64,000 nt of DNA from Tetramitus jugosus (Eukaryota; Heterolobosea; Eutetramitea; Acrasida; Vahlkampfiidae), in contig OW569366.1 of the NCBI GenBank assembly GCA_937625935.1, forward strand, positions 248,001 to 312,000, read 5' to 3'. The position numbers and the translations under genes are program-made. Every line of letters begins with the position of its first letter. Position 1 is the stretch's first letter. The notes under the pieces were generated by a model. The model did not search any database. It was not told where the DNA came from and saw only the letters and a program-made list of their open reading frames with translations. This document shows positions 1 to 64,000 of this stretch, in pieces.

Positions 1-3000
1 ATAGATTCAGCATCAAAGTTACGGATTGATCCTAAGAAACCTTTCTCTCCCATCATCTTCTTCGATGGTGTCCACCAATCATCTTCTTTTCGACCAAAAT
101 CATCCGATTTCTTTGCTGGGGGTATTCCCTTCAATATACAAACCACTTTCATCACAGTTTTGACACCCTCTGGAGGATTTTGAAGAGCTCTCACTTCAAC
201 AATATCCTGATCCTTCAAATTTTTGATGGCTTCTTGAGCTCGAACCAAGGCAGGAAGCGCTTTTGCAAGCTGTTCTGCGCAGTATTCTCTAACTTTCTGA
301 TTTTCTTCGTTTTGCTGTTGCATAATCACTTCTTCTGCTTCAACGATTTTTCTTTGATCGTTAGCTTCCTCGGATTCTTGTTTGATATGTAAACTCAATT
401 GTTCATTTTGCTCGGATAATGTAACAAGTTCTGGCTGAAGCTTTTCTAATTCAAGTTGCATTTCAGCCACCTCTTTCTCAGTTTGTGCAATTCGCTCCAG
501 GCCAGTATCATATTTTAGTTTTTCTTGAGTTAGTTCTTCTTCACGAATGGTTGATAGTTTCTCAAAGTTTCCAAGCATATCCAAGTATGTGGTGGGTGTG
601 ACATAATTATGTCTTTTGGTCTTGTACAAAAATTCTTTCGATAACTCAGTTACAGAATTATGGAAGTATACACACACATCTACACATTGTTGTTCCTTTC
701 CTTCAAGAAGGCTAATATTTTTGAAGGAATTTAGAGCTACTGAGTGGAGAGCTTCAGAAGGCCATTCCGAAAACCAATCAATTGTGCAGCAGTTAACCAA
801 GGAAGGAAACATTCTTAGGTAGTTTCTCAAAGAATCTCCGATTGGGCTCATGCACACAACAATATGCAGATTGTTTCTACATCTTTCAACGAACAAATTG
901 TACAAACCAGCAGAAGACTGATCTTTTCCATTCTTTCTCGCTATTGGTCTCAGAATCTCAAAAATTTCCTTCAGTTCGTCAAGTGCAAACAGATTTGGAA
1001 TTTCTCCCGTGTTCAATAGGTTGCTGATATCCTCAAGGAAACCAACATCTTTAATCTGTGTATCAGAAAACAAGAAAACCGTACTCACACCATCTATACC
1101 TGTTTGTCTCAATAAAGCTTTCATTCTATCTTTCCATTCTACTAATCCGAATTTCTTTGTGAGGGTAATCTGATAAAGGCGTAAATCAGCAAGGAAAGTT
1201 GCAAGTTTAGTTAAACTTTGACGGCCACTACCACCTACACCAATCAATAACGCGTTTCCATATGGCTGTGATATAATTCTGCTAATCCTAGAGATGTGAT
1301 CAATTGCAAATTTAAATAGTACCAGATCCATTTTCTGATGTGATGGATTATCGTTATATTCATCGAGAGATCGATTGATCACATAAGTAAGATGATCGAT
1401 ATTATTCACTTCCACATAACTATCATCATTATCTTTGTCCATAAAGCTTGCATACACCAGTACCTTGTTCGGAATCAAGTCTCGGATATCAACATTAAAT
1501 TGAGAGTGTACTATCTGCTTCAATAAAGTGTTGAATTCCGCTCGATCATCACTACTTACTAGACGATCTTGGAACACTCGCATTGATTCGTGACACCACA
1601 ATCGAAGTAATTTGCTCTTCTCACCGATGTGTTTAATGTTCGCTTGACACATTCCCTGGAAAATTTTCGAAAGATCTCTCAAGTTAAAGGTGTAATGAGA
1701 TTTAGCTGGGGTGGGTAGGAATATATTGGCAACAGAATTATACATGTCCAATGAAGCCGCCACAACTTGTTTTCCAAAGCTCATGAGGGTACTTCCACTC
1801 AAGAACCAATTGATAATTTCAGAGAATATTGTTTTAAGTGTTGTGTTGTCGAAAGGAGTGAGACCAATAATATTGAAATGGCGAGTGTAACGTGCGGTCA
1901 CAGGATTTCTTCCACCCCCAGGGGGGCCCATGGCACAAACAAACTGAACATCTACAATATTGGTAAACCCACCTTGTTTGTCGTGTCTATCATACCAACC
2001 ACCATGATCCATAAATTGTCGGAGCAGTTCAATAGGAGGTTGTGCACCGTATTCTTCGAGTGCGGGCAAATTCAAATCATCTACAAATACAACGAGCTTC
2101 TTTCCAATAGGGGCTCCTATTGTACCCTTCTTCCTTCGATCAAACTTACTCTCTAATATGTCCTGAGTTTGATTGGCAGAGGTACGAGCGCTCATATTAA
2201 GAAAATTTGGAACATACTTATCGCGATCCAAACCGTAGAGGAGTCTTTGTTTGATGTACAAAGTTTTTCCTGTACCCGTTAAACCGACAAAGAGAACTGG
2301 TTTTTGGTGAGTGATGAGAGTATCTAGCAAGAATGAGTATCTGGTTGTGTCTGTTGTTGGTACGATGATATCTTGGAATGAAGCTTCCTTTGGAATAGAA
2401 AAAGGAGGAATTGTTTTGAGCCAATCAATCCATTGTCTCTTATTGTTGTCAAATGAGTAGTCGTAAACTGATTCAGAATTTGGAAATGGATTCACAAATT
2501 TGTATGTCGTACTTCCTTCGGTTTCATTCCGCAAATATTTATCGAACAACTTGCGACTTGTTTCATCACCAGTAGCTCCGAATGACCAGACAATTGCAAA
2601 GATAAGTAGTGACTCAACCGTGATTGTTTTGTCTTTTGGTTTAATATTGCCGTATACTTCTTCATTTCTGAATTCATCCAACAAGCTCTCAAATAAGTTT
2701 AACATGGCGTTTGTAAGTGTCATTCTGCTCGTAGCCAAATATTCTTTTACGTTCCGATAGATAAAGTCCAAAAGCTTCGGCACAAGACAATCAAGTATTT
2801 GCCAAATTTGTTGTGTTGTTGCTTTATCTTGGAGTCCAAGAGGTAAATCTCGATTCATCCAAGATTGTACCATGGGTTTCCATCCGATATCACTCGGTTC
2901 CATGTAAACCATACCACAACGACTAACTGTCGCAGGAGAAGCAACAGCTAGATCTTGTACTTCAAATATTAAATTCATACTATCGGACATTTTAACTATT

Positions 3001-6000
3001 TGACCGTTCGGCAAACAAAGTTTCTTATTATCATCTAGCACAGTGTTCATACTTTCAATCCAGATAGCATCCACGGGACCATCAAATATGAGCCACTTTC
3101 TATCGTTATCTTTACTTTCAGAAAATTTTCTGAAGTGAATGGCCAAAATTCCGTCCTTCCATTCTTTTGTTGCTATGTCAGTGCTTCCATAAAGTTGTCC
3201 CATCGTAATCGATTTTGGATTAATCACCTGGATCTGAACCTTTTCCTCCAGTCCTCTTTGGTTCATCATGTCTAATGCGTCGCGAAGAACTCTGTAGCTC
3301 GAGGTTTTTCCAGAAAAGGAGTTACCAACAAGCATCAAACCGTGGCGAACAATAATCATCTCGTATAACTGGATACACTTATCAATGAAGGGTTGAAGTG
3401 GTTGGAGAATTCTTGAGTTGCATGACTCTTCCATGCATTGAATTAGTTCAGAATAGTTTGGTTTGGGTACATTAACTGTTGGAAACAGATCAGAAATGAT
3501 ACCTTCAAACAGTGGTATGTCCTCTGCCAAAAATTTAGGTAGATTGACATCCATAAGAGATCTAAGCATCAATTCATCTTCTCGATCATCTGGATACTGT
3601 TGTTTTAGTGTACCAGCCCTGACAAGTACACTTTTGACTGCTCTCATTCCATAGTCGTAATGATCCTGAGAGGAAAGCTGTTCACTACACAAGCGATATG
3701 TAGCTACAATCTTTCGAGCCAAATTTCTTCCTTCATAGAATCCGTAAGAGAACAAACTAATTTCTGCAATCATGGCGTAATCAGGAATCATCATAGCAAC
3801 AGGTCTAAACAATGTTTTCAAATTATCAGGTAATTCTGATCTTCCAGCATAGCCTGGATTCATCGTAATGAAGATTGCACAGGAGGGATCAATATCAATC
3901 TCGAACCCTTCGAAGAGGAATCGTTTTTGTTTTGCAGCAACAGCCAATTGAATTTGCTGGATCTGTTGTGCAACCACAGAGAGAACCTCAAGCTGAATTC
4001 TATTAAATTCATCGAAACAGGACCATGCTCCACTACTTGCAAGTCCTTTGAAGAACTTTTCCATGCCTTCAGCATCAAGAGTATCAGAACAATTGTAAAC
4101 AACACAAAACTTGGCGATTGCTTTCGCTAAATCCTTTGTTGTTTCCGTCTTGCCTGTGCCTGCAGGTCCTTCTGGGGCTCCACCTTTATGTAGTTGAAGA
4201 GCACCCATTAGAGTTCGGTAACAACGATCAGTAAGCGGTGTGATGACTAATCTTGGAGTGTTACCTAGATATTCATAACCGTATTCAATCTGAGCAGTGA
4301 CCTGTCTCACGATGAGTTGAGGAGGATCTCCTTCCCAATAAAATCTCAACTGAGATTGCCATTCGAAATCAGAAATGTCATTCACCTCCTCTTTAACAAG
4401 GTTAGCCACAACATCTTTTGCGTGTACATCCATTACAACCAGGGCTCCAAGTGTGATGCGTTGAAGAGGAGTTAACTTTCCTCGAACGATATCAATTAAT
4501 TCCTTCATTTGCTTTTCAAGCCGAGTGAGATACTTCTGTATTCCCTTGACACCACCATTTCTAATGGCCTCCTCAACCTCTCTCGTCCAAAACATTTGAC
4601 TCACAGCGAGAACAACTTGACCCTGCCAATCTAGTATCCACTTGGACCTCTTTGTTAAAGCGTAATCAACAATGGCCTTTTCTATCACGTTTCGAACTGA
4701 TGCTTTCATTTCCTTTTCTATCTCCAGTAACCAAAGTTCAACTTTACCAGAGTAGTCATTAGGAACAATATTTCGTGTAAAATCAATTCTCTCCTGCTCC
4801 TTCGACATCATCGCAGTGATTTCCTTGTCATCAGTAAAGTCAAGTTTATCAATACCCTCAAAACATTTACGAAGATGAGGTTGGACTCGGAGAGGATCTT
4901 TCGTTTCGGATAGTATCTCCAAAAGTTCGTCGTCAGCCAAAAAGTAGAACCTGGGAAATTTTCTCCTTTTTGTTTCAAGGTAATCTTTCAAGCCCTTGTG
5001 TATCTCATCGAGCATTTTGTTGTGCTCTTGAAAGTTTTGTAAGAGATTCTCCATCGTCATAACTTCAGTGACGATCTTAGTCTTATTCGCCATATCCATA
5101 ACAGCTCTCCATGATTTATCGACAATATTGAATTTTGTTGCTTCATCTGGTAATTGAGTTGCTATATCCTGGGACGTAAATATAGGTTCGAGGTAGAGAT
5201 ATGCGACCTGACACAATATCCATTGATCTAAGATATCTTGACGATCAAGAAGCTTTCTCTCCCAGGATATCACATCGAGTTCAATCTCCTTAACATACGG
5301 AGAAGAACGCATTGATTGAGTAAGTACGATATGTTCATCTAGCATCGTCTGTAGATCATCAAGTTCGACAAGCTTCCATGTTGTACCGTATTTTCCTAAC
5401 TGGAACGCTACAGCCTTCCATGAATCCTCCATCTCCTGTAAACCTCTTGTAATTTTTAATTCCTGACTTGCAAAAGCCGATATCTCTTGGATTTGAGCCA
5501 AATAAGTATCCAAATTCATATCAAGTAAGTCTCTGAAGGTTAAATTGTTGGTATCGATTGGTTTTCCTACCAGAGCAGATATTTTTTGCCAATGTCTACC
5601 TCTGAGACCATCATTTCTCAAGGCTGTGATCAGAGGGATATGCTTCTTAAAATCTGCCAATTTTTTCCTCAAATTGGTTGCAACCTGTTTTGGTCCGGAG
5701 TCAGCCAACTTTTTCTCCAACTTTTTCAAGGTATCAAACCAAGTAAGGGCATTTGTCTCCACTTCAGTGGGATTTAGAAGTTTGAATTGCCCATCCATCC
5801 ATTCTGGATACCGCTGAGACTCCTGGTAGGCAATAGTCCAAAGGCTCTCAGTTGGTTCGAAAGCCTCAGCGAGTTCTGTCAACTTGATAAACTCGGTTTG
5901 CTTCCAGTTAAACATTCTCTCGCGATTGTTGTATTGCTGAGCTTTACTTTTGGCATCAGCAATCTTTTGATGCATGTCCTGAATTTTTTGATAGTATTCC

Positions 6001-9000
6001 TCCACATATTCGATATCATCAAACATCGCGAAATCAAACATCTCTCGCGAATATTTGTCGATATCTTCGACAAGAGTAGCCAATGATTCAGTGAGTTCAT
6101 CCATAAATTTTCTCTTATCTTCCTCCAACCGAATATTGCTATCCTGAAGAACAGCATACACCTTCTTTGGCCATCCATATGTTTCAATGTATGTTCTGAA
6201 ATGCTCTTCGCTAGTATTGTAAGAAAATTCATTCAATAACTTAAAATTCTCTTGAACAACACCAAATCGAGACTGTAAAGCTTCAATATCGAGTGATACT
6301 TTCATAAGATAATCCTTGAGCTCTGCAAGCTCTTCAGCATTCTGAGGTACGACTTGAATCTTCTCGTATACCACCTCGAAGGCTTCCCGGATAGCATTAC
6401 ATTCATTCGTGCCCTTCTCTGACAACTTTCTTAGCAAAGTGTTTGCTGTGCCAAGAGTACTACTCACGCAAACATCCTTTATGTGTCCACACTCCACTAG
6501 AAATAGATTAAACTTAACTTCATCGAGCGATTTGTGCTGAATTTTTTGAGCTGCATCATACAACTTTCTTAATTCTTCTCTTAACTTGTCTAAAGACATA
6601 TTATCTGACAAGAAGTTTGTTGTATACTCCTCAATATCGTAGGACAGGAAAACTTCAAACTCTTTGAACATATCTAGTAATTGTTTAGGTCCAATCATAT
6701 TATCGTTGATAATCTTCTCACATATACTCCACGCAGATTGTGTGATAGGGTCATCCTTCTTCAGATTTGGAAGGATATAATCACGTTCATCGAGAGTCAA
6801 AAGAGGGAATAGTTTGGGACCTACACCAGGAATGGTATCTGTATCATCTAAAACATTGTCAAACATATATTTTATCGTCTCGGATACTGTGTCCATAGAA
6901 GGACGTAATTCGCATTTCTTATTGTTCACAACTACCTCAAGGGAAAACAATGGTGTTTTACCATTAACATCCAAAGGCATCAACTTTTCGCTTTCATCAA
7001 CTTGAAACTGCTCCATAAAAGTTGCAAAACCCTGAAGCGCTTGCCGCGACATATCCCTCAACTGGAAGGACATAATAAGGTTAATTAGTCTCAAAACTCG
7101 GTACAATCGTCGACCCTTAAATCTCTCGATATCATCTTCGTAAAAGTTATTGGATCCATTTAAACCATTCTGAACGACTGTTGTCGCCTTCGAAGACCAA
7201 TCATCTTTTAACTTATTTGCTATTCTTGTTATAGTCTTATTCTGTAGATTACTCCAATCCTCCAGCTTACATGGAAGAGATAGTTCCTCCATAACAATGT
7301 CTATCATCTTATCATCCTTGAATATTCTAATCTGCTCGTGGACTGTCCTTAACGTATCAATCAGCTCTCTGTGGGAATAGAAAATGTGTTTGTCTATATA
7401 CTCTCTGATACCATTAAAGTCATATTGAGGGATGCTGATAACACCTGAATAAGGGGCTCTTGTTTGTCGTTTCGGCTCAGGTAGATCCAAATCCGAACAT
7501 TTCTCTCTCTCCAATGGATGTTGCATAAAATACTCAAATATCGAAAGTTTCACACCACTTGAATAATTTTCTTTCATTTCAGCAACTCCTTCCTCGATTA
7601 TATCCAAGTGTTTGACAGGAAATTCAGACGCCACTAAACTCAAAATTCGATCGACCTGATCTTCGCTAATCGAGGAAACCTCCGCATTATCAACTTTGTC
7701 AACTTGAAGCATGTACCTTTCCTGTCTTTCGTGATGAATTCGACGAATCATGGCCATCCTTATTCGCTGTTTAAATAGTGTCCAATCTTCATCATCGAAA
7801 CATAGATTTAATCGCTTCACATATTTAGTTTGTTGATTCAACTCCCACTCAATTAGATATGTCGAATTCTCATCTTCATAATCTAACACGCGACATGGTT
7901 GCCATGAATACTCTTTGCCATCAAAAAAGTTAGACTTCGCTCTAGTCCCTCCAGTATCCTTTCCTAGCGCAACCCATTTATTGGGAGTGTATAATTCACC
8001 CTCTTCACCATCGAATAACTCCAATGGCAAAAATTTACTACTTCCAATGTCAATATCTTGATCACTGTGATGAAGAATGGGGTTAAATAATACGACCATA
8101 AAACTAAATGTTGAACAATAGTACATACTCACTCAAAATAATTTCTTTTTCATGATCATCGAATTCCTTGCTAACTATAACAGTCATATTCTTATTTTGG
8201 AATGGTTTGGGCTTTGCAACCATGGAATTGGATGATGTTTCCATTTTGTTCATATAGGAGTTTGACTCTTTAATGTACGTAATCGAGTCAATATCAACAC
8301 TCACTGCATCAAAGCTGTTTTTTACTAAATGGAACGGTTAGAATCTCAGTGAGAATATTGATGTAACAAAGAATGCAAGACATACATGAAAAGGCTCGTG
8401 CTTTTAACTTGACAGGCGTCAATCCTTCACAACTCGGTGTGTACAGCGCTCCTATTCTCTCGCTAGGAGAAGGTTTGACATCAACATTGATTTTTTCTTT
8501 CAGTTTAGTAGTATTTACACTCTCTGAAGTAGACATAACTGCTGTAGACATATCCACTGTTTCTCCTCTTTCATTGGAAAATGTGGAATTCGAACGCATT
8601 TCGATGGGAGAGGATCCTTTTTGGAACTTTTTCAACACACCAGGAATTGTCAATTTCGTTATTTTCAGTTTGTTTACATCTCCTCTTACAGAGTATGAAT
8701 TCGGTCGCGTGCTCTATAAGCAATTTAAGTTATTACTCTGTCTAAACAATATTGTCAATATAATGAACGAAATGAAAAACATACATCTAAAGAAGTCATT
8801 TTTGGAGCAGCTGGTGCCTTGTTGGAATGATGTTTCTTTAATCTTTCATACATTCTGTAACCAGTTTCTCTCATTTTCTTATCTTTACCAGTATACCCCT
8901 CCTGTTTGTGTGTCAATGATGTCAGTGTGTGAATGAGGCCGAAAGAAAAGTCTACTATGGTCACAGAGCAATTGGAAACATACCAGAAATTCAGTGGGGA

Positions 9001-9043
9001 CTGGCTCAATAATATTAGCAATACTGTCATCCACAAAGCTCAT
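1..9043 (-). CDS. Axonemal dynein heavy chain, single-headed inner-arm type (C-terminal part outside window)
   Basis: Motor subunit of axonemal dynein, which slides outer-doublet microtubules in the flagellum. Five exons: 8984-9043, 8785-8901, 8386-8713, 8129-8324 and 8103 to 1. Every donor is GTATGT and all phases join, giving about 2,930 residues here. The tail fills roughly residues 1-1500. P-loops follow in order: AAA1 GPAGTGKTET (4140-4169, residue ~1545), AAA2 GNSFSGKT (3303-3326), AAA3 GLTGTGKT (2262-2285) and AAA4 GVGGSGRQS (1216-1241). The coiled-coil stalk follows (about 620-200), then the start of the microtubule-binding domain (180-1, NPPEGVKTVMKVVCILKG). AAA5 and AAA6 lie beyond the left edge. 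The tail length and a W..C.VLDY segment near residue 300 recall DNAH1-type inner-arm dyneins; this paralogue call is from memory and tentative. The family call is very secure. Confidence 0.95.
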
Positions 9044-9421
9044 GTTTGATGTCAATAAATTACATAAGGTGCCTGAACTTCAGGCCGTTCAGAGATGCTA
9101 TTGTGTTTGAATATTTTGCCGCGAATTGTAGACCGAAACTGCCCGCGAAAATTTTTTCTTGGCGCCATGAATCATTTCCCCGAATTTGCAATTCCCAACC
9201 TGATTTCTTCAAACTGGTTGTGAGATCTGTTTCCCTTTTTCTGCGTTCATATTACAGTGCACTTTTTGTTTGTTTCCTGATTTGGTACTTGTTGTGAATT
9301 ACAGTAACTGCGGGAATGATACTGTTTTTCTCTGTTGGTGCCCAGAAAATCAGAAACTCGTGTGAAATCCTGGTTGGTGTAGTTTCTGGGTTCGTCGAAA
9401 AAAACAAAACAACCCTAAAAA
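9044..9421. promoter_or_regulatory. Divergent promoter region between dynein and the membrane-protein gene
   Basis: A 378-bp gene-free stretch separates two start codons that face away from each other, so it must hold both promoters. I see no convincing TATA box or other named element. It is richer in G+C near 9120-9190 than at its ends. Confidence 0.4.
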
Positions 9422-10534
9422 ATGTCTTCTTCTTCGTCATCCAACACTGCACCTCTACTCCACTCCTCTACAAGCTCCTCTCCCCTATCACCACACAAAT
9501 TACTCAAGAAAAAACCCAAATGGGAACTCAATAAGCTGGGTGTCCTGTTCTTGTTGTTGGCTCTCATACAGGCATTGGCAGTGATTGGTGGCACCATTGC
9601 CAACATGGTGCTCAATTCTATGCAACCCAGTCCATCCTACAGTTCCTACTTTCTGTCCAGTGTGTTGATTGTCATCATGATCAGTATGACGTACTTTGCA
9701 TTCGACAGTGTCTTGTTTGAGAATTCGTTTGAGTTGCTGGGATTCACCGTTGCGAGTCTTGTCATGTTTATTCGACTCATTTATGGAATTGTCAATGTAT
9801 TGACAGAGACGAATAATCACAAGACAATGGCAACAACAACAGCAACATATAAGCTTCCTCGTTCTCACGTGTCTGTTCTGGTCACGTCATCCATTGTCCT
9901 ATTTATTCAATTGACTCAATTCTTGTTGTTGATACCGTTGCAAAAGAGTTTTGGTTGGAGATCGTATCGATTGATTGGAACAGATGATAGTCTCATTCGC
10001 AGATATCGCATCTACAACTTCTTCTTGGCATGTATCAAGATTGATACACTGTTGTCAGTGTTGGTGCTCATGATGGGTCTGTTCTTTGTCGAGTTTGACT
10101 ATTGGTTGAGTTATGTGGGAGTGGGTGCAGGTATGGCAGTGTCTCTGTTGTCTATTCCCTTGTTGATTGTGGGTGTGCGGTTCGAAAAGGTTGTAATTGT
10201 GGTGCTGTGGTGCGTCTGGGCTCCTGCACTGCCTGGTTATCTCATTTACAAGGTGATTGTCTTTTGGATCCACAAGGGTCACATCCATCAATGGAATGGC
10301 TCGACGTTGAACGATACGGACCTTGTGATTGTGTTGACCATTTTGTCCATTTGCACAATTATGATGCGTGTATTGCTATGGATTGTCACTGTGATTGCCA
10401 CGTTGAACTTTGGTTATGGACTCAAGGACATTCACAAGAGAGCCAAGGACAAGGTCGAGAAGGTGAATGATGCACAAGGGTGGCACCTTGGACCTAACGG
10501 TGAGATCATCTTTGAAGGTGACAATAGTGAATAA
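9422..10534 (+). CDS. Polytopic membrane protein, about eight transmembrane segments, function unknown
   Basis: A 370-residue single-exon gene starting at the first ATG, preceded by an A-rich stretch. The N-terminal ~35 residues are Ser-rich and polar, with a basic patch (KLLKKKPK). Hydrophobic segments follow at about 38-60, 75-95, 103-125, 147-170, 200-222, 228-250, 253-280 and 300-335. A short charged C-terminal tail (DIHKRAKDKVEKV) ends the protein, which suggests an even number of spans with both ends in the cytosol. No signal peptide, catalytic motif or cysteine pattern is visible. I do not recognise the family. It is transcribed away from the dynein gene and converges on the acid phosphatase gene. 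Clean coding structure makes it a real gene. Confidence 0.85.
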   Translation: MSSSSSSNTAPLLHSSTSSSPLSPHKLLKKKPKWELNKLGVLFLLLALIQALAVIGGTIANMVLNSMQPSPSYSSYFLSSVLIVIMISMTYFAFDSVLFENSFELLGFTVASLVMFIRLIYGIVNVLTETNNHKTMATTTATYKLPRSHVSVLVTSSIVLFIQLTQFLLLIPLQKSFGWRSYRLIGTDDSLIRRYRIYNFFLACIKIDTLLSVLVLMMGLFFVEFDYWLSYVGVGAGMAVSLLSIPLLIVGVRFEKVVIVVLWCVWAPALPGYLIYKVIVFWIHKGHIHQWNGSTLNDTDLVIVLTILSICTIMMRVLLWIVTVIATLNFGYGLKDIHKRAKDKVEKVNDAQGWHLGPNGEIIFEGDNSE

Positions 10535-10751
10535 ACATGGTTCCATGTATTTCAACAATAAACTTGTTGCTGAAGCAAAAGATTCGAATGAAATAGTGTA
10601 GATGAAATCAATCTCTCTTTCGCCATTCTCTGAGAAGTTGAGTTCTCCTCGCTCTAACATTAATGACTGCTCAGTTAGAAGTTTCGGACAAATTGGAGCA
10701 GCAAAAGAGACAGAAGAAAGAAAACATATATAACCCTTGTGCATTATTTAT

Positions 10752-12434
10752 TTATTCAGTGGTGACAGTCTTTCGAACTCGATGGGACAAGCATTGGGCT
10801 TGGAAGTTTTCAGGTTTCACATCCGCACAAATCTTCTTGAAAGCATCGTATGAACAGAAGTGAGATGATGCACCAGGCAGCAACAGGGGCATGCCATTAA
10901 AGATTGCGCGAACAAAATGTTGACTGGTTTGCTTGTTTCTCCACAGTTCGAAGGACACATGAGAACCGACCATTGGCCATTCCTTGATCTGATCAATGGC
11001 GCCCACTGCACTCAGAATAGGAAGAATCGTGGTATCGTGACCAAAGTACAGTTCCATTGGCTTATTCTTCAACAACGAAGAGGAATGTGGATAAGAGGCA
11101 TGAGAGATGGCATGATCCATGTTACCGACAAGCTCGTGCAAGAAGAGACCAACAGAGAGTGATGTCAGTTCTTTACCGTTGGCATGATCAATTGCAAACA
11201 TTCGATTGGCAGCTTCAGACACGACACTGGCAACCTTTGTCACATGTTGTGTCTTAATACCATTGGGCAATGGCTTTCCATGGAAGAGATACATTTGAAA
11301 TCCATTGTGCAATGCTTCTAATGTGGGAATGGAACCGTTGCCTTCACCGCTGTGAGTCACACTGATTGTGGCATCGCTTGGCAAATGGAAAATGTCCTTG
11401 AGTTGTAGTCTCAATTCGGCCACATCAGGTCTCTCATCCAATGATTGCAAGAATTGATCCTTGTCTTTCATTTCTCTCAACAAGTGACCAATCTTGGGAC
11501 AGATGCGCGTATTGGGATACATGTTCTCCAATGTGTACTCGTACTTGTAAATGATGGGTGGTACGAACAAGAGGTTGGAAGAAACGACTGTTTGGAGACT
11601 TCCATATTTTGAAGATTGTTCTTGTTGTTGTTGTTCTTGCTTGGTCGTTGCCATCATCAAATGATTCAACAAGCCAGTCAAGAAACCTTGTGCACTCTGT
11701 TCTGTTCTTCTAGGAGCCACATCAGTCGTTCTCACAAACATGAACTGATTCAAATCAATCCATTTTTGATTCTTACTCGTACCCTTGTTGTTGTTGTTGT
11801 AATGACTCATGTGAGATTGAATCCATGAACCATATCTCTGTGCATACTCGTGACCAATCTCTTCCATTTGCTTCATTCCCTCCATGGTCAACTGTCCTCT
11901 CATACAAGTGCCCAACAAGTGTTGTTCATTGGGTACGACCATGGTTTGAAACTTGTGAAAAATACCTCTACCACCTCTACGACTGCTCTCCATACCACCA
12001 TGATTTTCGTCTTCAGCTGCTTCTGCTTCTTCATCATGTGATGATTGTTTCATCATGGATGATCGAATCAATGTTTCAAATGGTTCACAATTATCCCACA
12101 CAATTCTCTCATCTACCACTGTATGATCACCACCACTATTACCATCATCATGTCGATTCATCAATGATATTCTTGTTCTTGGAATTTCTCCGATGGGTGT
12201 TCTGGCACCGTGTCTGAATATGGATTGTACTTTGATCAGTTCCATGATGGATGATGATTGATCTTTGTCGTCGTCATCATCATCATCATCATCATCACTA
12301 CTCTTCTCTTCTTCATCACCATCCCCATCAGCAGTGAATGACTCTGCTCCTAATTTTGGTTTCGATTGAGCCGAGATGGCAATTGCTGCAATGAAACTCA
12401 CTGTACAGGCTTTAAGCATCCATCTTTTATTCAT
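10752..12434 (-). CDS. Secreted or lysosomal histidine acid phosphatase
   Basis: Branch-2 histidine phosphatase that hydrolyses phosphomonoesters through a phosphohistidine intermediate. Single exon, 560 residues. It starts with a signal peptide (MNKRWMLKACTVSFIAAIAISA). A run of ten aspartates follows, then the catalytic RHGARTP motif at about residue 73. The proton-donor HD lies in FGHDTTI at about residue 463. The length is somewhat above the usual ~400-450, owing to the acidic stretch and Gln- and Asn-rich insertions. Entry to the secretory pathway implies a lysosomal, phagosomal or extracellular place of action. The closest animal relatives by memory are prostatic/lysosomal acid phosphatase and the 2-phosphoxylose phosphatase group; the substrate cannot be read from sequence. 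Confidence 0.9.
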   Translation of the reverse strand: MNKRWMLKACTVSFIAAIAISAQSKPKLGAESFTADGDGDEEEKSSDDDDDDDDDDKDQSSSIMELIKVQSIFRHGARTPIGEIPRTRISLMNRHDDGNSGGDHTVVDERIVWDNCEPFETLIRSSMMKQSSHDEEAEAAEDENHGGMESSRRGGRGIFHKFQTMVVPNEQHLLGTCMRGQLTMEGMKQMEEIGHEYAQRYGSWIQSHMSHYNNNNKGTSKNQKWIDLNQFMFVRTTDVAPRRTEQSAQGFLTGLLNHLMMATTKQEQQQQEQSSKYGSLQTVVSSNLLFVPPIIYKYEYTLENMYPNTRICPKIGHLLREMKDKDQFLQSLDERPDVAELRLQLKDIFHLPSDATISVTHSGEGNGSIPTLEALHNGFQMYLFHGKPLPNGIKTQHVTKVASVVSEAANRMFAIDHANGKELTSLSVGLFLHELVGNMDHAISHASYPHSSSLLKNKPMELYFGHDTTILPILSAVGAIDQIKEWPMVGSHVSFELWRNKQTSQHFVRAIFNGMPLLLPGASSHFCSYDAFKKICADVKPENFQAQCLSHRVRKTVTTE

Positions 12435-12568
12435 GATCGTTACTACTATGGTTATGATGTACGAGTGACTATGACGATCCTTGTTTGATGTGCGTTTTCT
12501 CTCTTGTTGTTGAAGTTTTTCCGGAACACGGAGAATAACAAATACAACGCGGTGATGGGAGCATGTTT

Positions 12569-13276
12569 TTATTCTGACAATTCACTATTGCTACTGCTGA
12601 TACTTTCGACAACTGCGGGCAATGTCGTAAAATAGTGTGATGCAAACAATTTGACAATCTCATCATCCATTTGTGCATAGTGCTGTATTTTGGTGACTGG
12701 TTTGGGATCCAAGTCCACCACACCCAATCGATAATTCATTTTCATTTCGTTGCTATTGTTGTCCCACACAAATGTCATCATGATGGAACAATCTTTGGCA
12801 CATTGGGCAATGAGAAAGTTTCGAATGACATGCAATGCCAGTGCTTCATCTTGTTTGCACTTTTCAATAATGTTGTCCTGATAGAGAGCAGTATTGAATT
12901 GTGGCCTTGGAGGTGAAGATATTAATGATGATACTGATGATGACCATCGATGACAAACAAAATTATTATTCTTCAATTCGAGTAAATCAGATTGAATCTG
13001 TTGAACAATTTGTTCAATCATATCGCCAGTGTCGTCTTTCTCATTAGTAGTAGATGAGAATGGAAATAGCTTTTCATGGATATCATTGATTGAATATTGA
13101 TTGATAGATGATGATAGTAATTGATTGAGAATTGTGTGAATCACTTGAACATCATACACGTCCAACAATTGTACGCGTTGCAAGTATTGCAGAACTTTTG
13201 AGTCTTTTAAACAGTGCATGATTTGATTGAGAAAACGATCCAACAACAATGAGTGCTCTTGCAATGATGATTGATC

Positions 13277-13307
<31 letters not shown>

Positions 13308-14362
13308 TTCAACAATAATTGAATCAACTCACTTTGGAAATCACTATTATGCCTCTGTTCCATATCAGCATGCCACTCGAGTTGACCATTGACATACACT
13401 CTCAAATTGTTTTGAGGTGATTGAACCAATTGTTTTAATCCATGTTTCAATCGATCATCATCATGATCATCATCAGATGATTGTTGTTGTGATGGTTGTT
13501 GTGATGATGATGATGATGAATGACTACTACCACTCATAGTTGTAGTAGTAGTAGTAGTAGTAGTAGTAGAAGAAGAGTAGAGATCCATGGGACAGAATGA
13601 ACTTGTTTGTTTGATACTGCCTGATTGATGTTTCAACACTTGATGCATACAATAACGACAATAGTGATACTTTAACTTGTGATGAATGTTGTTGTTATTA
13701 GTGGTGGTGATGGAATCATCCTCATCAGTTGTATCATCATCATTCTTCGTTTCATTACTATTATTGTTGTTATTGTTGTGAAAATGAGAAGAGTAGCACA
13801 TCATGCCCCACTTTGGTTTAATCTCTACACTAAACGTCTTTTGATTACTATTATTGTTATTGTTGTCATCAGTAGTAGTAGTAGTAGTAGTAGTTGATGA
13901 TGATGATGTTGTTGTTGTTGTTGTATAATCAGGCAACAAGAGTACAGTGTTGGCACTGAAATCAATTGGATCACCCTTGTTCACTCTGTACAATGGTCTC
14001 TTGTCTCTAATCTTTTCATCAATGTCCATGAGAAATGTTGATGATGATGATGATTGTTGTTGAAGAGAAATCATGGATCCACTGTTGACAACAGAGTGAC
14101 CAATCAATGGTTGCATCACTCTCTTTACATATTCATATACATAGTGTTGTATACCACTACTATTATTACTATTACTATGATTGTTGGTATTGTTGTCAGT
14201 GGTATTGATGGTGGTAGTGGTGGTTTGATGATGTGTTTCAAAGGATGATTTTTTGCGAATGCGAAGCACATGATTCTTGTATTGTTCTTGTTGACCAACA
14301 TAGGTCAATATGATGTTGCCTATGCCTTCACACTTGTATTCCCATTCATCTACAAGTAGCAT
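12569..14362 (-). CDS. IPK1: Inositol-pentakisphosphate 2-kinase (IPK1 family)
   Basis: Phosphorylates Ins(1,3,4,5,6)P5 at the 2-position to make phytate, InsP6. Single exon, 597 residues, beginning at the ATG ahead of the nucleotide-binding N-lobe (DEWEYKCEGIGNIILTY, then VLRIRK). Family signatures seen: EIKPKWG at about residue 180 (usual EIKPK.G), a YCRYCMHQ zinc-site-like segment near 238, and KDCSIMMTF with GVVDLDPKPVTKI near 540-555. Long T/S/N-rich stretches are inserted between these blocks, for example about 130-160 and 255-300, so the conserved kinase is stretched over more residues than the ~430-490 usual elsewhere. About 130 bp separate it from the acid phosphatase gene on the same strand. 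An acid phosphatase that could act on InsP6 beside the kinase that makes it may be chance. Confidence 0.9.
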
Positions 14363-14481
14363 GTTGTTAAGTTTGATTTGGATTGTTGTTTTTTGTAGGA
14401 TTTGTGATTCACACAGTGTTTCGGAAATTTCCTTGTCAGAGAAGTGGGTTCGAGTAGAGGAGTTTTTAATGTTTTTGAAAA

Positions 14482-15084
14482 CTATTTACATAAGGTAGGG
14501 AGAGATGGAAGATGAATTCTGAGCTTTGATCTCATTCTTCTCCTCTTCTGAATGGAGGATGAGTGGCGCAGATTGAGGGAAGCACCGGATTCTGTCAGAG
14601 AGCTATACGGGATTGGACAACAACTTAGAGGTAAAAGGGATTCAGAATTTTCTTCACCTTTTCCCACAGACTGAATCGAAGTGTTATTCTTTGAAGAGGA
14701 AAACTTTTGGTTTCTGGGTAAGATCTGGTCTGACTTTTGGGACGGTCCACCAAACAGTGATCCTCTCACACTCGCCATGCTTGATAAATTAGGACAATTC
14801 ATAAACCTTCCACCTGTAAAATAATTGGTGAGATTCTCTCGATGGCTAAACTCTGTGAAATTGTAAGCTTGCTTCCGAAATTGCTGTTTCTTCCTATGTT
14901 TATTAGTGGGAGCTTCGAGCTCGGGAGGTAGGTAGCCTATGGGAGAGAGTTGAGACTCTGACCTCGAGGGGCTAGTCTCAGATTCATTACAATCTCCTAA
15001 TCTGGGATTTGCAGAGACTGATAACTCTTCAATTCTTCTAGACAGTGTTGAGATCTCACTGCAAGAACAATCGATATAAAGCAT
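14482..15084 (-). CDS. Hypothetical protein, Ser-rich with basic C-terminus
   Basis: A 200-residue reading frame with an ATG start, low hydrophobicity and many Ser, Pro, Asn and Arg residues. Near the C-terminus is a basic cluster (QKRRRMRSKLRIH) that could act as a nuclear localisation signal. I recognise no domain. The start is uncertain: TTGTTCTTGCAG just inside the frame (about 15061) looks like a splice acceptor and GTATGC upstream (about 15118) like a donor. The first residues may therefore be intronic and an upstream exon may exist. It lies head to head with the spliced gene at 15280, about 195 bp away. Confidence 0.5.
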   Translation of the reverse strand: MLYIDCSCSEISTLSRRIEELSVSANPRLGDCNESETSPSRSESQLSPIGYLPPELEAPTNKHRKKQQFRKQAYNFTEFSHRENLTNYFTGGRFMNCPNLSSMASVRGSLFGGPSQKSDQILPRNQKFSSSKNNTSIQSVGKGEENSESLLPLSCCPIPYSSLTESGASLNLRHSSSIQKRRRMRSKLRIHLPSLPTLCK

Positions 15085-15279
15085 CCTACTTGGTTTTTTG
15101 TTACTACTGCGAGCATACCTTCAATTCGCCAGTGAGTTGTTAAGATAACCTACCTGCGGAAGATCCGAGTCAAGTATTTTCAGTTTTCCTGCTGATAGAA
15201 TGATCTCTAATTAGCGGACTCTCTTTATGGGAATTCCTACCGTAGGTTGTTTTGGCGCCAAGAACAAACACGACGAAAA

Positions 15280-16017
15280 ATGGTAGCTCTTGGCATATTG
15301 ATCAAGGTATCTTCTATATGTACTGTTGTTCAATCACTCTCTTTCATCCGAATTAACACATCTGTCATTGTCTATTTCAGATAAGGGTGCTCTTTTTACT
15401 CGTCCTTGTTGATCTACTATGTAATGCGATCTCTCCTACAGTTCAAAAACCAATCTATGTGAATGGAGTATTAATTGGGTAAGTTTTTGTTTATTCCCTT
15501 ATCTTTCCTGTGATCTAACTCCTTCAAAGCTTGCATGTATCAAGTGTGGTCTTACAGGCAAGTGTATTGTACTCAATGATTTCAAGAACTGTCATGTTTC
15601 GAGCAGGGCTTTACACAGGAGTGCTCAAGTATATACTTCCCTCATCGATAGTGGGAGTTCTCCATCTTGCTTTCTTGGTTGCCACTTATTCTCTTCGGTT
15701 TGTAAGTTGTTCTTCACTCTGATTGTTGATGTAGTGTTTATGTAAGTACTACATTTCGTACTCACAATTATTTAGTATGCTATAGCTCGAAAGGGATTTT
15801 CTGCCTTTGCTTGGAATCTACCGTACTATTGGGTTCTCTTTTTCTTTCAACAAACAAGTATGTTCATTTCGTAATGTTCCCTTCAATGAATTCGTGACCA
15901 TTTACTGTTCTTTGACTAGTATCTGTGGTGCATTATGTGAGTATCATGAGGAGCGGGGTCAGACTGTGTGAAGGTCGGCTCTATCTGACTTCAACAAGAT
16001 CACCAACTAAAGAATAA
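15280..16017 (+). CDS. Small multi-span membrane protein, five exons, unknown function
   Basis: Assembled here by joining exons 15280-15306, 15381-15478, 15530-15701, 15776-15857 and 15920-16017. Donors are GTATCT, GTAAGT, GTAAGT and GTATGT, all acceptors end in AG, and all four junctions keep one frame. The result is 158 residues ending in TAA. The N-terminus is a strong signal peptide or signal anchor (MVALGILIKIRVLFLLVLVD), followed by PTVQKPIYVNGVLIG. Further hydrophobic stretches include ILPSSIVGVLHLAFLVATY and AWNLPYYWVLFFF. No family recognised. The coding pieces are too short to appear as one open frame, so the gene is easy to miss. The third acceptor is the least certain; the alternative at 15550 leads quickly to a stop. 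Confidence 0.65.
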
Positions 16018-16077
16018 CCTTCTCCTATTTTGTCAACTTCCAAAACTGAACCAGAGGAAGTTTATCACAAAAAACAA

Positions 16078-17106
16078 ATGGATCTCCCTCGGTGCGACAA
16101 CCAAGGTAAAATATTGGTCTTGGTGCTACTTTTATCCCTTGTTTCGCTTGTAATTACTACTCGACAATACAATTGCACTTTCTCCATCATTGACAAGGAC
16201 CTTGTGCTTCCCAAGAATGGAGAGTGTCGTGGCCCAATGGACTACGTCTCAGCTAAAAGAAAAGCGATAAAGATCTTAAATGATAATTGTCCCCTAGATA
16301 AAATTCCAATCTCACAGACCAATTCATTCTCTGAGAAAACAATATGTGGTGATTGCGTACCTGGAACTCATGGCAACTATGTATTCTTCAACCAACAGTA
16401 CTCTCTTACAGTGACACGGGACAGCACAACTCTTATGAAGATTGTTGATGGTTACTCGAGGATATCTCAGACTCGATTCACCAGTTCTTGTCCCTTTAAT
16501 CACTACTGCAATTCTGAAGGAAAGTGCAAACATATGAATACCCTTCCAAACTACAATTCTGCATGCAAAGTATCTGTAGCTCCTCTATCGGAAGAATCTC
16601 TAACATGTGGTGGTCTAGGATTAAAGTGTGTTCAAGGAAGATGTAAGATATGTGATGATAACAACTCTGTAGTTCGACCGCTAAGATCGTCCTTGCCCAC
16701 CATTGATCCTACTCAAAGAAGATTTTGGCTTCCTGCATATTGCATTGCAGGTGAATATGTGACCAAGGATGATGTCAGAGCTTTTTGGAATGTGTATCAC
16801 TTAGAGTGTATCTTTTTCCTTGTATTGTTTTGCTGTATTGTTGCCATCCAATGTCTCTTCTCCTTGTTCAAATGTTTGTCCAAGAGAAAAGGATTAGAGA
16901 GATGCTTCCGAATGTTCACTCTGGAACATTGGGAACAACGAGTGGATGACATGATATTCAAACCACTGGACGAAATGGAGCGACAGGAAAGAGCTGAAAA
17001 AAGAAAATTGGAGATTGGACTCGTCAGAAGAAGACGCAATGCCAAGATGGACGGGGAACAAATTGAACTTGAAATGTACTATAACGATCGCTCTGAACAT
17101 TTGTAA
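16078..17106 (+). CDS. Single-pass membrane protein with Cys-rich extracellular region, unknown function
   Basis: 342 residues from the first ATG; the frame stays open a little further upstream, but only a TTG is available there. After a short polar start comes a hydrophobic segment (LVLVLLLSLVSLVITT) that is a signal peptide or anchor. A region of about 220 residues follows with some 15 cysteines, many in spaced pairs (CGDC, C.PFNHYC, KCVQGRCKIC), typical of disulfide-bonded extracellular domains. A second hydrophobic segment (ECIFFLVLFCCIVAIQCLF) comes next, then a basic, Glu/Arg-rich cytosolic tail with coiled-coil character. It starts only 60 bp after the previous gene on the same strand. 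Family not recognised. Confidence 0.8.
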   Translation: MDLPRCDNQGKILVLVLLLSLVSLVITTRQYNCTFSIIDKDLVLPKNGECRGPMDYVSAKRKAIKILNDNCPLDKIPISQTNSFSEKTICGDCVPGTHGNYVFFNQQYSLTVTRDSTTLMKIVDGYSRISQTRFTSSCPFNHYCNSEGKCKHMNTLPNYNSACKVSVAPLSEESLTCGGLGLKCVQGRCKICDDNNSVVRPLRSSLPTIDPTQRRFWLPAYCIAGEYVTKDDVRAFWNVYHLECIFFLVLFCCIVAIQCLFSLFKCLSKRKGLERCFRMFTLEHWEQRVDDMIFKPLDEMERQERAEKRKLEIGLVRRRRNAKMDGEQIELEMYYNDRSEHL

Positions 17107-17308
17107 ATCTGTTACCTGCCACTGAACAACATCTCCTCCAGTGGGACATTGGATTCATCAGGGGAAATGTCATTGGAAGGGGAGATCAACTCCGCCACTA
17201 CATAAAACGCCGTTTGCGATAAAAACCCAAAACCCCCAAGAACACAGACAAATCTGTGAAAAGTGATTTTCTTCCCAAACAACAAACAACAACAAACAAA
17301 AGTAAGCA

Positions 17309-20300
17309 ATGTTGCGAGGTAGAAGAAAAAATGTGATTGTTCAACAATCTCCCAACAACAATAACATCACCACAGAACCAGCCCAACCACAACAACAAAA
17401 TTCTCCTACCAAGACAACAATACCCTCCAATGATAGCAACAACAACAACAACACTGCATCTTCATCACCAACAACAACAAGTAGTAGTAGTAATAGTAAC
17501 AATAGGAATAGTAATAGTAGTAAAATGATGAATAATAGTCATCAAATCTTCTTCTCATTTCCATCACACAATGTACACTACAAATTCCTAGTGATTCAAC
17601 ACTCGTTCCTCCTCAAGAAATCCAAGAGAATTCTGTACATGTTGTCTGATCAATTGTACATTCAAGAGATTGTTCATGATTCATTGCCTGTTATTCTTGA
17701 ACATTCTGATCCTACTACTACTACATCTACTACTACTACTACTACTGGTACATCTGACAAGAGCATCATGTATTCTCAAATACAACAAATTCAAGTATCC
17801 AACAACAATAGTCAACAATTTACCATTCATTTCAAACAACCACCATCATCAAAAGTCAGAAAAGAAACGTTTACATTGGTGGATGAGAAACAGTTGGATG
17901 CATTCTTGTCTCTATTGTATCGATTTCAATCATTTGATTTCTATCAAGTGAAACCAATCATGATGGATGCATCATTGTCCATGCCTTATCACTCTTTTGT
18001 CACTTATCAATACAATAGCAAGAATACTCCCAATACCACTACTCCCACTACTCCCACTACTGTTACCACTACTAATAGTAATAATAAGAAGAGTAGTAGT
18101 AGTAGTAGTAGTGATCATGGTATTACAATCATGAACAATCGATATTTTGTGACCAAATGGAAAAAGTGTGGTGAAAAATCAGATCAAGTCTTGTGCATCC
18201 TAAAATCATGCATATTGTCACTTGATGCCATGAATAGTCAAAATGTGCAATCCATGATTGATGTGATGGCTATTGATCAATTGATTCAAGTATCCTCATC
18301 ACCCAACACTTCTACTACTACTACTACTATGACGAGTAATAATAATAACAATAACAATAATAATGATACTCAACAACAACAACAACAACAACAATATAGT
18401 GCATTGATTATTGTAATGAAGCATGAAACATTGCACTATGCCTATAAACAACACTATTACTATATTACAAATGATGTGCAAGCCATCATTTCATGTATTC
18501 AATTGGCCTATCATCACTCCATGTCTCACTCGACTACTAGTGTCACTACTACTTCTACTGATGCTAATAGTAGTAAGAGTGATAATAATAGTAATAGCAA
18601 TAGTAGAAACAGTAAACGAATGAGTCAACAACAATCCATGGCAATCTCACATGTACTGCCAGTTGTCATCATGGATGAACAACAAGTGACTCATCAGATA
18701 AGAACCATGAATCCATATGCTGCCTACATGAACAGAAATCATTTCCAATCCTTGTTGTCTCTCACTCAAATCAATCACAACAACAACAACAACAACAACA
18801 CTACTAATACTAATACTGTTACTACTACTGCAACTAATACTAATAACAACAATAGAAATAGTAGTAATAATAATGGTAGTAATCACACAGCAGTAGTCAC
18901 ACCAACAACAACAACAACAACAACAATTGCATCATCATCATCATCACCATCAAAGGTATTACCATCTGTACCATCTGTACCATCATCAACATCATCATCA
19001 TCAACAACACCCACTCCTCCACCATTCATGATTTATCACTCTATTCAAAGAATGAAAAGCAATCAACAACAACAGATTGGAGTCAATCGACTCTTGTTCA
19101 TGAATTATGATTATTTGATTGAGACGGATGCAGATGGTAAATTTGTTCACAGTGTCCATTCCATGAAATCAGTTCATTGTCTCGTGAGACACGATGGTGA
19201 CAGTCTTAATGATGATGATCATAATAATGATGGCTCTTCCTCTTCTACTGCAACTACTACTACTCCTGACAATGGTAGTAGTGGCAATGTCTGTTATTTT
19301 TCAATAGAGTTCCGCAATGGAACAAAACACACGTATCGCACCTCTGCTTCCAACAGAGACATTATTCTATTGAATATGATGCAAATGGCCAATTATTACA
19401 AGCACAATAACAATAACAATAACAATAGCATTAACAGTAACAATTCGAATAATAGTCAAACAGTGTTCATCACATCAGAAATGACCATTCATGGATTGAG
19501 AGAGGGAAGTCATCACTCTTATTGCAATAATATTCCATGTGAGGAGTATGGTGAACTGTTGATGAAAAAGTTGAATCAGTTAGACAAGTTTTCATCCATT
19601 AGAGACAAGACACTTGTTCTGAGAGAGTTGGTCATGAGTTATCAATTGATTCAATTACCCATCAAGGACAAGTCGATTCTGAGGCATTTGGTTCGATGGT
19701 ATCAAGCCATGACAAGCGCATCTCACAACATTCGCATTCTTGCTCTCATTCTGAACAGCATTAGTCGAATTTTGCCCTACAAGATTGTTTATGAAGAATT
19801 GTTGCAACAGGGTGCACAATACAAGGGATTCATTGAAAAGTTGATTCAACAGCTCGGAGGTGATCAATATGACTCGACCATCAAGTACTACAGTGCTGTC
19901 ATACTGTTCCAATTGTGTTGCATCAGTGTGCGCAGTTACAAGTTGAATGATCAATCCTATGTCATTCAATTTATCAATCAAGTCTTGTTCAATTCGAACA
20001 GTCTCAAGATGTACTCGGATTGCATCAGCATGGCCACAGCCAACTCCAACGATCACAACGACTCTCAAAAGTATCTCTATATTCTGACGATTGACGTGTT
20101 GTTCAACATGTATCGTCACGTGTACAAACTCAAGGGAGAACTCCATCATGGTAGTAATACTGCCTCATCGCCACCAGCAAACAGCAACGATGGTAGTGAG
20201 AGCAGCGTGGCCATTGAGATTTTGAGCCGCTGTACAGAGAACTTGTTTGAACTGAGACAGGCATTGTATCGTCTGGCAAGGGCGAAACCAATCAGTACAA

Positions 20301-23300
20301 TTCACATTGTACTCGATCTGCTCATTTTACTCAGTGTGCGAGCCAAGAACAGTGAACTTGAAACGATTCAGAACGATGTTTTGAACAATGGACTCATCAT
20401 CTGTCTCATTCATGACTCTCTATTCTCTCCCTTGTCGAGCATCAGGAACAAGAGTATTCAACTGTGTGATTTGCTCATTTCATTCCACTCGGGATGCTAC
20501 GAGCTCATGACACGTATTGTTCCATTTGCTCTGTTGAGAGATTTGAACACTGGCACCACGAGAAAAGAAGTGTCCATCAATGTTACCAAATCATTGTTTG
20601 GAAAGACAAAGTTGAAACAGAATGCAGAATATTTCCTTCAAACTCAGAATTGGCGAAAGGTGCTAGAATCATTGCACAAAGACTATGAGAATGCTGATAT
20701 CATTTGGAATGATGGTACTCGTTTAGATTTGAAAACCAGTTTGCAATATCAGATTGAATCATTAGATTCTGCAAATGATCGCAATGCTTCAAACTGTGTG
20801 TGGAACTTTATCGAGTTTAAGGTTGTGTACTCCTCTTTGAAGAATGAACCAAAAGTGGGTCAGTACTATCTCAGATATATTGCTGCCCAAAAGGGCAAGA
20901 GAATCTCATTGGATGAGCCACTGAATCTGTTACGTGATGTGTACTATCATTTGATGTTAGAAGAACAGGAGGACCTCAAGTTGTTGAGTGCCAAAGCATT
21001 GACCAATATCTATGTGAATGAATTGTTCCCTGACTCCATTCCATTCCCTCATCTGGATCATGTGATTGAGCAAATGACCAGTGGTCGTTACTCAAGAAGT
21101 ATCATTTATGAAATTTTCAATTTGTTGACCAATGCCATTATCGTATGGGAGAATGCCAATGTTATCAATGACAAGTGCATTCCACTTTTGATGAGTTTTG
21201 TGAAGGAGGTTCACACCTTGAAGCCAGCGAATCAATCATCCCAGATGATTGATGAGTGTAATATCCCTGGCAGAATGGCTACTCTTGCTCTCAATATTCT
21301 CTATCAGCTCTCCTTGTTCAGAACGAGAAAGTTACGTGAAGGACAAATCATACGTCCTATTCCATCGACTGTGCGCGTTATAACCGAAGCAGACAACCTT
21401 TCTCATATCATCCAGTTATTGACTCTTGGAATGTACCCCACTGTCTCATCAGATGTCGATACAGTCTCCACACTCAAGAATCGAACAAAACTTATCCAAC
21501 AGGCCATTCCGCTTGTTCATCACTTGTTGATGGTGAATGATATTATTGTGAAGCGAGTTTATGAAACAGGTTTGTTCTACATGCTCTTCTGCTGCATTGA
21601 AGGCGAAGACAATGAAGGAACACAACCGAGCGCTGTTGTCAATAAGCTTGACTCTGATCAGGCTGCTTTGCTAAAGTTGATCCATGTGAGACAAGAATTT
21701 GACCCAGCACAGTTTAATATCAACACAATTTCACCCGATATGGATCAAGAAACAGAAAGCAGCTTCCTGCGCGTGTTACTCCCTCACAGCATCGTCAAAT
21801 ATTTGACCCAAAAGTCTGGTTCTGAATTTGCTAGTCTGTTTGGTAGAGATAACTTGACACCCACAATCATTTGGAACAAAGAAATGAGATTACACTTGCA
21901 AAAGGCTGTTCGTGGACACTTGTCACCATTTGTTGAACAACTGAGTAGCAGCACAGAGCCAATCGTTTACCGTCATGAACCTATTCAGAGAATTGTGTAT
22001 CCACAGATCGAGAACGAATTGTATATCAAGGGTTATTATTTGAGTGGATTGTTAGACCCAAAGTGGAGCGGATACAAGGTCGATAATCCGCTGGAATTGT
22101 TCAACAGTGTTGTTGAACATTTTAATGCGACTGAAATGAACAGTGACCTCGATATTGAGCACTTGGGCATATTGATGAGGACTCAGCTGCTTCTTTTTGA
22201 TCAATGCAAGATGCAAATGGGAATTTCAACATATGCAGGATTGTTCAAGTGCCTTGATATTTTGGCTAGATTCTGCAATGAACAAAATGGAAATAATCAA
22301 TCATCTGTGAGAGTGCCTATCGAACTTGCAGAATCAGTTGTAAGATTCCTGTACTTTAGTGTTCACCCTTCGAGCATTGAAGATATTACAAAGGCCAATG
22401 GTCATGCAATTCTCTGTACTTTGTTGCAAACATCTCACTTGAAGCTCTTGAAACTTCAATCATCAGCTGATGAGACAAAGGAAAGCAGCAAGCACTTGAA
22501 CTACTTCAAGTTGATATTGCAAGGAACATGTGAACTCATTGGCAAGTTATTCCAGTATGGCGAAGTTACAAAGAATTATATTCAAAATGGACTGCACTTT
22601 GATTTATCTCATTTGTTGCTTCATCACATTTGCAACTGCAAGCCAGAAGATACCAGTGTATTCAAGTCTGTAGCTAGATTGCTGTCCTCAACACTTTGTA
22701 CCATCCGACCATTGGCTCAGAAGGTGTGGAGATGTGGTATTCTGTACATTTTGTTGCACTTTATTTGTCAGAGAGAACTGTCATCACCAAACGATGTCGT
22801 TAGATACAAATACAGTCAACAGGTACTACTCAGTCTCTACCACAATGATAGAGACATGGTGTTGCTAGATTTGTCTCTCTTACTGCCTGATCCACTGGTG
22901 AAACGATTCGCGAGAAGCGTACCTCCTAACACAACTGCTCCGTCACCATCTTCCAATGCTCATAATGATCAACTGCGTAATGACTTGTTACGTGATGCAG
23001 AGACACCATACTTGATCTGGAATGAAGCGGCTCGAACCATTCTGATTGATCATATCGAGTCACATTACAATACTCTGTCACCTCAATATCAGCATGCGTC
23101 AGAGATATCAGTGGTGTACAACAAGCTCTCCTATCCAATCTTTGATTGTGAATTGCGAATTGCTAACATTTATGTCAGACTATTTAATAACTTTGTGCAG
23201 ACACACGTGGGAAAGATGAACTCTGCCTCCTATGCAAATGTGATTGAAGAACCAAAGCAATTCCTAACTGGCCTTGTTCAGTACGTTGCTCAGGACTCCC

Positions 23301-25921
23301 CTGCTCAAAATCAAAAGTCAATGGTTGTAGAAGCGATTTATAATCTTCTCAAGTACGCTGAAGCTATCGATGTGAATACTCTGCTCCAAAGAGAGCTCAT
23401 TGAAAATTGCTTGAGCTTGCCAGAAGGACAAACTGCTCTGTTCAAGTCATTGAAAGATTTTTACACAAAAAGATCGGAGACTGAGCCTGTCACCTATGAA
23501 TATTTGTGTAACGTGATTCGAATGTGCTTGACAAATAGTCCTGTGTTCATGCAGAGAACATCATCAACAAAGGTTTTCCATCTGTTGGTGTATGCATTTG
23601 TTTACACTCTGCACTTGTTGCAAAACCATGAGAAGCAACAACATCATCAACAAGAGAACAAGGAGTTCGCAGATCGAATTCTCGCTTGTCTGTTGCGTAT
23701 CATGGGTCCAAGCATCGTTGATATTCACATTTGTGAAGCTGTTTTACAGAGTGGCATACTGTTGTACTTGATATGCATGCTATGTGGTGCTCTGCCATTC
23801 ATTGAGGATGTTCACAAGCAGAGTACGTTGAAAATATTATCCACATTATGTCAAAGAGGCTCGGGTATGTCTTCTGAGAGTCCCCTAGTCATCACACTTC
23901 ACAAGCTTCTGCCCAGCCCTATTGTCAACATGATTGCACAAGGCAAATATGATGCCATTCTGTACTATCAACAAAATCAGGAGAATCCTGACATGATTTG
24001 GAAGGAGTCAATGAGAAGAGAGTTGGTGCAATATCTGAAGACTGAAATGTCAAAATATGAGGCACAGGTGCAAAATCATCAATTGATGGACATTACGCAC
24101 ATTATAGGTTGGTTAGGACCCACTCAATCACTGCAATACTCTGCTGTCGAGTCTGAGTTGCAAGTTGCTGGTATCTATGTTCGATTGTTCAATGAAATTG
24201 CTGGTTTTGGTACCAACAAGTCATCGTCCAACAATCAGTACAAACTGGCTGATCCGCTTGGCTTTTTGTCTCAATTGGTCACTCGATGCATACAGATCAA
24301 TGCTCAAACACTGGATGACAAGCAAAAGAGTCTGTTTACAATATTGAGTGGTATATTCAATGTAATGAACTGGGACAGGTGTCAGTACACCAAGCATGAA
24401 TCCGTGTCTCAACTCATTGCAACCCTGTTCGACATTCTTGAATCACAACAAACAATTGTCGATAACATTATACTCGTACTGCACATTTTCTATCGAATGT
24501 GTGATCCATTCAGAGGCAACCAGACATTTGTTGAAAAATTCTCACAGGACAAGTTTATTGATCGACTGTTTGCTCAAATGCTGCTGATGGAGGACTATAT
24601 GGAAATGTTCCTCTATGTTCTGTTGGCCTATGTCAGAACATCCTCTTCTACCATCAAATACCTCATTGATGGCGACAGAATTCGACTCCTGTTCTCTGTC
24701 ATTTTCAACTCTGACAAGGCTCAGCAGCTCAAGAACAGAACAGCCATGCTATTGATGTCCATCTCAACCGATGAGCGATATGGTCTTGCTGTTGTCAACA
24801 GCGAGCTTTGGAGGCAACAAGAAGAAAAGTGGAATCAGCAGTACGCAAACATTGAATTACCTCCGATCGATGCTCCATTGCCCATGGCAGTGAACAGCCT
24901 GCGCGTCAACAACGAATCGACAGTGCAGAGAAAGCGCATGTCGCTCCCTGATATTCCAAAGTCCAATGTGACAATCAGCATTGTTCGCTCAGATCCATCT
25001 GAACAAGTCACTGTGCCTGTTGTGGCGCCCATTCGTCCACCAACAAACACTACCCCTGCTGCTGATTCTTTGCCACCTCCACCCAAGCCACAACCACAAT
25101 CGCAGCCATCAGTCAACATTGTAACTCTGCCTCCTGCAAATTCGACAAGCAACAACAGAACATTGCCACCGACACCATCAGCTGCTGTTCACAAGACCGA
25201 AAATCAGCCACCAGTTGTGGAAGACAATCAAGTGAACAATGAAAACGTCCCAACAAACAGGGCACTACCACTTCCACCAACACTGTTCGTGAACAACGCT
25301 GTAGACAACCAGGATAGCATCGATGAGACTGCAGCAGAAGCAGTGGATGACCAACCAACTGACAATAACATTGACGACAATGCTGCATCTGATTCTGCTG
25401 ATCAGATGGAAGGTGAGAGTGATGCTGCTCATACTGTTGATGATAACGCCAATGCTAATGATGAAAACGCTGCTATTGCTGACGACAATAACAACCAAGA
25501 ACTGTTGCCAACTGATCCATCAGATGTCGCTTCTGCTTCTTCGAGTGGTACGCCACCTCCGCCCCCACCACCCATATCACTTTCTAACGGTACAACTTCA
25601 CCTCCACCTCCTCCCATGAACATGCCACCACCAAGTCCTGCTTCGATGTCAGCTGCTATACCACCACCGAGCAGCGGTCGCAATGATTTGTTGGCTCAGA
25701 TTCGCAACATGCAGACACTGAAAAAGGTGAGTGACTCGGACAAGAAGTACGCTGATGCACCAATGAGTGTGGGTGGTAGTGGCAGTGGCAACAGTAGCCC
25801 TGCGTCCTCTCCAGTCAACAATCCACTGTTGGCTGCCATCATTGCCAAACAACAAGCGCTACTGGAAGCCAACACCAACAACAGCAACAACAGCAACAAC
25901 AATGACGATGATTTTGAATAA
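17309..25921 (+). CDS. RME-8/DNAJC13-like endosomal protein without a visible J domain, with proline-rich and WH2-like C-terminus
   Basis: Single exon, 2,870 residues. The N-terminal ~750 residues hold about three PH-like segments interrupted by N/T/S/Q runs, as in RME-8. The rest is mainly helical, armadillo-like, with four copies of the RME-8 IWN motif: IIWNDGTRLDL (~1131), IIWNKEMRLHL (~1520), LIWNEAARTIL (~1901) and MIWKESMRREL (~2227). Each is followed by a block such as YPQIENELYIKGYYL or YPIFDCELRIANIYVRLF, also typical of RME-8. RME-8 works on early endosomes with Hsc70 and WASH/retromer. I find no HPD tripeptide, so the J domain that recruits Hsc70 seems absent. At the C-terminus are polyproline runs (TPPPPPPPIS, SPPPPPMNMPPPSP) and, near residue 2790, RNDLLAQIRNMQTLKKV, which fits an actin-binding WH2 motif. 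The RME-8 call is firm; the WH2 call is a motif reading. Confidence 0.88.
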   Translation: MLRGRRKNVIVQQSPNNNNITTEPAQPQQQNSPTKTTIPSNDSNNNNNTASSSPTTTSSSSNSNNRNSNSSKMMNNSHQIFFSFPSHNVHYKFLVIQHSFLLKKSKRILYMLSDQLYIQEIVHDSLPVILEHSDPTTTTSTTTTTTGTSDKSIMYSQIQQIQVSNNNSQQFTIHFKQPPSSKVRKETFTLVDEKQLDAFLSLLYRFQSFDFYQVKPIMMDASLSMPYHSFVTYQYNSKNTPNTTTPTTPTTVTTTNSNNKKSSSSSSSDHGITIMNNRYFVTKWKKCGEKSDQVLCILKSCILSLDAMNSQNVQSMIDVMAIDQLIQVSSSPNTSTTTTTMTSNNNNNNNNNDTQQQQQQQQYSALIIVMKHETLHYAYKQHYYYITNDVQAIISCIQLAYHHSMSHSTTSVTTTSTDANSSKSDNNSNSNSRNSKRMSQQQSMAISHVLPVVIMDEQQVTHQIRTMNPYAAYMNRNHFQSLLSLTQINHNNNNNNNTTNTNTVTTTATNTNNNNRNSSNNNGSNHTAVVTPTTTTTTTIASSSSSPSKVLPSVPSVPSSTSSSSTTPTPPPFMIYHSIQRMKSNQQQQIGVNRLLFMNYDYLIETDADGKFVHSVHSMKSVHCLVRHDGDSLNDDDHNNDGSSSSTATTTTPDNGSSGNVCYFSIEFRNGTKHTYRTSASNRDIILLNMMQMANYYKHNNNNNNNSINSNNSNNSQTVFITSEMTIHGLREGSHHSYCNNIPCEEYGELLMKKLNQLDKFSSIRDKTLVLRELVMSYQLIQLPIKDKSILRHLVRWYQAMTSASHNIRILALILNSISRILPYKIVYEELLQQGAQYKGFIEKLIQQLGGDQYDSTIKYYSAVILFQLCCISVRSYKLNDQSYVIQFINQVLFNSNSLKMYSDCISMATANSNDHNDSQKYLYILTIDVLFNMYRHVYKLKGELHHGSNTASSPPANSNDGSESSVAIEILSRCTENLFELRQALYRLARAKPISTIHIVLDLLILLSVRAKNSELETIQNDVLNNGLIICLIHDSLFSPLSSIRNKSIQLCDLLISFHSGCYELMTRIVPFALLRDLNTGTTRKEVSINVTKSLFGKTKLKQNAEYFLQTQNWRKVLESLHKDYENADIIWNDGTRLDLKTSLQYQIESLDSANDRNASNCVWNFIEFKVVYSSLKNEPKVGQYYLRYIAAQKGKRISLDEPLNLLRDVYYHLMLEEQEDLKLLSAKALTNIYVNELFPDSIPFPHLDHVIEQMTSGRYSRSIIYEIFNLLTNAIIVWENANVINDKCIPLLMSFVKEVHTLKPANQSSQMIDECNIPGRMATLALNILYQLSLFRTRKLREGQIIRPIPSTVRVITEADNLSHIIQLLTLGMYPTVSSDVDTVSTLKNRTKLIQQAIPLVHHLLMVNDIIVKRVYETGLFYMLFCCIEGEDNEGTQPSAVVNKLDSDQAALLKLIHVRQEFDPAQFNINTISPDMDQETESSFLRVLLPHSIVKYLTQKSGSEFASLFGRDNLTPTIIWNKEMRLHLQKAVRGHLSPFVEQLSSSTEPIVYRHEPIQRIVYPQIENELYIKGYYLSGLLDPKWSGYKVDNPLELFNSVVEHFNATEMNSDLDIEHLGILMRTQLLLFDQCKMQMGISTYAGLFKCLDILARFCNEQNGNNQSSVRVPIELAESVVRFLYFSVHPSSIEDITKANGHAILCTLLQTSHLKLLKLQSSADETKESSKHLNYFKLILQGTCELIGKLFQYGEVTKNYIQNGLHFDLSHLLLHHICNCKPEDTSVFKSVARLLSSTLCTIRPLAQKVWRCGILYILLHFICQRELSSPNDVVRYKYSQQVLLSLYHNDRDMVLLDLSLLLPDPLVKRFARSVPPNTTAPSPSSNAHNDQLRNDLLRDAETPYLIWNEAARTILIDHIESHYNTLSPQYQHASEISVVYNKLSYPIFDCELRIANIYVRLFNNFVQTHVGKMNSASYANVIEEPKQFLTGLVQYVAQDSPAQNQKSMVVEAIYNLLKYAEAIDVNTLLQRELIENCLSLPEGQTALFKSLKDFYTKRSETEPVTYEYLCNVIRMCLTNSPVFMQRTSSTKVFHLLVYAFVYTLHLLQNHEKQQHHQQENKEFADRILACLLRIMGPSIVDIHICEAVLQSGILLYLICMLCGALPFIEDVHKQSTLKILSTLCQRGSGMSSESPLVITLHKLLPSPIVNMIAQGKYDAILYYQQNQENPDMIWKESMRRELVQYLKTEMSKYEAQVQNHQLMDITHIIGWLGPTQSLQYSAVESELQVAGIYVRLFNEIAGFGTNKSSSNNQYKLADPLGFLSQLVTRCIQINAQTLDDKQKSLFTILSGIFNVMNWDRCQYTKHESVSQLIATLFDILESQQTIVDNIILVLHIFYRMCDPFRGNQTFVEKFSQDKFIDRLFAQMLLMEDYMEMFLYVLLAYVRTSSSTIKYLIDGDRIRLLFSVIFNSDKAQQLKNRTAMLLMSISTDERYGLAVVNSELWRQQEEKWNQQYANIELPPIDAPLPMAVNSLRVNNESTVQRKRMSLPDIPKSNVTISIVRSDPSEQVTVPVVAPIRPPTNTTPAADSLPPPPKPQPQSQPSVNIVTLPPANSTSNNRTLPPTPSAAVHKTENQPPVVEDNQVNNENVPTNRALPLPPTLFVNNAVDNQDSIDETAAEAVDDQPTDNNIDDNAASDSADQMEGESDAAHTVDDNANANDENAAIADDNNNQELLPTDPSDVASASSSGTPPPPPPPISLSNGTTSPPPPPMNMPPPSPASMSAAIPPPSSGRNDLLAQIRNMQTLKKVSDSDKKYADAPMSVGGSGSGNSSPASSPVNNPLLAAIIAKQQALLEANTNNSNNSNNNDDDFE

Positions 25922-26044
25922 AACTAATTATGAAGATAATGTAGTACACATTCATGTTTTTATTGATGATAATGATTCAACAACATGATGAAATGGAATA
26001 GAGAGAGAGAGCGAGATAGAGAGAGACAAAAGGAGACAACTCTT

Positions 26045-27259
26045 CTAATTCTCATAAATGGTAATAAACTCTGAGATTCTGTGCTTCATGTTCTGCTTGA
26101 TACACTCTGCAATCCACAACAAATTGTTAATCTCTTGTTCCTTTAGCTTGACAAATGAATAAAAGGCACCATAGTGGAATTGTTGATGGAATGCGTCCTT
26201 GTTCAATTCGACTGCTTGCTTCTTGAGCAGTGTTTCGAGTGAAGTATTAGAGTCCACTTTTTGGAACATGTCAGAAAAAATCTTGTATGGTCTGAGAATG
26301 GCACCCAATGATGCATCATCATCCACATCGGCCAACTGATCATGAATATCAACCAATTCTCCAAAGTTTGGATAGAGGTCCTTGCGTGACTCCTTTGGCA
26401 AATCATCTGCACCAAATGATTGTCTCGTAATGGTCAACACGGCACGATCTGCTTCAAATCTCAAAATTTCACCCATGACCTCAGCAGTCACTCCTCCCAG
26501 ACTCATTGCAAAATCATAAAACTTTTCCAAGTAATTCTTTTGGAGGAGACCACGAATGTAATCAATCGTGTACTCATCAAAGTCTCTAGTGTCTGTTCTG
26601 GTAAAGAATTGGCCAATGGGTGAATCGACCAACACCAACTCGTACATGTCTTCCACACTGCTGGCAGCAGTGAGTGCACCCATGCTGGTAAACATGCCCA
26701 TGGGGTGACACTTGTACATCAACTCGAGTGCTCCTCTGCCATTCTTGACTGCTGTAATGAGCTTGAGAACGTTGCCAATCATGTACTCGTATGTGATAAA
26801 GTCTAGGAACTGGGAGAGTGGATGAACGGCTTGGAATCGCAACTCATTAAACTGTTCCACCAACAACTCGGTAGCCTTCTCAGTCAATATGGCACTGGTG
26901 ATGGGTGATGGCTCATTTTGTAAAAAGTTGCCATAATCAGTAGAAGACAAGTGGAGTTTCATATCTGTGTATGTGTATGTGTGTATTGTATGATATGTGT
27001 GATATGTATGTATGTGTAGTGTATGTGTAGTGTATGTGTAGTGTATGTGTATTGTATGTGTATGTGTGTCAGTAAATCTATTCTTGTACGAGTTGATTGT
27101 GAAAGATTGTATTGTTTTTTTTTTACCTTCGAGTGAATCACATTGAGAAAGATTGTAATAGTCGGATTGTTTCAATAGACCAGCTCTGAATCCATGGACC
27201 TGAGCTTCCAAACCACCATCATCAATGTTAAAGTAGAGACCTGCAAGTGAAAATGCCAT
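26045..27259 (-). CDS. V-type proton ATPase subunit d (V0 sector)
   Basis: Subunit d couples the rotating central stalk of V1 to the membrane c-ring in the proton pump that acidifies endosomes, lysosomes and contractile vacuole. Two exons, 27127-27259 and 26045-26964, joined at phase 1, give 350 residues, the usual family length. Exon 1 starts [20 protein letters not shown] and ends ...CDSLE; exon 2 continues [18 protein letters not shown]. Later conserved blocks include [28 protein letters not shown] and [19 protein letters not shown]. The 162-bp intron begins GTAAAAAAAA and contains a tandem ACACTACACAT-type repeat. The gene converges on the RME-8-like gene, with only about 120 bp between stop codons. 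Confidence 0.96.
26966..27075. repeat. TG/TA-rich tandem repeat inside the V-ATPase d intron
   Basis: Degenerate microsatellite built of GTATGTGTA and GTAGTGTAT units; the clearest run is four copies of GTGTATGTGTA-like units at about 27010-27060. It fills most of the intron. Confidence 0.7.
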
Positions 27260-27596
27260 ATTGTCTGTTGTTGAGTGTGATGATGAATCTTTTGATTGTT
27301 GTTTTTTTTTCTGTCGCCGCTTTTTGTGTGTGATTTTTTTGGTTTCGTGGTTTCCAACATGTGTGCGATTTTACTCCGATATTGGATATTTGGAACGATT
27401 TTTTACAATGAAATCTTTCTGTCCAGAAGCAATTGTATTGAGTCAAGTACGAGCAAAGGAAGAGAAGGATCAAAAGCTCTTATGTTCTCGTTCTTCCGCA
27501 TGAGAAAAATGCACTCCAAAGATAGTGAGACAACAGACCCACAAGAAGAAGAGAATTCCTGCCCTCATCTTGGACCACGTTCCATCTGGCAAAAAT
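27260..27596. other. Intergenic region between V-ATPase d and tRNA-Gly
   Basis: About 337 bp containing the V-ATPase d promoter on the minus strand. Reading frames here are short or overlap the tRNA and are not credible genes. The TTTTT needed to end pol III transcription of the tRNA is at its right end (AAAAA on the plus strand, 27592-27596). Confidence 0.4.
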
Positions 27597-27666
27597 GCAT
27601 CTGCCGGGATTCGAACCCGGGTCGCAGCGATGGCAACGCTGCATGATACCCCTACACTACAGATGC
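27597..27666 (-). tRNA. tRNA-Gly (anticodon GCC)
   Basis: On the minus strand the 70 nt fold as a standard tRNA. The acceptor stem GCATCTG/CAGATGC has 7 pairs. The D arm contains TAGTGTAGGGGTATCA. The anticodon stem CAGCG/CGCTG encloses loop TTGCCAT with anticodon GCC. The T arm is GACCCGGGTTCGAATCCCGG, containing the B box GGTTCGAATCC. No intron. A run of five T follows the 3' end. A retroelement stack begins about 40 bp upstream of its 5' end. Confidence 0.95.
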
Positions 27667-27706
27667 CTGTTAGAAGGTGATGGAGCTCACAAAACGCCGC
27701 GCGGAC

Positions 27707-27722
27707 GCGTCACGAATACATA
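27707..27722 (+). repeat. Target-site repeat copy 1 (GCGTCACGAATACATA)
   Basis: First of three identical 16-bp direct repeats that bracket two poly(A)-tailed retroelement insertions. It is the copy nearest tRNA-Gly, 40 bp from the tRNA 5' end. Confidence 0.9.
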
Positions 27723-27734
27723 AAAAAACGCCGA

Positions 27735-28978
27735 TGAAAAAACGAACACACACCCCTGTTGTTCGTGAGTATGAGAATCCACGCTATGCTGTGTGGACCA
27801 CAGCGCCAAGAGGAACTGCGCCAAGCAGCAAGGAGGTCATCATCACTGGAAAGTGTGATGACTCTCCCAAGGCTGCCTTGGCCAAGAAGATTGGCTTGGA
27901 TTTTGGTGATTTGCTCACCAGGGTCCAAGTCATCAAGAAGGGCCCCAAGAGGTTTGTTGCGTGGGTAACTGTTGTTGATGACAACATTTACCCATTTGTT
28001 GAATCCTTCAACCGCAACAAGAAGATGAGTGGCTGCAAGGCAGCACTCAAGCACAATGTAGATTGTGCCAAGAAGGTCGTCCTCCACGGTGTCAAAGGTA
28101 AGACGGAGGACGACATCAAGGCCATGCTTGGCACAACAAAGGTCAAGAACGTGCTCAAGAAGCACGACACCGCCTTTGTTGTGATGGAGTCCGAAACGTA
28201 TGCCGAAGCTTTGCTTCGGAACGTTCAATCCATGCCAGTGGAGGTGGAAGCAAAGCGCTTCCTTCCACGCCCACGTGATCCTGTCAAGGCTGTCAGCAAG
28301 AGGCTGACCAAGATGTACCAAGAGCTCCTGGCTGTGGTGGACGACCTGCGCCACCAAGTCAGTGTGTTAAAAGATATGGCTTCCGTCAACCGGATTCCCC
28401 TCGCATCCCCGTCTCCAAGGACGCCGGAGCGAATCTCCGAATTCGAACCTTCGACTCCGTCTACGACCGATGACTGGGAGTCGATCATGCCGGAGTCCCA
28501 TCCCGCCACTCCAACTACGGTCACCCAAGAGCCAACCGACAACACCATTGATGAGGATGCTCGTAACAGAGCAATCCTCGAGCTAGTATTGAACACCTCC
28601 GAGGTGTTCAAGAAAGTCAAGAAGGAGATTGCTGCCCGAGCAATCATGGTGGACCGTGCAAGAAGCACAACCACCGAAGAAGATCCAGTTGAGTTGGATC
28701 TCAGTAACCCCGACTGTGAGTTACAGAGTCCCCAACTCAACGAACACAAGAAGCGATCAGCACGTGTCACCGTTGGTGACACTGCTGCTAACAAGATCCC
28801 GGCCAGGTTGGCCAGCATCAAGTCAGGTGCTCTCCGGAGGTCCTACCAACTGGCTAGGACTACGGAGCCATCTGACCTCACCAGTGGTGCTCCAGATGGT
28901 AGTGGAGGCCCTCGCAACGAATCCCTGAAGAAGGGATCAAAACAACATTCCAAGAAGAGAATGAATCCTGTTGCGTAG
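27735..28978 (+). CDS. Retroelement ORF1-like protein (RRM-like fold suspected)
   Basis: 414 residues from the first ATG inside the element; the open frame upstream crosses the target repeat and is host sequence. No stop or frameshift interrupts it. The N-terminal half has two segments that read like RNA-binding folds. The clearest begins KKVVLHGVKGKTEDDIKAML and later has DTAFVVMESETYAEALLR, the spacing of an RRM. A likely coiled coil follows (YQELLAVVDDLRHQVSVLK), then Ser/Thr/Pro-rich sequence and a strongly basic C-terminus (KKGSKQHSKKRM). This is the plan of LINE ORF1 proteins, which bind element RNA and act as chaperones. Codon choice favours C and G in third positions, unlike host genes nearby. 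The family assignment is inferred from context and layout. Confidence 0.7.
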
Positions 28979-29022
28979 GCCTGCCACTCCACTGGGCAAG
29001 CACCACATCATGTTAGACAATT

Positions 29023-29044
29023 GAGAGCAGGCAAGCCTGCTCTC
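29023..29044 (+). repeat. Perfect 3' UTR hairpin of the ORF1-only element
   Basis: GAGAGCAGGC and GCCTGCTCTC form ten pairs around AA. It lies 44 bp after the ORF1 stop and about 60 bp before the poly(A) tail. It may serve reverse-transcriptase recognition. Confidence 0.65.
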
Positions 29045-29123
29045 ACGCAAAAGAAAAATAAAAGTTCCGCAACGTGGTGCTCACGCACCATTTGTTGTAT
29101 TAAAAAAAAAAAAAAAAAAAAAA

Positions 29124-29139
29124 GCGTCACGAATACATA
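29124..29139 (+). repeat. Target-site repeat copy 2 (GCGTCACGAATACATA)
   Basis: Identical to the copies at 27707 and 30084. It ends the ORF1-only element and opens the truncated ORF2 element. Confidence 0.9.
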
Positions 29140-29994
29140 GTTGTGGGTATAGTTAGTCGTAAACAACTAGTGGTGGATGGTGAGCCTATGTGCTTCAAAG
29201 AGTTCAAGCAAGTGTATCCCAACTGTAAACTGGGTGCACAGAGGCACCAGTTGCTCAGTATCTTGATCTCTCAAATGAGAGAGTGTAATTGTCCATGCCG
29301 AAGTCTCCGGTCGTGTGGCGAGCCTGCATTGTATAAAGGTGGACTGAGGGTAGAGAGCAGACAGCACCTTCAATCCTTGTTTGATCAAGAGCGCAATATT
29401 CGAGTGGAGGAAAGTGACAGATGGTGGGTGCAAAAGGCAGCAAATTACAGTGGTGCTGACTTTTCCTTCCTGAAATATCCTCATGGTGTGGATAGAAGAT
29501 TAGAATGGTTCCAACTTCAAGTGAGAAGTGGAACTCTCCACACAGAGGAAGTTGTTAGAGGTCTTTACAACCCCCATGATGCGTCTATCATGTGCTCCTG
29601 GTGCAAAAAAGAACCCGAGAGTGTCTTACACTGCTTGGTACGTTGTCCCAGGTCTGTACATGCTAGACGGTGTCTAGCACTGACAGTGGGTAAGGAACTA
29701 ATTAGCATGGGAGTGTCAGCTGACAGTTGTATCGACATATGGTTCGATAATGTCAGACTCAAGAACGGAAAGATTGAAAAAAGAGCACTGCGGTGGACTA
29801 GCAGAGAGTATCTAACAGGTATGATGGGCATCGAAACGAGTGCCATCGAAGATATCACCAATGGATTGGTAGCCAGTGGAGTCAGAGTAGCAGTGGCCGT
29901 AAAAAAAGCAAGAATTTATGTGAATGGGGTGAAACGGAGATGTCTCACGACTCTCCTTCACCTCTTCACCACAACAAAAGCGAAACAACAATGA
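29140..29994 (+). pseudogene. LINE ORF2 C-terminal fragment (zinc-knuckle region after reverse transcriptase)
   Basis: An uninterrupted frame of about 285 codons beginning at the insertion junction, so it is a truncated ORF2 without its own start. It carries the segment WFQLQVRSGTLHTEEVVRGLY, then the zf-RVT-like zinc site CSWCKKEPESVLHCLVRC (C-x2-C-x8-H-x4-C). The C-terminal region contains FDNVRLKNGK, YLTGMMGIE and RRCLTTLLHLFTTTKAKQQ. The reverse transcriptase and endonuclease domains are missing. Close relatives of this C-terminus occur on the minus strand at 44.9-45.4 kb, confirming a repeat family. Lack of stops suggests a fairly recent insertion. Confidence 0.85.
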
Positions 29995-30013
29995 CGCTCT
30001 GCGAGCGTCATTG
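29989..30013 (+). repeat. Stem-loop spanning the ORF2 stop codon (TGC loop)
   Basis: Eleven perfect pairs, CAATGACGCTC/GAGCGTCATTG, with loop TGC; the TGA stop lies within the left arm. The other subfamily has a different stem with the same loop at the same place (54489-54511). Confidence 0.75.
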
Positions 30014-30083
30014 AGAATTAATCAGGTGACCAAGGGTCATCGCTCTTCGAGCAACCGAAATGGTTGTATAAAAAAAAAAAAAA

Positions 30084-30099
30084 GCGTCACGAATACATA
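30084..30099 (+). repeat. Target-site repeat copy 3 (GCGTCACGAATACATA)
   Basis: Third identical copy, directly after the poly(A) tail of the truncated LINE and directly before an older LINE relic. Confidence 0.9.
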
Positions 30100-30583
30100 T
30101 AACAATGAAGCTCCAACAGTGTGCGAAAAATGCAACAAGGAGTCAGAGACTATTGTCTCATTCGCTGTCCAAGAGCAATATTGACTAGAAGAAGGCTGGC
30201 TATGTCGGTAGGTGATGAGTACTCTGGAAATCCACCGAGGAGCAACACTCTTTGCTCGATTTTCGGTTTGGTTGCACTGTCAGCTTACTGCCTTTCCAAC
30301 TAACATAGTCAAACCATCGATCGACCTGGTGTTGCTCCTCGGTGTGATGGGTGTAGAGAAGGAAGCAGTGGATCAAATAATGAGAGGGATGAGGAAGAAC
30401 GAAATCAAGACAGAGAAAGCTGAAAAGGGAGCCATAACATTAGTGAACAAGGTGAAAGGAGGTCCGTCGAAACCCTTCATCACTTGTTCACTAATGGCGC
30501 AATTGTTAGAATTAAGAAGTAATGCAACATTGATGGATTCCTATCTACCTACAGACCCTTCTTCTGCTCAAAATACCCAATAA
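30100..30583 (+). pseudogene. Degraded LINE ORF2 C-terminal relic
   Basis: Same zinc region as the preceding copy but broken: VCEKCNKESETIV in one frame, then LIRCPRAILTRRRLAMSVGDE in another after a frameshift near 30155. LGVMGVEKEAVDQI follows in a further frame. A perfect 16-bp inverted repeat (CACCGAGGAGCAACAC at 30233-30248 against 30329-30344) encloses about 80 bp that do not match the other copies. No poly(A) tail is seen at its right end. It is probably an old copy, and the oldest piece of the stack. Confidence 0.75.
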
Positions 30584-30595
30584 TGTTGAAAAGTT

Positions 30596-31081
30596 ATTGA
30601 AACTTAACAAATTTTGACAACGAGTAGGGAAGATAAAGCGGGAAGATAAAACTGGAACATAATATAAGAAAGACAACACAATGACGCAAGTTCCAAAAAT
30701 ATAAAACATGATCGAATTTAATAACATAAATCTAATACAGTGATAAAGATAATTACAAATAACAACCACAAGTATTATCAAATTTAAGATTCATTTCTAA
30801 ACACACAATTATTTTACTAATAAATTAACTGATGGATGTTCTAATCTCTGTTTGTGATTATTTGCTCCTGTAGTAAGCATGTGACGCTTCGGAAATGTTT
30901 ACGATGGAAATACTGGTCCACTCTTTACGAGAATGGGGCAGTCTATCTATCGTTTGTGGGTATCGTCCTTTGGTTGCGTGTTATCCGTGATTGAATTTGG
31001 GTGTCCCTCGGTCAAATCTTGAGCGGGTGGCAAACAATTTCAATTTCACACAAACACATTATCCTCCCACACAAACAAAAT
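30596..31081. other. Gene-free AT-rich region 5' of the F-box-like gene
   Basis: About 490 bp with no credible reading frame or RNA. It must contain the promoter of the gene starting at 31082. The right part (30830-31000) is richer in G+C. Confidence 0.4.
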
Positions 31082-33373
31082 ATGGCACACCAACCACCAC
31101 CAACCATCACATTCTTTGAACACAACGGCTGTTCCTTCAAATTAGTCTCAAATGCTGACCATACCGTCAGTCAAGTGTACTATTGCGAAACGAAGCAAGC
31201 GCCACAATGGATTCCACTGAATTCATCATTATCACCACCACCACCACATCATACAACAACAATAGTTTTATCATCTCCCAGTGGTGATGGTTCGCAAGAG
31301 TCAGTTCCGACAGCAGCACCTTTTTCTCCACTTACCTCATTGACATCATCAGTCTCATCAAACAACAACAATAAGAAGAGAAAGTACTCTTGCAATGTCA
31401 TTGGTGAAAGCAAAGATTCTGAAGAAGATGTTGCCTCATTGATTCAGATTGATAATACTACTTCTTCAACTACTACTACCACTGCACATCATCATCATCA
31501 TCGTGAAGAAAAGAGAACAAAATTCAATCACCAATACCATCAATTGAAACAGATGAAGAATATCATGATGATGAATGGCATGAATCATCATCATACTAGT
31601 AACAACAATCATCATCATCATCATCATTACTACCCATCATGGATCACATTGCCAGCTCATGTCAAGTGCTATATTCTATCATTTGTGCCCAGTCACATTA
31701 TTCTCAAAACAAAACAAATTGAATTCAACATTAATGGTCACGAGTTCATCAAGACCATTTATCTCAATGAACGTGTGATTCATCAATTGGAGACGGATAT
31801 TTTCAAGAACATGTATGGAAGAATTCAGAACAATGATCATAATAACAACAATCACAGTAACAATAGTAGCAGTCAAAGAGTGCACACTCTATTCTATCCA
31901 AAGATTTCCATTGATGAATTCTATGAATACACTTGTCCTACTACTACTACTACTACTAGCACTACTACTACTAGCACTACCACTACTAGCACTACCACTA
32001 CAATGGCAATGATGATGATGATGAATAATCATAATAATGAGAGTACACATGAAACAACAACAAAAAGAATCATGTTACCAGTTCACAAACAAATTGCAAC
32101 AGTCATACCATGGTACCATTGCTGCACACTCAAGATTCCACTCAATGACTTTATTCAAATGCCCATTGAAAAATTTCAGTACACTCTACAAAAGATCAAG
32201 TTCATGTGTTCGTTTGAACATGTCATGGATGGCATGTTGGCCTATACGATGAACTCTCTATTTCACTCTCATCCACGTCATCATGACTATATTACATGCA
32301 ATGACACTACTACTAGTACTATTGCTACTGGTACTACTACTACTGGTACTACCGTTACTACTACTACTACTTCTACTACTACTACTGGTACTACTACTGA
32401 CAATAACAATATGAATCATACGAATCATAATAATCATCATAACAAGAGAAGAGTAGATATTAGTGTGTCTGCTGGGTACATTACCAATGATCAATTTGAG
32501 TCATGTGTTCACATTCTGTCTCAGCTACCCCACTGGTTCAACAAGTGTGAAATGAGAACAGGATTTGGATCAGTGTACACGATTGATGGCATGTTGAACT
32601 CTGATGCATCCAGTATCAACTTTCAATCTCTCGCTCTCATCACCAACTGTAAAACACTCAAATTGCACTATAGTGAATTTGAACCATTGTTGACATTGAA
32701 CAATATTGATCAGATATTGAGTGTCAATCACATGACTCATCTCACCATCAAGATGATGCATGATTTCAATGATGAACTAGAGAGATTTCAATTGCCATTC
32801 TTGACTAGTAGTAGTAGTAGTACTGGAACCAATGGTCAACCACAAGAACAAAAAGAGGACAAGAGTGCAGCAGCGATGGATCATGCACAAGTCTCTCCTC
32901 AAGACAAACATTTGCGCACTCATCCGTCACTGCGAAAACTAAACCTTCAATGTGGTGAAATTCTAGGATCACAATTTCTCAATGCCATCTATCAGAATCG
33001 GAAGCTCACAAGTCTGAAGCTGAGATTCCCCATGATGATGGACGATGTTGTTCGCATTCTCAATGTAGAAAACTCTAAAATCAAGAGACTCAAAGTGGGC
33101 AGCACATGTGGTGTCTATCTCGGCAATGAACTCATTGACAGTATTGTTCAATCCAATAACAAGACTCTCAAGTCACTCTATGTCAGAGGAAGCAACGAAG
33201 GAACTCATTGCTGTGCGGACAGTATACTCAAGTTTATCAAGCATTGCACGAGCTGCAGTCGATTAATTTATTTCGAAAAGGTGAACAATGAATTGCTGAA
33301 ACGAACGTTTGAGAGAGATGGTGGAAAGTCTGCTGGCTTGTTGAATGGCAAGCACTACATCTTTGTTGACTAA
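31082..33373 (+). CDS. F-box/leucine-rich-repeat-like protein with homopolymer runs
   Basis: 763 residues from the ATG at 31082; the open frame upstream has only non-ATG codons. The first ~180 residues are P/S/T/H-rich. At about residue 186 is SWITLPAHVKCYILSFVPS, which fits an F-box (LP..V...ILSF.P). Two long T/S/N runs interrupt the middle. The C-terminal third has leucine-spaced segments such as LRKLNLQCGEILGSQFLNAI, KLTSLKLRFPMMMDDVVRIL and LKSLYVRG, read as leucine-rich repeats. F-box/LRR proteins are substrate receptors of SCF ubiquitin ligases, so that role is inferred; no partner is visible. It converges on PEX1, with 58 bp between stop codons. The F-box is weak enough that only 'LRR-like protein' is firm. 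Confidence 0.72.
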   Translation: MAHQPPPTITFFEHNGCSFKLVSNADHTVSQVYYCETKQAPQWIPLNSSLSPPPPHHTTTIVLSSPSGDGSQESVPTAAPFSPLTSLTSSVSSNNNNKKRKYSCNVIGESKDSEEDVASLIQIDNTTSSTTTTTAHHHHHREEKRTKFNHQYHQLKQMKNIMMMNGMNHHHTSNNNHHHHHHYYPSWITLPAHVKCYILSFVPSHIILKTKQIEFNINGHEFIKTIYLNERVIHQLETDIFKNMYGRIQNNDHNNNNHSNNSSSQRVHTLFYPKISIDEFYEYTCPTTTTTTSTTTTSTTTTSTTTTMAMMMMMNNHNNESTHETTTKRIMLPVHKQIATVIPWYHCCTLKIPLNDFIQMPIEKFQYTLQKIKFMCSFEHVMDGMLAYTMNSLFHSHPRHHDYITCNDTTTSTIATGTTTTGTTVTTTTTSTTTTGTTTDNNNMNHTNHNNHHNKRRVDISVSAGYITNDQFESCVHILSQLPHWFNKCEMRTGFGSVYTIDGMLNSDASSINFQSLALITNCKTLKLHYSEFEPLLTLNNIDQILSVNHMTHLTIKMMHDFNDELERFQLPFLTSSSSSTGTNGQPQEQKEDKSAAAMDHAQVSPQDKHLRTHPSLRKLNLQCGEILGSQFLNAIYQNRKLTSLKLRFPMMMDDVVRILNVENSKIKRLKVGSTCGVYLGNELIDSIVQSNNKTLKSLYVRGSNEGTHCCADSILKFIKHCTSCSRLIYFEKVNNELLKRTFERDGGKSAGLLNGKHYIFVD

Positions 33374-33431
33374 CTATAAAGTAATTGTCGCAAAATTCAG
33401 AGATTGTATTTATTTTGGTGTGGCCTGAAGT

Positions 33432-36400
33432 TTAAGCCAGTGTGACACGCTGCTCAAATCTCCTCTCTGAAGCAGGTGTTGGATTCATAAACTCTTCATA
33501 GATATACTCGTATTTTGCTCTTTCATTCTCGTTGAGTGATGGCATGGTTTGAGAGAGGGCACTCAGAATGTGTTTCTTGTGTATGAATATCTTGTTCTCT
33601 TCTTGATCCGCATCGCTCTCATTGACAGTACCATGATGGACTTCACTCAATCGATGATTCAGATTCTGAACAATGGCATCCACTTGTTGATCCAATTCAT
33701 CTGACCGATGATCCTCCAACTCTGCAGCGCCACCATTCTGATTCTGATTTGATGCAATTACCTTGTAATGAGATTTAGAGCTAGTTTCCTTGATGTGACT
33801 TGTTGAATTGAAGTCATTCTGTCTCCGTAGCTCCTCATGCTCTCGAGCAGCAATCAAACTGGCCGTGTAGAGCAAACCTTGCAAGTCAGCACCAGTATAA
33901 TGAACAGTCAAATCAGCAATCTCCCTCAATGAGACATCAGATGCAAAGTCGTAATTGGATCCATGAGTTTCCAAAATGAACTCTCTCTCTGTTTCATCGG
34001 GCATCGGACACAAGATGGACTTGTCGAGACGTCCGGGACGCAACAGAGCAGCATCGATTAAATCTGGTCGACTGGTAGCAGCCAAGACATAAACACCTTG
34101 TCTTGACTCGACACCGTCAAGTTGTGTTAGGAATTGATTCACTACACGATCCGTCACACCTGTATTGTCATGACCTCTCTTTGCTGCAATCGAATCAAAC
34201 TCATCAAAGAAAATGATACATGGCTTAGCGGCATCTGCTTGTCTAAACACATCACGCACAGCTTGCTCACTCGCACCAATGTACTTGTTGAGCAATTCTG
34301 GACCCTTGACCGAGATGAAATTGAGCCCACACTCACCTGCTACCGCGTTGGCCAACATGGTTTTTGCGCAACCCGGAGGTCCATACAGCAGGAGACCACT
34401 TCGTAGCTTTATAGGTGAATTCTCAAAGTACCGAGCATACTTTGTAGGGAATTCAAACGTCTCCTTCAACATTTGTTTCACATCAGTCAGGCCGCCAACA
34501 TCTGAGAATTTGACAGAGCTCTTGACTAGTTTGATGCCTTCGACAGACTTTGTCACAAAGTCAGATGTCGCTACTTCGAAATCGTCCATTGTTAGCTCTA
34601 TCCGACCAGTAATGTCATCAATGTGAAACATGCCACTCTGAAGTCGCTTTCGCATGTTCATATTGATCATCTTTAGGATAATGCTCTCAATGTCACCTGG
34701 AGAATAATTCTCTGTTCTCAGTACAATCTTCTCCAAGTTGTCATCGGATACAACATATGGATAGATGGAATCTCTTTTCAGTATACTCTTGAAAATCTTT
34801 GTTCTGTGCTTTCTGTCAGGCATGGACATGTGGATATTGGATTGGAAAATGTTGGACGACTGAATCTTTTGATTGAGTGTGTCCATGGACTTGCATGTAG
34901 CAATCACAGAGACAGTCTTCTCAAATGCATCACTCTTGGAAACAGATGCAGAGAACATTGCCAACTTTGTCATTTGATCAATAAAGATTGTGGACAGGAC
35001 TTTGACATTGGGATCAGGCATGGCTTCTTCATGCTCAAACGGACACAAAATATCTAAATCATCAAAAATGATGAGTGATGGAGCATGACTCATTGCCTCG
35101 GTCACATAACTCCTCAACTTAGCAGTCATTGTGTCTGTTCGATCACCTGCCATTGAAGTGCATGACACGTGCACGACATATACATTGGCACAACGAGCAA
35201 CCGATTGAGCAAAATGACCTTTTCCCATACCCACTTGACCAGTCACAGTCAAGTGATGCACCGTGGAGAAATCATAGGAATAGTGTGATTTGAGATGTCG
35301 GTGACGAGGTGACAATTGAACAAACATGCGCTTCAATGACTGTTTGGCCGAGTCAGACAATTGCTCATAGTCACTGTCCAAGAGTGAAGATGGTTGAGCA
35401 CAACTGGATGATTGTGTCAACAACAGAGCATCTTTTCTAAACTGGACAATCACTGGATCTCCACGGGAATAAATACCAGACACATATGCATTCTCCTGCA
35501 ATATGCGAGAAGAGCCATCAATCATGTACAGATTATGATTGGACTCGTTCTTGACAAAATCAACAAATGTCTGATCGTCTTCACTACCACTCGAAGAGGA
35601 TTCATGCAATCGAATCGGTTCATTCACACTAACCAAAAACAGACAACAACCCTGTGCACTCTTTCCTTCGCCATTATTGGTCAGTAGTGGTAATTGAATG
35701 AGATTGTGTTGAGAGAGTGGAATCGATAATGATTGATTCTTTGTTGTGTCATTAGTAAAAGTAGATGCCAACATGCATTGATCACGTATCCATTGTTTGA
35801 TCCGTTGTTGAATAATAGAGGGATCAGTGTTTGGATTGTCTTCATATGATTCATCACCACCATCAGTATCATCACTACTACTATTGTGACTATCACTGTT
35901 CAACACTCGTCTCACAAACAGAGATGCAATGGGTGATTGCTTTGATTGTGCATCTGTAATCAATCTCATAAAAACAGTGCTGTGTACAGTGGCACCCAAC
36001 TGTTGCATCAGTGCAAGACTCACATGAATCACACGATCATTATTATCTTGACCATCATTATTATCAGTACTCACAATATGAATTCTACCATAGATCATTC
36101 TCTTCAACTTTTTCTCATCAAATTCCTTCATTTGTGCCATCATTGAATTGGGATCCATTTGTTGTTGTTGATTCTGTTGTTGTTGTTGTTGTTGTTGTTG
36201 CTGTTGTTGTTCTTGTTGTTCTTCTGGAGTCAATGTAATTCTGACTCGAATCACATGCAACAATTGAACCAAATCACCATTGGTCAATTTCAATTGATTG
36301 GCAATTGATTGACTCACATGTATCATTCTTGAATCATCATTTGAATTACTATTATTAGTGAGTGATAGTCGGTTCATCTTTACTCTGGTCCACAGTGAAG

Positions 36401-37313
36401 GTCGATCATCATTATTTGATTGCTTATTATCATCATCATCATCATGTTCATCATCATTTGTATGATCACCATCATGTTCATCATCATTCATGGGTGTTCT
36501 CTGTTTTGTCTCAACAATCAACTCTGATCCATCCTTTAATATAGAAATGAAATTTTGACCAATCATCGCATGACTATCTAAGTTCTTATTATTATTATTC
36601 TCATTATTACTATTATTATTATTCTCAATATGATTATTATTATTATTATTATTATTGTGAAGAGAGAGAGTAGATTTGACATGAATGTGAATACAGACAT
36701 TGGAATGAATCCACAGTGGAAACACCAATCCAGCATACACTACTCGTATCTGTTTCATTAAACAATCCTCAATGGATGATTGATTGTATTCCAATATTTC
36801 AGAGTCATTCACTGTATTTGGCTCTACAAATATACGTTCTTCATAACAAGCACAATCATTATTACTAGTAGTATTATCCATAGTAGATGTAGTAGTAGTA
36901 GTATTGGAAGGGTAATTGACAATATATGATTGATATTGTTGTTGAATGAGTTCGAGTGGAATGTGCTCCACTGTAATCATTGTGTATTCTTCAATGGAGA
37001 GACAAGAGGCAAATGAGATTGGTATTTCAATGCAACCGACATCACTGGTGGACCATGACCAACCTACATGAGCATGTCTGAGTTGAGATGCTGGTGATGA
37101 TGATGATGATGAATTGTTACTACTGCTATTGTTGTTGCTGATGGTAAAGTGTTGTTGTTGTTGAGAAGCAATCCAAGTGAGTTTGAATAGAGCAAGTGGT
37201 ACAGTGTTGGGCAGTGATCGCGTCACATGCCGAGGCAAACTCACAAAACAACTCTTGTGATTGTTGAATATGACCTTGAGTTGATGAGTGGTTGATGATG
37301 TTGTTGATTGCAT
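33432..37313 (-). CDS. PEX1: Peroxisome biogenesis AAA ATPase PEX1
   Basis: With PEX6 it pulls ubiquitinated PEX5 from the peroxisomal membrane. Single exon, 1,293 residues, near the family's ~1,280. The N-terminal domain (LKVIFNNHKSCFVSLPRH and following) matches the PEX1 adaptor-binding fold. Asn-, Asp- and Gln-rich inserts lie at about 250-300 and 380-400. The D1 P-loop is GQVGMGKGHF (~694) with IIFDDLD. D2 is canonical: KFSDVGGL, Walker A GPPGCAKT (~978), Walker B IIFFDEFDS (~1033) and arginine-finger region LLRPGRLD (~1091). D2 is the active ATPase in the family and all its key residues are present; D1 is degenerate, as usual for PEX1. It indicates functional peroxisomes. Confidence 0.95.
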   Translation of the reverse strand: MQSTTSSTTHQLKVIFNNHKSCFVSLPRHVTRSLPNTVPLALFKLTWIASQQQQHFTISNNNSSSNNSSSSSSPASQLRHAHVGWSWSTSDVGCIEIPISFASCLSIEEYTMITVEHIPLELIQQQYQSYIVNYPSNTTTTTSTMDNTTSNNDCACYEERIFVEPNTVNDSEILEYNQSSIEDCLMKQIRVVYAGLVFPLWIHSNVCIHIHVKSTLSLHNNNNNNNNHIENNNNSNNENNNNKNLDSHAMIGQNFISILKDGSELIVETKQRTPMNDDEHDGDHTNDDEHDDDDDNKQSNNDDRPSLWTRVKMNRLSLTNNSNSNDDSRMIHVSQSIANQLKLTNGDLVQLLHVIRVRITLTPEEQQEQQQQQQQQQQQQNQQQQMDPNSMMAQMKEFDEKKLKRMIYGRIHIVSTDNNDGQDNNDRVIHVSLALMQQLGATVHSTVFMRLITDAQSKQSPIASLFVRRVLNSDSHNSSSDDTDGGDESYEDNPNTDPSIIQQRIKQWIRDQCMLASTFTNDTTKNQSLSIPLSQHNLIQLPLLTNNGEGKSAQGCCLFLVSVNEPIRLHESSSSGSEDDQTFVDFVKNESNHNLYMIDGSSRILQENAYVSGIYSRGDPVIVQFRKDALLLTQSSSCAQPSSLLDSDYEQLSDSAKQSLKRMFVQLSPRHRHLKSHYSYDFSTVHHLTVTGQVGMGKGHFAQSVARCANVYVVHVSCTSMAGDRTDTMTAKLRSYVTEAMSHAPSLIIFDDLDILCPFEHEEAMPDPNVKVLSTIFIDQMTKLAMFSASVSKSDAFEKTVSVIATCKSMDTLNQKIQSSNIFQSNIHMSMPDRKHRTKIFKSILKRDSIYPYVVSDDNLEKIVLRTENYSPGDIESIILKMINMNMRKRLQSGMFHIDDITGRIELTMDDFEVATSDFVTKSVEGIKLVKSSVKFSDVGGLTDVKQMLKETFEFPTKYARYFENSPIKLRSGLLLYGPPGCAKTMLANAVAGECGLNFISVKGPELLNKYIGASEQAVRDVFRQADAAKPCIIFFDEFDSIAAKRGHDNTGVTDRVVNQFLTQLDGVESRQGVYVLAATSRPDLIDAALLRPGRLDKSILCPMPDETEREFILETHGSNYDFASDVSLREIADLTVHYTGADLQGLLYTASLIAAREHEELRRQNDFNSTSHIKETSSKSHYKVIASNQNQNGGAAELEDHRSDELDQQVDAIVQNLNHRLSEVHHGTVNESDADQEENKIFIHKKHILSALSQTMPSLNENERAKYEYIYEEFMNPTPASERRFEQRVTLA

Positions 37314-37508
37314 TTTTTTTGTTTTTGTTGTTCAATTATTAATGCCGGTGATTATTTGATTCTTGTGAACAAACACTTGTCAACAAAAAAGAATATCCTG
37401 ACACTGAGCAATATCGGATACAAAAAACAACAACAAGAGCGCACTTGATTGACTATAGAACAAGAATAAAGAAAGTTAAGCTTTAATGAGAAAAACAATA
37501 AGGGCAAT

Positions 37509-37940
37509 TTATAATGCTCTGATCTTCTTGGCAACCAAATCCATTTCCTTTTGGCCGACAGAGGTCACTCTTCTGCCTCCCTTCTTGGTGTCCTTGACGA
37601 GGACGCCAGCCTTCTCTAGTTGTTGCAAAACCTTTCTTTGGACTTGACCAGTAGCGTCAGCGTGATGGTATGGAGCATAACCACCATTCTTTCTGCCACC
37701 GAACTTTCCGTTCAAAGCACCAGCACCAGTACCTGGTCTCAAGTAAATGTTTCTGGCGACAGCAGCGCATCTAATATAGAACCAATCCTTGTTGAATGGT
37801 TGGAGTTCCTTGTGGACAGAGGTCTTGACGATGTCGACCCAAGCTGGGAGCTCGATCTTTCCTCCCTTCTTCAAGAAGTTTGCGTATTCAACGACGAACT
37901 TTTGTCCATTAACGTCCTTCACGGTGGCGGCTTTGCTCAT
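37509..37940 (-). CDS. RPS19: 40S ribosomal protein eS19
   Basis: 143 residues, the usual eS19 length, starting MSKAATVKDVNGQKFV. Conserved blocks: FLKKGGKIELPAWVDIVKT, WFYIRCAAVARNIYLRPG, GKFGGRKNGGYAPYHHADA and LEKAGVLV. The protein is needed for 40S maturation. The frame is open upstream of the ATG but without homology, so the ATG in GAGCAAAGCC context is chosen. Codon use is strongly biased (AAG, GTC, GCC, TTG), as expected for high expression. It lies downstream of the RsmE-like gene on the same strand, with 234 bp for its promoter. Confidence 0.97.
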   Translation of the reverse strand: MSKAATVKDVNGQKFVVEYANFLKKGGKIELPAWVDIVKTSVHKELQPFNKDWFYIRCAAVARNIYLRPGTGAGALNGKFGGRKNGGYAPYHHADATGQVQRKVLQQLEKAGVLVKDTKKGGRRVTSVGQKEMDLVAKKIRAL

Positions 37941-38174
37941 GGTTTTCTGGCGATATATTTTTTGACTTAACGTGGTTGTTGATTCGTTTTTTTGTTTTTT
38001 GCTTTGAGAATTTTGCAGCGTTGACTTCCAAGTTGACTTGCAAGCTTCATTGACTTCCCTGAACATACAAAAAATAAAAAATGCAAACGAGCACATGGTG
38101 GAAAATGTGAAAAAATGGATGACAACATCATTCATCACAATCAATGCTTGTATGTGTTCATTTTTCAGCACATT

Positions 38175-39425
38175 CTATAGAATTGTAGCAAGAGCTCCTG
38201 CTATGATCTGAGTGCAATCCTGTGATCGAAACACCACCTTGTTCGATATCGTGACCGATTCAAAATTATTGTTGAGCATCTCTGATTTCTCCTGTTGTGT
38301 CCAATCTGCCTCTGGTCCCAACATGATCATGATTCTCTTTTGTTCTTGCACCAGTGGTTGCAATTCTTCATCATCGTCGTCTTCTTCTTCACTATCACTG
38401 TCATCACTATCGCTGTTCTCACTGTCATCACTGTCATCATCGTTCCACACTGTGCTGTTATTCTTCTTCTTCTGGTTGTTGTTATTGCGCAACTCGTTCA
38501 ACACATCCAACACATTGTATCGACCATTGACATCAAGATACAATTTCTTGTGATACAATGGCCCATAATGATGTTTCTGTTGTTGCTTCATCTCACTCAT
38601 GACCTGCGACAGAGTCTTTGGAGGTGAAATGATGGGAAATCGTTGTAATTGTTTGGCTTGTTCACACGCAGAGACAACTACTTTGGTGATGCGCTCCTGA
38701 TTGGTATAATAGCGGATCACTTGTTGATCAATTGCAGTTGTTGGCAATGATGCTACAGATGATGATGAAGATGGTGATGATGAATAGATGGGTGGTAATA
38801 TGGGTTGTATGTGATGAATACCTACTTGAGCACAAGCATACAATTGTTCCTCCCATGACTCTCTCCTGCTCAACATGCCAGTGCACATGGTGATGTGGTA
38901 GGGCGATGGTGATGCAGATGACAATTCTTGATGATAATGATGATTTGATGATGATGATGATGATGCGAATGGTAATGTTGGGTGAAGTGGTCTCATGAGA
39001 CATGCACTCCGATTGACTTGAACAATTTGATACAGTTGATGAACAATGGGTATTTCTAGATTCATAGCAGCAGCAGAAGCAGAATTATCATTCTCACTTG
39101 CATCCCTCTTCTTCTTCTTTCTATAGTGTTGTTGTTGTTGTTGTTGTTGATCATTTGGTGATACTGATGATACTGATGTCGATATGGGTGAAGACGATGA
39201 GTTTGTGAACAAGATGAGCTCATCTCCCTCCTTTCCTCTCAACACTTTTGAGATTCGCTTATAGATTTGTTCTTCTTCAAATGAATGGTTCGGCGATAGT
39301 AGAATCATGTTCTCATTGTTGACACGCTTCACCTTGCATTGATTGAGATGAGGATGAAAGATGGCAAATGTGTGCTTGTCTCTCAGTACACGACTCGGTT
39401 TAAATATCATTATTTGCTTCCACAT
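38175..39425 (-). CDS. RsmE-family rRNA m3U methyltransferase (SPOUT)
   Basis: 416 residues from the first ATG (MWKQIMIFKPSRVL); the frame continues upstream only with a TTG. The bacterial enzyme methylates N3 of U1498 in 16S rRNA. Matches to the family are the N-terminal PUA-like part (FKPSRVLRDKHTF), the segment YYTNQERITKVVVSACEQAKQLQRFPII, and the SPOUT knot IMLGPEADWTQQEKSEML ... VVFRSQDCTQIIAGALA. Bacterial RsmE has IGPEGG.S..E and LG..ILR.ETA, so the cofactor loop is altered here (GPEADW; FRSQDC). Poly-S, poly-Q, poly-N and an acidic D/S/E run are inserted between blocks. The likely site of action is the mitochondrion, but no clear targeting peptide is visible. Confidence 0.82.
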   Translation of the reverse strand: MWKQIMIFKPSRVLRDKHTFAIFHPHLNQCKVKRVNNENMILLSPNHSFEEEQIYKRISKVLRGKEGDELILFTNSSSSPISTSVSSVSPNDQQQQQQQHYRKKKKRDASENDNSASAAAMNLEIPIVHQLYQIVQVNRSACLMRPLHPTLPFASSSSSSNHHYHQELSSASPSPYHITMCTGMLSRRESWEEQLYACAQVGIHHIQPILPPIYSSSPSSSSSVASLPTTAIDQQVIRYYTNQERITKVVVSACEQAKQLQRFPIISPPKTLSQVMSEMKQQQKHHYGPLYHKKLYLDVNGRYNVLDVLNELRNNNNQKKKNNSTVWNDDDSDDSENSDSDDSDSEEEDDDDEELQPLVQEQKRIMIMLGPEADWTQQEKSEMLNNNFESVTISNKVVFRSQDCTQIIAGALATIL

Positions 39426-39544
39426 GTTGTTGTTCTGTTGTCTGGTGGCAACCAGTTGCAATTAATCTATGTTGATTTGATTTTGTGTGGAATAATCAAA
39501 AATGTTTCCTTTTTATATTTGTTGTTGTGATGATGGTCAGAGAG

Positions 39545-41059
39545 TCATCGGGGGGCTTGGTCATTCGAGGGATTATTATTCTTGTGCTCTTGTGATTGTT
39601 GCTCTTGAGATTGTTCAGAAGAGCTGTTGGCACTCGCTGATGGTGCACCACTGTTGCTGCTACTCATGCTAGCAAACAATGAGGTGTTTGGTGGGAATAA
39701 GGTTGCACTATGAGAGGATGCAGAACGCAATGAAAACAGAGAAGTCGTATTCGTAGAGCTTGCTACACTTGTTGTGGCTCGTTTCTTTCGACCAGAACCA
39801 GCACCACTGCCTGTCTTGTTACCTCCTGTTTGAAAATGGGGTGCCAATGACATCTTGTTGTTTGGATTGTTATTGGTCTTGTTGAATCGATCATACGAAA
39901 TGAACTTGATTTTCTTGTCCTTTTTCCTTCTTGGGGGAGTATTGCTATTGCTATTGTTGTTGTTGTTGTTAGTGATATTAGTATTCGTATTAGTAGTAGT
40001 GGTAGTACTTTGTGAAGTTACATTGTTTACATTCGTGTTTGGTTGTGTTGTTTCTTGTAAAGTAGTGCTGTCATTTGCTAAACTATTCTGCATAAAAGTA
40101 AAATGATGATTCGTAGTGTTCATTGTATTATGGTTGGCAGATGCAGTAGTGGTGGTATGATGATGATGATGATGATGATGCGAGTTGATTGCTTCGTCGT
40201 AGCTAGTCATACTGTTAGCAGCAAGATTGAAATGATGAGGATGATGATGAAGTGGTTCTGCAGCAGTAGAACATTGACTATTGTTAGCAATGATTCGATG
40301 TTCGATTGTATTGTTGTTGTTGTTTCGAGAGTCAATTTGGAGTGGCTGTGGATGATAGAGCTGATTCGAACTACCACCTGCATATGAGTTGGACGGAGAA
40401 GAAGATGAAGAATGTGTAAACATGTGATTGGTCGTACTGGAAGACATGTGACTGCCATGTTGCTGTTGCTGCTGTTGATTTGAATAATGATGGTAGTGAT
40501 TAAAATTGTCCATGAATGATGAAGGGGGATGGCAGAGAGTCGATGATGCTGATGAGGAAGTTGTTTGCAAAGAGACATCATGCTGCTCTCCCAGATGACC
40601 ATTACTTGTAGGTGGTGGTACAATGTGAGTAGAAGTACTAGTAGAAGTAGTAGTCGTGTTGTTCAATGAGAGTGATGGTGGTGGTACTGCTTGTTGGTCT
40701 TGTTGCATTCCAATGAACAACAAATCTTCCAATGTCTCTCCCACAATGACAGCAAATCTCGGGTCATCCTGTTCTGTAATTAATCGATAATTATTATTAC
40801 TGCTATTACTACTGTTGTTGTTGTTCGTATTTGTTTGTAACAATGGTTGGGTCATGTCATAAGTACTGTTGCTGTTGTTCATGACTGGACTATTCTCATT
40901 GGGTTGTTGTTGTGGTTGGTAGGTCATGTTACTATTGTTGTTATTGGTACTGGAGGCTTGAGAATGATTGGTGGTCACTTGAGAAGTCGAAGGGTACTGC
41001 TGTTGATGTTCTTGTTGTTGACCTCCATTGAAATGAATATCATCAAAGAAGGGGTTCAT
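39545..41059 (-). CDS. Low-complexity N/T/S/H/Q-rich protein, unknown function
   Basis: 504 residues, single ATG-started exon, almost entirely homopolymeric: Asn, Thr, Ser, Gln and His runs, including eight His in a row. The one compact segment is YRLITEQDDPRFAVIVGETL followed by EDLLFIGM at about residue 90-118. It looks folded and may be the functional element. A basic patch (PPRRKKDKKIKFISYDRF) near residue 375 and GRKKRA near 425 could act as nuclear localisation signals. This composition is common in amoebal transcription regulators, but no DNA-binding domain is visible and I do not assign a role. It is divergently transcribed from the cis-prenyltransferase gene. Confidence 0.75.
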   Translation of the reverse strand: MNPFFDDIHFNGGQQQEHQQQYPSTSQVTTNHSQASSTNNNNSNMTYQPQQQPNENSPVMNNSNSTYDMTQPLLQTNTNNNNSSNSSNNNYRLITEQDDPRFAVIVGETLEDLLFIGMQQDQQAVPPPSLSLNNTTTTSTSTSTHIVPPPTSNGHLGEQHDVSLQTTSSSASSTLCHPPSSFMDNFNHYHHYSNQQQQQQHGSHMSSSTTNHMFTHSSSSSPSNSYAGGSSNQLYHPQPLQIDSRNNNNNTIEHRIIANNSQCSTAAEPLHHHPHHFNLAANSMTSYDEAINSHHHHHHHHTTTTASANHNTMNTTNHHFTFMQNSLANDSTTLQETTQPNTNVNNVTSQSTTTTTNTNTNITNNNNNNSNSNTPPRRKKDKKIKFISYDRFNKTNNNPNNKMSLAPHFQTGGNKTGSGAGSGRKKRATTSVASSTNTTSLFSLRSASSHSATLFPPNTSLFASMSSSNSGAPSASANSSSEQSQEQQSQEHKNNNPSNDQAPR

Positions 41060-41200
41060 ATTTCTTTTGCAATTTCTGTTTCTGTGTGGCGAGAGCGAGA
41101 TTTGCCTTAGATGGCTTAGATTGGCGGTGGTTCTTGTTGTTGCTCAAGTGGAGGAGGTCATTGAAAAACACGAACATGTCAAAATACAACGAGATTTGTC

Positions 41201-42517
41201 ATGCATCAGCTGGTGTCGGAGCCCCCAAAATGGCAGGTTGGAAATTATCGGGAGATTATTGATTCAATTTGTGTAATTCGTGCCGCCTTTGCTTGTTTTG
41301 AACTCACCGGAACAAAAGGCTCAGAGAATCAAAAATCTGCTCGTCGTGCGTGCGCTCTTTCAGCTCTATCCAAAAACCAACCACATCCGATGAAAGACCA
41401 GCAACAACAAACATCACCATCGTCATGGTCATCACGACTCTATTTGTTGATTGCTCAATGGACACAATGGCTCTATGACTTTATATGCATGATTGGTATA
41501 CGCATTGTCCAGTGTGGTCCCATTCCTGAACATGTGTCATTTGTCATGGACGGGAACAGAAGATGGGCCAAAGTGAGAAATTTGGATAGAGCTCAGGGTC
41601 ATGTCAACGGATTTCACAAGCTTGGTGATACGCTGACATGGTGCAAAAAAGTAGGTGTTCGCACAGTGACTGTCTTTGCTTTTGCAATTGATAATTTTAA
41701 GAGATCAAAGTCAGAGGTTGATTGTCTCATGGACCTTGCACGTGACAAGTTTGAAGACATGTTGAACGAGCCTTCATGGGTAGATGAGAATAAAATGGTT
41801 GTTCGAGTGTTGGGTCGATTGGATTTGTTGCCGCAGCATGTGAGAGACTTGGCCATTCGTGTCATGCAATACTCTGAGAAAAGATATGGTGCACAGAGTG
41901 AGTACATGATGAAACAGCAGCAATCACATCGGCAGCCACTCGTGTTGAACATGTGTTTTGCCTATAGTTCTTCCGATGAAATTACGCAGGCCATTACGGA
42001 TCACATGCTGATGGATCACGATGATTTAGCAAGTCATGTGAATAGCATTGTGGGTGATGACGACGATGGTGAGAGCACTGATGATGAAAAGGCACAAAAG
42101 ACTACTGTCGATAGCAAAGCACTCCCTACGGATCATCATCATCATCATCACAACCACCATAACGGCAATAATAACCATGGTTCAAACATGGATGTTGCGG
42201 CTAAACCAGTGAGTGTAGAGTCCATGAGCAAGCACATGAGAACGAGATTGTCAGGCAACCCGGATTTGGTCATCCGAACAAGTGGCGAGATTCGTCTGTC
42301 TGATTTTCTCACTTGGCAATGCACGAGTGACTCAATGCTGTACTTTACGGAGGCCATGTGGCCAGATTTCTCTCTCTGGAATTTCTTGGCCATCTTGCTG
42401 CGGTATCAGATGGGAAATGACGACCTTGAAAAGTATCGAGCATCACTCACCTCTATTGATCGCAAAACAAGCAAATCTTCAGTGGTTGCTGGTGTGAATA
42501 GCACAACCACTCACTGA
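41201..42517 (+). CDS. cis-prenyltransferase / dehydrodolichyl diphosphate synthase
   Basis: Condenses isopentenyl diphosphate units in cis onto farnesyl diphosphate to make the dolichol precursor for N-glycosylation, at the ER membrane. 438 residues from the first ATG; the in-frame ATG at 41390 (MKDQQQQTSP) is a good alternative, giving 375 residues closer to the ~330 of DHDDS. All family regions are present: FVMDGNRRWAK (~115), GFHKLGDTLTWCKKVGV, TVFAFAIDNFKRSKSEVDCL, RVLGRLDLLP, LNMCFAYSSSDEI, and the catalytic end RTSGEIRLSDFLTWQ with WPDFSLWNF. The RLSDF form is that of eukaryotic DHDDS. An Asp- and His-rich insert precedes the last block. A hydrophobic segment near residue 90 may attach it to the membrane. 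A partner subunit (NgBR/Nus1) is not in the window. Confidence 0.95.
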   Translation: MHQLVSEPPKWQVGNYREIIDSICVIRAAFACFELTGTKGSENQKSARRACALSALSKNQPHPMKDQQQQTSPSSWSSRLYLLIAQWTQWLYDFICMIGIRIVQCGPIPEHVSFVMDGNRRWAKVRNLDRAQGHVNGFHKLGDTLTWCKKVGVRTVTVFAFAIDNFKRSKSEVDCLMDLARDKFEDMLNEPSWVDENKMVVRVLGRLDLLPQHVRDLAIRVMQYSEKRYGAQSEYMMKQQQSHRQPLVLNMCFAYSSSDEITQAITDHMLMDHDDLASHVNSIVGDDDDGESTDDEKAQKTTVDSKALPTDHHHHHHNHHNGNNNHGSNMDVAAKPVSVESMSKHMRTRLSGNPDLVIRTSGEIRLSDFLTWQCTSDSMLYFTEAMWPDFSLWNFLAILLRYQMGNDDLEKYRASLTSIDRKTSKSSVVAGVNSTTTH

Positions 42518-42813
42518 ACACTCATTTAACTCATCTACAGTTGTTGTGGTCTGGTCAAGTAAATGAACCTTCATCTATGCCCCGGCTCAATGACCCTATC
42601 GGGACCTTCAAGCGTAAATGTCCAGCTTATTATATGACAGGAGGAGAAATTCCGCATGAACTGGGGACCTCATAGCGTCATCCATCGCTAACCTCCCCCT
42701 CGGCCTCTCCTCGGATTGTCCTATAAAAACAGCAACTGTGTGCTGTTACTCAATTCTGTCTTCCATCATCCATCCTTTCAAAAAAACATATCACACATAC
42801 ATACATATAAACA
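42518..42813 (+). promoter_or_regulatory. Upstream region of the chitinase gene with TATA-like element
   Basis: 296 bp between the prenyltransferase stop and the chitinase ATG. CTATAAAAAC at 42720-42729 lies about 90 bp before the start codon and resembles a TATA box. The sequence before it is unusually GC- and C-rich. The start codon is preceded by an A-rich leader (ACATATAAACA). Confidence 0.35.
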
Positions 42814-43875
42814 ATGAAAATCTCTCTGATTGCAATTGCTACAGTTTTGTTGTTGGCATTGTTGGCTGTCTCTCAAGCTGCCTCATCCAACGAAAAGTTC
42901 GCCAGAAAGCTCAACCATTGGGTCAAGAAGGCTGACCAAGCCAGACAATCTGTTGACTTGTCAAAGATTACTGACCCAAAGGTCAAGAAGCTCATGGAAA
43001 AGTTGAACGGTGCTATCCAGAAGGCTCAAAACGCCAGAAAGGTTGTTTCTTCCTTGAAGAAGAGCAGCAAGAAGACTGTCACTCCAACTGAAGAAGCTCT
43101 CTCTGATGCATCCATCTCCAATGGTGCTACATTGAAGGCTACTACTGGATTGAATGTTCGTTCTGGTCCATGTACCACCAAGTCCATTGTCAGAGGATTG
43201 TCCACTGGTCAAACTGCAACCTTTACCGGTCAAACTGCTACTGGATGTGGTTACACTTGGTACTCGATCAATGGTGGATGGGTCGCAAGCAACTTTGTCA
43301 CTGTTGTCGGTGGCGGAGGTGGTGGCGGTGGCAGCACTGGTCTCCTCTCCATTGCTCAACTCAAGTCCATTATGCCAAACTTGTCCAGCGCAAAGGCCAA
43401 TGACTACATTGGTCACATTAACAATGCCTTGTCCTGGGGAGCAATCACTAGCTGTGCTAGAAAGTCTGCCTTCTTGGCTCAATTGGCCCACGAGTCTGCA
43501 GAGTTGAGATACATGGAAGAAATTGCATCTGGTGCTGCTTATGAAGGCAGAAAGGACCTTGGTAACATTTACCCAGGTGACGGCAGAAGATACAAGGGCA
43601 GAGGTCCAATCCAATTGACTGGCAGATCCAACTATAGATCCGCTGGAAGAGACTTGGGCGTCGACTTGGAAGGAAACCCAACTCTTGCTGCTACTCCAGC
43701 CTGGGGATTCAAGATTGCTGCATGGTACTGGAAGACCAGATCATTGAACCAGTATGCTGACCAAAACTCTCAGGCTTCCTTCGATACCATCACCAAGAGA
43801 ATCAATGGTGGTTTCAATGGAAAGGCTGACCGTGACAAGTACTGGAGAAGAGCCAAGGGTGTTTTGGGATGCTAA
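42814..43875 (+). CDS. Secreted GH19 chitinase with bacterial-type SH3 domain
   Basis: 353 residues. Signal peptide MKISLIAIATVLLLALLAVSQA, then a ~70-residue Lys-rich helical region. A bacterial-type SH3 domain follows (about 110-165: ATTGLNVRSGPCTTKSIV, ATFTGQT, YTWYSINGGWVASNFV), then a Gly-rich linker (GGGGGGGG) and a GH19 catalytic domain to the end. GH19 signatures: FLAQLAHESAELRYMEE with the probable catalytic glutamates, GDGRRYKGRGPIQLTGRSNY, and PAWGFKIAAWYW. It should cleave beta-1,4-GlcNAc chains in chitin, or perhaps peptidoglycan-like substrates, outside the cell or in phagosomes. SH3b plus GH19 is the layout of bacterial and phage cell-wall enzymes, suggesting an origin by transfer from bacteria. 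Codon bias is strong and host-like, so it seems well expressed and long resident. Confidence 0.95.
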   Translation: MKISLIAIATVLLLALLAVSQAASSNEKFARKLNHWVKKADQARQSVDLSKITDPKVKKLMEKLNGAIQKAQNARKVVSSLKKSSKKTVTPTEEALSDASISNGATLKATTGLNVRSGPCTTKSIVRGLSTGQTATFTGQTATGCGYTWYSINGGWVASNFVTVVGGGGGGGGSTGLLSIAQLKSIMPNLSSAKANDYIGHINNALSWGAITSCARKSAFLAQLAHESAELRYMEEIASGAAYEGRKDLGNIYPGDGRRYKGRGPIQLTGRSNYRSAGRDLGVDLEGNPTLAATPAWGFKIAAWYWKTRSLNQYADQNSQASFDTITKRINGGFNGKADRDKYWRRAKGVLGC

Positions 43876-44067
43876 ATTTCCAAAGTGTATATCAAATAAT
43901 AAATCAAAACACACATGTACTCTTGAGACTTTGGGGCAGCAGCGACTCGTGATCCAACATTGCTTATTACACAAAAATTCAAAGGCGTATGTACTCTCGC
44001 CAGGCCACGATAGACATTCTGTCTTCTGATTCGTGATGCTTGCTGCAATGTACAAAATTCCTTTTAC

Positions 44068-44838
44068 ATGGGGAAAAACAGTGCAAAAACAAGGCTCCAG
44101 ACCACAACAAGAAGAAGAACAGACCACAAGATGAAACGAAAGCACCCTGACAGTTCCGTAAGAATCGTGAGGAATAGACAAGCACCACAACAACCCAAAA
44201 AGATCTTGAATCCAGAGGCACTGGGCAGCCAAACCACGCTTAAATTCATGTTAACAAACTGTTTGGTGTACACTGCGTTCAAGAATCATGAGTATTTCGA
44301 ATACCATCAATTCAGAAGAACCTTTCCCTCGCTGCTGCGTTTGTGCACTGAAAGTAACTCTTCAGCCAGAAATGAGCTTGAAAAGTTAATCACTATCATC
44401 AAAAAACCACTCGATAATGATCCTTGTAGTGCTCCAGCTACTAAAAGTGTGTCATTGGCAGTCAGACAAACAGTGTATGACAAGTTCTACAGCCTTGTCA
44501 CTTTCGAAAGGTTAAAAGAGAAGTGGAATGAACATGTCCCACACATGTCCCGGAGAGATGCCAGCATTCGTATCGGAACGGACATTGTGCTAACCTATGA
44601 TAGTCAGGAAAGTTATGACGGGAGGAGTGCAGATATTACTATTGCATATGGGGATGGTCGTTGTCGAGGAATTTTCATTGAGGATGCAAGATATCGTCCC
44701 TATTCCAAAGGCCATAATGTTTTGCAAGAGTTTAAAGTAGCACTTGGGTTGAAAAATATCGATGACGATGACGATATGATCGATGTAATATTGCTTGCAT
44801 TACCACTGTACTGGGATGTGATCGGATCGGATTTGTAG
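44068..44838 (+). CDS. Hypothetical protein, basic N-terminus, possible nuclease-like core
   Basis: 256 residues from an ATG. The first 45 residues are basic (TTRRRTDHKMKRKH), like a nuclear or nucleic-acid-binding tail. The rest looks globular. The C-terminal half reads IRIGTDIVLTYDSQESYDG, ADITIAYGDG and GIFIEDARYRPYSKGHNVL. The spacing of D..., ADI... and FIEDARY recalls PD-(D/E)xK nuclease folds, but the E-x-K element is not clear, so this is only a suggestion. Its 3' end abuts retroelement remnants on the other strand. It could be a single-copy host gene or a member of a lineage-specific family. Confidence 0.55.
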   Translation: MGKNSAKTRLQTTTRRRTDHKMKRKHPDSSVRIVRNRQAPQQPKKILNPEALGSQTTLKFMLTNCLVYTAFKNHEYFEYHQFRRTFPSLLRLCTESNSSARNELEKLITIIKKPLDNDPCSAPATKSVSLAVRQTVYDKFYSLVTFERLKEKWNEHVPHMSRRDASIRIGTDIVLTYDSQESYDGRSADITIAYGDGRCRGIFIEDARYRPYSKGHNVLQEFKVALGLKNIDDDDDMIDVILLALPLYWDVIGSDL

Positions 44839-44899
44839 ACAAATGAACTATCGATTGAGTTGGTTGGGTTGTGATTTCGTTTTGTCGAGGATTAGTTTC

Positions 44900-45000
44900 A
44901 TGCTGAGGTGGCTGTTGTTTCGCTTTTGTTGTGGTGAACAGATGAAGGAGGGTCGTGAGACACCTCCGTGGTCGCTTTTCAGTCTTACCTCCCTTTCTGT
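44900..45000 (-). mobile_element. Short LINE remnant (end of ORF2, subfamily 2)
   Basis: On the minus strand about 44987-44922 encodes KRPRRCLTTLLHLFTTTKAKQQ, matching nearly residue for residue the C-terminus of the plus-strand copy at 29994. Boundaries are unclear. It lies against the poly(A) end of another remnant. Confidence 0.7.
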
Positions 45001-45477
45001 GGGAAGTTTTTTTTAATACAACCATTGCAGTTGCTCTTTTTATTGTTTTTAGTTTACATTAGCCAACGCTCGCAGCCAACGTTGGTCCTGGTTATCTGTA
45101 CATTTTTTCCCAAAGAGGATCGTAGAGCGTCATTGCTTCTGTTTCCCTCCTTGAGCGAGCTTTCTCCGCTTCACACTGCTCACGAATGTTTTGGCTTTCT
45201 TTGCAGCTACTGACTTCTTCATCCTGTTAAGCACCAATCCATCTGTTACTTGCTCGATGGCATCTACCTCGATGCCCATCATTCCTTGAAGGTATTCTTT
45301 GCTGGTTTTCTTGATAGGTCTTCGCGACAACTTGCATTCCCTCGCAAGTTGTCAAACAAGATGTCGGTATAACTCTCTCGTGCCACTCCTAGCTCCACTA
45401 ACTCGTCTCCTGCTGTAATCTTCTACTTTTAACTGCTCGGGGGCAGCGATCTTTTCTGTGGTCACCAAAACGTGGAA

Positions 45478-46119
45478 GTTTTTTTTCCATACAACAGTTG
45501 TTGCCACTTTATTCAATACACTACTATGAGACATGTCATCGCAGGTTCTGAGCTATTGTTCAGGTCTCTTCGCTAGCGAGTCTTTCCAGACTTTATACAT
45601 TCGTTTGATGCAAGATCTTTTTATTGCATTTACCAATCTTTTCACTTTTGTTTCCCGCTTCTTGCGGCCATACACTACTATTTCCTTCATCAGTACCTCC
45701 TTCTGGTCCTCTTCCGATGATCGACTGGGGATCCGAGGTAGCATTTTGCCATCATCGTACACCGCATTGTCAAACCAGAGATTGAGCTTGGCTGGTCTCA
45801 TAAACTCCAGTTTGTTCAATGAAACCTTGAATTCTTCCACTAGTTCGCTTCTTGCTCTTTTGGCTTCTTCACACTCCACCAAGAGGTGTAGTATCGTCTC
45901 CGGTTCACTCTTGCAATGAGCACACATGGTTTCCATCAGTGGTTCATACAGGTCTCGTACTACAGTCTTTGTGTGCAGAGTGCCACTCCGGACTTGGTGA
46001 TAAAACCACAACTCACCTCTTTCTAGACCAAAAGGGCACTTCAAGAACTCATTCCACTCCTTATCCTTCTGCAGTTCAGCTTCTAACTTCCAGTTTCCAT
46101 CTGACTCTATAGACTCAGC
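45478..46119 (-). mobile_element. 5'-truncated LINE copy (subfamily 1) inserted in an older LINE
   Basis: Flanked by perfect 16-bp direct repeats TCACCAAAACGTGGAA at 45462-45477 and 46120-46135. On the minus strand it runs from inside ORF2 to GTTGTATGG and eight A. Truncation at the 5' end, the A tail and long target repeats together define a LINE insertion. Confidence 0.88.
45553..46119 (-). pseudogene. LINE ORF2 C-terminal fragment, subfamily 1
   Basis: Open frame from the insertion junction to the ORF2 stop. It contains WFYHQVRSGTLHTKTVVRDLY, zinc site CAHCKSEPETILHLLVEC (C-x2-C-x8-H-x4-C) and LEFMRPAKLNLWFDN. It ends KRETKVKRLVNAIKRSCIKR ... EQ. The same C-terminus, about 85% identical by eye, is at 54511-54756. 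No start codon or reverse-transcriptase domain is present. Intact reading suggests a recent insertion. Confidence 0.82.
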
Positions 46120-46401
46120 TCACCAAAACGTGGAAATAGCTCATTTTCAATGATAGAGTGTCTACGTTCATACAATGGTGGAACCACCTCTTCCCATTTC
46201 GAATAGAGAAGTTAACCACCATCTGGCTGAGTTAGTATTGAGATAGGAGACTACTCGAGAACCCTCAGTAATGTAGGCTTTTGCTAGTCGTTTTGGACAT
46301 CCAGATGAGCGGACTCAACAAAGCAGGATATAAGTATTGCACTATTCCGAAGACTGTGTGTCGAATATTGAAAAAATGTCGCATGTGTAAATCTTTATTG
46401 T

Positions 46402-47412
46402 TTATAAAGCATCGACTTGTCTGATGACTTCCTTTGACTTCTCCTTGGTCAAATCAGTTCCCATTTGCTTCTTTCTGCTCGCACACTCGTGCACATAACC
46501 GGTCAGATCATCTACACCAGTCAAGTCAGCATAATCAATTGCAACGAGTGCAAACTTTTCATCGTCCACCAATTCACTGTCACTCTCACCGACGTAGAAT
46601 CCGAGCAACGAATCCAAAATTCTGGATCGAATCGATTGAGCAATGGTCTTGGAGTCCTTGTTCTGTACATAGGTGGAAATGTTGGATAGATCAGAGATGA
46701 TGCTCTCAGACTTTGCAACACCCAAGAATTCAATCACACACTGAAGAGACTCCATGAAGGCAGAGCTCTGTTCCTCTGTTAATTTACTGCTGTTGTTGCT
46801 GCTATTTGCTGTTTGTCTATTCTTGTTAATGTCGTCGTTGGTTTGCATAAGAACCAAGTATTCAGCATAGTCAATCACACCGTCTCCATTGGTGTCTACG
46901 CTGTCAAACACTTGATCTGCTGTTTTTGTCATTTTTGTGTTGGTGAGCTTTTCCATGTCATTCATGATCAACTTCCATTCTTCTCTGTCAATTGTGCCGT
47001 TGCCATCTGATGATAGCATATGTATGTGTGAGTGGTGAGTGAATGAAGTTCATTGGTGTTTGTTATTGTTCAACAACAGTTGCCAAATATATAGTTCAAC
47101 AATACGTATAAAAAAGTCATGTCGTTAATATCTATCTGGTTGAGTTCTCTACAATGTTTCTGCAGCAGCTGTAAACAACAATAACAACAATAACAACATA
47201 CCCTTGTCATAATAAGCAAAGCTCAACTTGTAATAAGTGTCCATAAAGTCAGTGTTACCGAATGATTGAGCAAAAGATCCTAATTTTCCAAGAAGAATAG
47301 CCACGTCGGCTGCAAAAGAACCAGTGCTTGGACAGTTGAAGAATTCAAGAACTGGCATCAATTCTCTCTTGAGTTGATCAGAGTTGTTTTTTGCTGGGAA
47401 ACCAATAGCCAT
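46402..47412 (-). CDS. EF-hand calcium-binding protein
   Basis: Two exons, 47202-47412 and 46402-47006, joined at phase 1 with donor GTATGT, give 271 residues. The junction rebuilds the first calcium loop, DKDGNGTIDREEW, which is split by the intron after DK. The second loop is DTNGDGVIDYAEY. Both have all oxygen-donor positions (1, 3, 5, 12), so calcium binding is likely. The C-terminal ~150 residues form a helical domain without recognised family membership. The N-terminus (MAIGFPAKNNSDQLKRELMP) has no signal peptide. The role is probably calcium sensing in the cytosol; the target is unknown. Confidence 0.9.
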
Positions 47413-47775
47413 GTTTTTTTTGATGTTGTTTTGTGTGTGGTTGGGGGAGTGGATGACGAGTTTTGTGTTGGAAAAAGTCGTAAATAGTGATATGGACTTG
47501 GTGTGTTTGTTGATTTTGGTGTTCAGAGCTCAATAGCGATATTTACACAAATCACAAATCGCTGAGGAAATTCGTTCTCTTTTGTTTTGGAAGTGGGGCA
47601 AAGGGCGGTTGGGATTGTTCGTTGTTCCACATACGCATATCATCTACTGTGAATCGTTGTCAATGTCTTTCAACGACATTTGACGCTTTACAAGATTGGA
47701 GATCAGGATCACTCCGACTCCTTGACATGGATTTCAAATGTCAAAATAACTTTTTTTAGATAACCCGATTCGTTT
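47413..47775. other. Intergenic region between EF-hand and ZNHIT1-like genes
   Basis: 363 bp with no credible gene. It contains the EF-hand promoter and the 3' end of the ZNHIT1-like gene, both on the minus strand. Confidence 0.4.
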
Positions 47776-48744
47776 TCAACTCCTTTGTTTGAGGCATCGC
47801 GTATCTTCGTGGGTCACGAAGCATGAGACACAACAGAATCTCTGAGTGCATTTTGGACAAGTGTACTGTGCACAGTATCCACATATCGAGCAAAAGTGTC
47901 GAGGTGCATGATGAACAGACTTTTCACTCGTGGCAGCCAAGTAACCATCATATTGTTGCTTATTGTTATCCATGAGAAACACCTTTGCTAAATTTCTCTT
48001 TGTGAACGTGAGCGCAGACTCGCCCATTTTTTGTCTCTTGCTTGACTTTTTGTTGGATGGTGTTGCTGATGCTGAGATGTAGGTATTGGAGATTTCAATG
48101 CCCAGATCTTCATCATCGTCATCGTCATTTGCACCACTGCCACCACTACCACCTACATTGTTTCTCTCCAATAACAATAAACGAGATTGCTGCATTTGAT
48201 TTTGAAGCATTTTGGTCTGTGAAATGGCGATCGCAGATTCATCTGATGCCTGCTGTCCTTGTTCATCTGCGGCATAGTCATCATCATCGACCATCATCAT
48301 TGCTTGATCTTGTTCTTCTTTATTCGTCAGACGGAGAGCTGCATCGGTACCAGTTGAAACTGCAAATGCCTTTTCTGTGGTTGCTGCTTTGCTCTTTTTT
48401 GAGGGAGTTTTGGCTTTTTTGGTGGTGGATCTAGGTTTGGATGCAGTCGTTGATTTCTTCTTTTTAGCTGGTGTGACATCTACCGGTGTTGTTGGAGTAT
48501 CAGCTGTTGCAGCAGACTTTTTCTTTTTGCTTGTTGAGCTCTTCTTTGCTGGAGTCTTTTTTGTTGTTGCTGTTGCAGTTGTTGATGGAGGTTCTTGAGA
48601 TACTACAATGTTGGTAGTAGTATTGTGATCTGATTGATGCTGGATTGATGATATAGGTTGTTGTGTCATTGCTGCAGTGACTGCCTCTTGTTGTTGTTGC
48701 AGCTGCATGTGATGATCAAGAACAGCTGAATTCGGTGGGTTCAT
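47776..48744 (-). CDS. ZNHIT1-like HIT zinc-finger protein with long Lys-rich N-terminal tail (SWR1/SRCAP subunit)
   Basis: 322 residues. The last ~42 residues form a HIT-type zinc finger (FCSICGYCAQYTCPKC, RFCCVSCFVTHEDTRC) that, with the final RCLK, matches ZNHIT1/Vps71. ZNHIT1 helps the SWR1/SRCAP remodeller exchange H2A.Z into nucleosomes. Family members are usually ~150-280 residues; here the upstream part is long. Residues ~55-125 are rich in Lys, Ala, Ser, Thr and Pro (TKKTPAKKSSTSKKKKS, VTPAKKKK, TPSKKSK), like histone H1 tails. Acidic patches follow (VDDDD, DDDDDEDLGIEI). The segment ALTFTKRNLAKVFLMD before the finger also fits ZNHIT1. A nuclear place of action is likely. Single exon. 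Confidence 0.88.
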   Translation of the reverse strand: MNPPNSAVLDHHMQLQQQQEAVTAAMTQQPISSIQHQSDHNTTTNIVVSQEPPSTTATATTKKTPAKKSSTSKKKKSAATADTPTTPVDVTPAKKKKSTTASKPRSTTKKAKTPSKKSKAATTEKAFAVSTGTDAALRLTNKEEQDQAMMMVDDDDYAADEQGQQASDESAIAISQTKMLQNQMQQSRLLLLERNNVGGSGGSGANDDDDDEDLGIEISNTYISASATPSNKKSSKRQKMGESALTFTKRNLAKVFLMDNNKQQYDGYLAATSEKSVHHAPRHFCSICGYCAQYTCPKCTQRFCCVSCFVTHEDTRCLKQRS

Positions 48745-48948
48745 TGTTTTGCTCGAATTTTTCTGTTCGTAGATTGTTTCTCCGTCTCACATAATTCGAA
48801 TGTTCATTGTCTCTCCGAAAAAAGTTATGACAACACGTTTCGATGAAGGAGTTTTCACTATTCTAAAAAGTCAATCCCATTTTCGACCACACGAACAACA
48901 ACAAAACGCAACAATCAACACTCGGAAAACAACCTTTCGTGTTGATAT

Positions 48949-48971
48949 CACACACACACACACACACACAC
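48949..48971. repeat. (CA)n microsatellite upstream of the KCTD-like gene
   Basis: About 11 CA dinucleotides, 25 bp before the start codon at 48997, in the probable 5' leader. Confidence 0.8.
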
Positions 48972-48996
48972 AACCATCCATTCATAGTAGAGAAAA

Positions 48997-50700
48997 ATGA
49001 AAAAGAGCGTATCATTCGGAGCACTTCAAAACGCATTTGTTCCTCCCTCGTCCAACTCACTCTCTGGTCATTCACAACACCATCCACACCACCATCATTC
49101 ATCATCATCATCATCATCTCATCCTCATCACAGTGCCATTCGATCTTCTTCACCAGCAGCACACGCACGACACTCTCATCATCCCTATCATCACCATCAC
49201 TCCTCTCATCAACAATTGTACTACTCCAATGGTCAATACTTTTATAATCACAGTAATCAAAGTAATGCAAGTGGTAGTGATGGAAGTGCAATGAACCATG
49301 TGAATTTGTCTCCAGGTATGAACAATAACAACAACAATAATAGTGCATCATCGTCACCATCACCATTTCAACAACAACAACAACAACAACAACAACAGTC
49401 ACTACATCAACAAATGATCGAAATCAATGTAGGTGGTCAAATATTTACAACGACATTGGACACGTTGAGATACATTCCAAAGTATTCCATGATGACTCAC
49501 TATTATGATTATGAGAACAACAACAACAACAACAATAACAACAATAACAACAATAACAATAACAATAGCCCTGCAAACAATGAGAGTAATAATAATAGTA
49601 GTAGTGCACCACAATCACAAACATCATCAACGACAACAACAATCACATTACAAGAACCAAATGCTCCCTCCACTCCATCAAACACTCCTACTACTAATTC
49701 TTCCAACAACATGATGCTATTGAATGACAATACCAACTCTAGTATGCACAGTACGAATAGTAACATGAGCAGTGGAATGCAGTCTCCTCATCCTCAACTC
49801 CATCATCAACATTTGCATCACAACAACAACACGTATCAATTCTTGTTCAATGTGCAGTACAATCACGTGAGAGATGATGATGGTAGATTGTTTGTCGATA
49901 GGGATGCTGATTTGTTTCGAATCATTTTGAATTTTGTGAGATCAAAGGGCAATGATATCTATTTACCGTCGGGTGATCGTGTCATGTTGAGACGATTGTT
50001 GTGCGAGGCAGAGTACTATGGTTGGTATTCAACTGGTAATATGCCAGTCAATTTGTTTGAGTCTTGTGTTCGATTGCTGAGAGAGTTGAATGCATCGACG
50101 ACACAACAACAGCAATCGAATTCATCATCTCCATTGTCGCCTTCTTCTGGAATGAGCAATAATAGTAATGGAAGCAATGCAGGTACTAACAATAATAATA
50201 ACGGTAGTGGTAGCGTTAGCGGTAGTGGTGGTACTACAGCAACAATCTTGTTGCGAATGTGTGTGTTTAATAGTAATGCGGCGATTGCAAACTTTGAACC
50301 ATTTCGGTCAACCAGTGGTGCTGTTGTCGTACAAAACTATCAACACATACCCTATACGTCACTAGAGTTTGAACTCGCAGAGGATTCACCCGTAGTTGCG
50401 TCGTGGTACTTTGGTGATTGTGCTGGTGAGTTTGCAGTGTTGTTGGATGGTCACATTCAGCCTACACAGCCCGCATTATGTGGAATCTTGTTGGAGAATC
50501 TGAAAGAGCCTGCTCAATTCGATTATGCCACCAATGCGTTCATCAAGCATGTTCAACAGTGCAAAAAGGGAAAACATCGCATTGAACTGTTGTGGAAATC
50601 GTACAAGAACTGTCGTTATCAACTACAGGGTCCTGTGATCAGTGAGGTTCATCAGATCAACCCTGCAGTGTGTCGAATTATTGGAGAGCCATCGACATGA
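48997..50700 (+). CDS. KCTD-like protein with T1/BTB domain split by an Asn-rich insertion
   Basis: 567 residues, single exon. The first ~135 residues are His/Ser/Asn/Gln-rich. The T1-type BTB domain starts at ~140 (IEINVGGQIFTTTLDTLRYIP) and ends at ~340 (RLFVDRDADLFRIILNFVRS ... LLCEAEYYGWY). These two halves are normally contiguous within ~100 residues. Here about 120 residues, with a run of 17 Asn and T/S-rich sequence, are inserted between them. KCTD proteins mostly act as adaptors for Cullin-3 ubiquitin ligases. The C-terminal ~170 residues look globular (TSLEFELAEDSPVVASWYFG) but unassigned. Confidence 0.88.
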   Translation: MKKSVSFGALQNAFVPPSSNSLSGHSQHHPHHHHSSSSSSSHPHHSAIRSSSPAAHARHSHHPYHHHHSSHQQLYYSNGQYFYNHSNQSNASGSDGSAMNHVNLSPGMNNNNNNNSASSSPSPFQQQQQQQQQQSLHQQMIEINVGGQIFTTTLDTLRYIPKYSMMTHYYDYENNNNNNNNNNNNNNNNNSPANNESNNNSSSAPQSQTSSTTTTITLQEPNAPSTPSNTPTTNSSNNMMLLNDNTNSSMHSTNSNMSSGMQSPHPQLHHQHLHHNNNTYQFLFNVQYNHVRDDDGRLFVDRDADLFRIILNFVRSKGNDIYLPSGDRVMLRRLLCEAEYYGWYSTGNMPVNLFESCVRLLRELNASTTQQQQSNSSSPLSPSSGMSNNSNGSNAGTNNNNNGSGSVSGSGGTTATILLRMCVFNSNAAIANFEPFRSTSGAVVVQNYQHIPYTSLEFELAEDSPVVASWYFGDCAGEFAVLLDGHIQPTQPALCGILLENLKEPAQFDYATNAFIKHVQQCKKGKHRIELLWKSYKNCRYQLQGPVISEVHQINPAVCRIIGEPST

Positions 50701-50792
50701 GAATTCGTGTGTGATTCATTGGATTTCAAATGGAAGTGACTATTATTTGGAAAGAAATAACTTAATTTTAATTATCACAGCTGCAGAGTTGT

Positions 50793-53700
50793 TTACTCGC
50801 CCTGTAGGAGACGAGCTAGTTGTGGATGCGTGTACCGATTCATGTACTTTTTCTCCTCTTCAACACATAATCGCTCCTTATGCTTCCGCATGATGTAGCG
50901 TGATATGAGCAGGGTTGCAATGAGCAGTGCTGCACACGTGACGAAGAAAAAGGATGTAGATGAGACTTGAGAAATTACTCGAGAATAAGCTGGAGAGGTT
51001 ACAACAGCCAGAGAGGCAAATAAAAGAGTTAAAAGCGAGGCAATTCCAAATTCTACGCTTCCTACACCTGTTGCCTTATCGTACAGGAAGCAGATCAGGA
51101 ATGTATCCACAAAGTAATTCATCACAAAGAACATCACTCCGGGTATGAACAACATTGGAAATCTTGTACCCAGTGCCGTCAATGTATAGAAGATGTACAG
51201 TGAGATGGAATAGGAAGACACAAAGTTGAATTTTGGTCGCTCTGGAGCTCCACTTGTTTTCCAATTCCGAACAGCAATTGTGACGACGTCCATGAAGAGT
51301 ACCAATCCTTTTGAGACAAACATTTGAGATAGCAGTAGATACATCAACTTCAGTCCAGAGTTGTTGTAGAAAGATTTAGGACTTGTGTCTCTCATTTGCA
51401 AGTCTCCATAGTACGGAGTTAGAAGTGAGGAGAAAGTACACATTAGGGCCGTTTTCAGTAAGTATGACGCCTCAAATCTGGATTTCGTTTTCATTTTCTC
51501 TGCTTTGCCAAAATCTAAAGAAACAAGAATAAAGGGAAGTTAGTTGACATACACTCGAATTGTCACATAAATGGTTTCAATGATACATGCAGTAGAATAT
51601 AAGAGCGAATATTTCGTTGAGAATGGCTAGGAAAATAGGCAGTACATAGTAGGGAATATTAGCCAACTGGGTGATCCACCTTCGATCTAGACTGTTTGCC
51701 AAAACGGTCCATTTTGATTGTCTGAGCTGTATACGAGAGGCTGCACCGTACATTCCATTAAGGACAATATAGATGCACAACAATCCGACTGAAACTAGCA
51801 CAAAGGTTGATGTTGCGACGTAGGAGATGATTGTTCGAACTAAATTTTCGTTTCGTGAGTGATGAAGATTGTCCCATTCGATATCTTCGGGTTCCCAAGT
51901 ACATTGATGAATATTCCAATTCTTGGATCCCAATGCACTGATTCTCAATGAGTGTACAGTGTCTGCCATGTTATCACGTGATTTTGGCGAATGAGCCTTG
52001 ACACAGGTGTCCAAGTATTTTGCACTTCTAAATGTTACAAACGCAGATGTAGATACCACGGGATTGCGCTGAGTGATGGCAAGTATTTTGTCTCTCGTTT
52101 TTTCAATCTTATCGGCAATCTTCGTCTGTTCAGATAGGGTAGAGTCTGAAAGCTGAACCTTTAGATCCTCGTATTGTTTGAAAAGACTGGATATTAGGTG
52201 CATGTCTGGAGTGATAGTAGCACACAAAACTGCATCCTCAATACTGTTCTCGGATGAAATAAACTCTTCTTCCAAGGGATTTGATAGAGTGTTTACAGAG
52301 GAAACGTTTCGTACAATGCTGTTGAAGTGATCACATAATAGTTGTTCGCGCCTTTCAATATCATCAGGATTTGAAACACCTAGATCCACATATCGATTTC
52401 TTTCTACGGATATCTGCAATGGTGGCAAGTTAGAGACTCGCAGCGTTACAGATGACAATTTCTCCCTTCTTCTTTTGAATATCAGCAGCTTTACCGTGAG
52501 CGCCATATTAATCACACAAACAACATAATAGATCGTATTCATCGTAAAATGGGCGGCCGATACCTTTGATCCATCCAATATTTTGCCAAAGGTCGTAATA
52601 GAGAAGTCTGGATAATATTGTTGATTCCTATTGTAGACAACATGAATAGGTAGGAGAGTAGGGAATGTAATGAAAGCGAACAAACCAATCATCAACACGA
52701 TACGTCGATGGAATTTCCACCAATAGTAGGCTGGGAAACCACACTGTCTAATCATTTTTGTCGAATTCAATGTTGCGAACCATTTCAAATCAAGCACCTG
52801 ACGTTCGGATAGTAATCTTTCAACATCTGTTCCACTGTGCTCTCCTTCTTCCCTAATAATATCATCTTCCAGCTCTCGAGACACCTTTTCCCAATTCGCA
52901 TCACTAGTCATTCCATTTGATTTCGCAAACGGACATTTGAAAATAAAAACGACTAGAGTGACAAATGACGCGACAAACAAAGGTACTCCCAGACCCAAGT
53001 GTGGCCCAATCAACATTTCAAAATAAACAGTTCGAGCTCTAATCTTATCAGGTATCTGATAGTGCATGCAGATAGGTTGCTTGCTGGTTCGATTGTACAT
53101 TGCTATCATCATACCAATCTTGTAGTGATTCGGACTGGCTACAATACCCATATCAGACGAATACCAATTCCATATCAACTGTCCACCATTTCCAACTGCA
53201 GTTACCTTCATTTTAGAATCACTAGACAACGTAATGTTGGCTCTCAAGTGTTGGGAGCCTAGTAGATGAAAGAATGAGAAGAGTCTGGGCTTATATTTCG
53301 ATAATGCCTTGGGTGGATTGATAAAATAAGCACCCACAGTCACAATATAGTCCTTTAAAACAGCTTCCAAGTACTTTTCATCATTGCTACTATCATTGTC
53401 GTTCAATGACACAGAGTTGTTCAGTGAGATGTAATGATTGAGAAAGGATTGAGTCAGAGGAAGGATCGGTTGTACCATGAGACCACCTTCCTGCAAATTT
53501 CTCACACTTTTGCTCACTGGCAAATAAATCTGTGCGTACTCCATGCCCATCAAACACTGCTCCAATCGAGTGTACTGAGTGGCACACTGATCAAGTATAG
53601 CAGTTTGTGCTGGATTGACGTCTCCTTCATCCACAGGATACATTTCAGCATATGTCTTTTTCAATGGCGATGAACCATTATGATTCTTGTTCAGGGCGTT

Positions 53701-54066
53701 GAACTCTTCCTCCTCTAACTGCTGTTCTTGTTGTATCTGGATGAGATAGAATGGATTATCCTTGGATTTCTTACGATTGGAGCTTGATCCTCCTCCCTCA
53801 TCACCAATGAAAAAGATTTGAGAAGCATTGTGACATGTGTGAGTCACAGAGTCGATGCATGTGCTCGTCTGTGTACACCATATGCAAACTTGTTGTTTTT
53901 CATTCGATGATGGTAATGTCTGATTGAGACATTGAGTACATGTGCGTTGTTTGGAGCATGCAACAGTCGAAGCTTGTAGTCGTGTTTGTTCTTGGTGACT
54001 AATGAGAATGAGTATCAAAAAAGACAAGCACAACAATGCAAGAAGCAGTATGGAACGCATTGTCAA
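50793..54066 (-). CDS. CSC1/TMEM63 (DUF221) osmosensitive cation channel-like protein with secretory N-terminal ectodomain
   Basis: Family members are mechanically or osmotically gated cation channels. The large exon (54066 to about 51590) opens with a signal peptide (MTMRSILLLALLCLSFLILILIS). A Cys-rich stretch follows (CSKQRTCTQCLNQT, CIWCTQTSTCIDS), then a lumenal/extracellular region. The family core comes next: ILSERQVLDLKWFA, TLRVSNLPP, SAFVTFRSAKYLD, WEPEDIEWDNL and helices such as ISYVATSTFVLVSVGLLC. The last part (51494-50793: KTKSRFEASYLLKTALM, FPMLFIPGVMFF) matches the family C-terminus and must be a second exon. The join is not clean: GT donor at 51588 and AG acceptor near 51518 leave a one-base frame conflict. 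A homopolymer error in TTTT at the exon start would explain it. About 1,070 residues joined. Confidence 0.85.
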
Positions 54067-54344
54067 TCATGGGTGTTTGTGTACAAATGGCAAGGGATGT
54101 TCTTCAAAATTTTTCACAAACAAAAACAAAGAGATTCCTGCAGAACTGGATGTTCGAGCAAAGCGGAGTAATCCATCTCGGACATTTTCTAGTTGATGGT
54201 TAGAAGTTGTTCACAACCAAACACGACACTAAAAACATACTCCATTTAAACACAAGAAGGGCATCCTTTTGTTTTTTAATTATCCAACTGGTTCCGTGTC
54301 ACAAAAAGGCTGAGTGTAAAAAGTGTTTTTTTGACCTTTTCATT
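54067..54344. other. Upstream region of the CSC1-like gene
   Basis: 278 bp with no gene seen. It holds the promoter of the gene on its left and grades into LINE-derived sequence on its right. Confidence 0.35.
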
Positions 54345-54411
54345 GCCTAGACCAACCTGTTAACCTTTGTTTCCCTCTTCTCGCAACCACACAACCAGCT
54401 CCTTCTCGTCA
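54345..54411 (-). mobile_element. LINE remnant C at the tRNA-Tyr stack
   Basis: About 67 bp matching the ORF2 segment that encodes RKKRETKVKRLVNA in the neighbouring copy (compare 54595-54660). It is probably the oldest, most eroded member of the stack. Confidence 0.6.
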
Positions 54412-54424
54412 AGATGTATAAAAA
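54412..54424 (+). repeat. Target-site repeat a at tRNA-Tyr (AGATGTATAAAAA)
   Basis: Matches AGATTTATAAAAA at 54861 and 54948 with one substitution. It flanks the poly(A) end of LINE copy B. Confidence 0.75.
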
Positions 54425-54488
54425 TTTTTTTTTTCCATACAACATTTGTTGCCCCTTTATTCTATACACTACAGTGAGACGTGTTGTC

Positions 54489-54511
54489 GCTCAGAACCGC
54501 AGGTTCTGAGC
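54489..54511 (-). repeat. Stem-loop at ORF2 stop codon, subfamily 1 (TGC loop)
   Basis: Ten perfect pairs GCTCAGAACC/GGTTCTGAGC around TGC on the minus strand, starting at the TAG stop. Same loop and place as 29989-30013, with unrelated stem sequence. Confidence 0.75.
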
Positions 54512-54860
54512 TATTGTTCACATCTCTTCGCTACTGAGTCTCTCCAGACTTTGTGTAACCGTTTGATGCAAGACCTCTTCATTGCATTCACCAGCCTTTT
54601 AACTTTTGTTTCCCTCTTCTTGCGACCGTGCACAACCAGCTCCTTCATCAACACATCCTTCTGGTCATCCTCTTTTCCCATTAACCCTGCTAAGATTTCT
54701 TCAGTGGAACGACTTGGACTTAGTGGTACCAATTTCCCGTCATCGTAAACCATCATCGAACCATATCTTTAACTTAGCTGGCCTCATAAACTCCAGCTTG
54801 TCCAATTTGGCCTTGAATTCCTCAACCAGTTCCTTTCTTGCCCTTTTGGCTTCATCACAG
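54511..54860 (-). pseudogene. LINE ORF2 C-terminal fragment, subfamily 1, frameshifted
   Basis: Two overlapping frames cover the end of ORF2: from the junction to about 54754 and from there to the stop at 54511. The homologous copy at 45553-46119 is continuous across this point, so this one has a frameshift. No reverse transcriptase or start is present. Confidence 0.78.
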
Positions 54861-54873
54861 AGATTTATAAAAA
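54860..54873 (+). repeat. Target-site repeat b at tRNA-Tyr (GAGATTTATAAAAA)
   Basis: Identical to 54947-54960. It lies between LINE copies B and A. Confidence 0.85.
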
Positions 54874-54946
54874 TTTTTTTTTTTTTTTTTTTCCATACAA
54901 CAGTTGTTGCCACTTTATTCAATACACTATGAGACATGTCGTCGAT
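54874..54946 (-). mobile_element. Very short LINE copy A: 3' UTR only, with 19-A tail
   Basis: 73 bp on the minus strand: the last ~54 bp of the subfamily-1 3' UTR (ending ACTGTTGTATGG) plus 19 A, flanked by GAGATTTATAAAAA on both sides. An extreme 5' truncation. Confidence 0.85.
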
Positions 54947-54960
54947 GAGATTTATAAAAA
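54947..54960 (+). repeat. Target-site repeat c at tRNA-Tyr (GAGATTTATAAAAA)
   Basis: Third copy of the target, nearest the tRNA, 29 bp from its 5' end. Confidence 0.85.
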
Positions 54961-54989
54961 TATACCCACAAAGTATGGGCAACCACGGA

Positions 54990-55061
54990 CCTCTGATAGC
55001 TCAGATGGTAGAGCATGAGACTGTAGATCTTGTGGTCGCGTGTTCGAGTCACGCTCGGAGG
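54990..55061 (+). tRNA. tRNA-Tyr (anticodon GTA), no intron
   Basis: 72 nt. Acceptor stem CCTCTGA/TCGGAGG has one T-G pair. The D arm is GCTC...GAGC. The anticodon stem TGAGA/TCTTG, with two G-T pairs, encloses loop CTGTAGA with anticodon GTA. The T stem GCGTG/CACGC is perfect around TTCGAGT. A TTTTT follows at 55076-55080. The anticodon loop is directly joined to the stem, so there is no intron. The thioredoxin gene ends 17 bp downstream on the other strand. Confidence 0.93.
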
Positions 55062-55078
55062 ATTCAATTTTGGTGTTT

Positions 55079-55552
55079 TTATTTCTTGGCTGAGAGGTAC
55101 TGGTTGATGAGATATCCTATGATCAGAATGAACAGGAGAATGCGAATAATGCTCGTTGCTCCACCATTCATGATCTCAGTTTCATGCGGATCGTTTTCAA
55201 TCAGTCTGAACTGTTCACCCAATTCGGAACGAAGTGTGTTTTCAATCTTGGACTTGAGATCCTTGTAGTTGGCACCCATGATTCTGTTTGACTCGTTTCC
55301 GTTCACATAAATGATAAAGGTAGGCATGGCTGTAATCTTACAGAATTGAGCAATATCTGACGTTTGATCCACATCGACCTTTACAAACTGAACATCGCTA
55401 AACTTTTTCACACCATAGTTTTCATCTAGAAATTGAAACTTTGGTGCGATCCATTTGCAGGGTCCGCACCATGTTGCAAAAGCATCCACCACAACAACTT
55501 TGTGATCTTGTAAAACTTGTTTGAACTCTGCGAGAGAAGATGGTTGGATCAT
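55079..55552 (-). CDS. Thioredoxin-domain protein with C-terminal membrane anchor
   Basis: 157 residues. Residues 1-105 are a full thioredoxin fold with active site WCGPCK (~28-33), preceded by VVVVDAFAT, and the cis-proline loop in ITAMPTFIIYVNG. A linker leads to one hydrophobic helix near the C-terminus (IIRILLFILIIGYLI) and a short polar tail. It is therefore probably tail-anchored with the redox domain in the cytosol. It should reduce disulfides in partner proteins using thioredoxin reductase. The membrane anchor is unusual for classical thioredoxin and resembles small TMX-like or fungal membrane thioredoxins only in plan. The stop codon lies 17 bp from tRNA-Tyr. Confidence 0.93.
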   Translation of the reverse strand: MIQPSSLAEFKQVLQDHKVVVVDAFATWCGPCKWIAPKFQFLDENYGVKKFSDVQFVKVDVDQTSDIAQFCKITAMPTFIIYVNGNESNRIMGANYKDLKSKIENTLRSELGEQFRLIENDPHETEIMNGGATSIIRILLFILIIGYLINQYLSAKK

Positions 55553-55655
55553 GTAATGTTTGATGTGTTTCGTGTTCTTTTGTTTTTGATGGAATTTTAC
55601 TGAAATTGGGAGTTCAGATAATTTAGAAGAGCAGAGATGTTGTCAAGTGAAGTAC

Positions 55656-56648
55656 TCATGAACAGCAACCACTGCTACTATTGCTGGCGTTGCGATTGCT
55701 CGATGGTGCCGAATTCCCCGTCGTCCGAACATCTTTCATTTGAGATATGCTTATGGAAGAACTGTTGTTATTGTTTGAAGCACCTCCAGACTTGCCAATC
55801 ACCGAACTATTCTCGATAATTTGTGAAACGAGACGTTTGATTGCTGCTTCAACACCTTGACCAGTCTTTGCCGATGATTCGAACCATGACAGGAATCCAT
55901 TCTCTTCACAGTAAGAATCCATGAATTCAGAATCCCTCGCGGGAGGTCCAGGAGGAAGCAAGTCAACCTTATTGCCTACGAGAACACACGGTATGGGTCT
56001 ATCATCCGATAGAAGCACTTTTTGATCGACATCGAGCTTCCATTTCTTTACACTTTGAAACGATGCAGGCTGCGTGACATCATACAACAAGAGTGCACCA
56101 ACGGCGTCCTTATAATAAACCCGAGTCATTTGTCCAAATCTCTCTTGTCCCTATTGTCAGTTCACAAGTTAAGAGACAGACACAACGTTAATGTTAGCAG
56201 TTCTTATATCACATTGTCAATACACACTGATACTTACGGCGATATCCCACAATTGTAAACGTATTGTTATCCCGTCTTTCCATTTCATTACTTTTAGCGC
56301 AAAGTCAACTCCGACCTACGTGTCGTGTCAGTGGTGAGAAGATCACATGGATGATGAATAAGCACATTTCCCGCAAAAAGTCACAATGTCAATGCACACA
56401 TACCGTTGACTTGTAAGCTTGCGAATACATGTTATGTACATATCGTCTGACAAAGGCCGATTTTCCTGTATACGAAGAAAGGCACAGTAAATTTTGAGGC
56501 GGGAAAAAACAGGTCAGCCTGAAGAAAATGCAGCCAATAAAAAACAGCCAAAAAGAGTTCTTGGCCAATCACACAGTGAACCTGCATTGTTGAACGTACC
56601 TACACCCATATCCCCAATCACAATAATTTTGAAAAAGTATTCTGTCAT
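55656..56648 (-). CDS. Rab32/38-like small GTPase
   Basis: Four exons, 56600-56648, 56404-56465, 56238-56315 and 55656-56150 (donors GTACGT, GTATGT, GTAAGT), give 227 residues in one frame. G1 is GDMGVGKSAF, split by the first intron; switch I has YKSTVGVDFALKVM. Switch II is WDIAGQERFGQMTRVYY, whose IAGQE instead of TAGQE is the hallmark of the Rab32/38/29 group. G4 is GNKVD and G5 is ESSAKTG. The C-terminus ends SSSGCCS, a geranylgeranylation site, after a Ser/Asn-rich hypervariable tail. Rab32 relatives act on lysosome-related organelles, phagosomes and mitochondria. Confidence 0.95.
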
Positions 56649-56801
56649 TTTCTGCTGTATGATGTTCTGATGTTATTTCTGTGCTTTTGTTTCTGCAAAC
56701 GGAGAATTTTGTTGTTGGAACGTTGCGGTCCAAATTGGAATCCATCAGTTGTATTTCATTCACGATTATTTATTTACAGGTGTCGATCGTGATCAACACC
56801 A

Positions 56802-57029
56802 TCATGAGGAAAATGTTCTCTTGTACCAGTCATTTGCAGAGCACATCCATCCATAGATGGTATCTGCAACAATCTCCTCCATGAATTCTGGTTCATTTTC
56901 ATCGTTTTCCTCCTCTCTCCCTGCAGTTCTGGTTGGGGTCTTGCTCTTGACATTCTTTGGCGTTTCTACTCTTGTCACTCTTGACAGATTATGTCTGCTG
57001 GAAGGTTCATTGATACTCTTCTCAACCAT
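56802..57029 (-). CDS. Small acidic hypothetical protein
   Basis: 75 residues from an ATG: basic Thr/Lys/Arg-rich first half (VTRVETPKNVKSKTPTRTAG), then acidic EEENDENEPEFMEE, ending DTIYGWMCSANDWYKRTFSS. An AATAAA lies shortly after its stop on the minus strand. No homologue recognised. It fills an otherwise empty 640-bp gap and has plausible composition, but could be a chance frame or the last exon of a larger gene. Confidence 0.4.
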   Translation of the reverse strand: MVEKSINEPSSRHNLSRVTRVETPKNVKSKTPTRTAGREEENDENEPEFMEEIVADTIYGWMCSANDWYKRTFSS

Positions 57030-57286
57030 TCTTTGTTCTTTACTGGATCGATAGATGCTTGTTGTTTGATACAGGACAGTTATTCTTATTATTGTTTTGA
57101 AGTGAATATCTCACGGACTCTGGACTTTATAAGATGCGGATCGTCCTCTGTTGCTAAATATACAGTTGATGGTCAACCCAAAAAAGTACCCTAACAAATG
57201 TTGACGCGATGTCAACTTGGACACCCACTAGCAGAACCTCCAATGACAAAGATTTAAAAACCAGTTTAATGATTTTGCCTCGCCGC

Positions 57287-58087
57287 TTAATGGCAAGAGT
57301 CTCTCACATTGGCAGTGAACAATGAATCCTCAAAAACATCATTGACACCCATTTGAGAATAGAATTGAGCAGCAGCAACATCAAAAACAATGGTTGCTGT
57401 GTCAGGGAGTCCCTGTGCTTGTTGTTCATTCTTGAAAGTTGCCTCAAATCTCACTGGATATCCATTGTCTGCATTCTCATAATAATTCACATCGTAAAAG
57501 AGTCCCTTGCCACCATAGCCCAACACAAAGAATTGCCACATTTGAGCAGTGTAGCTCTCACCTTTTACTTGATACTTGTTCACATTCGAGTATTGAATGT
57601 TGGTCAATGTAGAGTTCAACTTGATACCCGTTTGAACAAGCTTGACATCATTGGCTTGCACCCAACTAGTCTTTCCACCATTGGTCGATGGCAACAATCG
57701 GAAAGAGCTCTTATCATCCTTGACATACAAGTGCTCAAAAATGCAAAAATGAGATGGACTGTTCAACAAGTTGATATACCAGAGCTTCGTATCAAAGACA
57801 ACAGTTGTGCTCACGACTCCACCCTTGGTCAACAAGTCATTGTTGTCGAAACGGACACGTCTTGTTGTTGCACTCGTGGAAGAGTTGAGTGGAACGTTTT
57901 GATAGTAGACTGTGATGAGCTTTGTGCCTTGATTGACATCGGAGAATGGATTGTAAGATTTGAGACCAGTGATGGCAAATGTGTCGGTCCAGACATTGGT
58001 TGGAGGAGCTCTCTTGGAGTGAACAATTGTTGCTGTTGCAATCAATGACAACAGAGCAATCAATAGCAATAGAGTTGTTGATTTCAT
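57287..58087 (-). CDS. Secreted protein of unknown function, possible ependymin-like fold
   Basis: 266 residues from the ATG at 58087, chosen because it starts a textbook signal peptide (MKSTTLLLLIALLSLIATAT); the longer upstream frame has no such feature. The mature part is beta-rich, with few cysteines (FCIFEHLYV, RDSC), many Asn/Thr sites for N-glycosylation and no membrane span. Blocks such as TTVVFDTKLWYINLLN and YDVNYYENADNGYPVRFEATF recall ependymin-related or lipid-binding lumenal proteins, but this is a faint resemblance only. Secreted or lysosomal location is the only firm inference. It is divergently transcribed from TMEM14. Confidence 0.75.
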   Translation of the reverse strand: MKSTTLLLLIALLSLIATATIVHSKRAPPTNVWTDTFAITGLKSYNPFSDVNQGTKLITVYYQNVPLNSSTSATTRRVRFDNNDLLTKGGVVSTTVVFDTKLWYINLLNSPSHFCIFEHLYVKDDKSSFRLLPSTNGGKTSWVQANDVKLVQTGIKLNSTLTNIQYSNVNKYQVKGESYTAQMWQFFVLGYGGKGLFYDVNYYENADNGYPVRFEATFKNEQQAQGLPDTATIVFDVAAAQFYSQMGVNDVFEDSLFTANVRDSCH

Positions 58088-58439
58088 TAGTAGTGTGAGT
58101 GTGGGTGGGTGTGAGTGGAGGGTTTGTTTGTTTGTTCGAATGAAAAAAAAAATTTGTCTGGAGCGGGCATGTCGTTTCGCTGGAGTTGTTGGAGAATTTC
58201 TCATGTGGTTGGGTTTCCAGTACAGCAAAAGTGCGCACGCTTAGGAACATGGATACCTCTTCGACTGATGAGCAGCATGAGTTGGAATTTCACACTGATA
58301 GTGTATTACTAGAGATCAGAATGGTTCAAAACTCCACTCCAATTCACAGATGAACTGTAGAGACAGAACGTTTGATCAAAATCCCTCCATGGAGGACAAT
58401 CCTGATCGGACAAAAAGAAACTGAACGAAAAAAAGAGAA

Positions 58440-58775
58440 ATGATCAATATCGTTGTTGGTATCTTGATGGCCGTTGGTGGCTTTATGGGCTATTCCAAGA
58501 AGGGATCCATTCCTTCTCTCATGGGTGGACTTGTCATTGGACTTGCATTCACTTATTCTGGTTATTTGCTCATGCAGAGCACCAATCTGATCTCTCAGAG
58601 AAGAGGAGCATTGGTCGGTGTAGTGACAAGTGGTCTGTTGATGTTTGTTGGTTTCATGAGATACATGGCTGTGACGAGAGCTGGAAAGACTAGTCTTCCT
58701 GTTTTGCCTCTCGTGTTCATGCTCACTGGATTGGTGATGGCGATTGTCAATGGACAAAAGTATGCTTCACTATAA
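58440..58775 (+). CDS. TMEM14 family membrane protein
   Basis: 111 residues, the usual length. Four short hydrophobic helices with Gly-rich packing: INIVVGILMAVGGFMGY, SLMGGLVIGLAFTYSGYLL, ALVGVVTSGLLMFVGFMRY and LPVLPLVFMLTGLVMAI. The YSKKGSIPSL motif between helices 1 and 2 and RYMAVTRAGKTSLPVL between 3 and 4 match the family. Animal TMEM14C moves haem precursors across the inner mitochondrial membrane; plant FAX proteins of this family export fatty acids from plastids. Which role applies is not readable here. Confidence 0.93.
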   Translation: MINIVVGILMAVGGFMGYSKKGSIPSLMGGLVIGLAFTYSGYLLMQSTNLISQRRGALVGVVTSGLLMFVGFMRYMAVTRAGKTSLPVLPLVFMLTGLVMAIVNGQKYASL

Positions 58776-58839
58776 TGACTCGTCCAAATCAAAATAAGGC
58801 CGGGCTTTCATCACTGGTTTATAACATAATGAACTGGGA

Positions 58840-59376
58840 GTCGAATCATCCTTTATATACTTGTACAAGATCTTCAATCAATTCGTTGAGGAGTCCTTTC
58901 TTTGTTCTTGCAGTTGCTTCTTAGAGTAAATAATCGTTCCGAATGTCTCCAACCGAGAAACTCTGCTTTCTTGTCGCTATCCATGGTGTTGTCCATTTGT
59001 TTTAACTTGCATTCATACACTCTTCCTTGCTCAACAAAAGCATTGATATCTCCTTGTTCTCCCAAGATCCTGTACCACTCGACGGCATGCCGAATAACCT
59101 TTTCTATCTGTTCAATGGGAATCGAGGAACCAGAGTAAGTTTGGTAGAGCTTCCGATTGAAGGGTCCGTGGTGATTGTGTATGAAAGAATCACCGAACAA
59201 CAAGTGCCCATAGAGAGCAGAATAGTATCCTTGAGCAGATTGGTATCACTCAACCAGAGTTTCTTTATCGAGATGAAGAAAAACTCAGCTACCTTAAGCA
59301 TCTTAAGCTCCATTGCTAGTTTGTTCGAGTCTGTCGACTGAGTTTTTCCTCTTGTGCAAGACAACCCACAACTCAA
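58840..59376 (-). pseudogene. Broken gene with PD-(D/E)xK nuclease-like motif
   Basis: Two overlapping minus-strand frames seem to be one gene. The first starts MELKMLKVAEFFFISIKKLW (about 59312); the second contains IEQIEKVIRHAVEWYRILGEQ, then GDINAFVEQGRVYECKLKQM, and ends near 58876. GDI...VYECKLK fits the D...ExK core of PD-(D/E)xK enzymes. The frames overlap without a usable GT-AG intron, because the only acceptor in the overlap gives the wrong phase. A frameshift is therefore more likely than splicing. No start codon is found in the second frame. It may be a relic of a transferred or mobile gene. Confidence 0.45.
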
Positions 59377-59517
59377 TCAATATAGTGTCTTCTTAGTGTT
59401 GTGTTCACCCATCTACTCGAGTTCCAGAGAGAATTCTGTAATTTTGTCCTTGAGTTAGTAAGTACCAACGAAACTTGTGCATTCTCATAATTGCCAACAA
59501 CCATAAAAATAAAAAAC

Positions 59518-60111
59518 ATGCAATATCTGAATCAATACGGTGATCATGCTGATGACAACTCACCAACCAATGTTCATCAAACAACAAGAGTTGCAGACAA
59601 CACATCAAATAACACTGAAGAAAATAACCTGAATGTCAGAGAAGAAGAGCAGAACAACACCATTGAAAGACAATCGAGTGAAAGTTATGAAAATGAAGGC
59701 AATGTTGTTGATGAACAATACATGCAGCTTCAGGAAAAGGTGATTCAATTCTTGACCAAGTCACAACAAGTTGGAGTATCCATTCTTGATAATTTACACT
59801 CGCAAAAGGAGTTTCATAATCCCGAACTCCTTCAAAAAATGGTTGACAATCAATTGAGTGATGAATATGGATCACATTATCCCACAGAGAGCTATCAGAG
59901 AATTGGAAGAGATCAATTGTTGCGATTCACTCAACATCAAATCAATCAAACGGCGTCTTCCAATGTATATGTCGTCACAGCACCACAATCCCAATCACAG
60001 CAGCAACAACAGTCCACTGCATCGTCGTCGAATCCTTTTGTGATTGACGAGCAACAAGCGGCCAATTACAGAGCACATATGCAACAACGGTCAAAGTATC
60101 GTAAACGGTAA
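59518..60111 (+). CDS. SAP30BP/HCNGP-like protein
   Basis: 197 residues from the ATG at 59518; the open frame upstream has only a TTG. The N-terminal ~70 residues are acidic and Asn-rich. The family region is at about 72-125: EKVIQFLTKSQQVGVSILDN, FHNPELLQKMVDNQ, LSDEYGSHYPTESY. It corresponds to the SAP30BP pattern 'F.NP..y.k......deyGs.yP.d.f'. The tail is Gln/Ser-rich and ends basic (RSKYRKR). SAP30BP works in the nucleus, as a SAP30/HDAC co-repressor partner and as a splicing cofactor. This version is shorter than the ~300 residues in animals. The assignment rests on the short conserved block. Confidence 0.78.
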   Translation: MQYLNQYGDHADDNSPTNVHQTTRVADNTSNNTEENNLNVREEEQNNTIERQSSESYENEGNVVDEQYMQLQEKVIQFLTKSQQVGVSILDNLHSQKEFHNPELLQKMVDNQLSDEYGSHYPTESYQRIGRDQLLRFTQHQINQTASSNVYVVTAPQSQSQQQQQSTASSSNPFVIDEQQAANYRAHMQQRSKYRKR

Positions 60112-60587
60112 TGTTGTGCTCACAACACATCATTCTTGTTGTTAACAAAAGCTTTTGAACAAGTAAAACAGATTGGAGATGATGAGATATCATTTGTTTT
60201 TATTATTGTCATTGTTTCATTGTGTGGAAATTCTCAGGAGTAAGACTGTCCGTTGTTGTTGTTGTTTGTTGCATGGAGTAAAAACTTGGGGTGTTGTTGT
60301 TTGACCCTGTCGAGCAACTGTTGAGAGACAGTTTGTCCCTCGTCAGTTCTTTTGTTTTTCAGAGTTGTGCGTAGATGGAGAGTGGGGGGATATAATGGAG
60401 ATGTGTGGCCAGTAATGGTGGTGGGATCATGTGGTGTGCTATGAGAATAGTAGCTTAGCTAGTTGATGAGAGGTACTAATGATACATGTACAATGATGTA
60501 TGTGTGAGTGAGTGGGTGAGCATGGTTTTTTTTTTCATCACCTGTCTCGCTCTTTCTTTGTCTCTCTCTCTCTCTCAGTTAAGCTCT
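60112..60587. other. Intergenic region between two converging genes
   Basis: 476 bp with T-rich and GT-rich sequence, including a (CT)n run at 60560-60580. No gene or RNA seen; it holds the 3' ends of both neighbours. Confidence 0.4.
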
Positions 60588-62015
60588 TTAAGCCTGTTGC
60601 TCATCCAACATTTTACCAATCAGAACCTTAATCTCGTCAAACACACGCCTTGTCTCCTCAGTGTCCGTTGCCATTGTCTCATACGAATAAATGGCAGCCT
60701 TTGTCTCTCTCTGCTCCTCATACTTTTTCTTAATGTAGGCAATGCTGGACTCTGCGTCACCTGGTCCTTCGTACTCTGGGAACGCTTCCGAAATGGACTG
60801 ACCACTCTCAATCTTCTCCTTGAAGACGTCCATCTTGTTGTACATGACAACAAATGGCTTATTCTTGAACCAACGATTGTTCACAGTCTCTCTAAACAAG
60901 TTCAAATTCTCAATCATACGATTCGTCTCATCATCCTCATACAACAACTTGTTGAAATCAGATGTGGCGCACAGGAAGATGACCAATGTGCACTGATCGA
61001 ACAATGAGAACCACTTACGTCTCTCGTTTCTCTGACCTCCGACATCGACCAGTTTCATGTTGAATCTGTCGTTGACCTTGATTAGTTTTTCGACGACACC
61101 AGTGGTTTTCGTTCTGGTGCACAGCATATCGTAGGGCGTTGGTTTATAGTCTTCAGCTGCAATTCTCTCCATGTTCTGGAAGAGGTACTTTGCGTTCTCA
61201 ATGAACTGGAATTCGTTGGATCGCAAATATGCCTTTTGGATGCCTGGGTCATTCCACAGTTGCATCAACTCGTCCACCATTTGACGATTCCACATGGAAC
61301 CAATCTTGAGATAGACATCATCACTGTACGCATCATACTTTTCTGCCAGTTCCTTGTTTGCGTCCAGTTCGATGGCAATGCCAACTTGTTCACAACCGGT
61401 GATGAGAGCCTTGATGGATTTGACGCAGTTGCCTCGAATGAAGCCAATGTAGTCATTGATGAGTGATGGATCGAATCCTTCATCATGAATAATACTCATT
61501 TGCTTGAATAGAGTACTGTATATACATGTGTATGGTTGTTTGTTTGTTTGTTTGTTTGTATGGTTGTTTGTTACATTGTAAATGAGATGTATTACGTGTA
61601 TGTGTTGTACCATTTGACATAATACATGGGAGTAAAAAAGAACAAAATATTGGTGAGTCATGACAGTTGAGACAAGATGTGTGATGTGTGATGTGTCGTG
61701 TAGAATGCAACGACAGGTAGTGTGTGTGTGTGTGTTGATGAATTTTTCGGCCAATAAAAAAAAAAGTGTATGTCACTTTCTTTTTTTGTGTGGTGGCCCC
61801 CCGTTCGTTCAATGTCGTTGCCGTCGTACAGACAAGAAAACAGATAGTGATGTAATGTGTGTGTAGTAGTGTAGTATGTGTACGAACCTCTTACCAGTAT
61901 CACCACTGCCTAATAGAAGCACTCTGACTTCGACTGGACCAGTTTGAATTGGTTGTGGAGATGGTCTGTCTTTGGTTGCCTCAGTCTTTTTTGGTTTGGA
62001 AATTCCTGCACCCAT
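60588..62015 (-). CDS. Heterotrimeric G-protein alpha subunit
   Basis: Two exons, 61888-62015 and 60588-61515, joined at phase 2 (donor GTTCGT, acceptor ATACAG), give 351 residues. It starts MGAGISKP, an N-myristoylation site. G1, rebuilt across the intron, is GSGDTGKST instead of the usual GAGESGKST. Switch I is LCTRTKTTGVVE with the catalytic Arg and the magnesium Thr. G3 is DVGGQRNERRKW with the catalytic Gln; G4 is YNKMD and G5 is MATDTEE. The C-terminus (GKMLDEQQA) lacks the Cys modified by pertussis toxin. It couples seven-span receptors to effectors, probably in chemotaxis. Confidence 0.97.
61538..61562. repeat. TTTG tandem repeat in the G-alpha intron
   Basis: About five GTTT units, followed nearby by GGTTGTTTGTT. 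A (GT)n run is present at 61720-61735 in the same intron. Confidence 0.7.
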
Positions 62016-62615
62016 TTTTTGTTGTTATGATAGTTGTTGATGTTGTTGTTTTCGTTGGTTGTTGTTTGTTTTCGAACGAGATTCACACACTCACAGAGAG
62101 AAAAAATGGTTTTGCTGGTTGCGCTTGGAGCGTTTCGTTACTTTTTACTGCTTTCACTGATGGTGATGAGAGTCAACAAGTGTGGAGTAGTTTTTTCGTT
62201 ATGATGGACAAATCTTCGTATTCAGAGGCTCAATAGGGTGGTTGGCCTGTCGTTGGCGGCGTCTGTCTTCGCCGGGTTATTCACCGAACATCCTTTCAAA
62301 ACGGATTTAATGACATGTGACAGTTTACAATGGCGGGACCTATCAGCAAAACAGCGGAGAAAAAATCTGACAAACGAGCGAGGGACCGTTCATGCGAACC
62401 AACCAGCAAACTCTCTGATTTCTTCCACACATTGTGTGATGGATGATAGGATGCATTGTTCCACAGCTCAATGTTTTTGTGAATGGAATGGCTCCCTAAC
62501 GTCACAAATATCAGTCGGAGTGTAATTCTCTCCGAGCTGAAACATAAAACACCGAATACACGCAAAAACAAAAACTCGGACTTTTTGAAAGAGCGCCAAC
62601 TTCAACCTGCAAGAC
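62016..62615. promoter_or_regulatory. Divergent promoter region between G-alpha and ING genes
   Basis: 600 bp between start codons that face away from each other. No credible gene. The part at 62220-62420 is richer in G+C; no clear core promoter element recognised. Confidence 0.4.
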
Positions 62616-64000
62616 ATGTCATTTTTGGATAACTACGTTGATTGTATGTGCATACAACAGTATTTTTTTGTTTTCTTGACAGTTCACTCACATTCTGATC
62701 ACTTAGCGATTGACTTTCTCCCGATCGATATGCCAAAAAATTTGGCGTTGATGAGACAGTTGGATCAAGGATGCGCTGAACTGATACGGAGTGCTCATCT
62801 ACAATGTGAAGCTTTCAAGCAACAACAAGAGTTGATGGATCAAGAGGATCATGAAACTGATGACGAAGATCATGATGAGAAAGAACAAGAAGAAACAACG
62901 GCTGATCCGAGCCAAAGGAACAAGTCAGTAAAGAGGAAGAATAAGAGACTGAGCAAGCGTCAAGAACGTCTCAAGAATAATATCAATCAACAGTTACAGA
63001 AAGCTGTTGATATAAGTGAAGAAAAAGTTCAATTGTCTGTCCAGTGCTATGAAATGATTGACAAATCCATTCGTCGTCTGGATGAGCAATTAGCGAAATT
63101 TGCGCAACAATTGGCTGCTGAAAAAAATTCTGGTTTCGTGCCTCCTGTGGGCACAAACAGTCAACTCTTTTCATCTGATGCCATTAACACGCCTTTCAAT
63201 GAGAGACACTTGCTGACTGTGAATGTTCCTGCACACAGTGGGGAGTCCAGGGTATCTGCTCTCAAGTCAGCCACTTCACTGAGAAGTCCCGCATTGAGTG
63301 GTACAACTCGTGCGACTAGACTCACATCTTCATTGTTTGATTCCGATATGGATCAGAGTAGTCAAGACAGTAAGTCTACGGGATTATCAACAAGTGATGA
63401 GCAGTTGAGTGCGCAAATGGGATCTTCCACTGTTGTTGCAGGTGAGAACGTGAAGGAGGGAGAAACCCCAAGTAGCGGTCTCAAGAGAGGACCGAGCTCT
63501 GCTCGCTCCGCCAGGAGGCAGCACGCCACCAGTACATTGGTTGCGGAGGAAGCAGATGACATATTTGTTGTAAATAATGTTGTGACTACCCAGGAGACAC
63601 CTATGCTTGATATTAAGGTACAAAAGGCGCCCGCACAGGTGCAGTCAACTTCAAGCCAACCAGTTCAACAAAAGAGTAAGGGAACGAAACGAAGTAGAAC
63701 AGTTTCTAGAAATTCTGACGGACAGTCATTATCTCAGAGGAGAAGAATTGATCTATCTCAAGAGAAACTGCAGACTTCAAAGAGTTTAGCAGTTCCTCCT
63801 AGAGTGACCAAGGATACAGCCACACAGGATGATCATGCCCTGGTGAGTGCAACTCATTCAGCAGTCATGAGTATCGGTGCGTCCACAAAGGGACAAGAAA
63901 TACTTGGTGCTAAGGGATCAGTCATTGGTTTGAGAACGAACGGAGCTCAAAAAGCCCTCAAAACCAAGAAAAAGAAGGGTCATGTGGATATATTAGAAGC
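62616..64000 (+). CDS. ING-family chromatin reader (C-terminal PHD finger outside window)
   Basis: ING proteins bring histone acetyltransferase or deacetylase complexes to H3K4me3. Exon 1 is 62616-62643 (MSFLDNYVD). The intron has donor GTATGT. Exon 2 starts at 62707 and runs past the window end. The join gives LDNYVDSIDFLPIDMPKNLA then LMRQLDQ, which matches the ING N-terminal helix (YLD.IE.LP.EL.RN...IRELDQ). An acceptor 24 bp earlier keeps the frame but adds eight residues with less similarity. A coiled coil (about 90-150: KRLSKRQERLKNNINQQLQKA) and a long Ser/Thr/Lys-rich linker with basic patches follow. The diagnostic PHD finger should lie just beyond 64000. Confidence 0.85.
   Translation, partial: MSFLDNYVDCMCIQQYFFVFLTVHSHSDHLAIDFLPIDMPKNLALMRQLDQGCAELIRSAHLQCEAFKQQQELMDQEDHETDDEDHDEKEQEETTADPSQRNKSVKRKNKRLSKRQERLKNNINQQLQKAVDISEEKVQLSVQCYEMIDKSIRRLDEQLAKFAQQLAAEKNSGFVPPVGTNSQLFSSDAINTPFNERHLLTVNVPAHSGESRVSALKSATSLRSPALSGTTRATRLTSSLFDSDMDQSSQDSKSTGLSTSDEQLSAQMGSSTVVAGENVKEGETPSSGLKRGPSSARSARRQHATSTLVAEEADDIFVVNNVVTTQETPMLDIKVQKAPAQVQSTSSQPVQQKSKGTKRSRTVSRNSDGQSLSQRRRIDLSQEKLQTSKSLAVPPRVTKDTATQDDHALVSATHSAVMSIGASTKGQEILGAKGSVIGLRTNGAQKALKTKKKKGHVDILE

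What the first reader, a model, noticed from the sequence alone, without database searches (positions are those of the whole stretch)
27597..55061. Fixed distance and orientation: at both tRNA genes in the window LINE 5' ends face the tRNA 5' end
tRNA-Gly is on the minus strand and its insertions are on the plus strand to the right. tRNA-Tyr is on the plus strand and its insertions are on the minus strand to the left. In both, insertion is 40-60 bp upstream of the tRNA and the element is transcribed away from it. Dictyostelium TRE5 elements also integrate about 50 bp upstream of tRNA genes, guided by TFIIIB/TFIIIC. This may be an independent or shared use of pol III factors in Heterolobosea. 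Two of two tRNAs is a small sample.
Basis: partly seen in the sequence, partly recalled or inferred. Interest (0 to 1): 0.8.

Follow-up and report, generated by a model that had tools for sequence, protein, structure and literature searches.

The report
Retrotransposons measuring distance from tRNA genes
In this amoeba genome, jumping genes of the LINE type land a fixed number of DNA letters in front of tRNA and 5S rRNA genes, pointing away from them, much as elements of social amoebae do, and different families keep slightly different distances.

Summary
Confirmed and extended. Genome-wide, within 1 kb, 33 of 101 tRNA genes have a listed element feature upstream and opposite, 0 of 101 otherwise; random positions give 0.45%. 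Of 37 listed family-B copies with a complete ORF1 start, 27 abut a tRNA gene, 3 a 5S gene, 7 another element. Duplications give lineage-specific distances: 55-59 bp in 20 of 23 TT-tail insertions, 41-47 bp in 22 of 22 family-B ones. Overlapping insertions show that distance is counted from the gene, not from sequence. One protein places the host in Heterolobosea. The behaviour matches Dictyostelium TRE5-A, including 5S targeting and ORF1-only derivatives; common descent could not be tested, and TFIIIB docking is inferred. No such report was listed in the papers searched.

The parts
27596..27666 (-). tRNA-Gly(gcc), target gene
27707..27722 (.). target-site duplication GCGTCACGAATACATA, 41-56 bp upstream of tRNA-Gly; further exact copies at 29124-29139 and 30084-30099
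27723..29123 (+). element G1: ORF1-only, non-autonomous LINE of family A, TT tail and polyA; ORF1 about 27734-28978 (414 aa)
29140..30083 (+). element G2: 5'-truncated LINE, C-terminal ORF2 with a Cys/His segment (by eye), polyA
30100..30330 (+). element G3: decayed ORF2 fragment (match at 30151-30219), right border uncertain
46160..46279 (+).
   Evidence: 97.3 bits
46120..46135 (.). target-site duplication (T)CACCAAAACGTGGAA, 25-40 bp upstream of the 5S gene; distal copy at 45462-45477
45478..46119 (-). element S1: 5'-truncated GG-tail LINE fragment, ORF2 C-terminus
   Evidence: 51% to a GG-lineage ORF2 over 204 aa
45000..45461 (-). element S2: TT-lineage LINE fragment behind S1 (matches between 45157 and 45448), borders approximate
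54990..55062 (+). tRNA-Tyr(gta), target gene
54947..54961 (.). target-site duplication GAGATTTATAAAAAT, 29-43 bp upstream of tRNA-Tyr; copies at 54860-54874 (exact) and 54413-54425 (13 bp, one mismatch)
54875..54946 (-). element Y1: 5'-truncated GG-tail LINE remnant with polyA
54426..54859 (-). element Y2: 5'-truncated GG-lineage ORF2 fragment with polyA

Best explanation
These are non-LTR retrotransposons (ORF1, then ORF2 with an APE-like endonuclease and a reverse transcriptase) and ORF1-only relatives that insert by target-primed reverse transcription at a fixed distance upstream of RNA polymerase III genes. Shown: position, orientation, duplications of mostly 15-18 bp, polyA, gene-counted distance, both tRNA and 5S genes as targets, and lineage-specific distances. 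Inferred: the insertion complex docks on the Pol III initiation complex, most likely TFIIIB, which tRNA and 5S genes share. It then nicks one strand about 29 or 40 bp from the gene and cuts the other about 16 bp farther out. Because the duplication restores the gene-proximal sequence, the same site can be used again, which gives stacks with the newest element nearest the gene.
For:: 33 of 101 tRNA genes with a listed element feature within 1 kb, all upstream and opposite; 12 of 48 5S genes likewise, 3 of 48 otherwise; 37 listed family-B copies with complete ORF1 start: 26 ARAGORN tRNA, 1 Rfam tRNA, 3 5S, 7 directly behind another element; 42 of 60 element loci have a tRNA gene on the 5' side, opposite strand; one search adds 2 with a 5S gene; of 12 long ORF2 copies, 10 have a tRNA gene, 1 a truncated tRNA-Trp, 1 follows another element; duplication-verified distances; overlapping insertions reproduce both distances. 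RT domain, and an APE-type match below the curated cut-off.
Against: 15 of the 60 element loci show no Pol III gene within the held 1.5-kb flank and were not resolved one by one. 3 of the 15 5S genes with a feature within 1 kb have it downstream; one of these features is a family-B copy that has its own tRNA-Gln, two are unexplained. TT-tail outliers lie at 48, 49 and 88 bp. One autonomous copy appears to start at 44 bp where its tail would predict 56 (L153). Neither of 2 U6 genes found lies near a listed element. No binding or expression data exist here.
Confidence: 0.87

Rival explanations
1. The endonuclease recognises a DNA sequence or structure that happens to lie upstream of tRNA genes.
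For: APE-type endonucleases usually have some sequence preference (recalled). The upstream flanks are A/T-rich near -23 to -29 and at -4 to -8.
Against: Duplications differ from site to site. TT-tail elements cut about 7-13 bp inside an already present family-B element at 7 loci, so part of the cut sequence there is transposon DNA. 5S and tRNA flanks are both used. No strong motif is seen around the first-nick positions in 69 flanks; second-cut positions are confounded by element sequence.
Confidence: 0.04
2. Insertion is broad and selection keeps only copies in harmless places upstream of tRNA genes.
For: tRNA neighbourhoods are presented as safe sites in compact dictyostelid genomes (PMC5006619, section 11).
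Against: Survival cannot readily give one strand only, a spread of a few base pairs, two family-specific distances, or reuse of the identical duplication.
Confidence: 0.03
3. The elements dock on TFIIIC bound at the internal boxes, or on Pol III itself, not on TFIIIB.
For: TRE5-A needs an intact B box (PMC5391098 passages). Yeast Ty1 uses Pol III subunits (PMC5911963 passages).
Against: 5S genes use a different internal promoter (recalled), yet the distance differs by only about 4-5 bp (39-41 against a mode of 45), as expected if it is counted from the start site that TFIIIB sets.
Confidence: 0.25
4. The elements are true members of the TRE family, inherited or transferred between amoebae.
For: Same orientation, similar distance, 5S targeting, ORF1-only derivatives and tandems.
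Against: An ORF1 profile found 10 proteins, none with an organism name. Among the best 120 of 655 RT hits, no printed name is a dictyostelid; both are weak negatives. The 5' leader is very short here, whereas TRE5-A has a promoter-bearing A-module.
Confidence: 0.12

Closest known systems
Dictyostelium TRE5-A (TRE5-A.1 and TRE5-A.2)
   Same: Upstream of tRNA genes, 5' end facing the tRNA 5' end, about 47 bp; 5S gene at 37-42 bp; ORF1 plus APE-RT ORF2; oligo(A) tail; ORF1-only derivative; tandems.
   Different: Host is heterolobosean. Several lineages with different distances coexist (about 44-45, 48, 56). Element 5' leaders are only about 15-25 nt. ORF1 stop and ORF2 start overlap as ATGA in the copy read, whereas a -1 frameshift is reported for TRE5-A. 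[quoted passage not shown]
Polysphondylium pallidum NLTR-B
   Same: Non-LTR element 39-64 bp upstream of tRNA genes.
   Different: NLTR-B has an RNase H domain and three ORFs; no RNase H match in either of the two ORF2 proteins scanned here.
Yeast Ty3, dictyostelid DGLT-A
   Same: Position counted from Pol III genes; Ty3 uses TFIIIB.
   Different: LTR elements with integrase, closer to the gene; a different enzyme chemistry.
Mammalian HAL1 (half-L1; recalled, no call)
   Same: ORF1 without ORF2.
   Different: Not targeted to Pol III genes (recalled).

Membership tests
TRE5 (Dictyostelium) | Insertion upstream of tRNA genes near 47+/-3 bp | tested here: met
   41-47 bp for 22 of 22 family-B insertions with duplications; the 55-59 bp class (20 of 23 TT-tail) lies outside the published core window
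TRE5 (Dictyostelium) | 5' end of the element faces the 5' end of the tRNA gene | tested here: met
   33 of 33 tRNA genes with a listed feature within 1 kb; 42 of 60 element loci have a tRNA on the 5' side and opposite strand, 18 have none, one has an extra 3'-side tRNA
TRE5 (Dictyostelium) | 5S rRNA gene also targeted, a few bp closer | tested here: met
   39, 40, 41 bp plus window 41 bp
TRE5 (Dictyostelium) | ORF2 with reverse transcriptase | tested here: met
   RVT_1 over the curated cut-off in both ORF2 proteins scanned
TRE5 (Dictyostelium) | ORF2 with APE endonuclease and zinc-finger-like end | tested here: inconclusive
   Exo_endo_phos matches but below the curated cut-off (E 1.5e-4 and 5.2e-5); C-terminal Cys/His segment seen by eye only
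TRE5 (Dictyostelium) | Non-autonomous ORF1-only derivative | tested here: met
   families A and B, about 1.3-1.4 kb from ORF1 start to tail
TRE5 (Dictyostelium) | 5' A-module with promoter activity | tested here: not met
   only about 15-25 nt before ORF1 in the copies read; promoter activity itself not testable
TRE5 (Dictyostelium) | -1 frameshift between ORF1 and ORF2 | tested here: not met
   start and stop codons overlap (ATGA) in L070; one copy read closely
TRE5 (Dictyostelium) | Reverse transcriptase groups with TRE sequences | not testable with these tools
   no TRE protein was found in the collections at hand
TRE5 (Dictyostelium) | ORF1 binds TFIIIB | not testable with these tools
   needs binding assays
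NLTR-B | RNase H domain after RT | tested here: not met
   no match in either of two ORF2 proteins scanned
Non-LTR retrotransposon (LINE) | RT, polyA, target-site duplications, 5' truncations | tested here: met

The most novel reading that the evidence does not exclude
At least three LINE lineages in one heterolobosean genome each carry their own base-pair ruler from Pol III start sites (about 44, 48 and 56 bp; the 48 value rests on two copies; the outer two differ by about one DNA turn). The ruler follows the 3'-tail and ORF2 lineage rather than ORF1: family B has an ORF1 closer to family A (52%) than to the GG-lineage ORF1 (28%), yet has the GG tail and the GG distance. If so, the ORF2 protein, not ORF1 as proposed for TRE5-A, sets where the cut falls, and tRNA/5S targeting evolved independently of dictyostelids.
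Probability: 0.4. Interest if true: 0.85.

Novelty: new variant of a known kind. Interest (0 to 1): 0.74.

Why it matters
A 2016 study of dictyostelid genomes describes tRNA targeting by TRE elements as unique to dictyostelids (PMC5006619, section 11). Finding matching positions, orientation and 5S use in Heterolobosea, on a distant branch of eukaryotes (recalled), points either to repeated evolution of the same docking solution or to a much older one. Families with different distances at the same genes, plus overlapping insertions that record their order, make a natural experiment on which retrotransposon protein measures the distance.

Tried and rejected
Sequence-motif targeting and survival bias were considered and rejected (see rivals). 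A search of one ORF2 against PDB sequences gave 6 distant hits, R2, R2-like and other reverse transcriptases, which does not place the clade. The 120 listed RT homologs (of 655) were 22-35% identical and mostly without organism names, so no tree was built. U6 genes as further targets: 2 found, neither near a listed element; uninformative. An ORF1 model (mean pLDDT 56, pTM 0.28) suggests two RRM-like domains (best hits are tandem RRM proteins at probability near 1.00 but query TM-scores of 0.13-0.25 in the 50 shown, with some other ferredoxin-like folds) and a coiled coil; weak, used only as a note. In one search a repeat at L156 that was mostly A was judged not to be a duplication; a 13-bp repeat with one mismatch was then read by eye. 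Two 5S genes beyond element 3' ends (C10:118604, C20:68627) were considered as downstream targeting; 2 of 48 is too few.

Rows dropped before counts: 10 of the 63 matches lie on C54/C56 (probably mitochondrial) and were left out; the tail list holds 100 of 143 sites because only those were printed; family B was taken as the 37 matches with identity up to 52% that begin at query residue 27 or earlier and reach residue 374, so partial copies were left out; the distances need a duplication of at least 12 bp, and 4 junctions with unclear tail type (57, 44, 55, 47 bp) were put in neither group. Three loci (L014, L019, L035) occur both and in the GG group; only the values enter the test. The part of the tRNA list came from a query made of tRNAs found beside elements, so it may lean towards occupied types; the list without it gave 23 of 24 genes with a feature within 5 kb upstream and opposite. 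Random control regions drawn were never fetched; the random control is by position only.
Full report
What was checked. The window is G000:C23:248001-312000 of a 26.3-Mb genome in 56 contigs. tRNA-Gly (27596-27666, -) and tRNA-Tyr (54990-55062, +) are real. Each of the three has LINE sequence upstream, on the opposite strand, in a stack.

Window anatomy. At Gly, the 16-bp word GCGTCACGAATACATA sits 41-56 bp upstream and again after the polyA of element G1 (29124) and of element G2 (30084). G1 is a 1.4-kb element with ORF1, its own 3' end and polyA but no ORF2; G2 is a 5'-truncated ORF2 end; beyond it lies another ORF2 scrap. At Tyr, GAGATTTATAAAAAT sits 29-43 bp upstream, again at 54860, and with one mismatch over 13 bp at 54413. 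At 5S, (T)CACCAAAACGTGGAA sits 25-40 bp upstream and again at 45462. First bases of the gene-proximal elements are therefore 57, 44 and 41 bp upstream (the last is 40 if the leading T is not counted). Copies of one duplication between successive elements mean that the same cut was made again.

Host. PEX1 of the window (33435-37331, -) finds two proteins without organism names at 62-63% identity, then Naegleria lovaniensis and N. fowleri at 49%, N. gruberi and Willaertia magna at 46%. This is one protein, but it supports a heterolobosean that is none of these species.

Genome-wide test from the gene side. Two gene lists were built without regard to elements: 53 nuclear tRNAs from Rfam RF00005 (only 63 of 1,593 first-look candidates were scored by the tool) and 19 further tRNA-Gly genes. 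Of these 72, 24 have an ORF1 or ORF2 match within 5 kb; 23 of 24 are upstream on the opposite strand. With tRNAs and the two of the window the list is 101, and 339 element features were used (105 ORF1 matches, 134 ORF2 matches, 100 of 143 tail sites). Within 1 kb, 33 of 101 are upstream and opposite, 68 have nothing, 0 have any other arrangement; 20,000 random positions on the 32 contigs whose lengths were known give 0.45% upstream and opposite. Of 48 5S genes (47 plus the window's), 12 are upstream and opposite, 2 downstream opposite, 1 downstream same strand, 33 nothing. The element and gene lists are lower bounds, so occupancy is underestimated.

Genome-wide test from the element side. Of the 60 loci cut around the best ORF1 and ORF2 matches (30 each, L009-L068), 42 have a tRNA gene within 1.5 kb on the 5' side and opposite strand, 18 have none; one of the 42 has an additional tRNA on its 3' side. 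Of the 18, 2 have a 5S gene in the expected place, 1 reaches the window's tRNA-Gly, and 15 show no Pol III gene in the held flank; several of these follow another element or continue beyond the flank, but they were not settled one by one. The tRNAs carry 22 different assigned anticodons plus one unassigned call. The 37 listed family-B copies with a complete ORF1 start were taken: 26 abut a tRNA by ARAGORN, each on the strand opposite to the element, 1 a weaker tRNA and 3 a 5S gene by Rfam; the remaining 7 lie within about 150 bp behind another element of the same orientation by the coordinates. The Pol III gene at the head of those stacks was seen for some but not all. Of 12 long ORF2 copies whose 5' flank was fetched, 9 have a tRNA by ARAGORN, 1 by Rfam, 1 (L149) a remnant that keeps about the first 14 nt of tRNA-Trp and its flank, and 1 (L154) follows another element.

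Distances. Where the duplication could be read (12 bp or more), TT-tail elements (GTTGTATT-polyA) start 55-59 bp upstream in 20 of 23 cases; the others are at 48 (L070), 49 and 88. Family B (GTTGTATGG tail) starts at 41-47 in 22 of 22; the two groups differ with Mann-Whitney p = 7e-9. At 5S genes the values are 39, 40 and 41, plus 41 in the window. Reading by eye from the A-run at element starts, three GG-lineage autonomous copies (L148-L150) begin at about 44, the L070 type at 48 (L070, L155), and the others at 54-56 in five of six cases (L145, L147, L151, L152, L156; L145 could also be read as 47), with L153 at 44 as an exception and L146 unreadable. The tail pattern has 143 sites against 0 for its reversed control.

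Stratigraphy. If the cut is counted from the gene, a 56-bp element landing where a 44-bp element already sits must cut roughly 10 bp inside it, and a 44-bp element landing where a 56-bp element sits must leave roughly that much host DNA between them. Both are seen. In L013, L017, L020, L028, L031, L036 and L044 the distal duplication of a TT element runs straight into the rest of family B's 5' end, the cut lying about 7-13 bp inside it. In L019 and L035 the distal family-B duplication is followed by 10-12 and 11 nt of host DNA and then family A's 5' end. Family A's own duplication, overlapping family B's, is found at the far end of A in L035 and in L019 (15 bp). In L014 family A follows without a clear spacer.

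Element structure. L070 holds a full element: ORF1 (372 codons from its first ATG), a stop and start overlapping as ATGA, ORF2 of 1280 codons with RVT_1 (E 7e-29) and a sub-threshold Exo_endo_phos match, a short 3' region and polyA, flanked by a 16-bp duplication 32-47 bp upstream of tRNA-Gly. The ORF2 search lists 8 full-length copies without a stop. Families A and B lack ORF2 in the copies read and are presumably mobilised in trans, as reported for TRE5-A.2 (PMC5391098 passages). Family B's ORF1 is 52% identical to A's and 28% to the GG-lineage ORF1, though B carries a GG tail and the GG distance. This hints that the ORF2 that reads the tail also sets the distance. It is an inference from few families.

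Mechanism. The strand order (gene, duplication, element 5' to 3', polyA, duplication) implies a first nick about 29 bp (family B) or 40 bp (TT) upstream and a second cut about 16 bp farther out. The shared feature of tRNA and 5S genes at that place is TFIIIB just upstream of the start site; this step is inferred. The 4-5 bp smaller distance at 5S genes fits counting from the transcription start, because mature tRNA ends lie a few nt downstream of it (recalled). The roughly 11-bp gap between the two main distances is close to one DNA turn; with two main values this may be coincidence.

Comparison with known systems. TRE5-A: 47+/-3 bp, 5' end facing the tRNA, 5S at 37-42 bp, ORF1-only derivative, tandems (PMC5391098, passages only; PMC5911963, passages only). 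PMC5006619 (abstract and sections 9 and 11) calls TRE targeting unique to dictyostelids. Literature searches for Heterolobosea or Naegleria with retrotransposons and for tRNA-targeting LINEs (listings with abstract starts, the first 15 of 30 papers) listed no report of such elements there; passages of two Naegleria genome papers found by term search mention repeats but no tRNA-targeted LINE (PMC9928731, PMC6125883). The library is limited to open licences. Membership in TRE5 is not claimed: no TRE protein could be compared, the long promoter-bearing 5' module is absent, and the frameshift is replaced by overlapping codons in the copy read.

Limits. Element counts are lower bounds. Exact duplications for most autonomous copies, and TT-lineage distances at 5S genes, were not obtained.

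Noticed in passing
window 46160-46279 (+): A 5S rRNA gene inside the window with its own upstream LINE stack; 5S genes are dispersed through this genome (47 scored of 772 first-look candidates).
   Followed up: yes
window 27723-29123; G000 families A and B: Two ORF1-only LINE families of about 1.3-1.4 kb; the best 17 family-A matches are 95% or more identical to the window copy, suggesting recent activity; a 98% identical 414-aa protein lies on a 1,580-bp public contig.
   Followed up: partly
L149 (G000:C16:364316-365216): A truncated tRNA-Trp remnant remains upstream of a full-length element: a tRNA gene apparently broken at some point.
   Followed up: partly
G000:C54 and C56: Five tRNAs at identical coordinates on both contigs: probably one mitochondrial genome assembled twice.
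   Followed up: no
G000:C10:118604-118723 and C20:68627-68746: Two 5S genes lie 414 and 293 bp beyond the 3' side of listed LINE features, on the opposite strand; possibly chance.
   Followed up: no
G000:C11:366589 and C23:352615: ORF2 matches start only 39 and 37 bp from 5S genes, closer than expected if these belong to a 56-bp lineage.
   Followed up: no
L024 and L146: ARAGORN reports tRNAs with a four-base anticodon (actt) of 99 and 97 nt; most likely intron-containing tRNAs misread; Rfam scores the L146 one as a tRNA at 55.9 bits.
   Followed up: no
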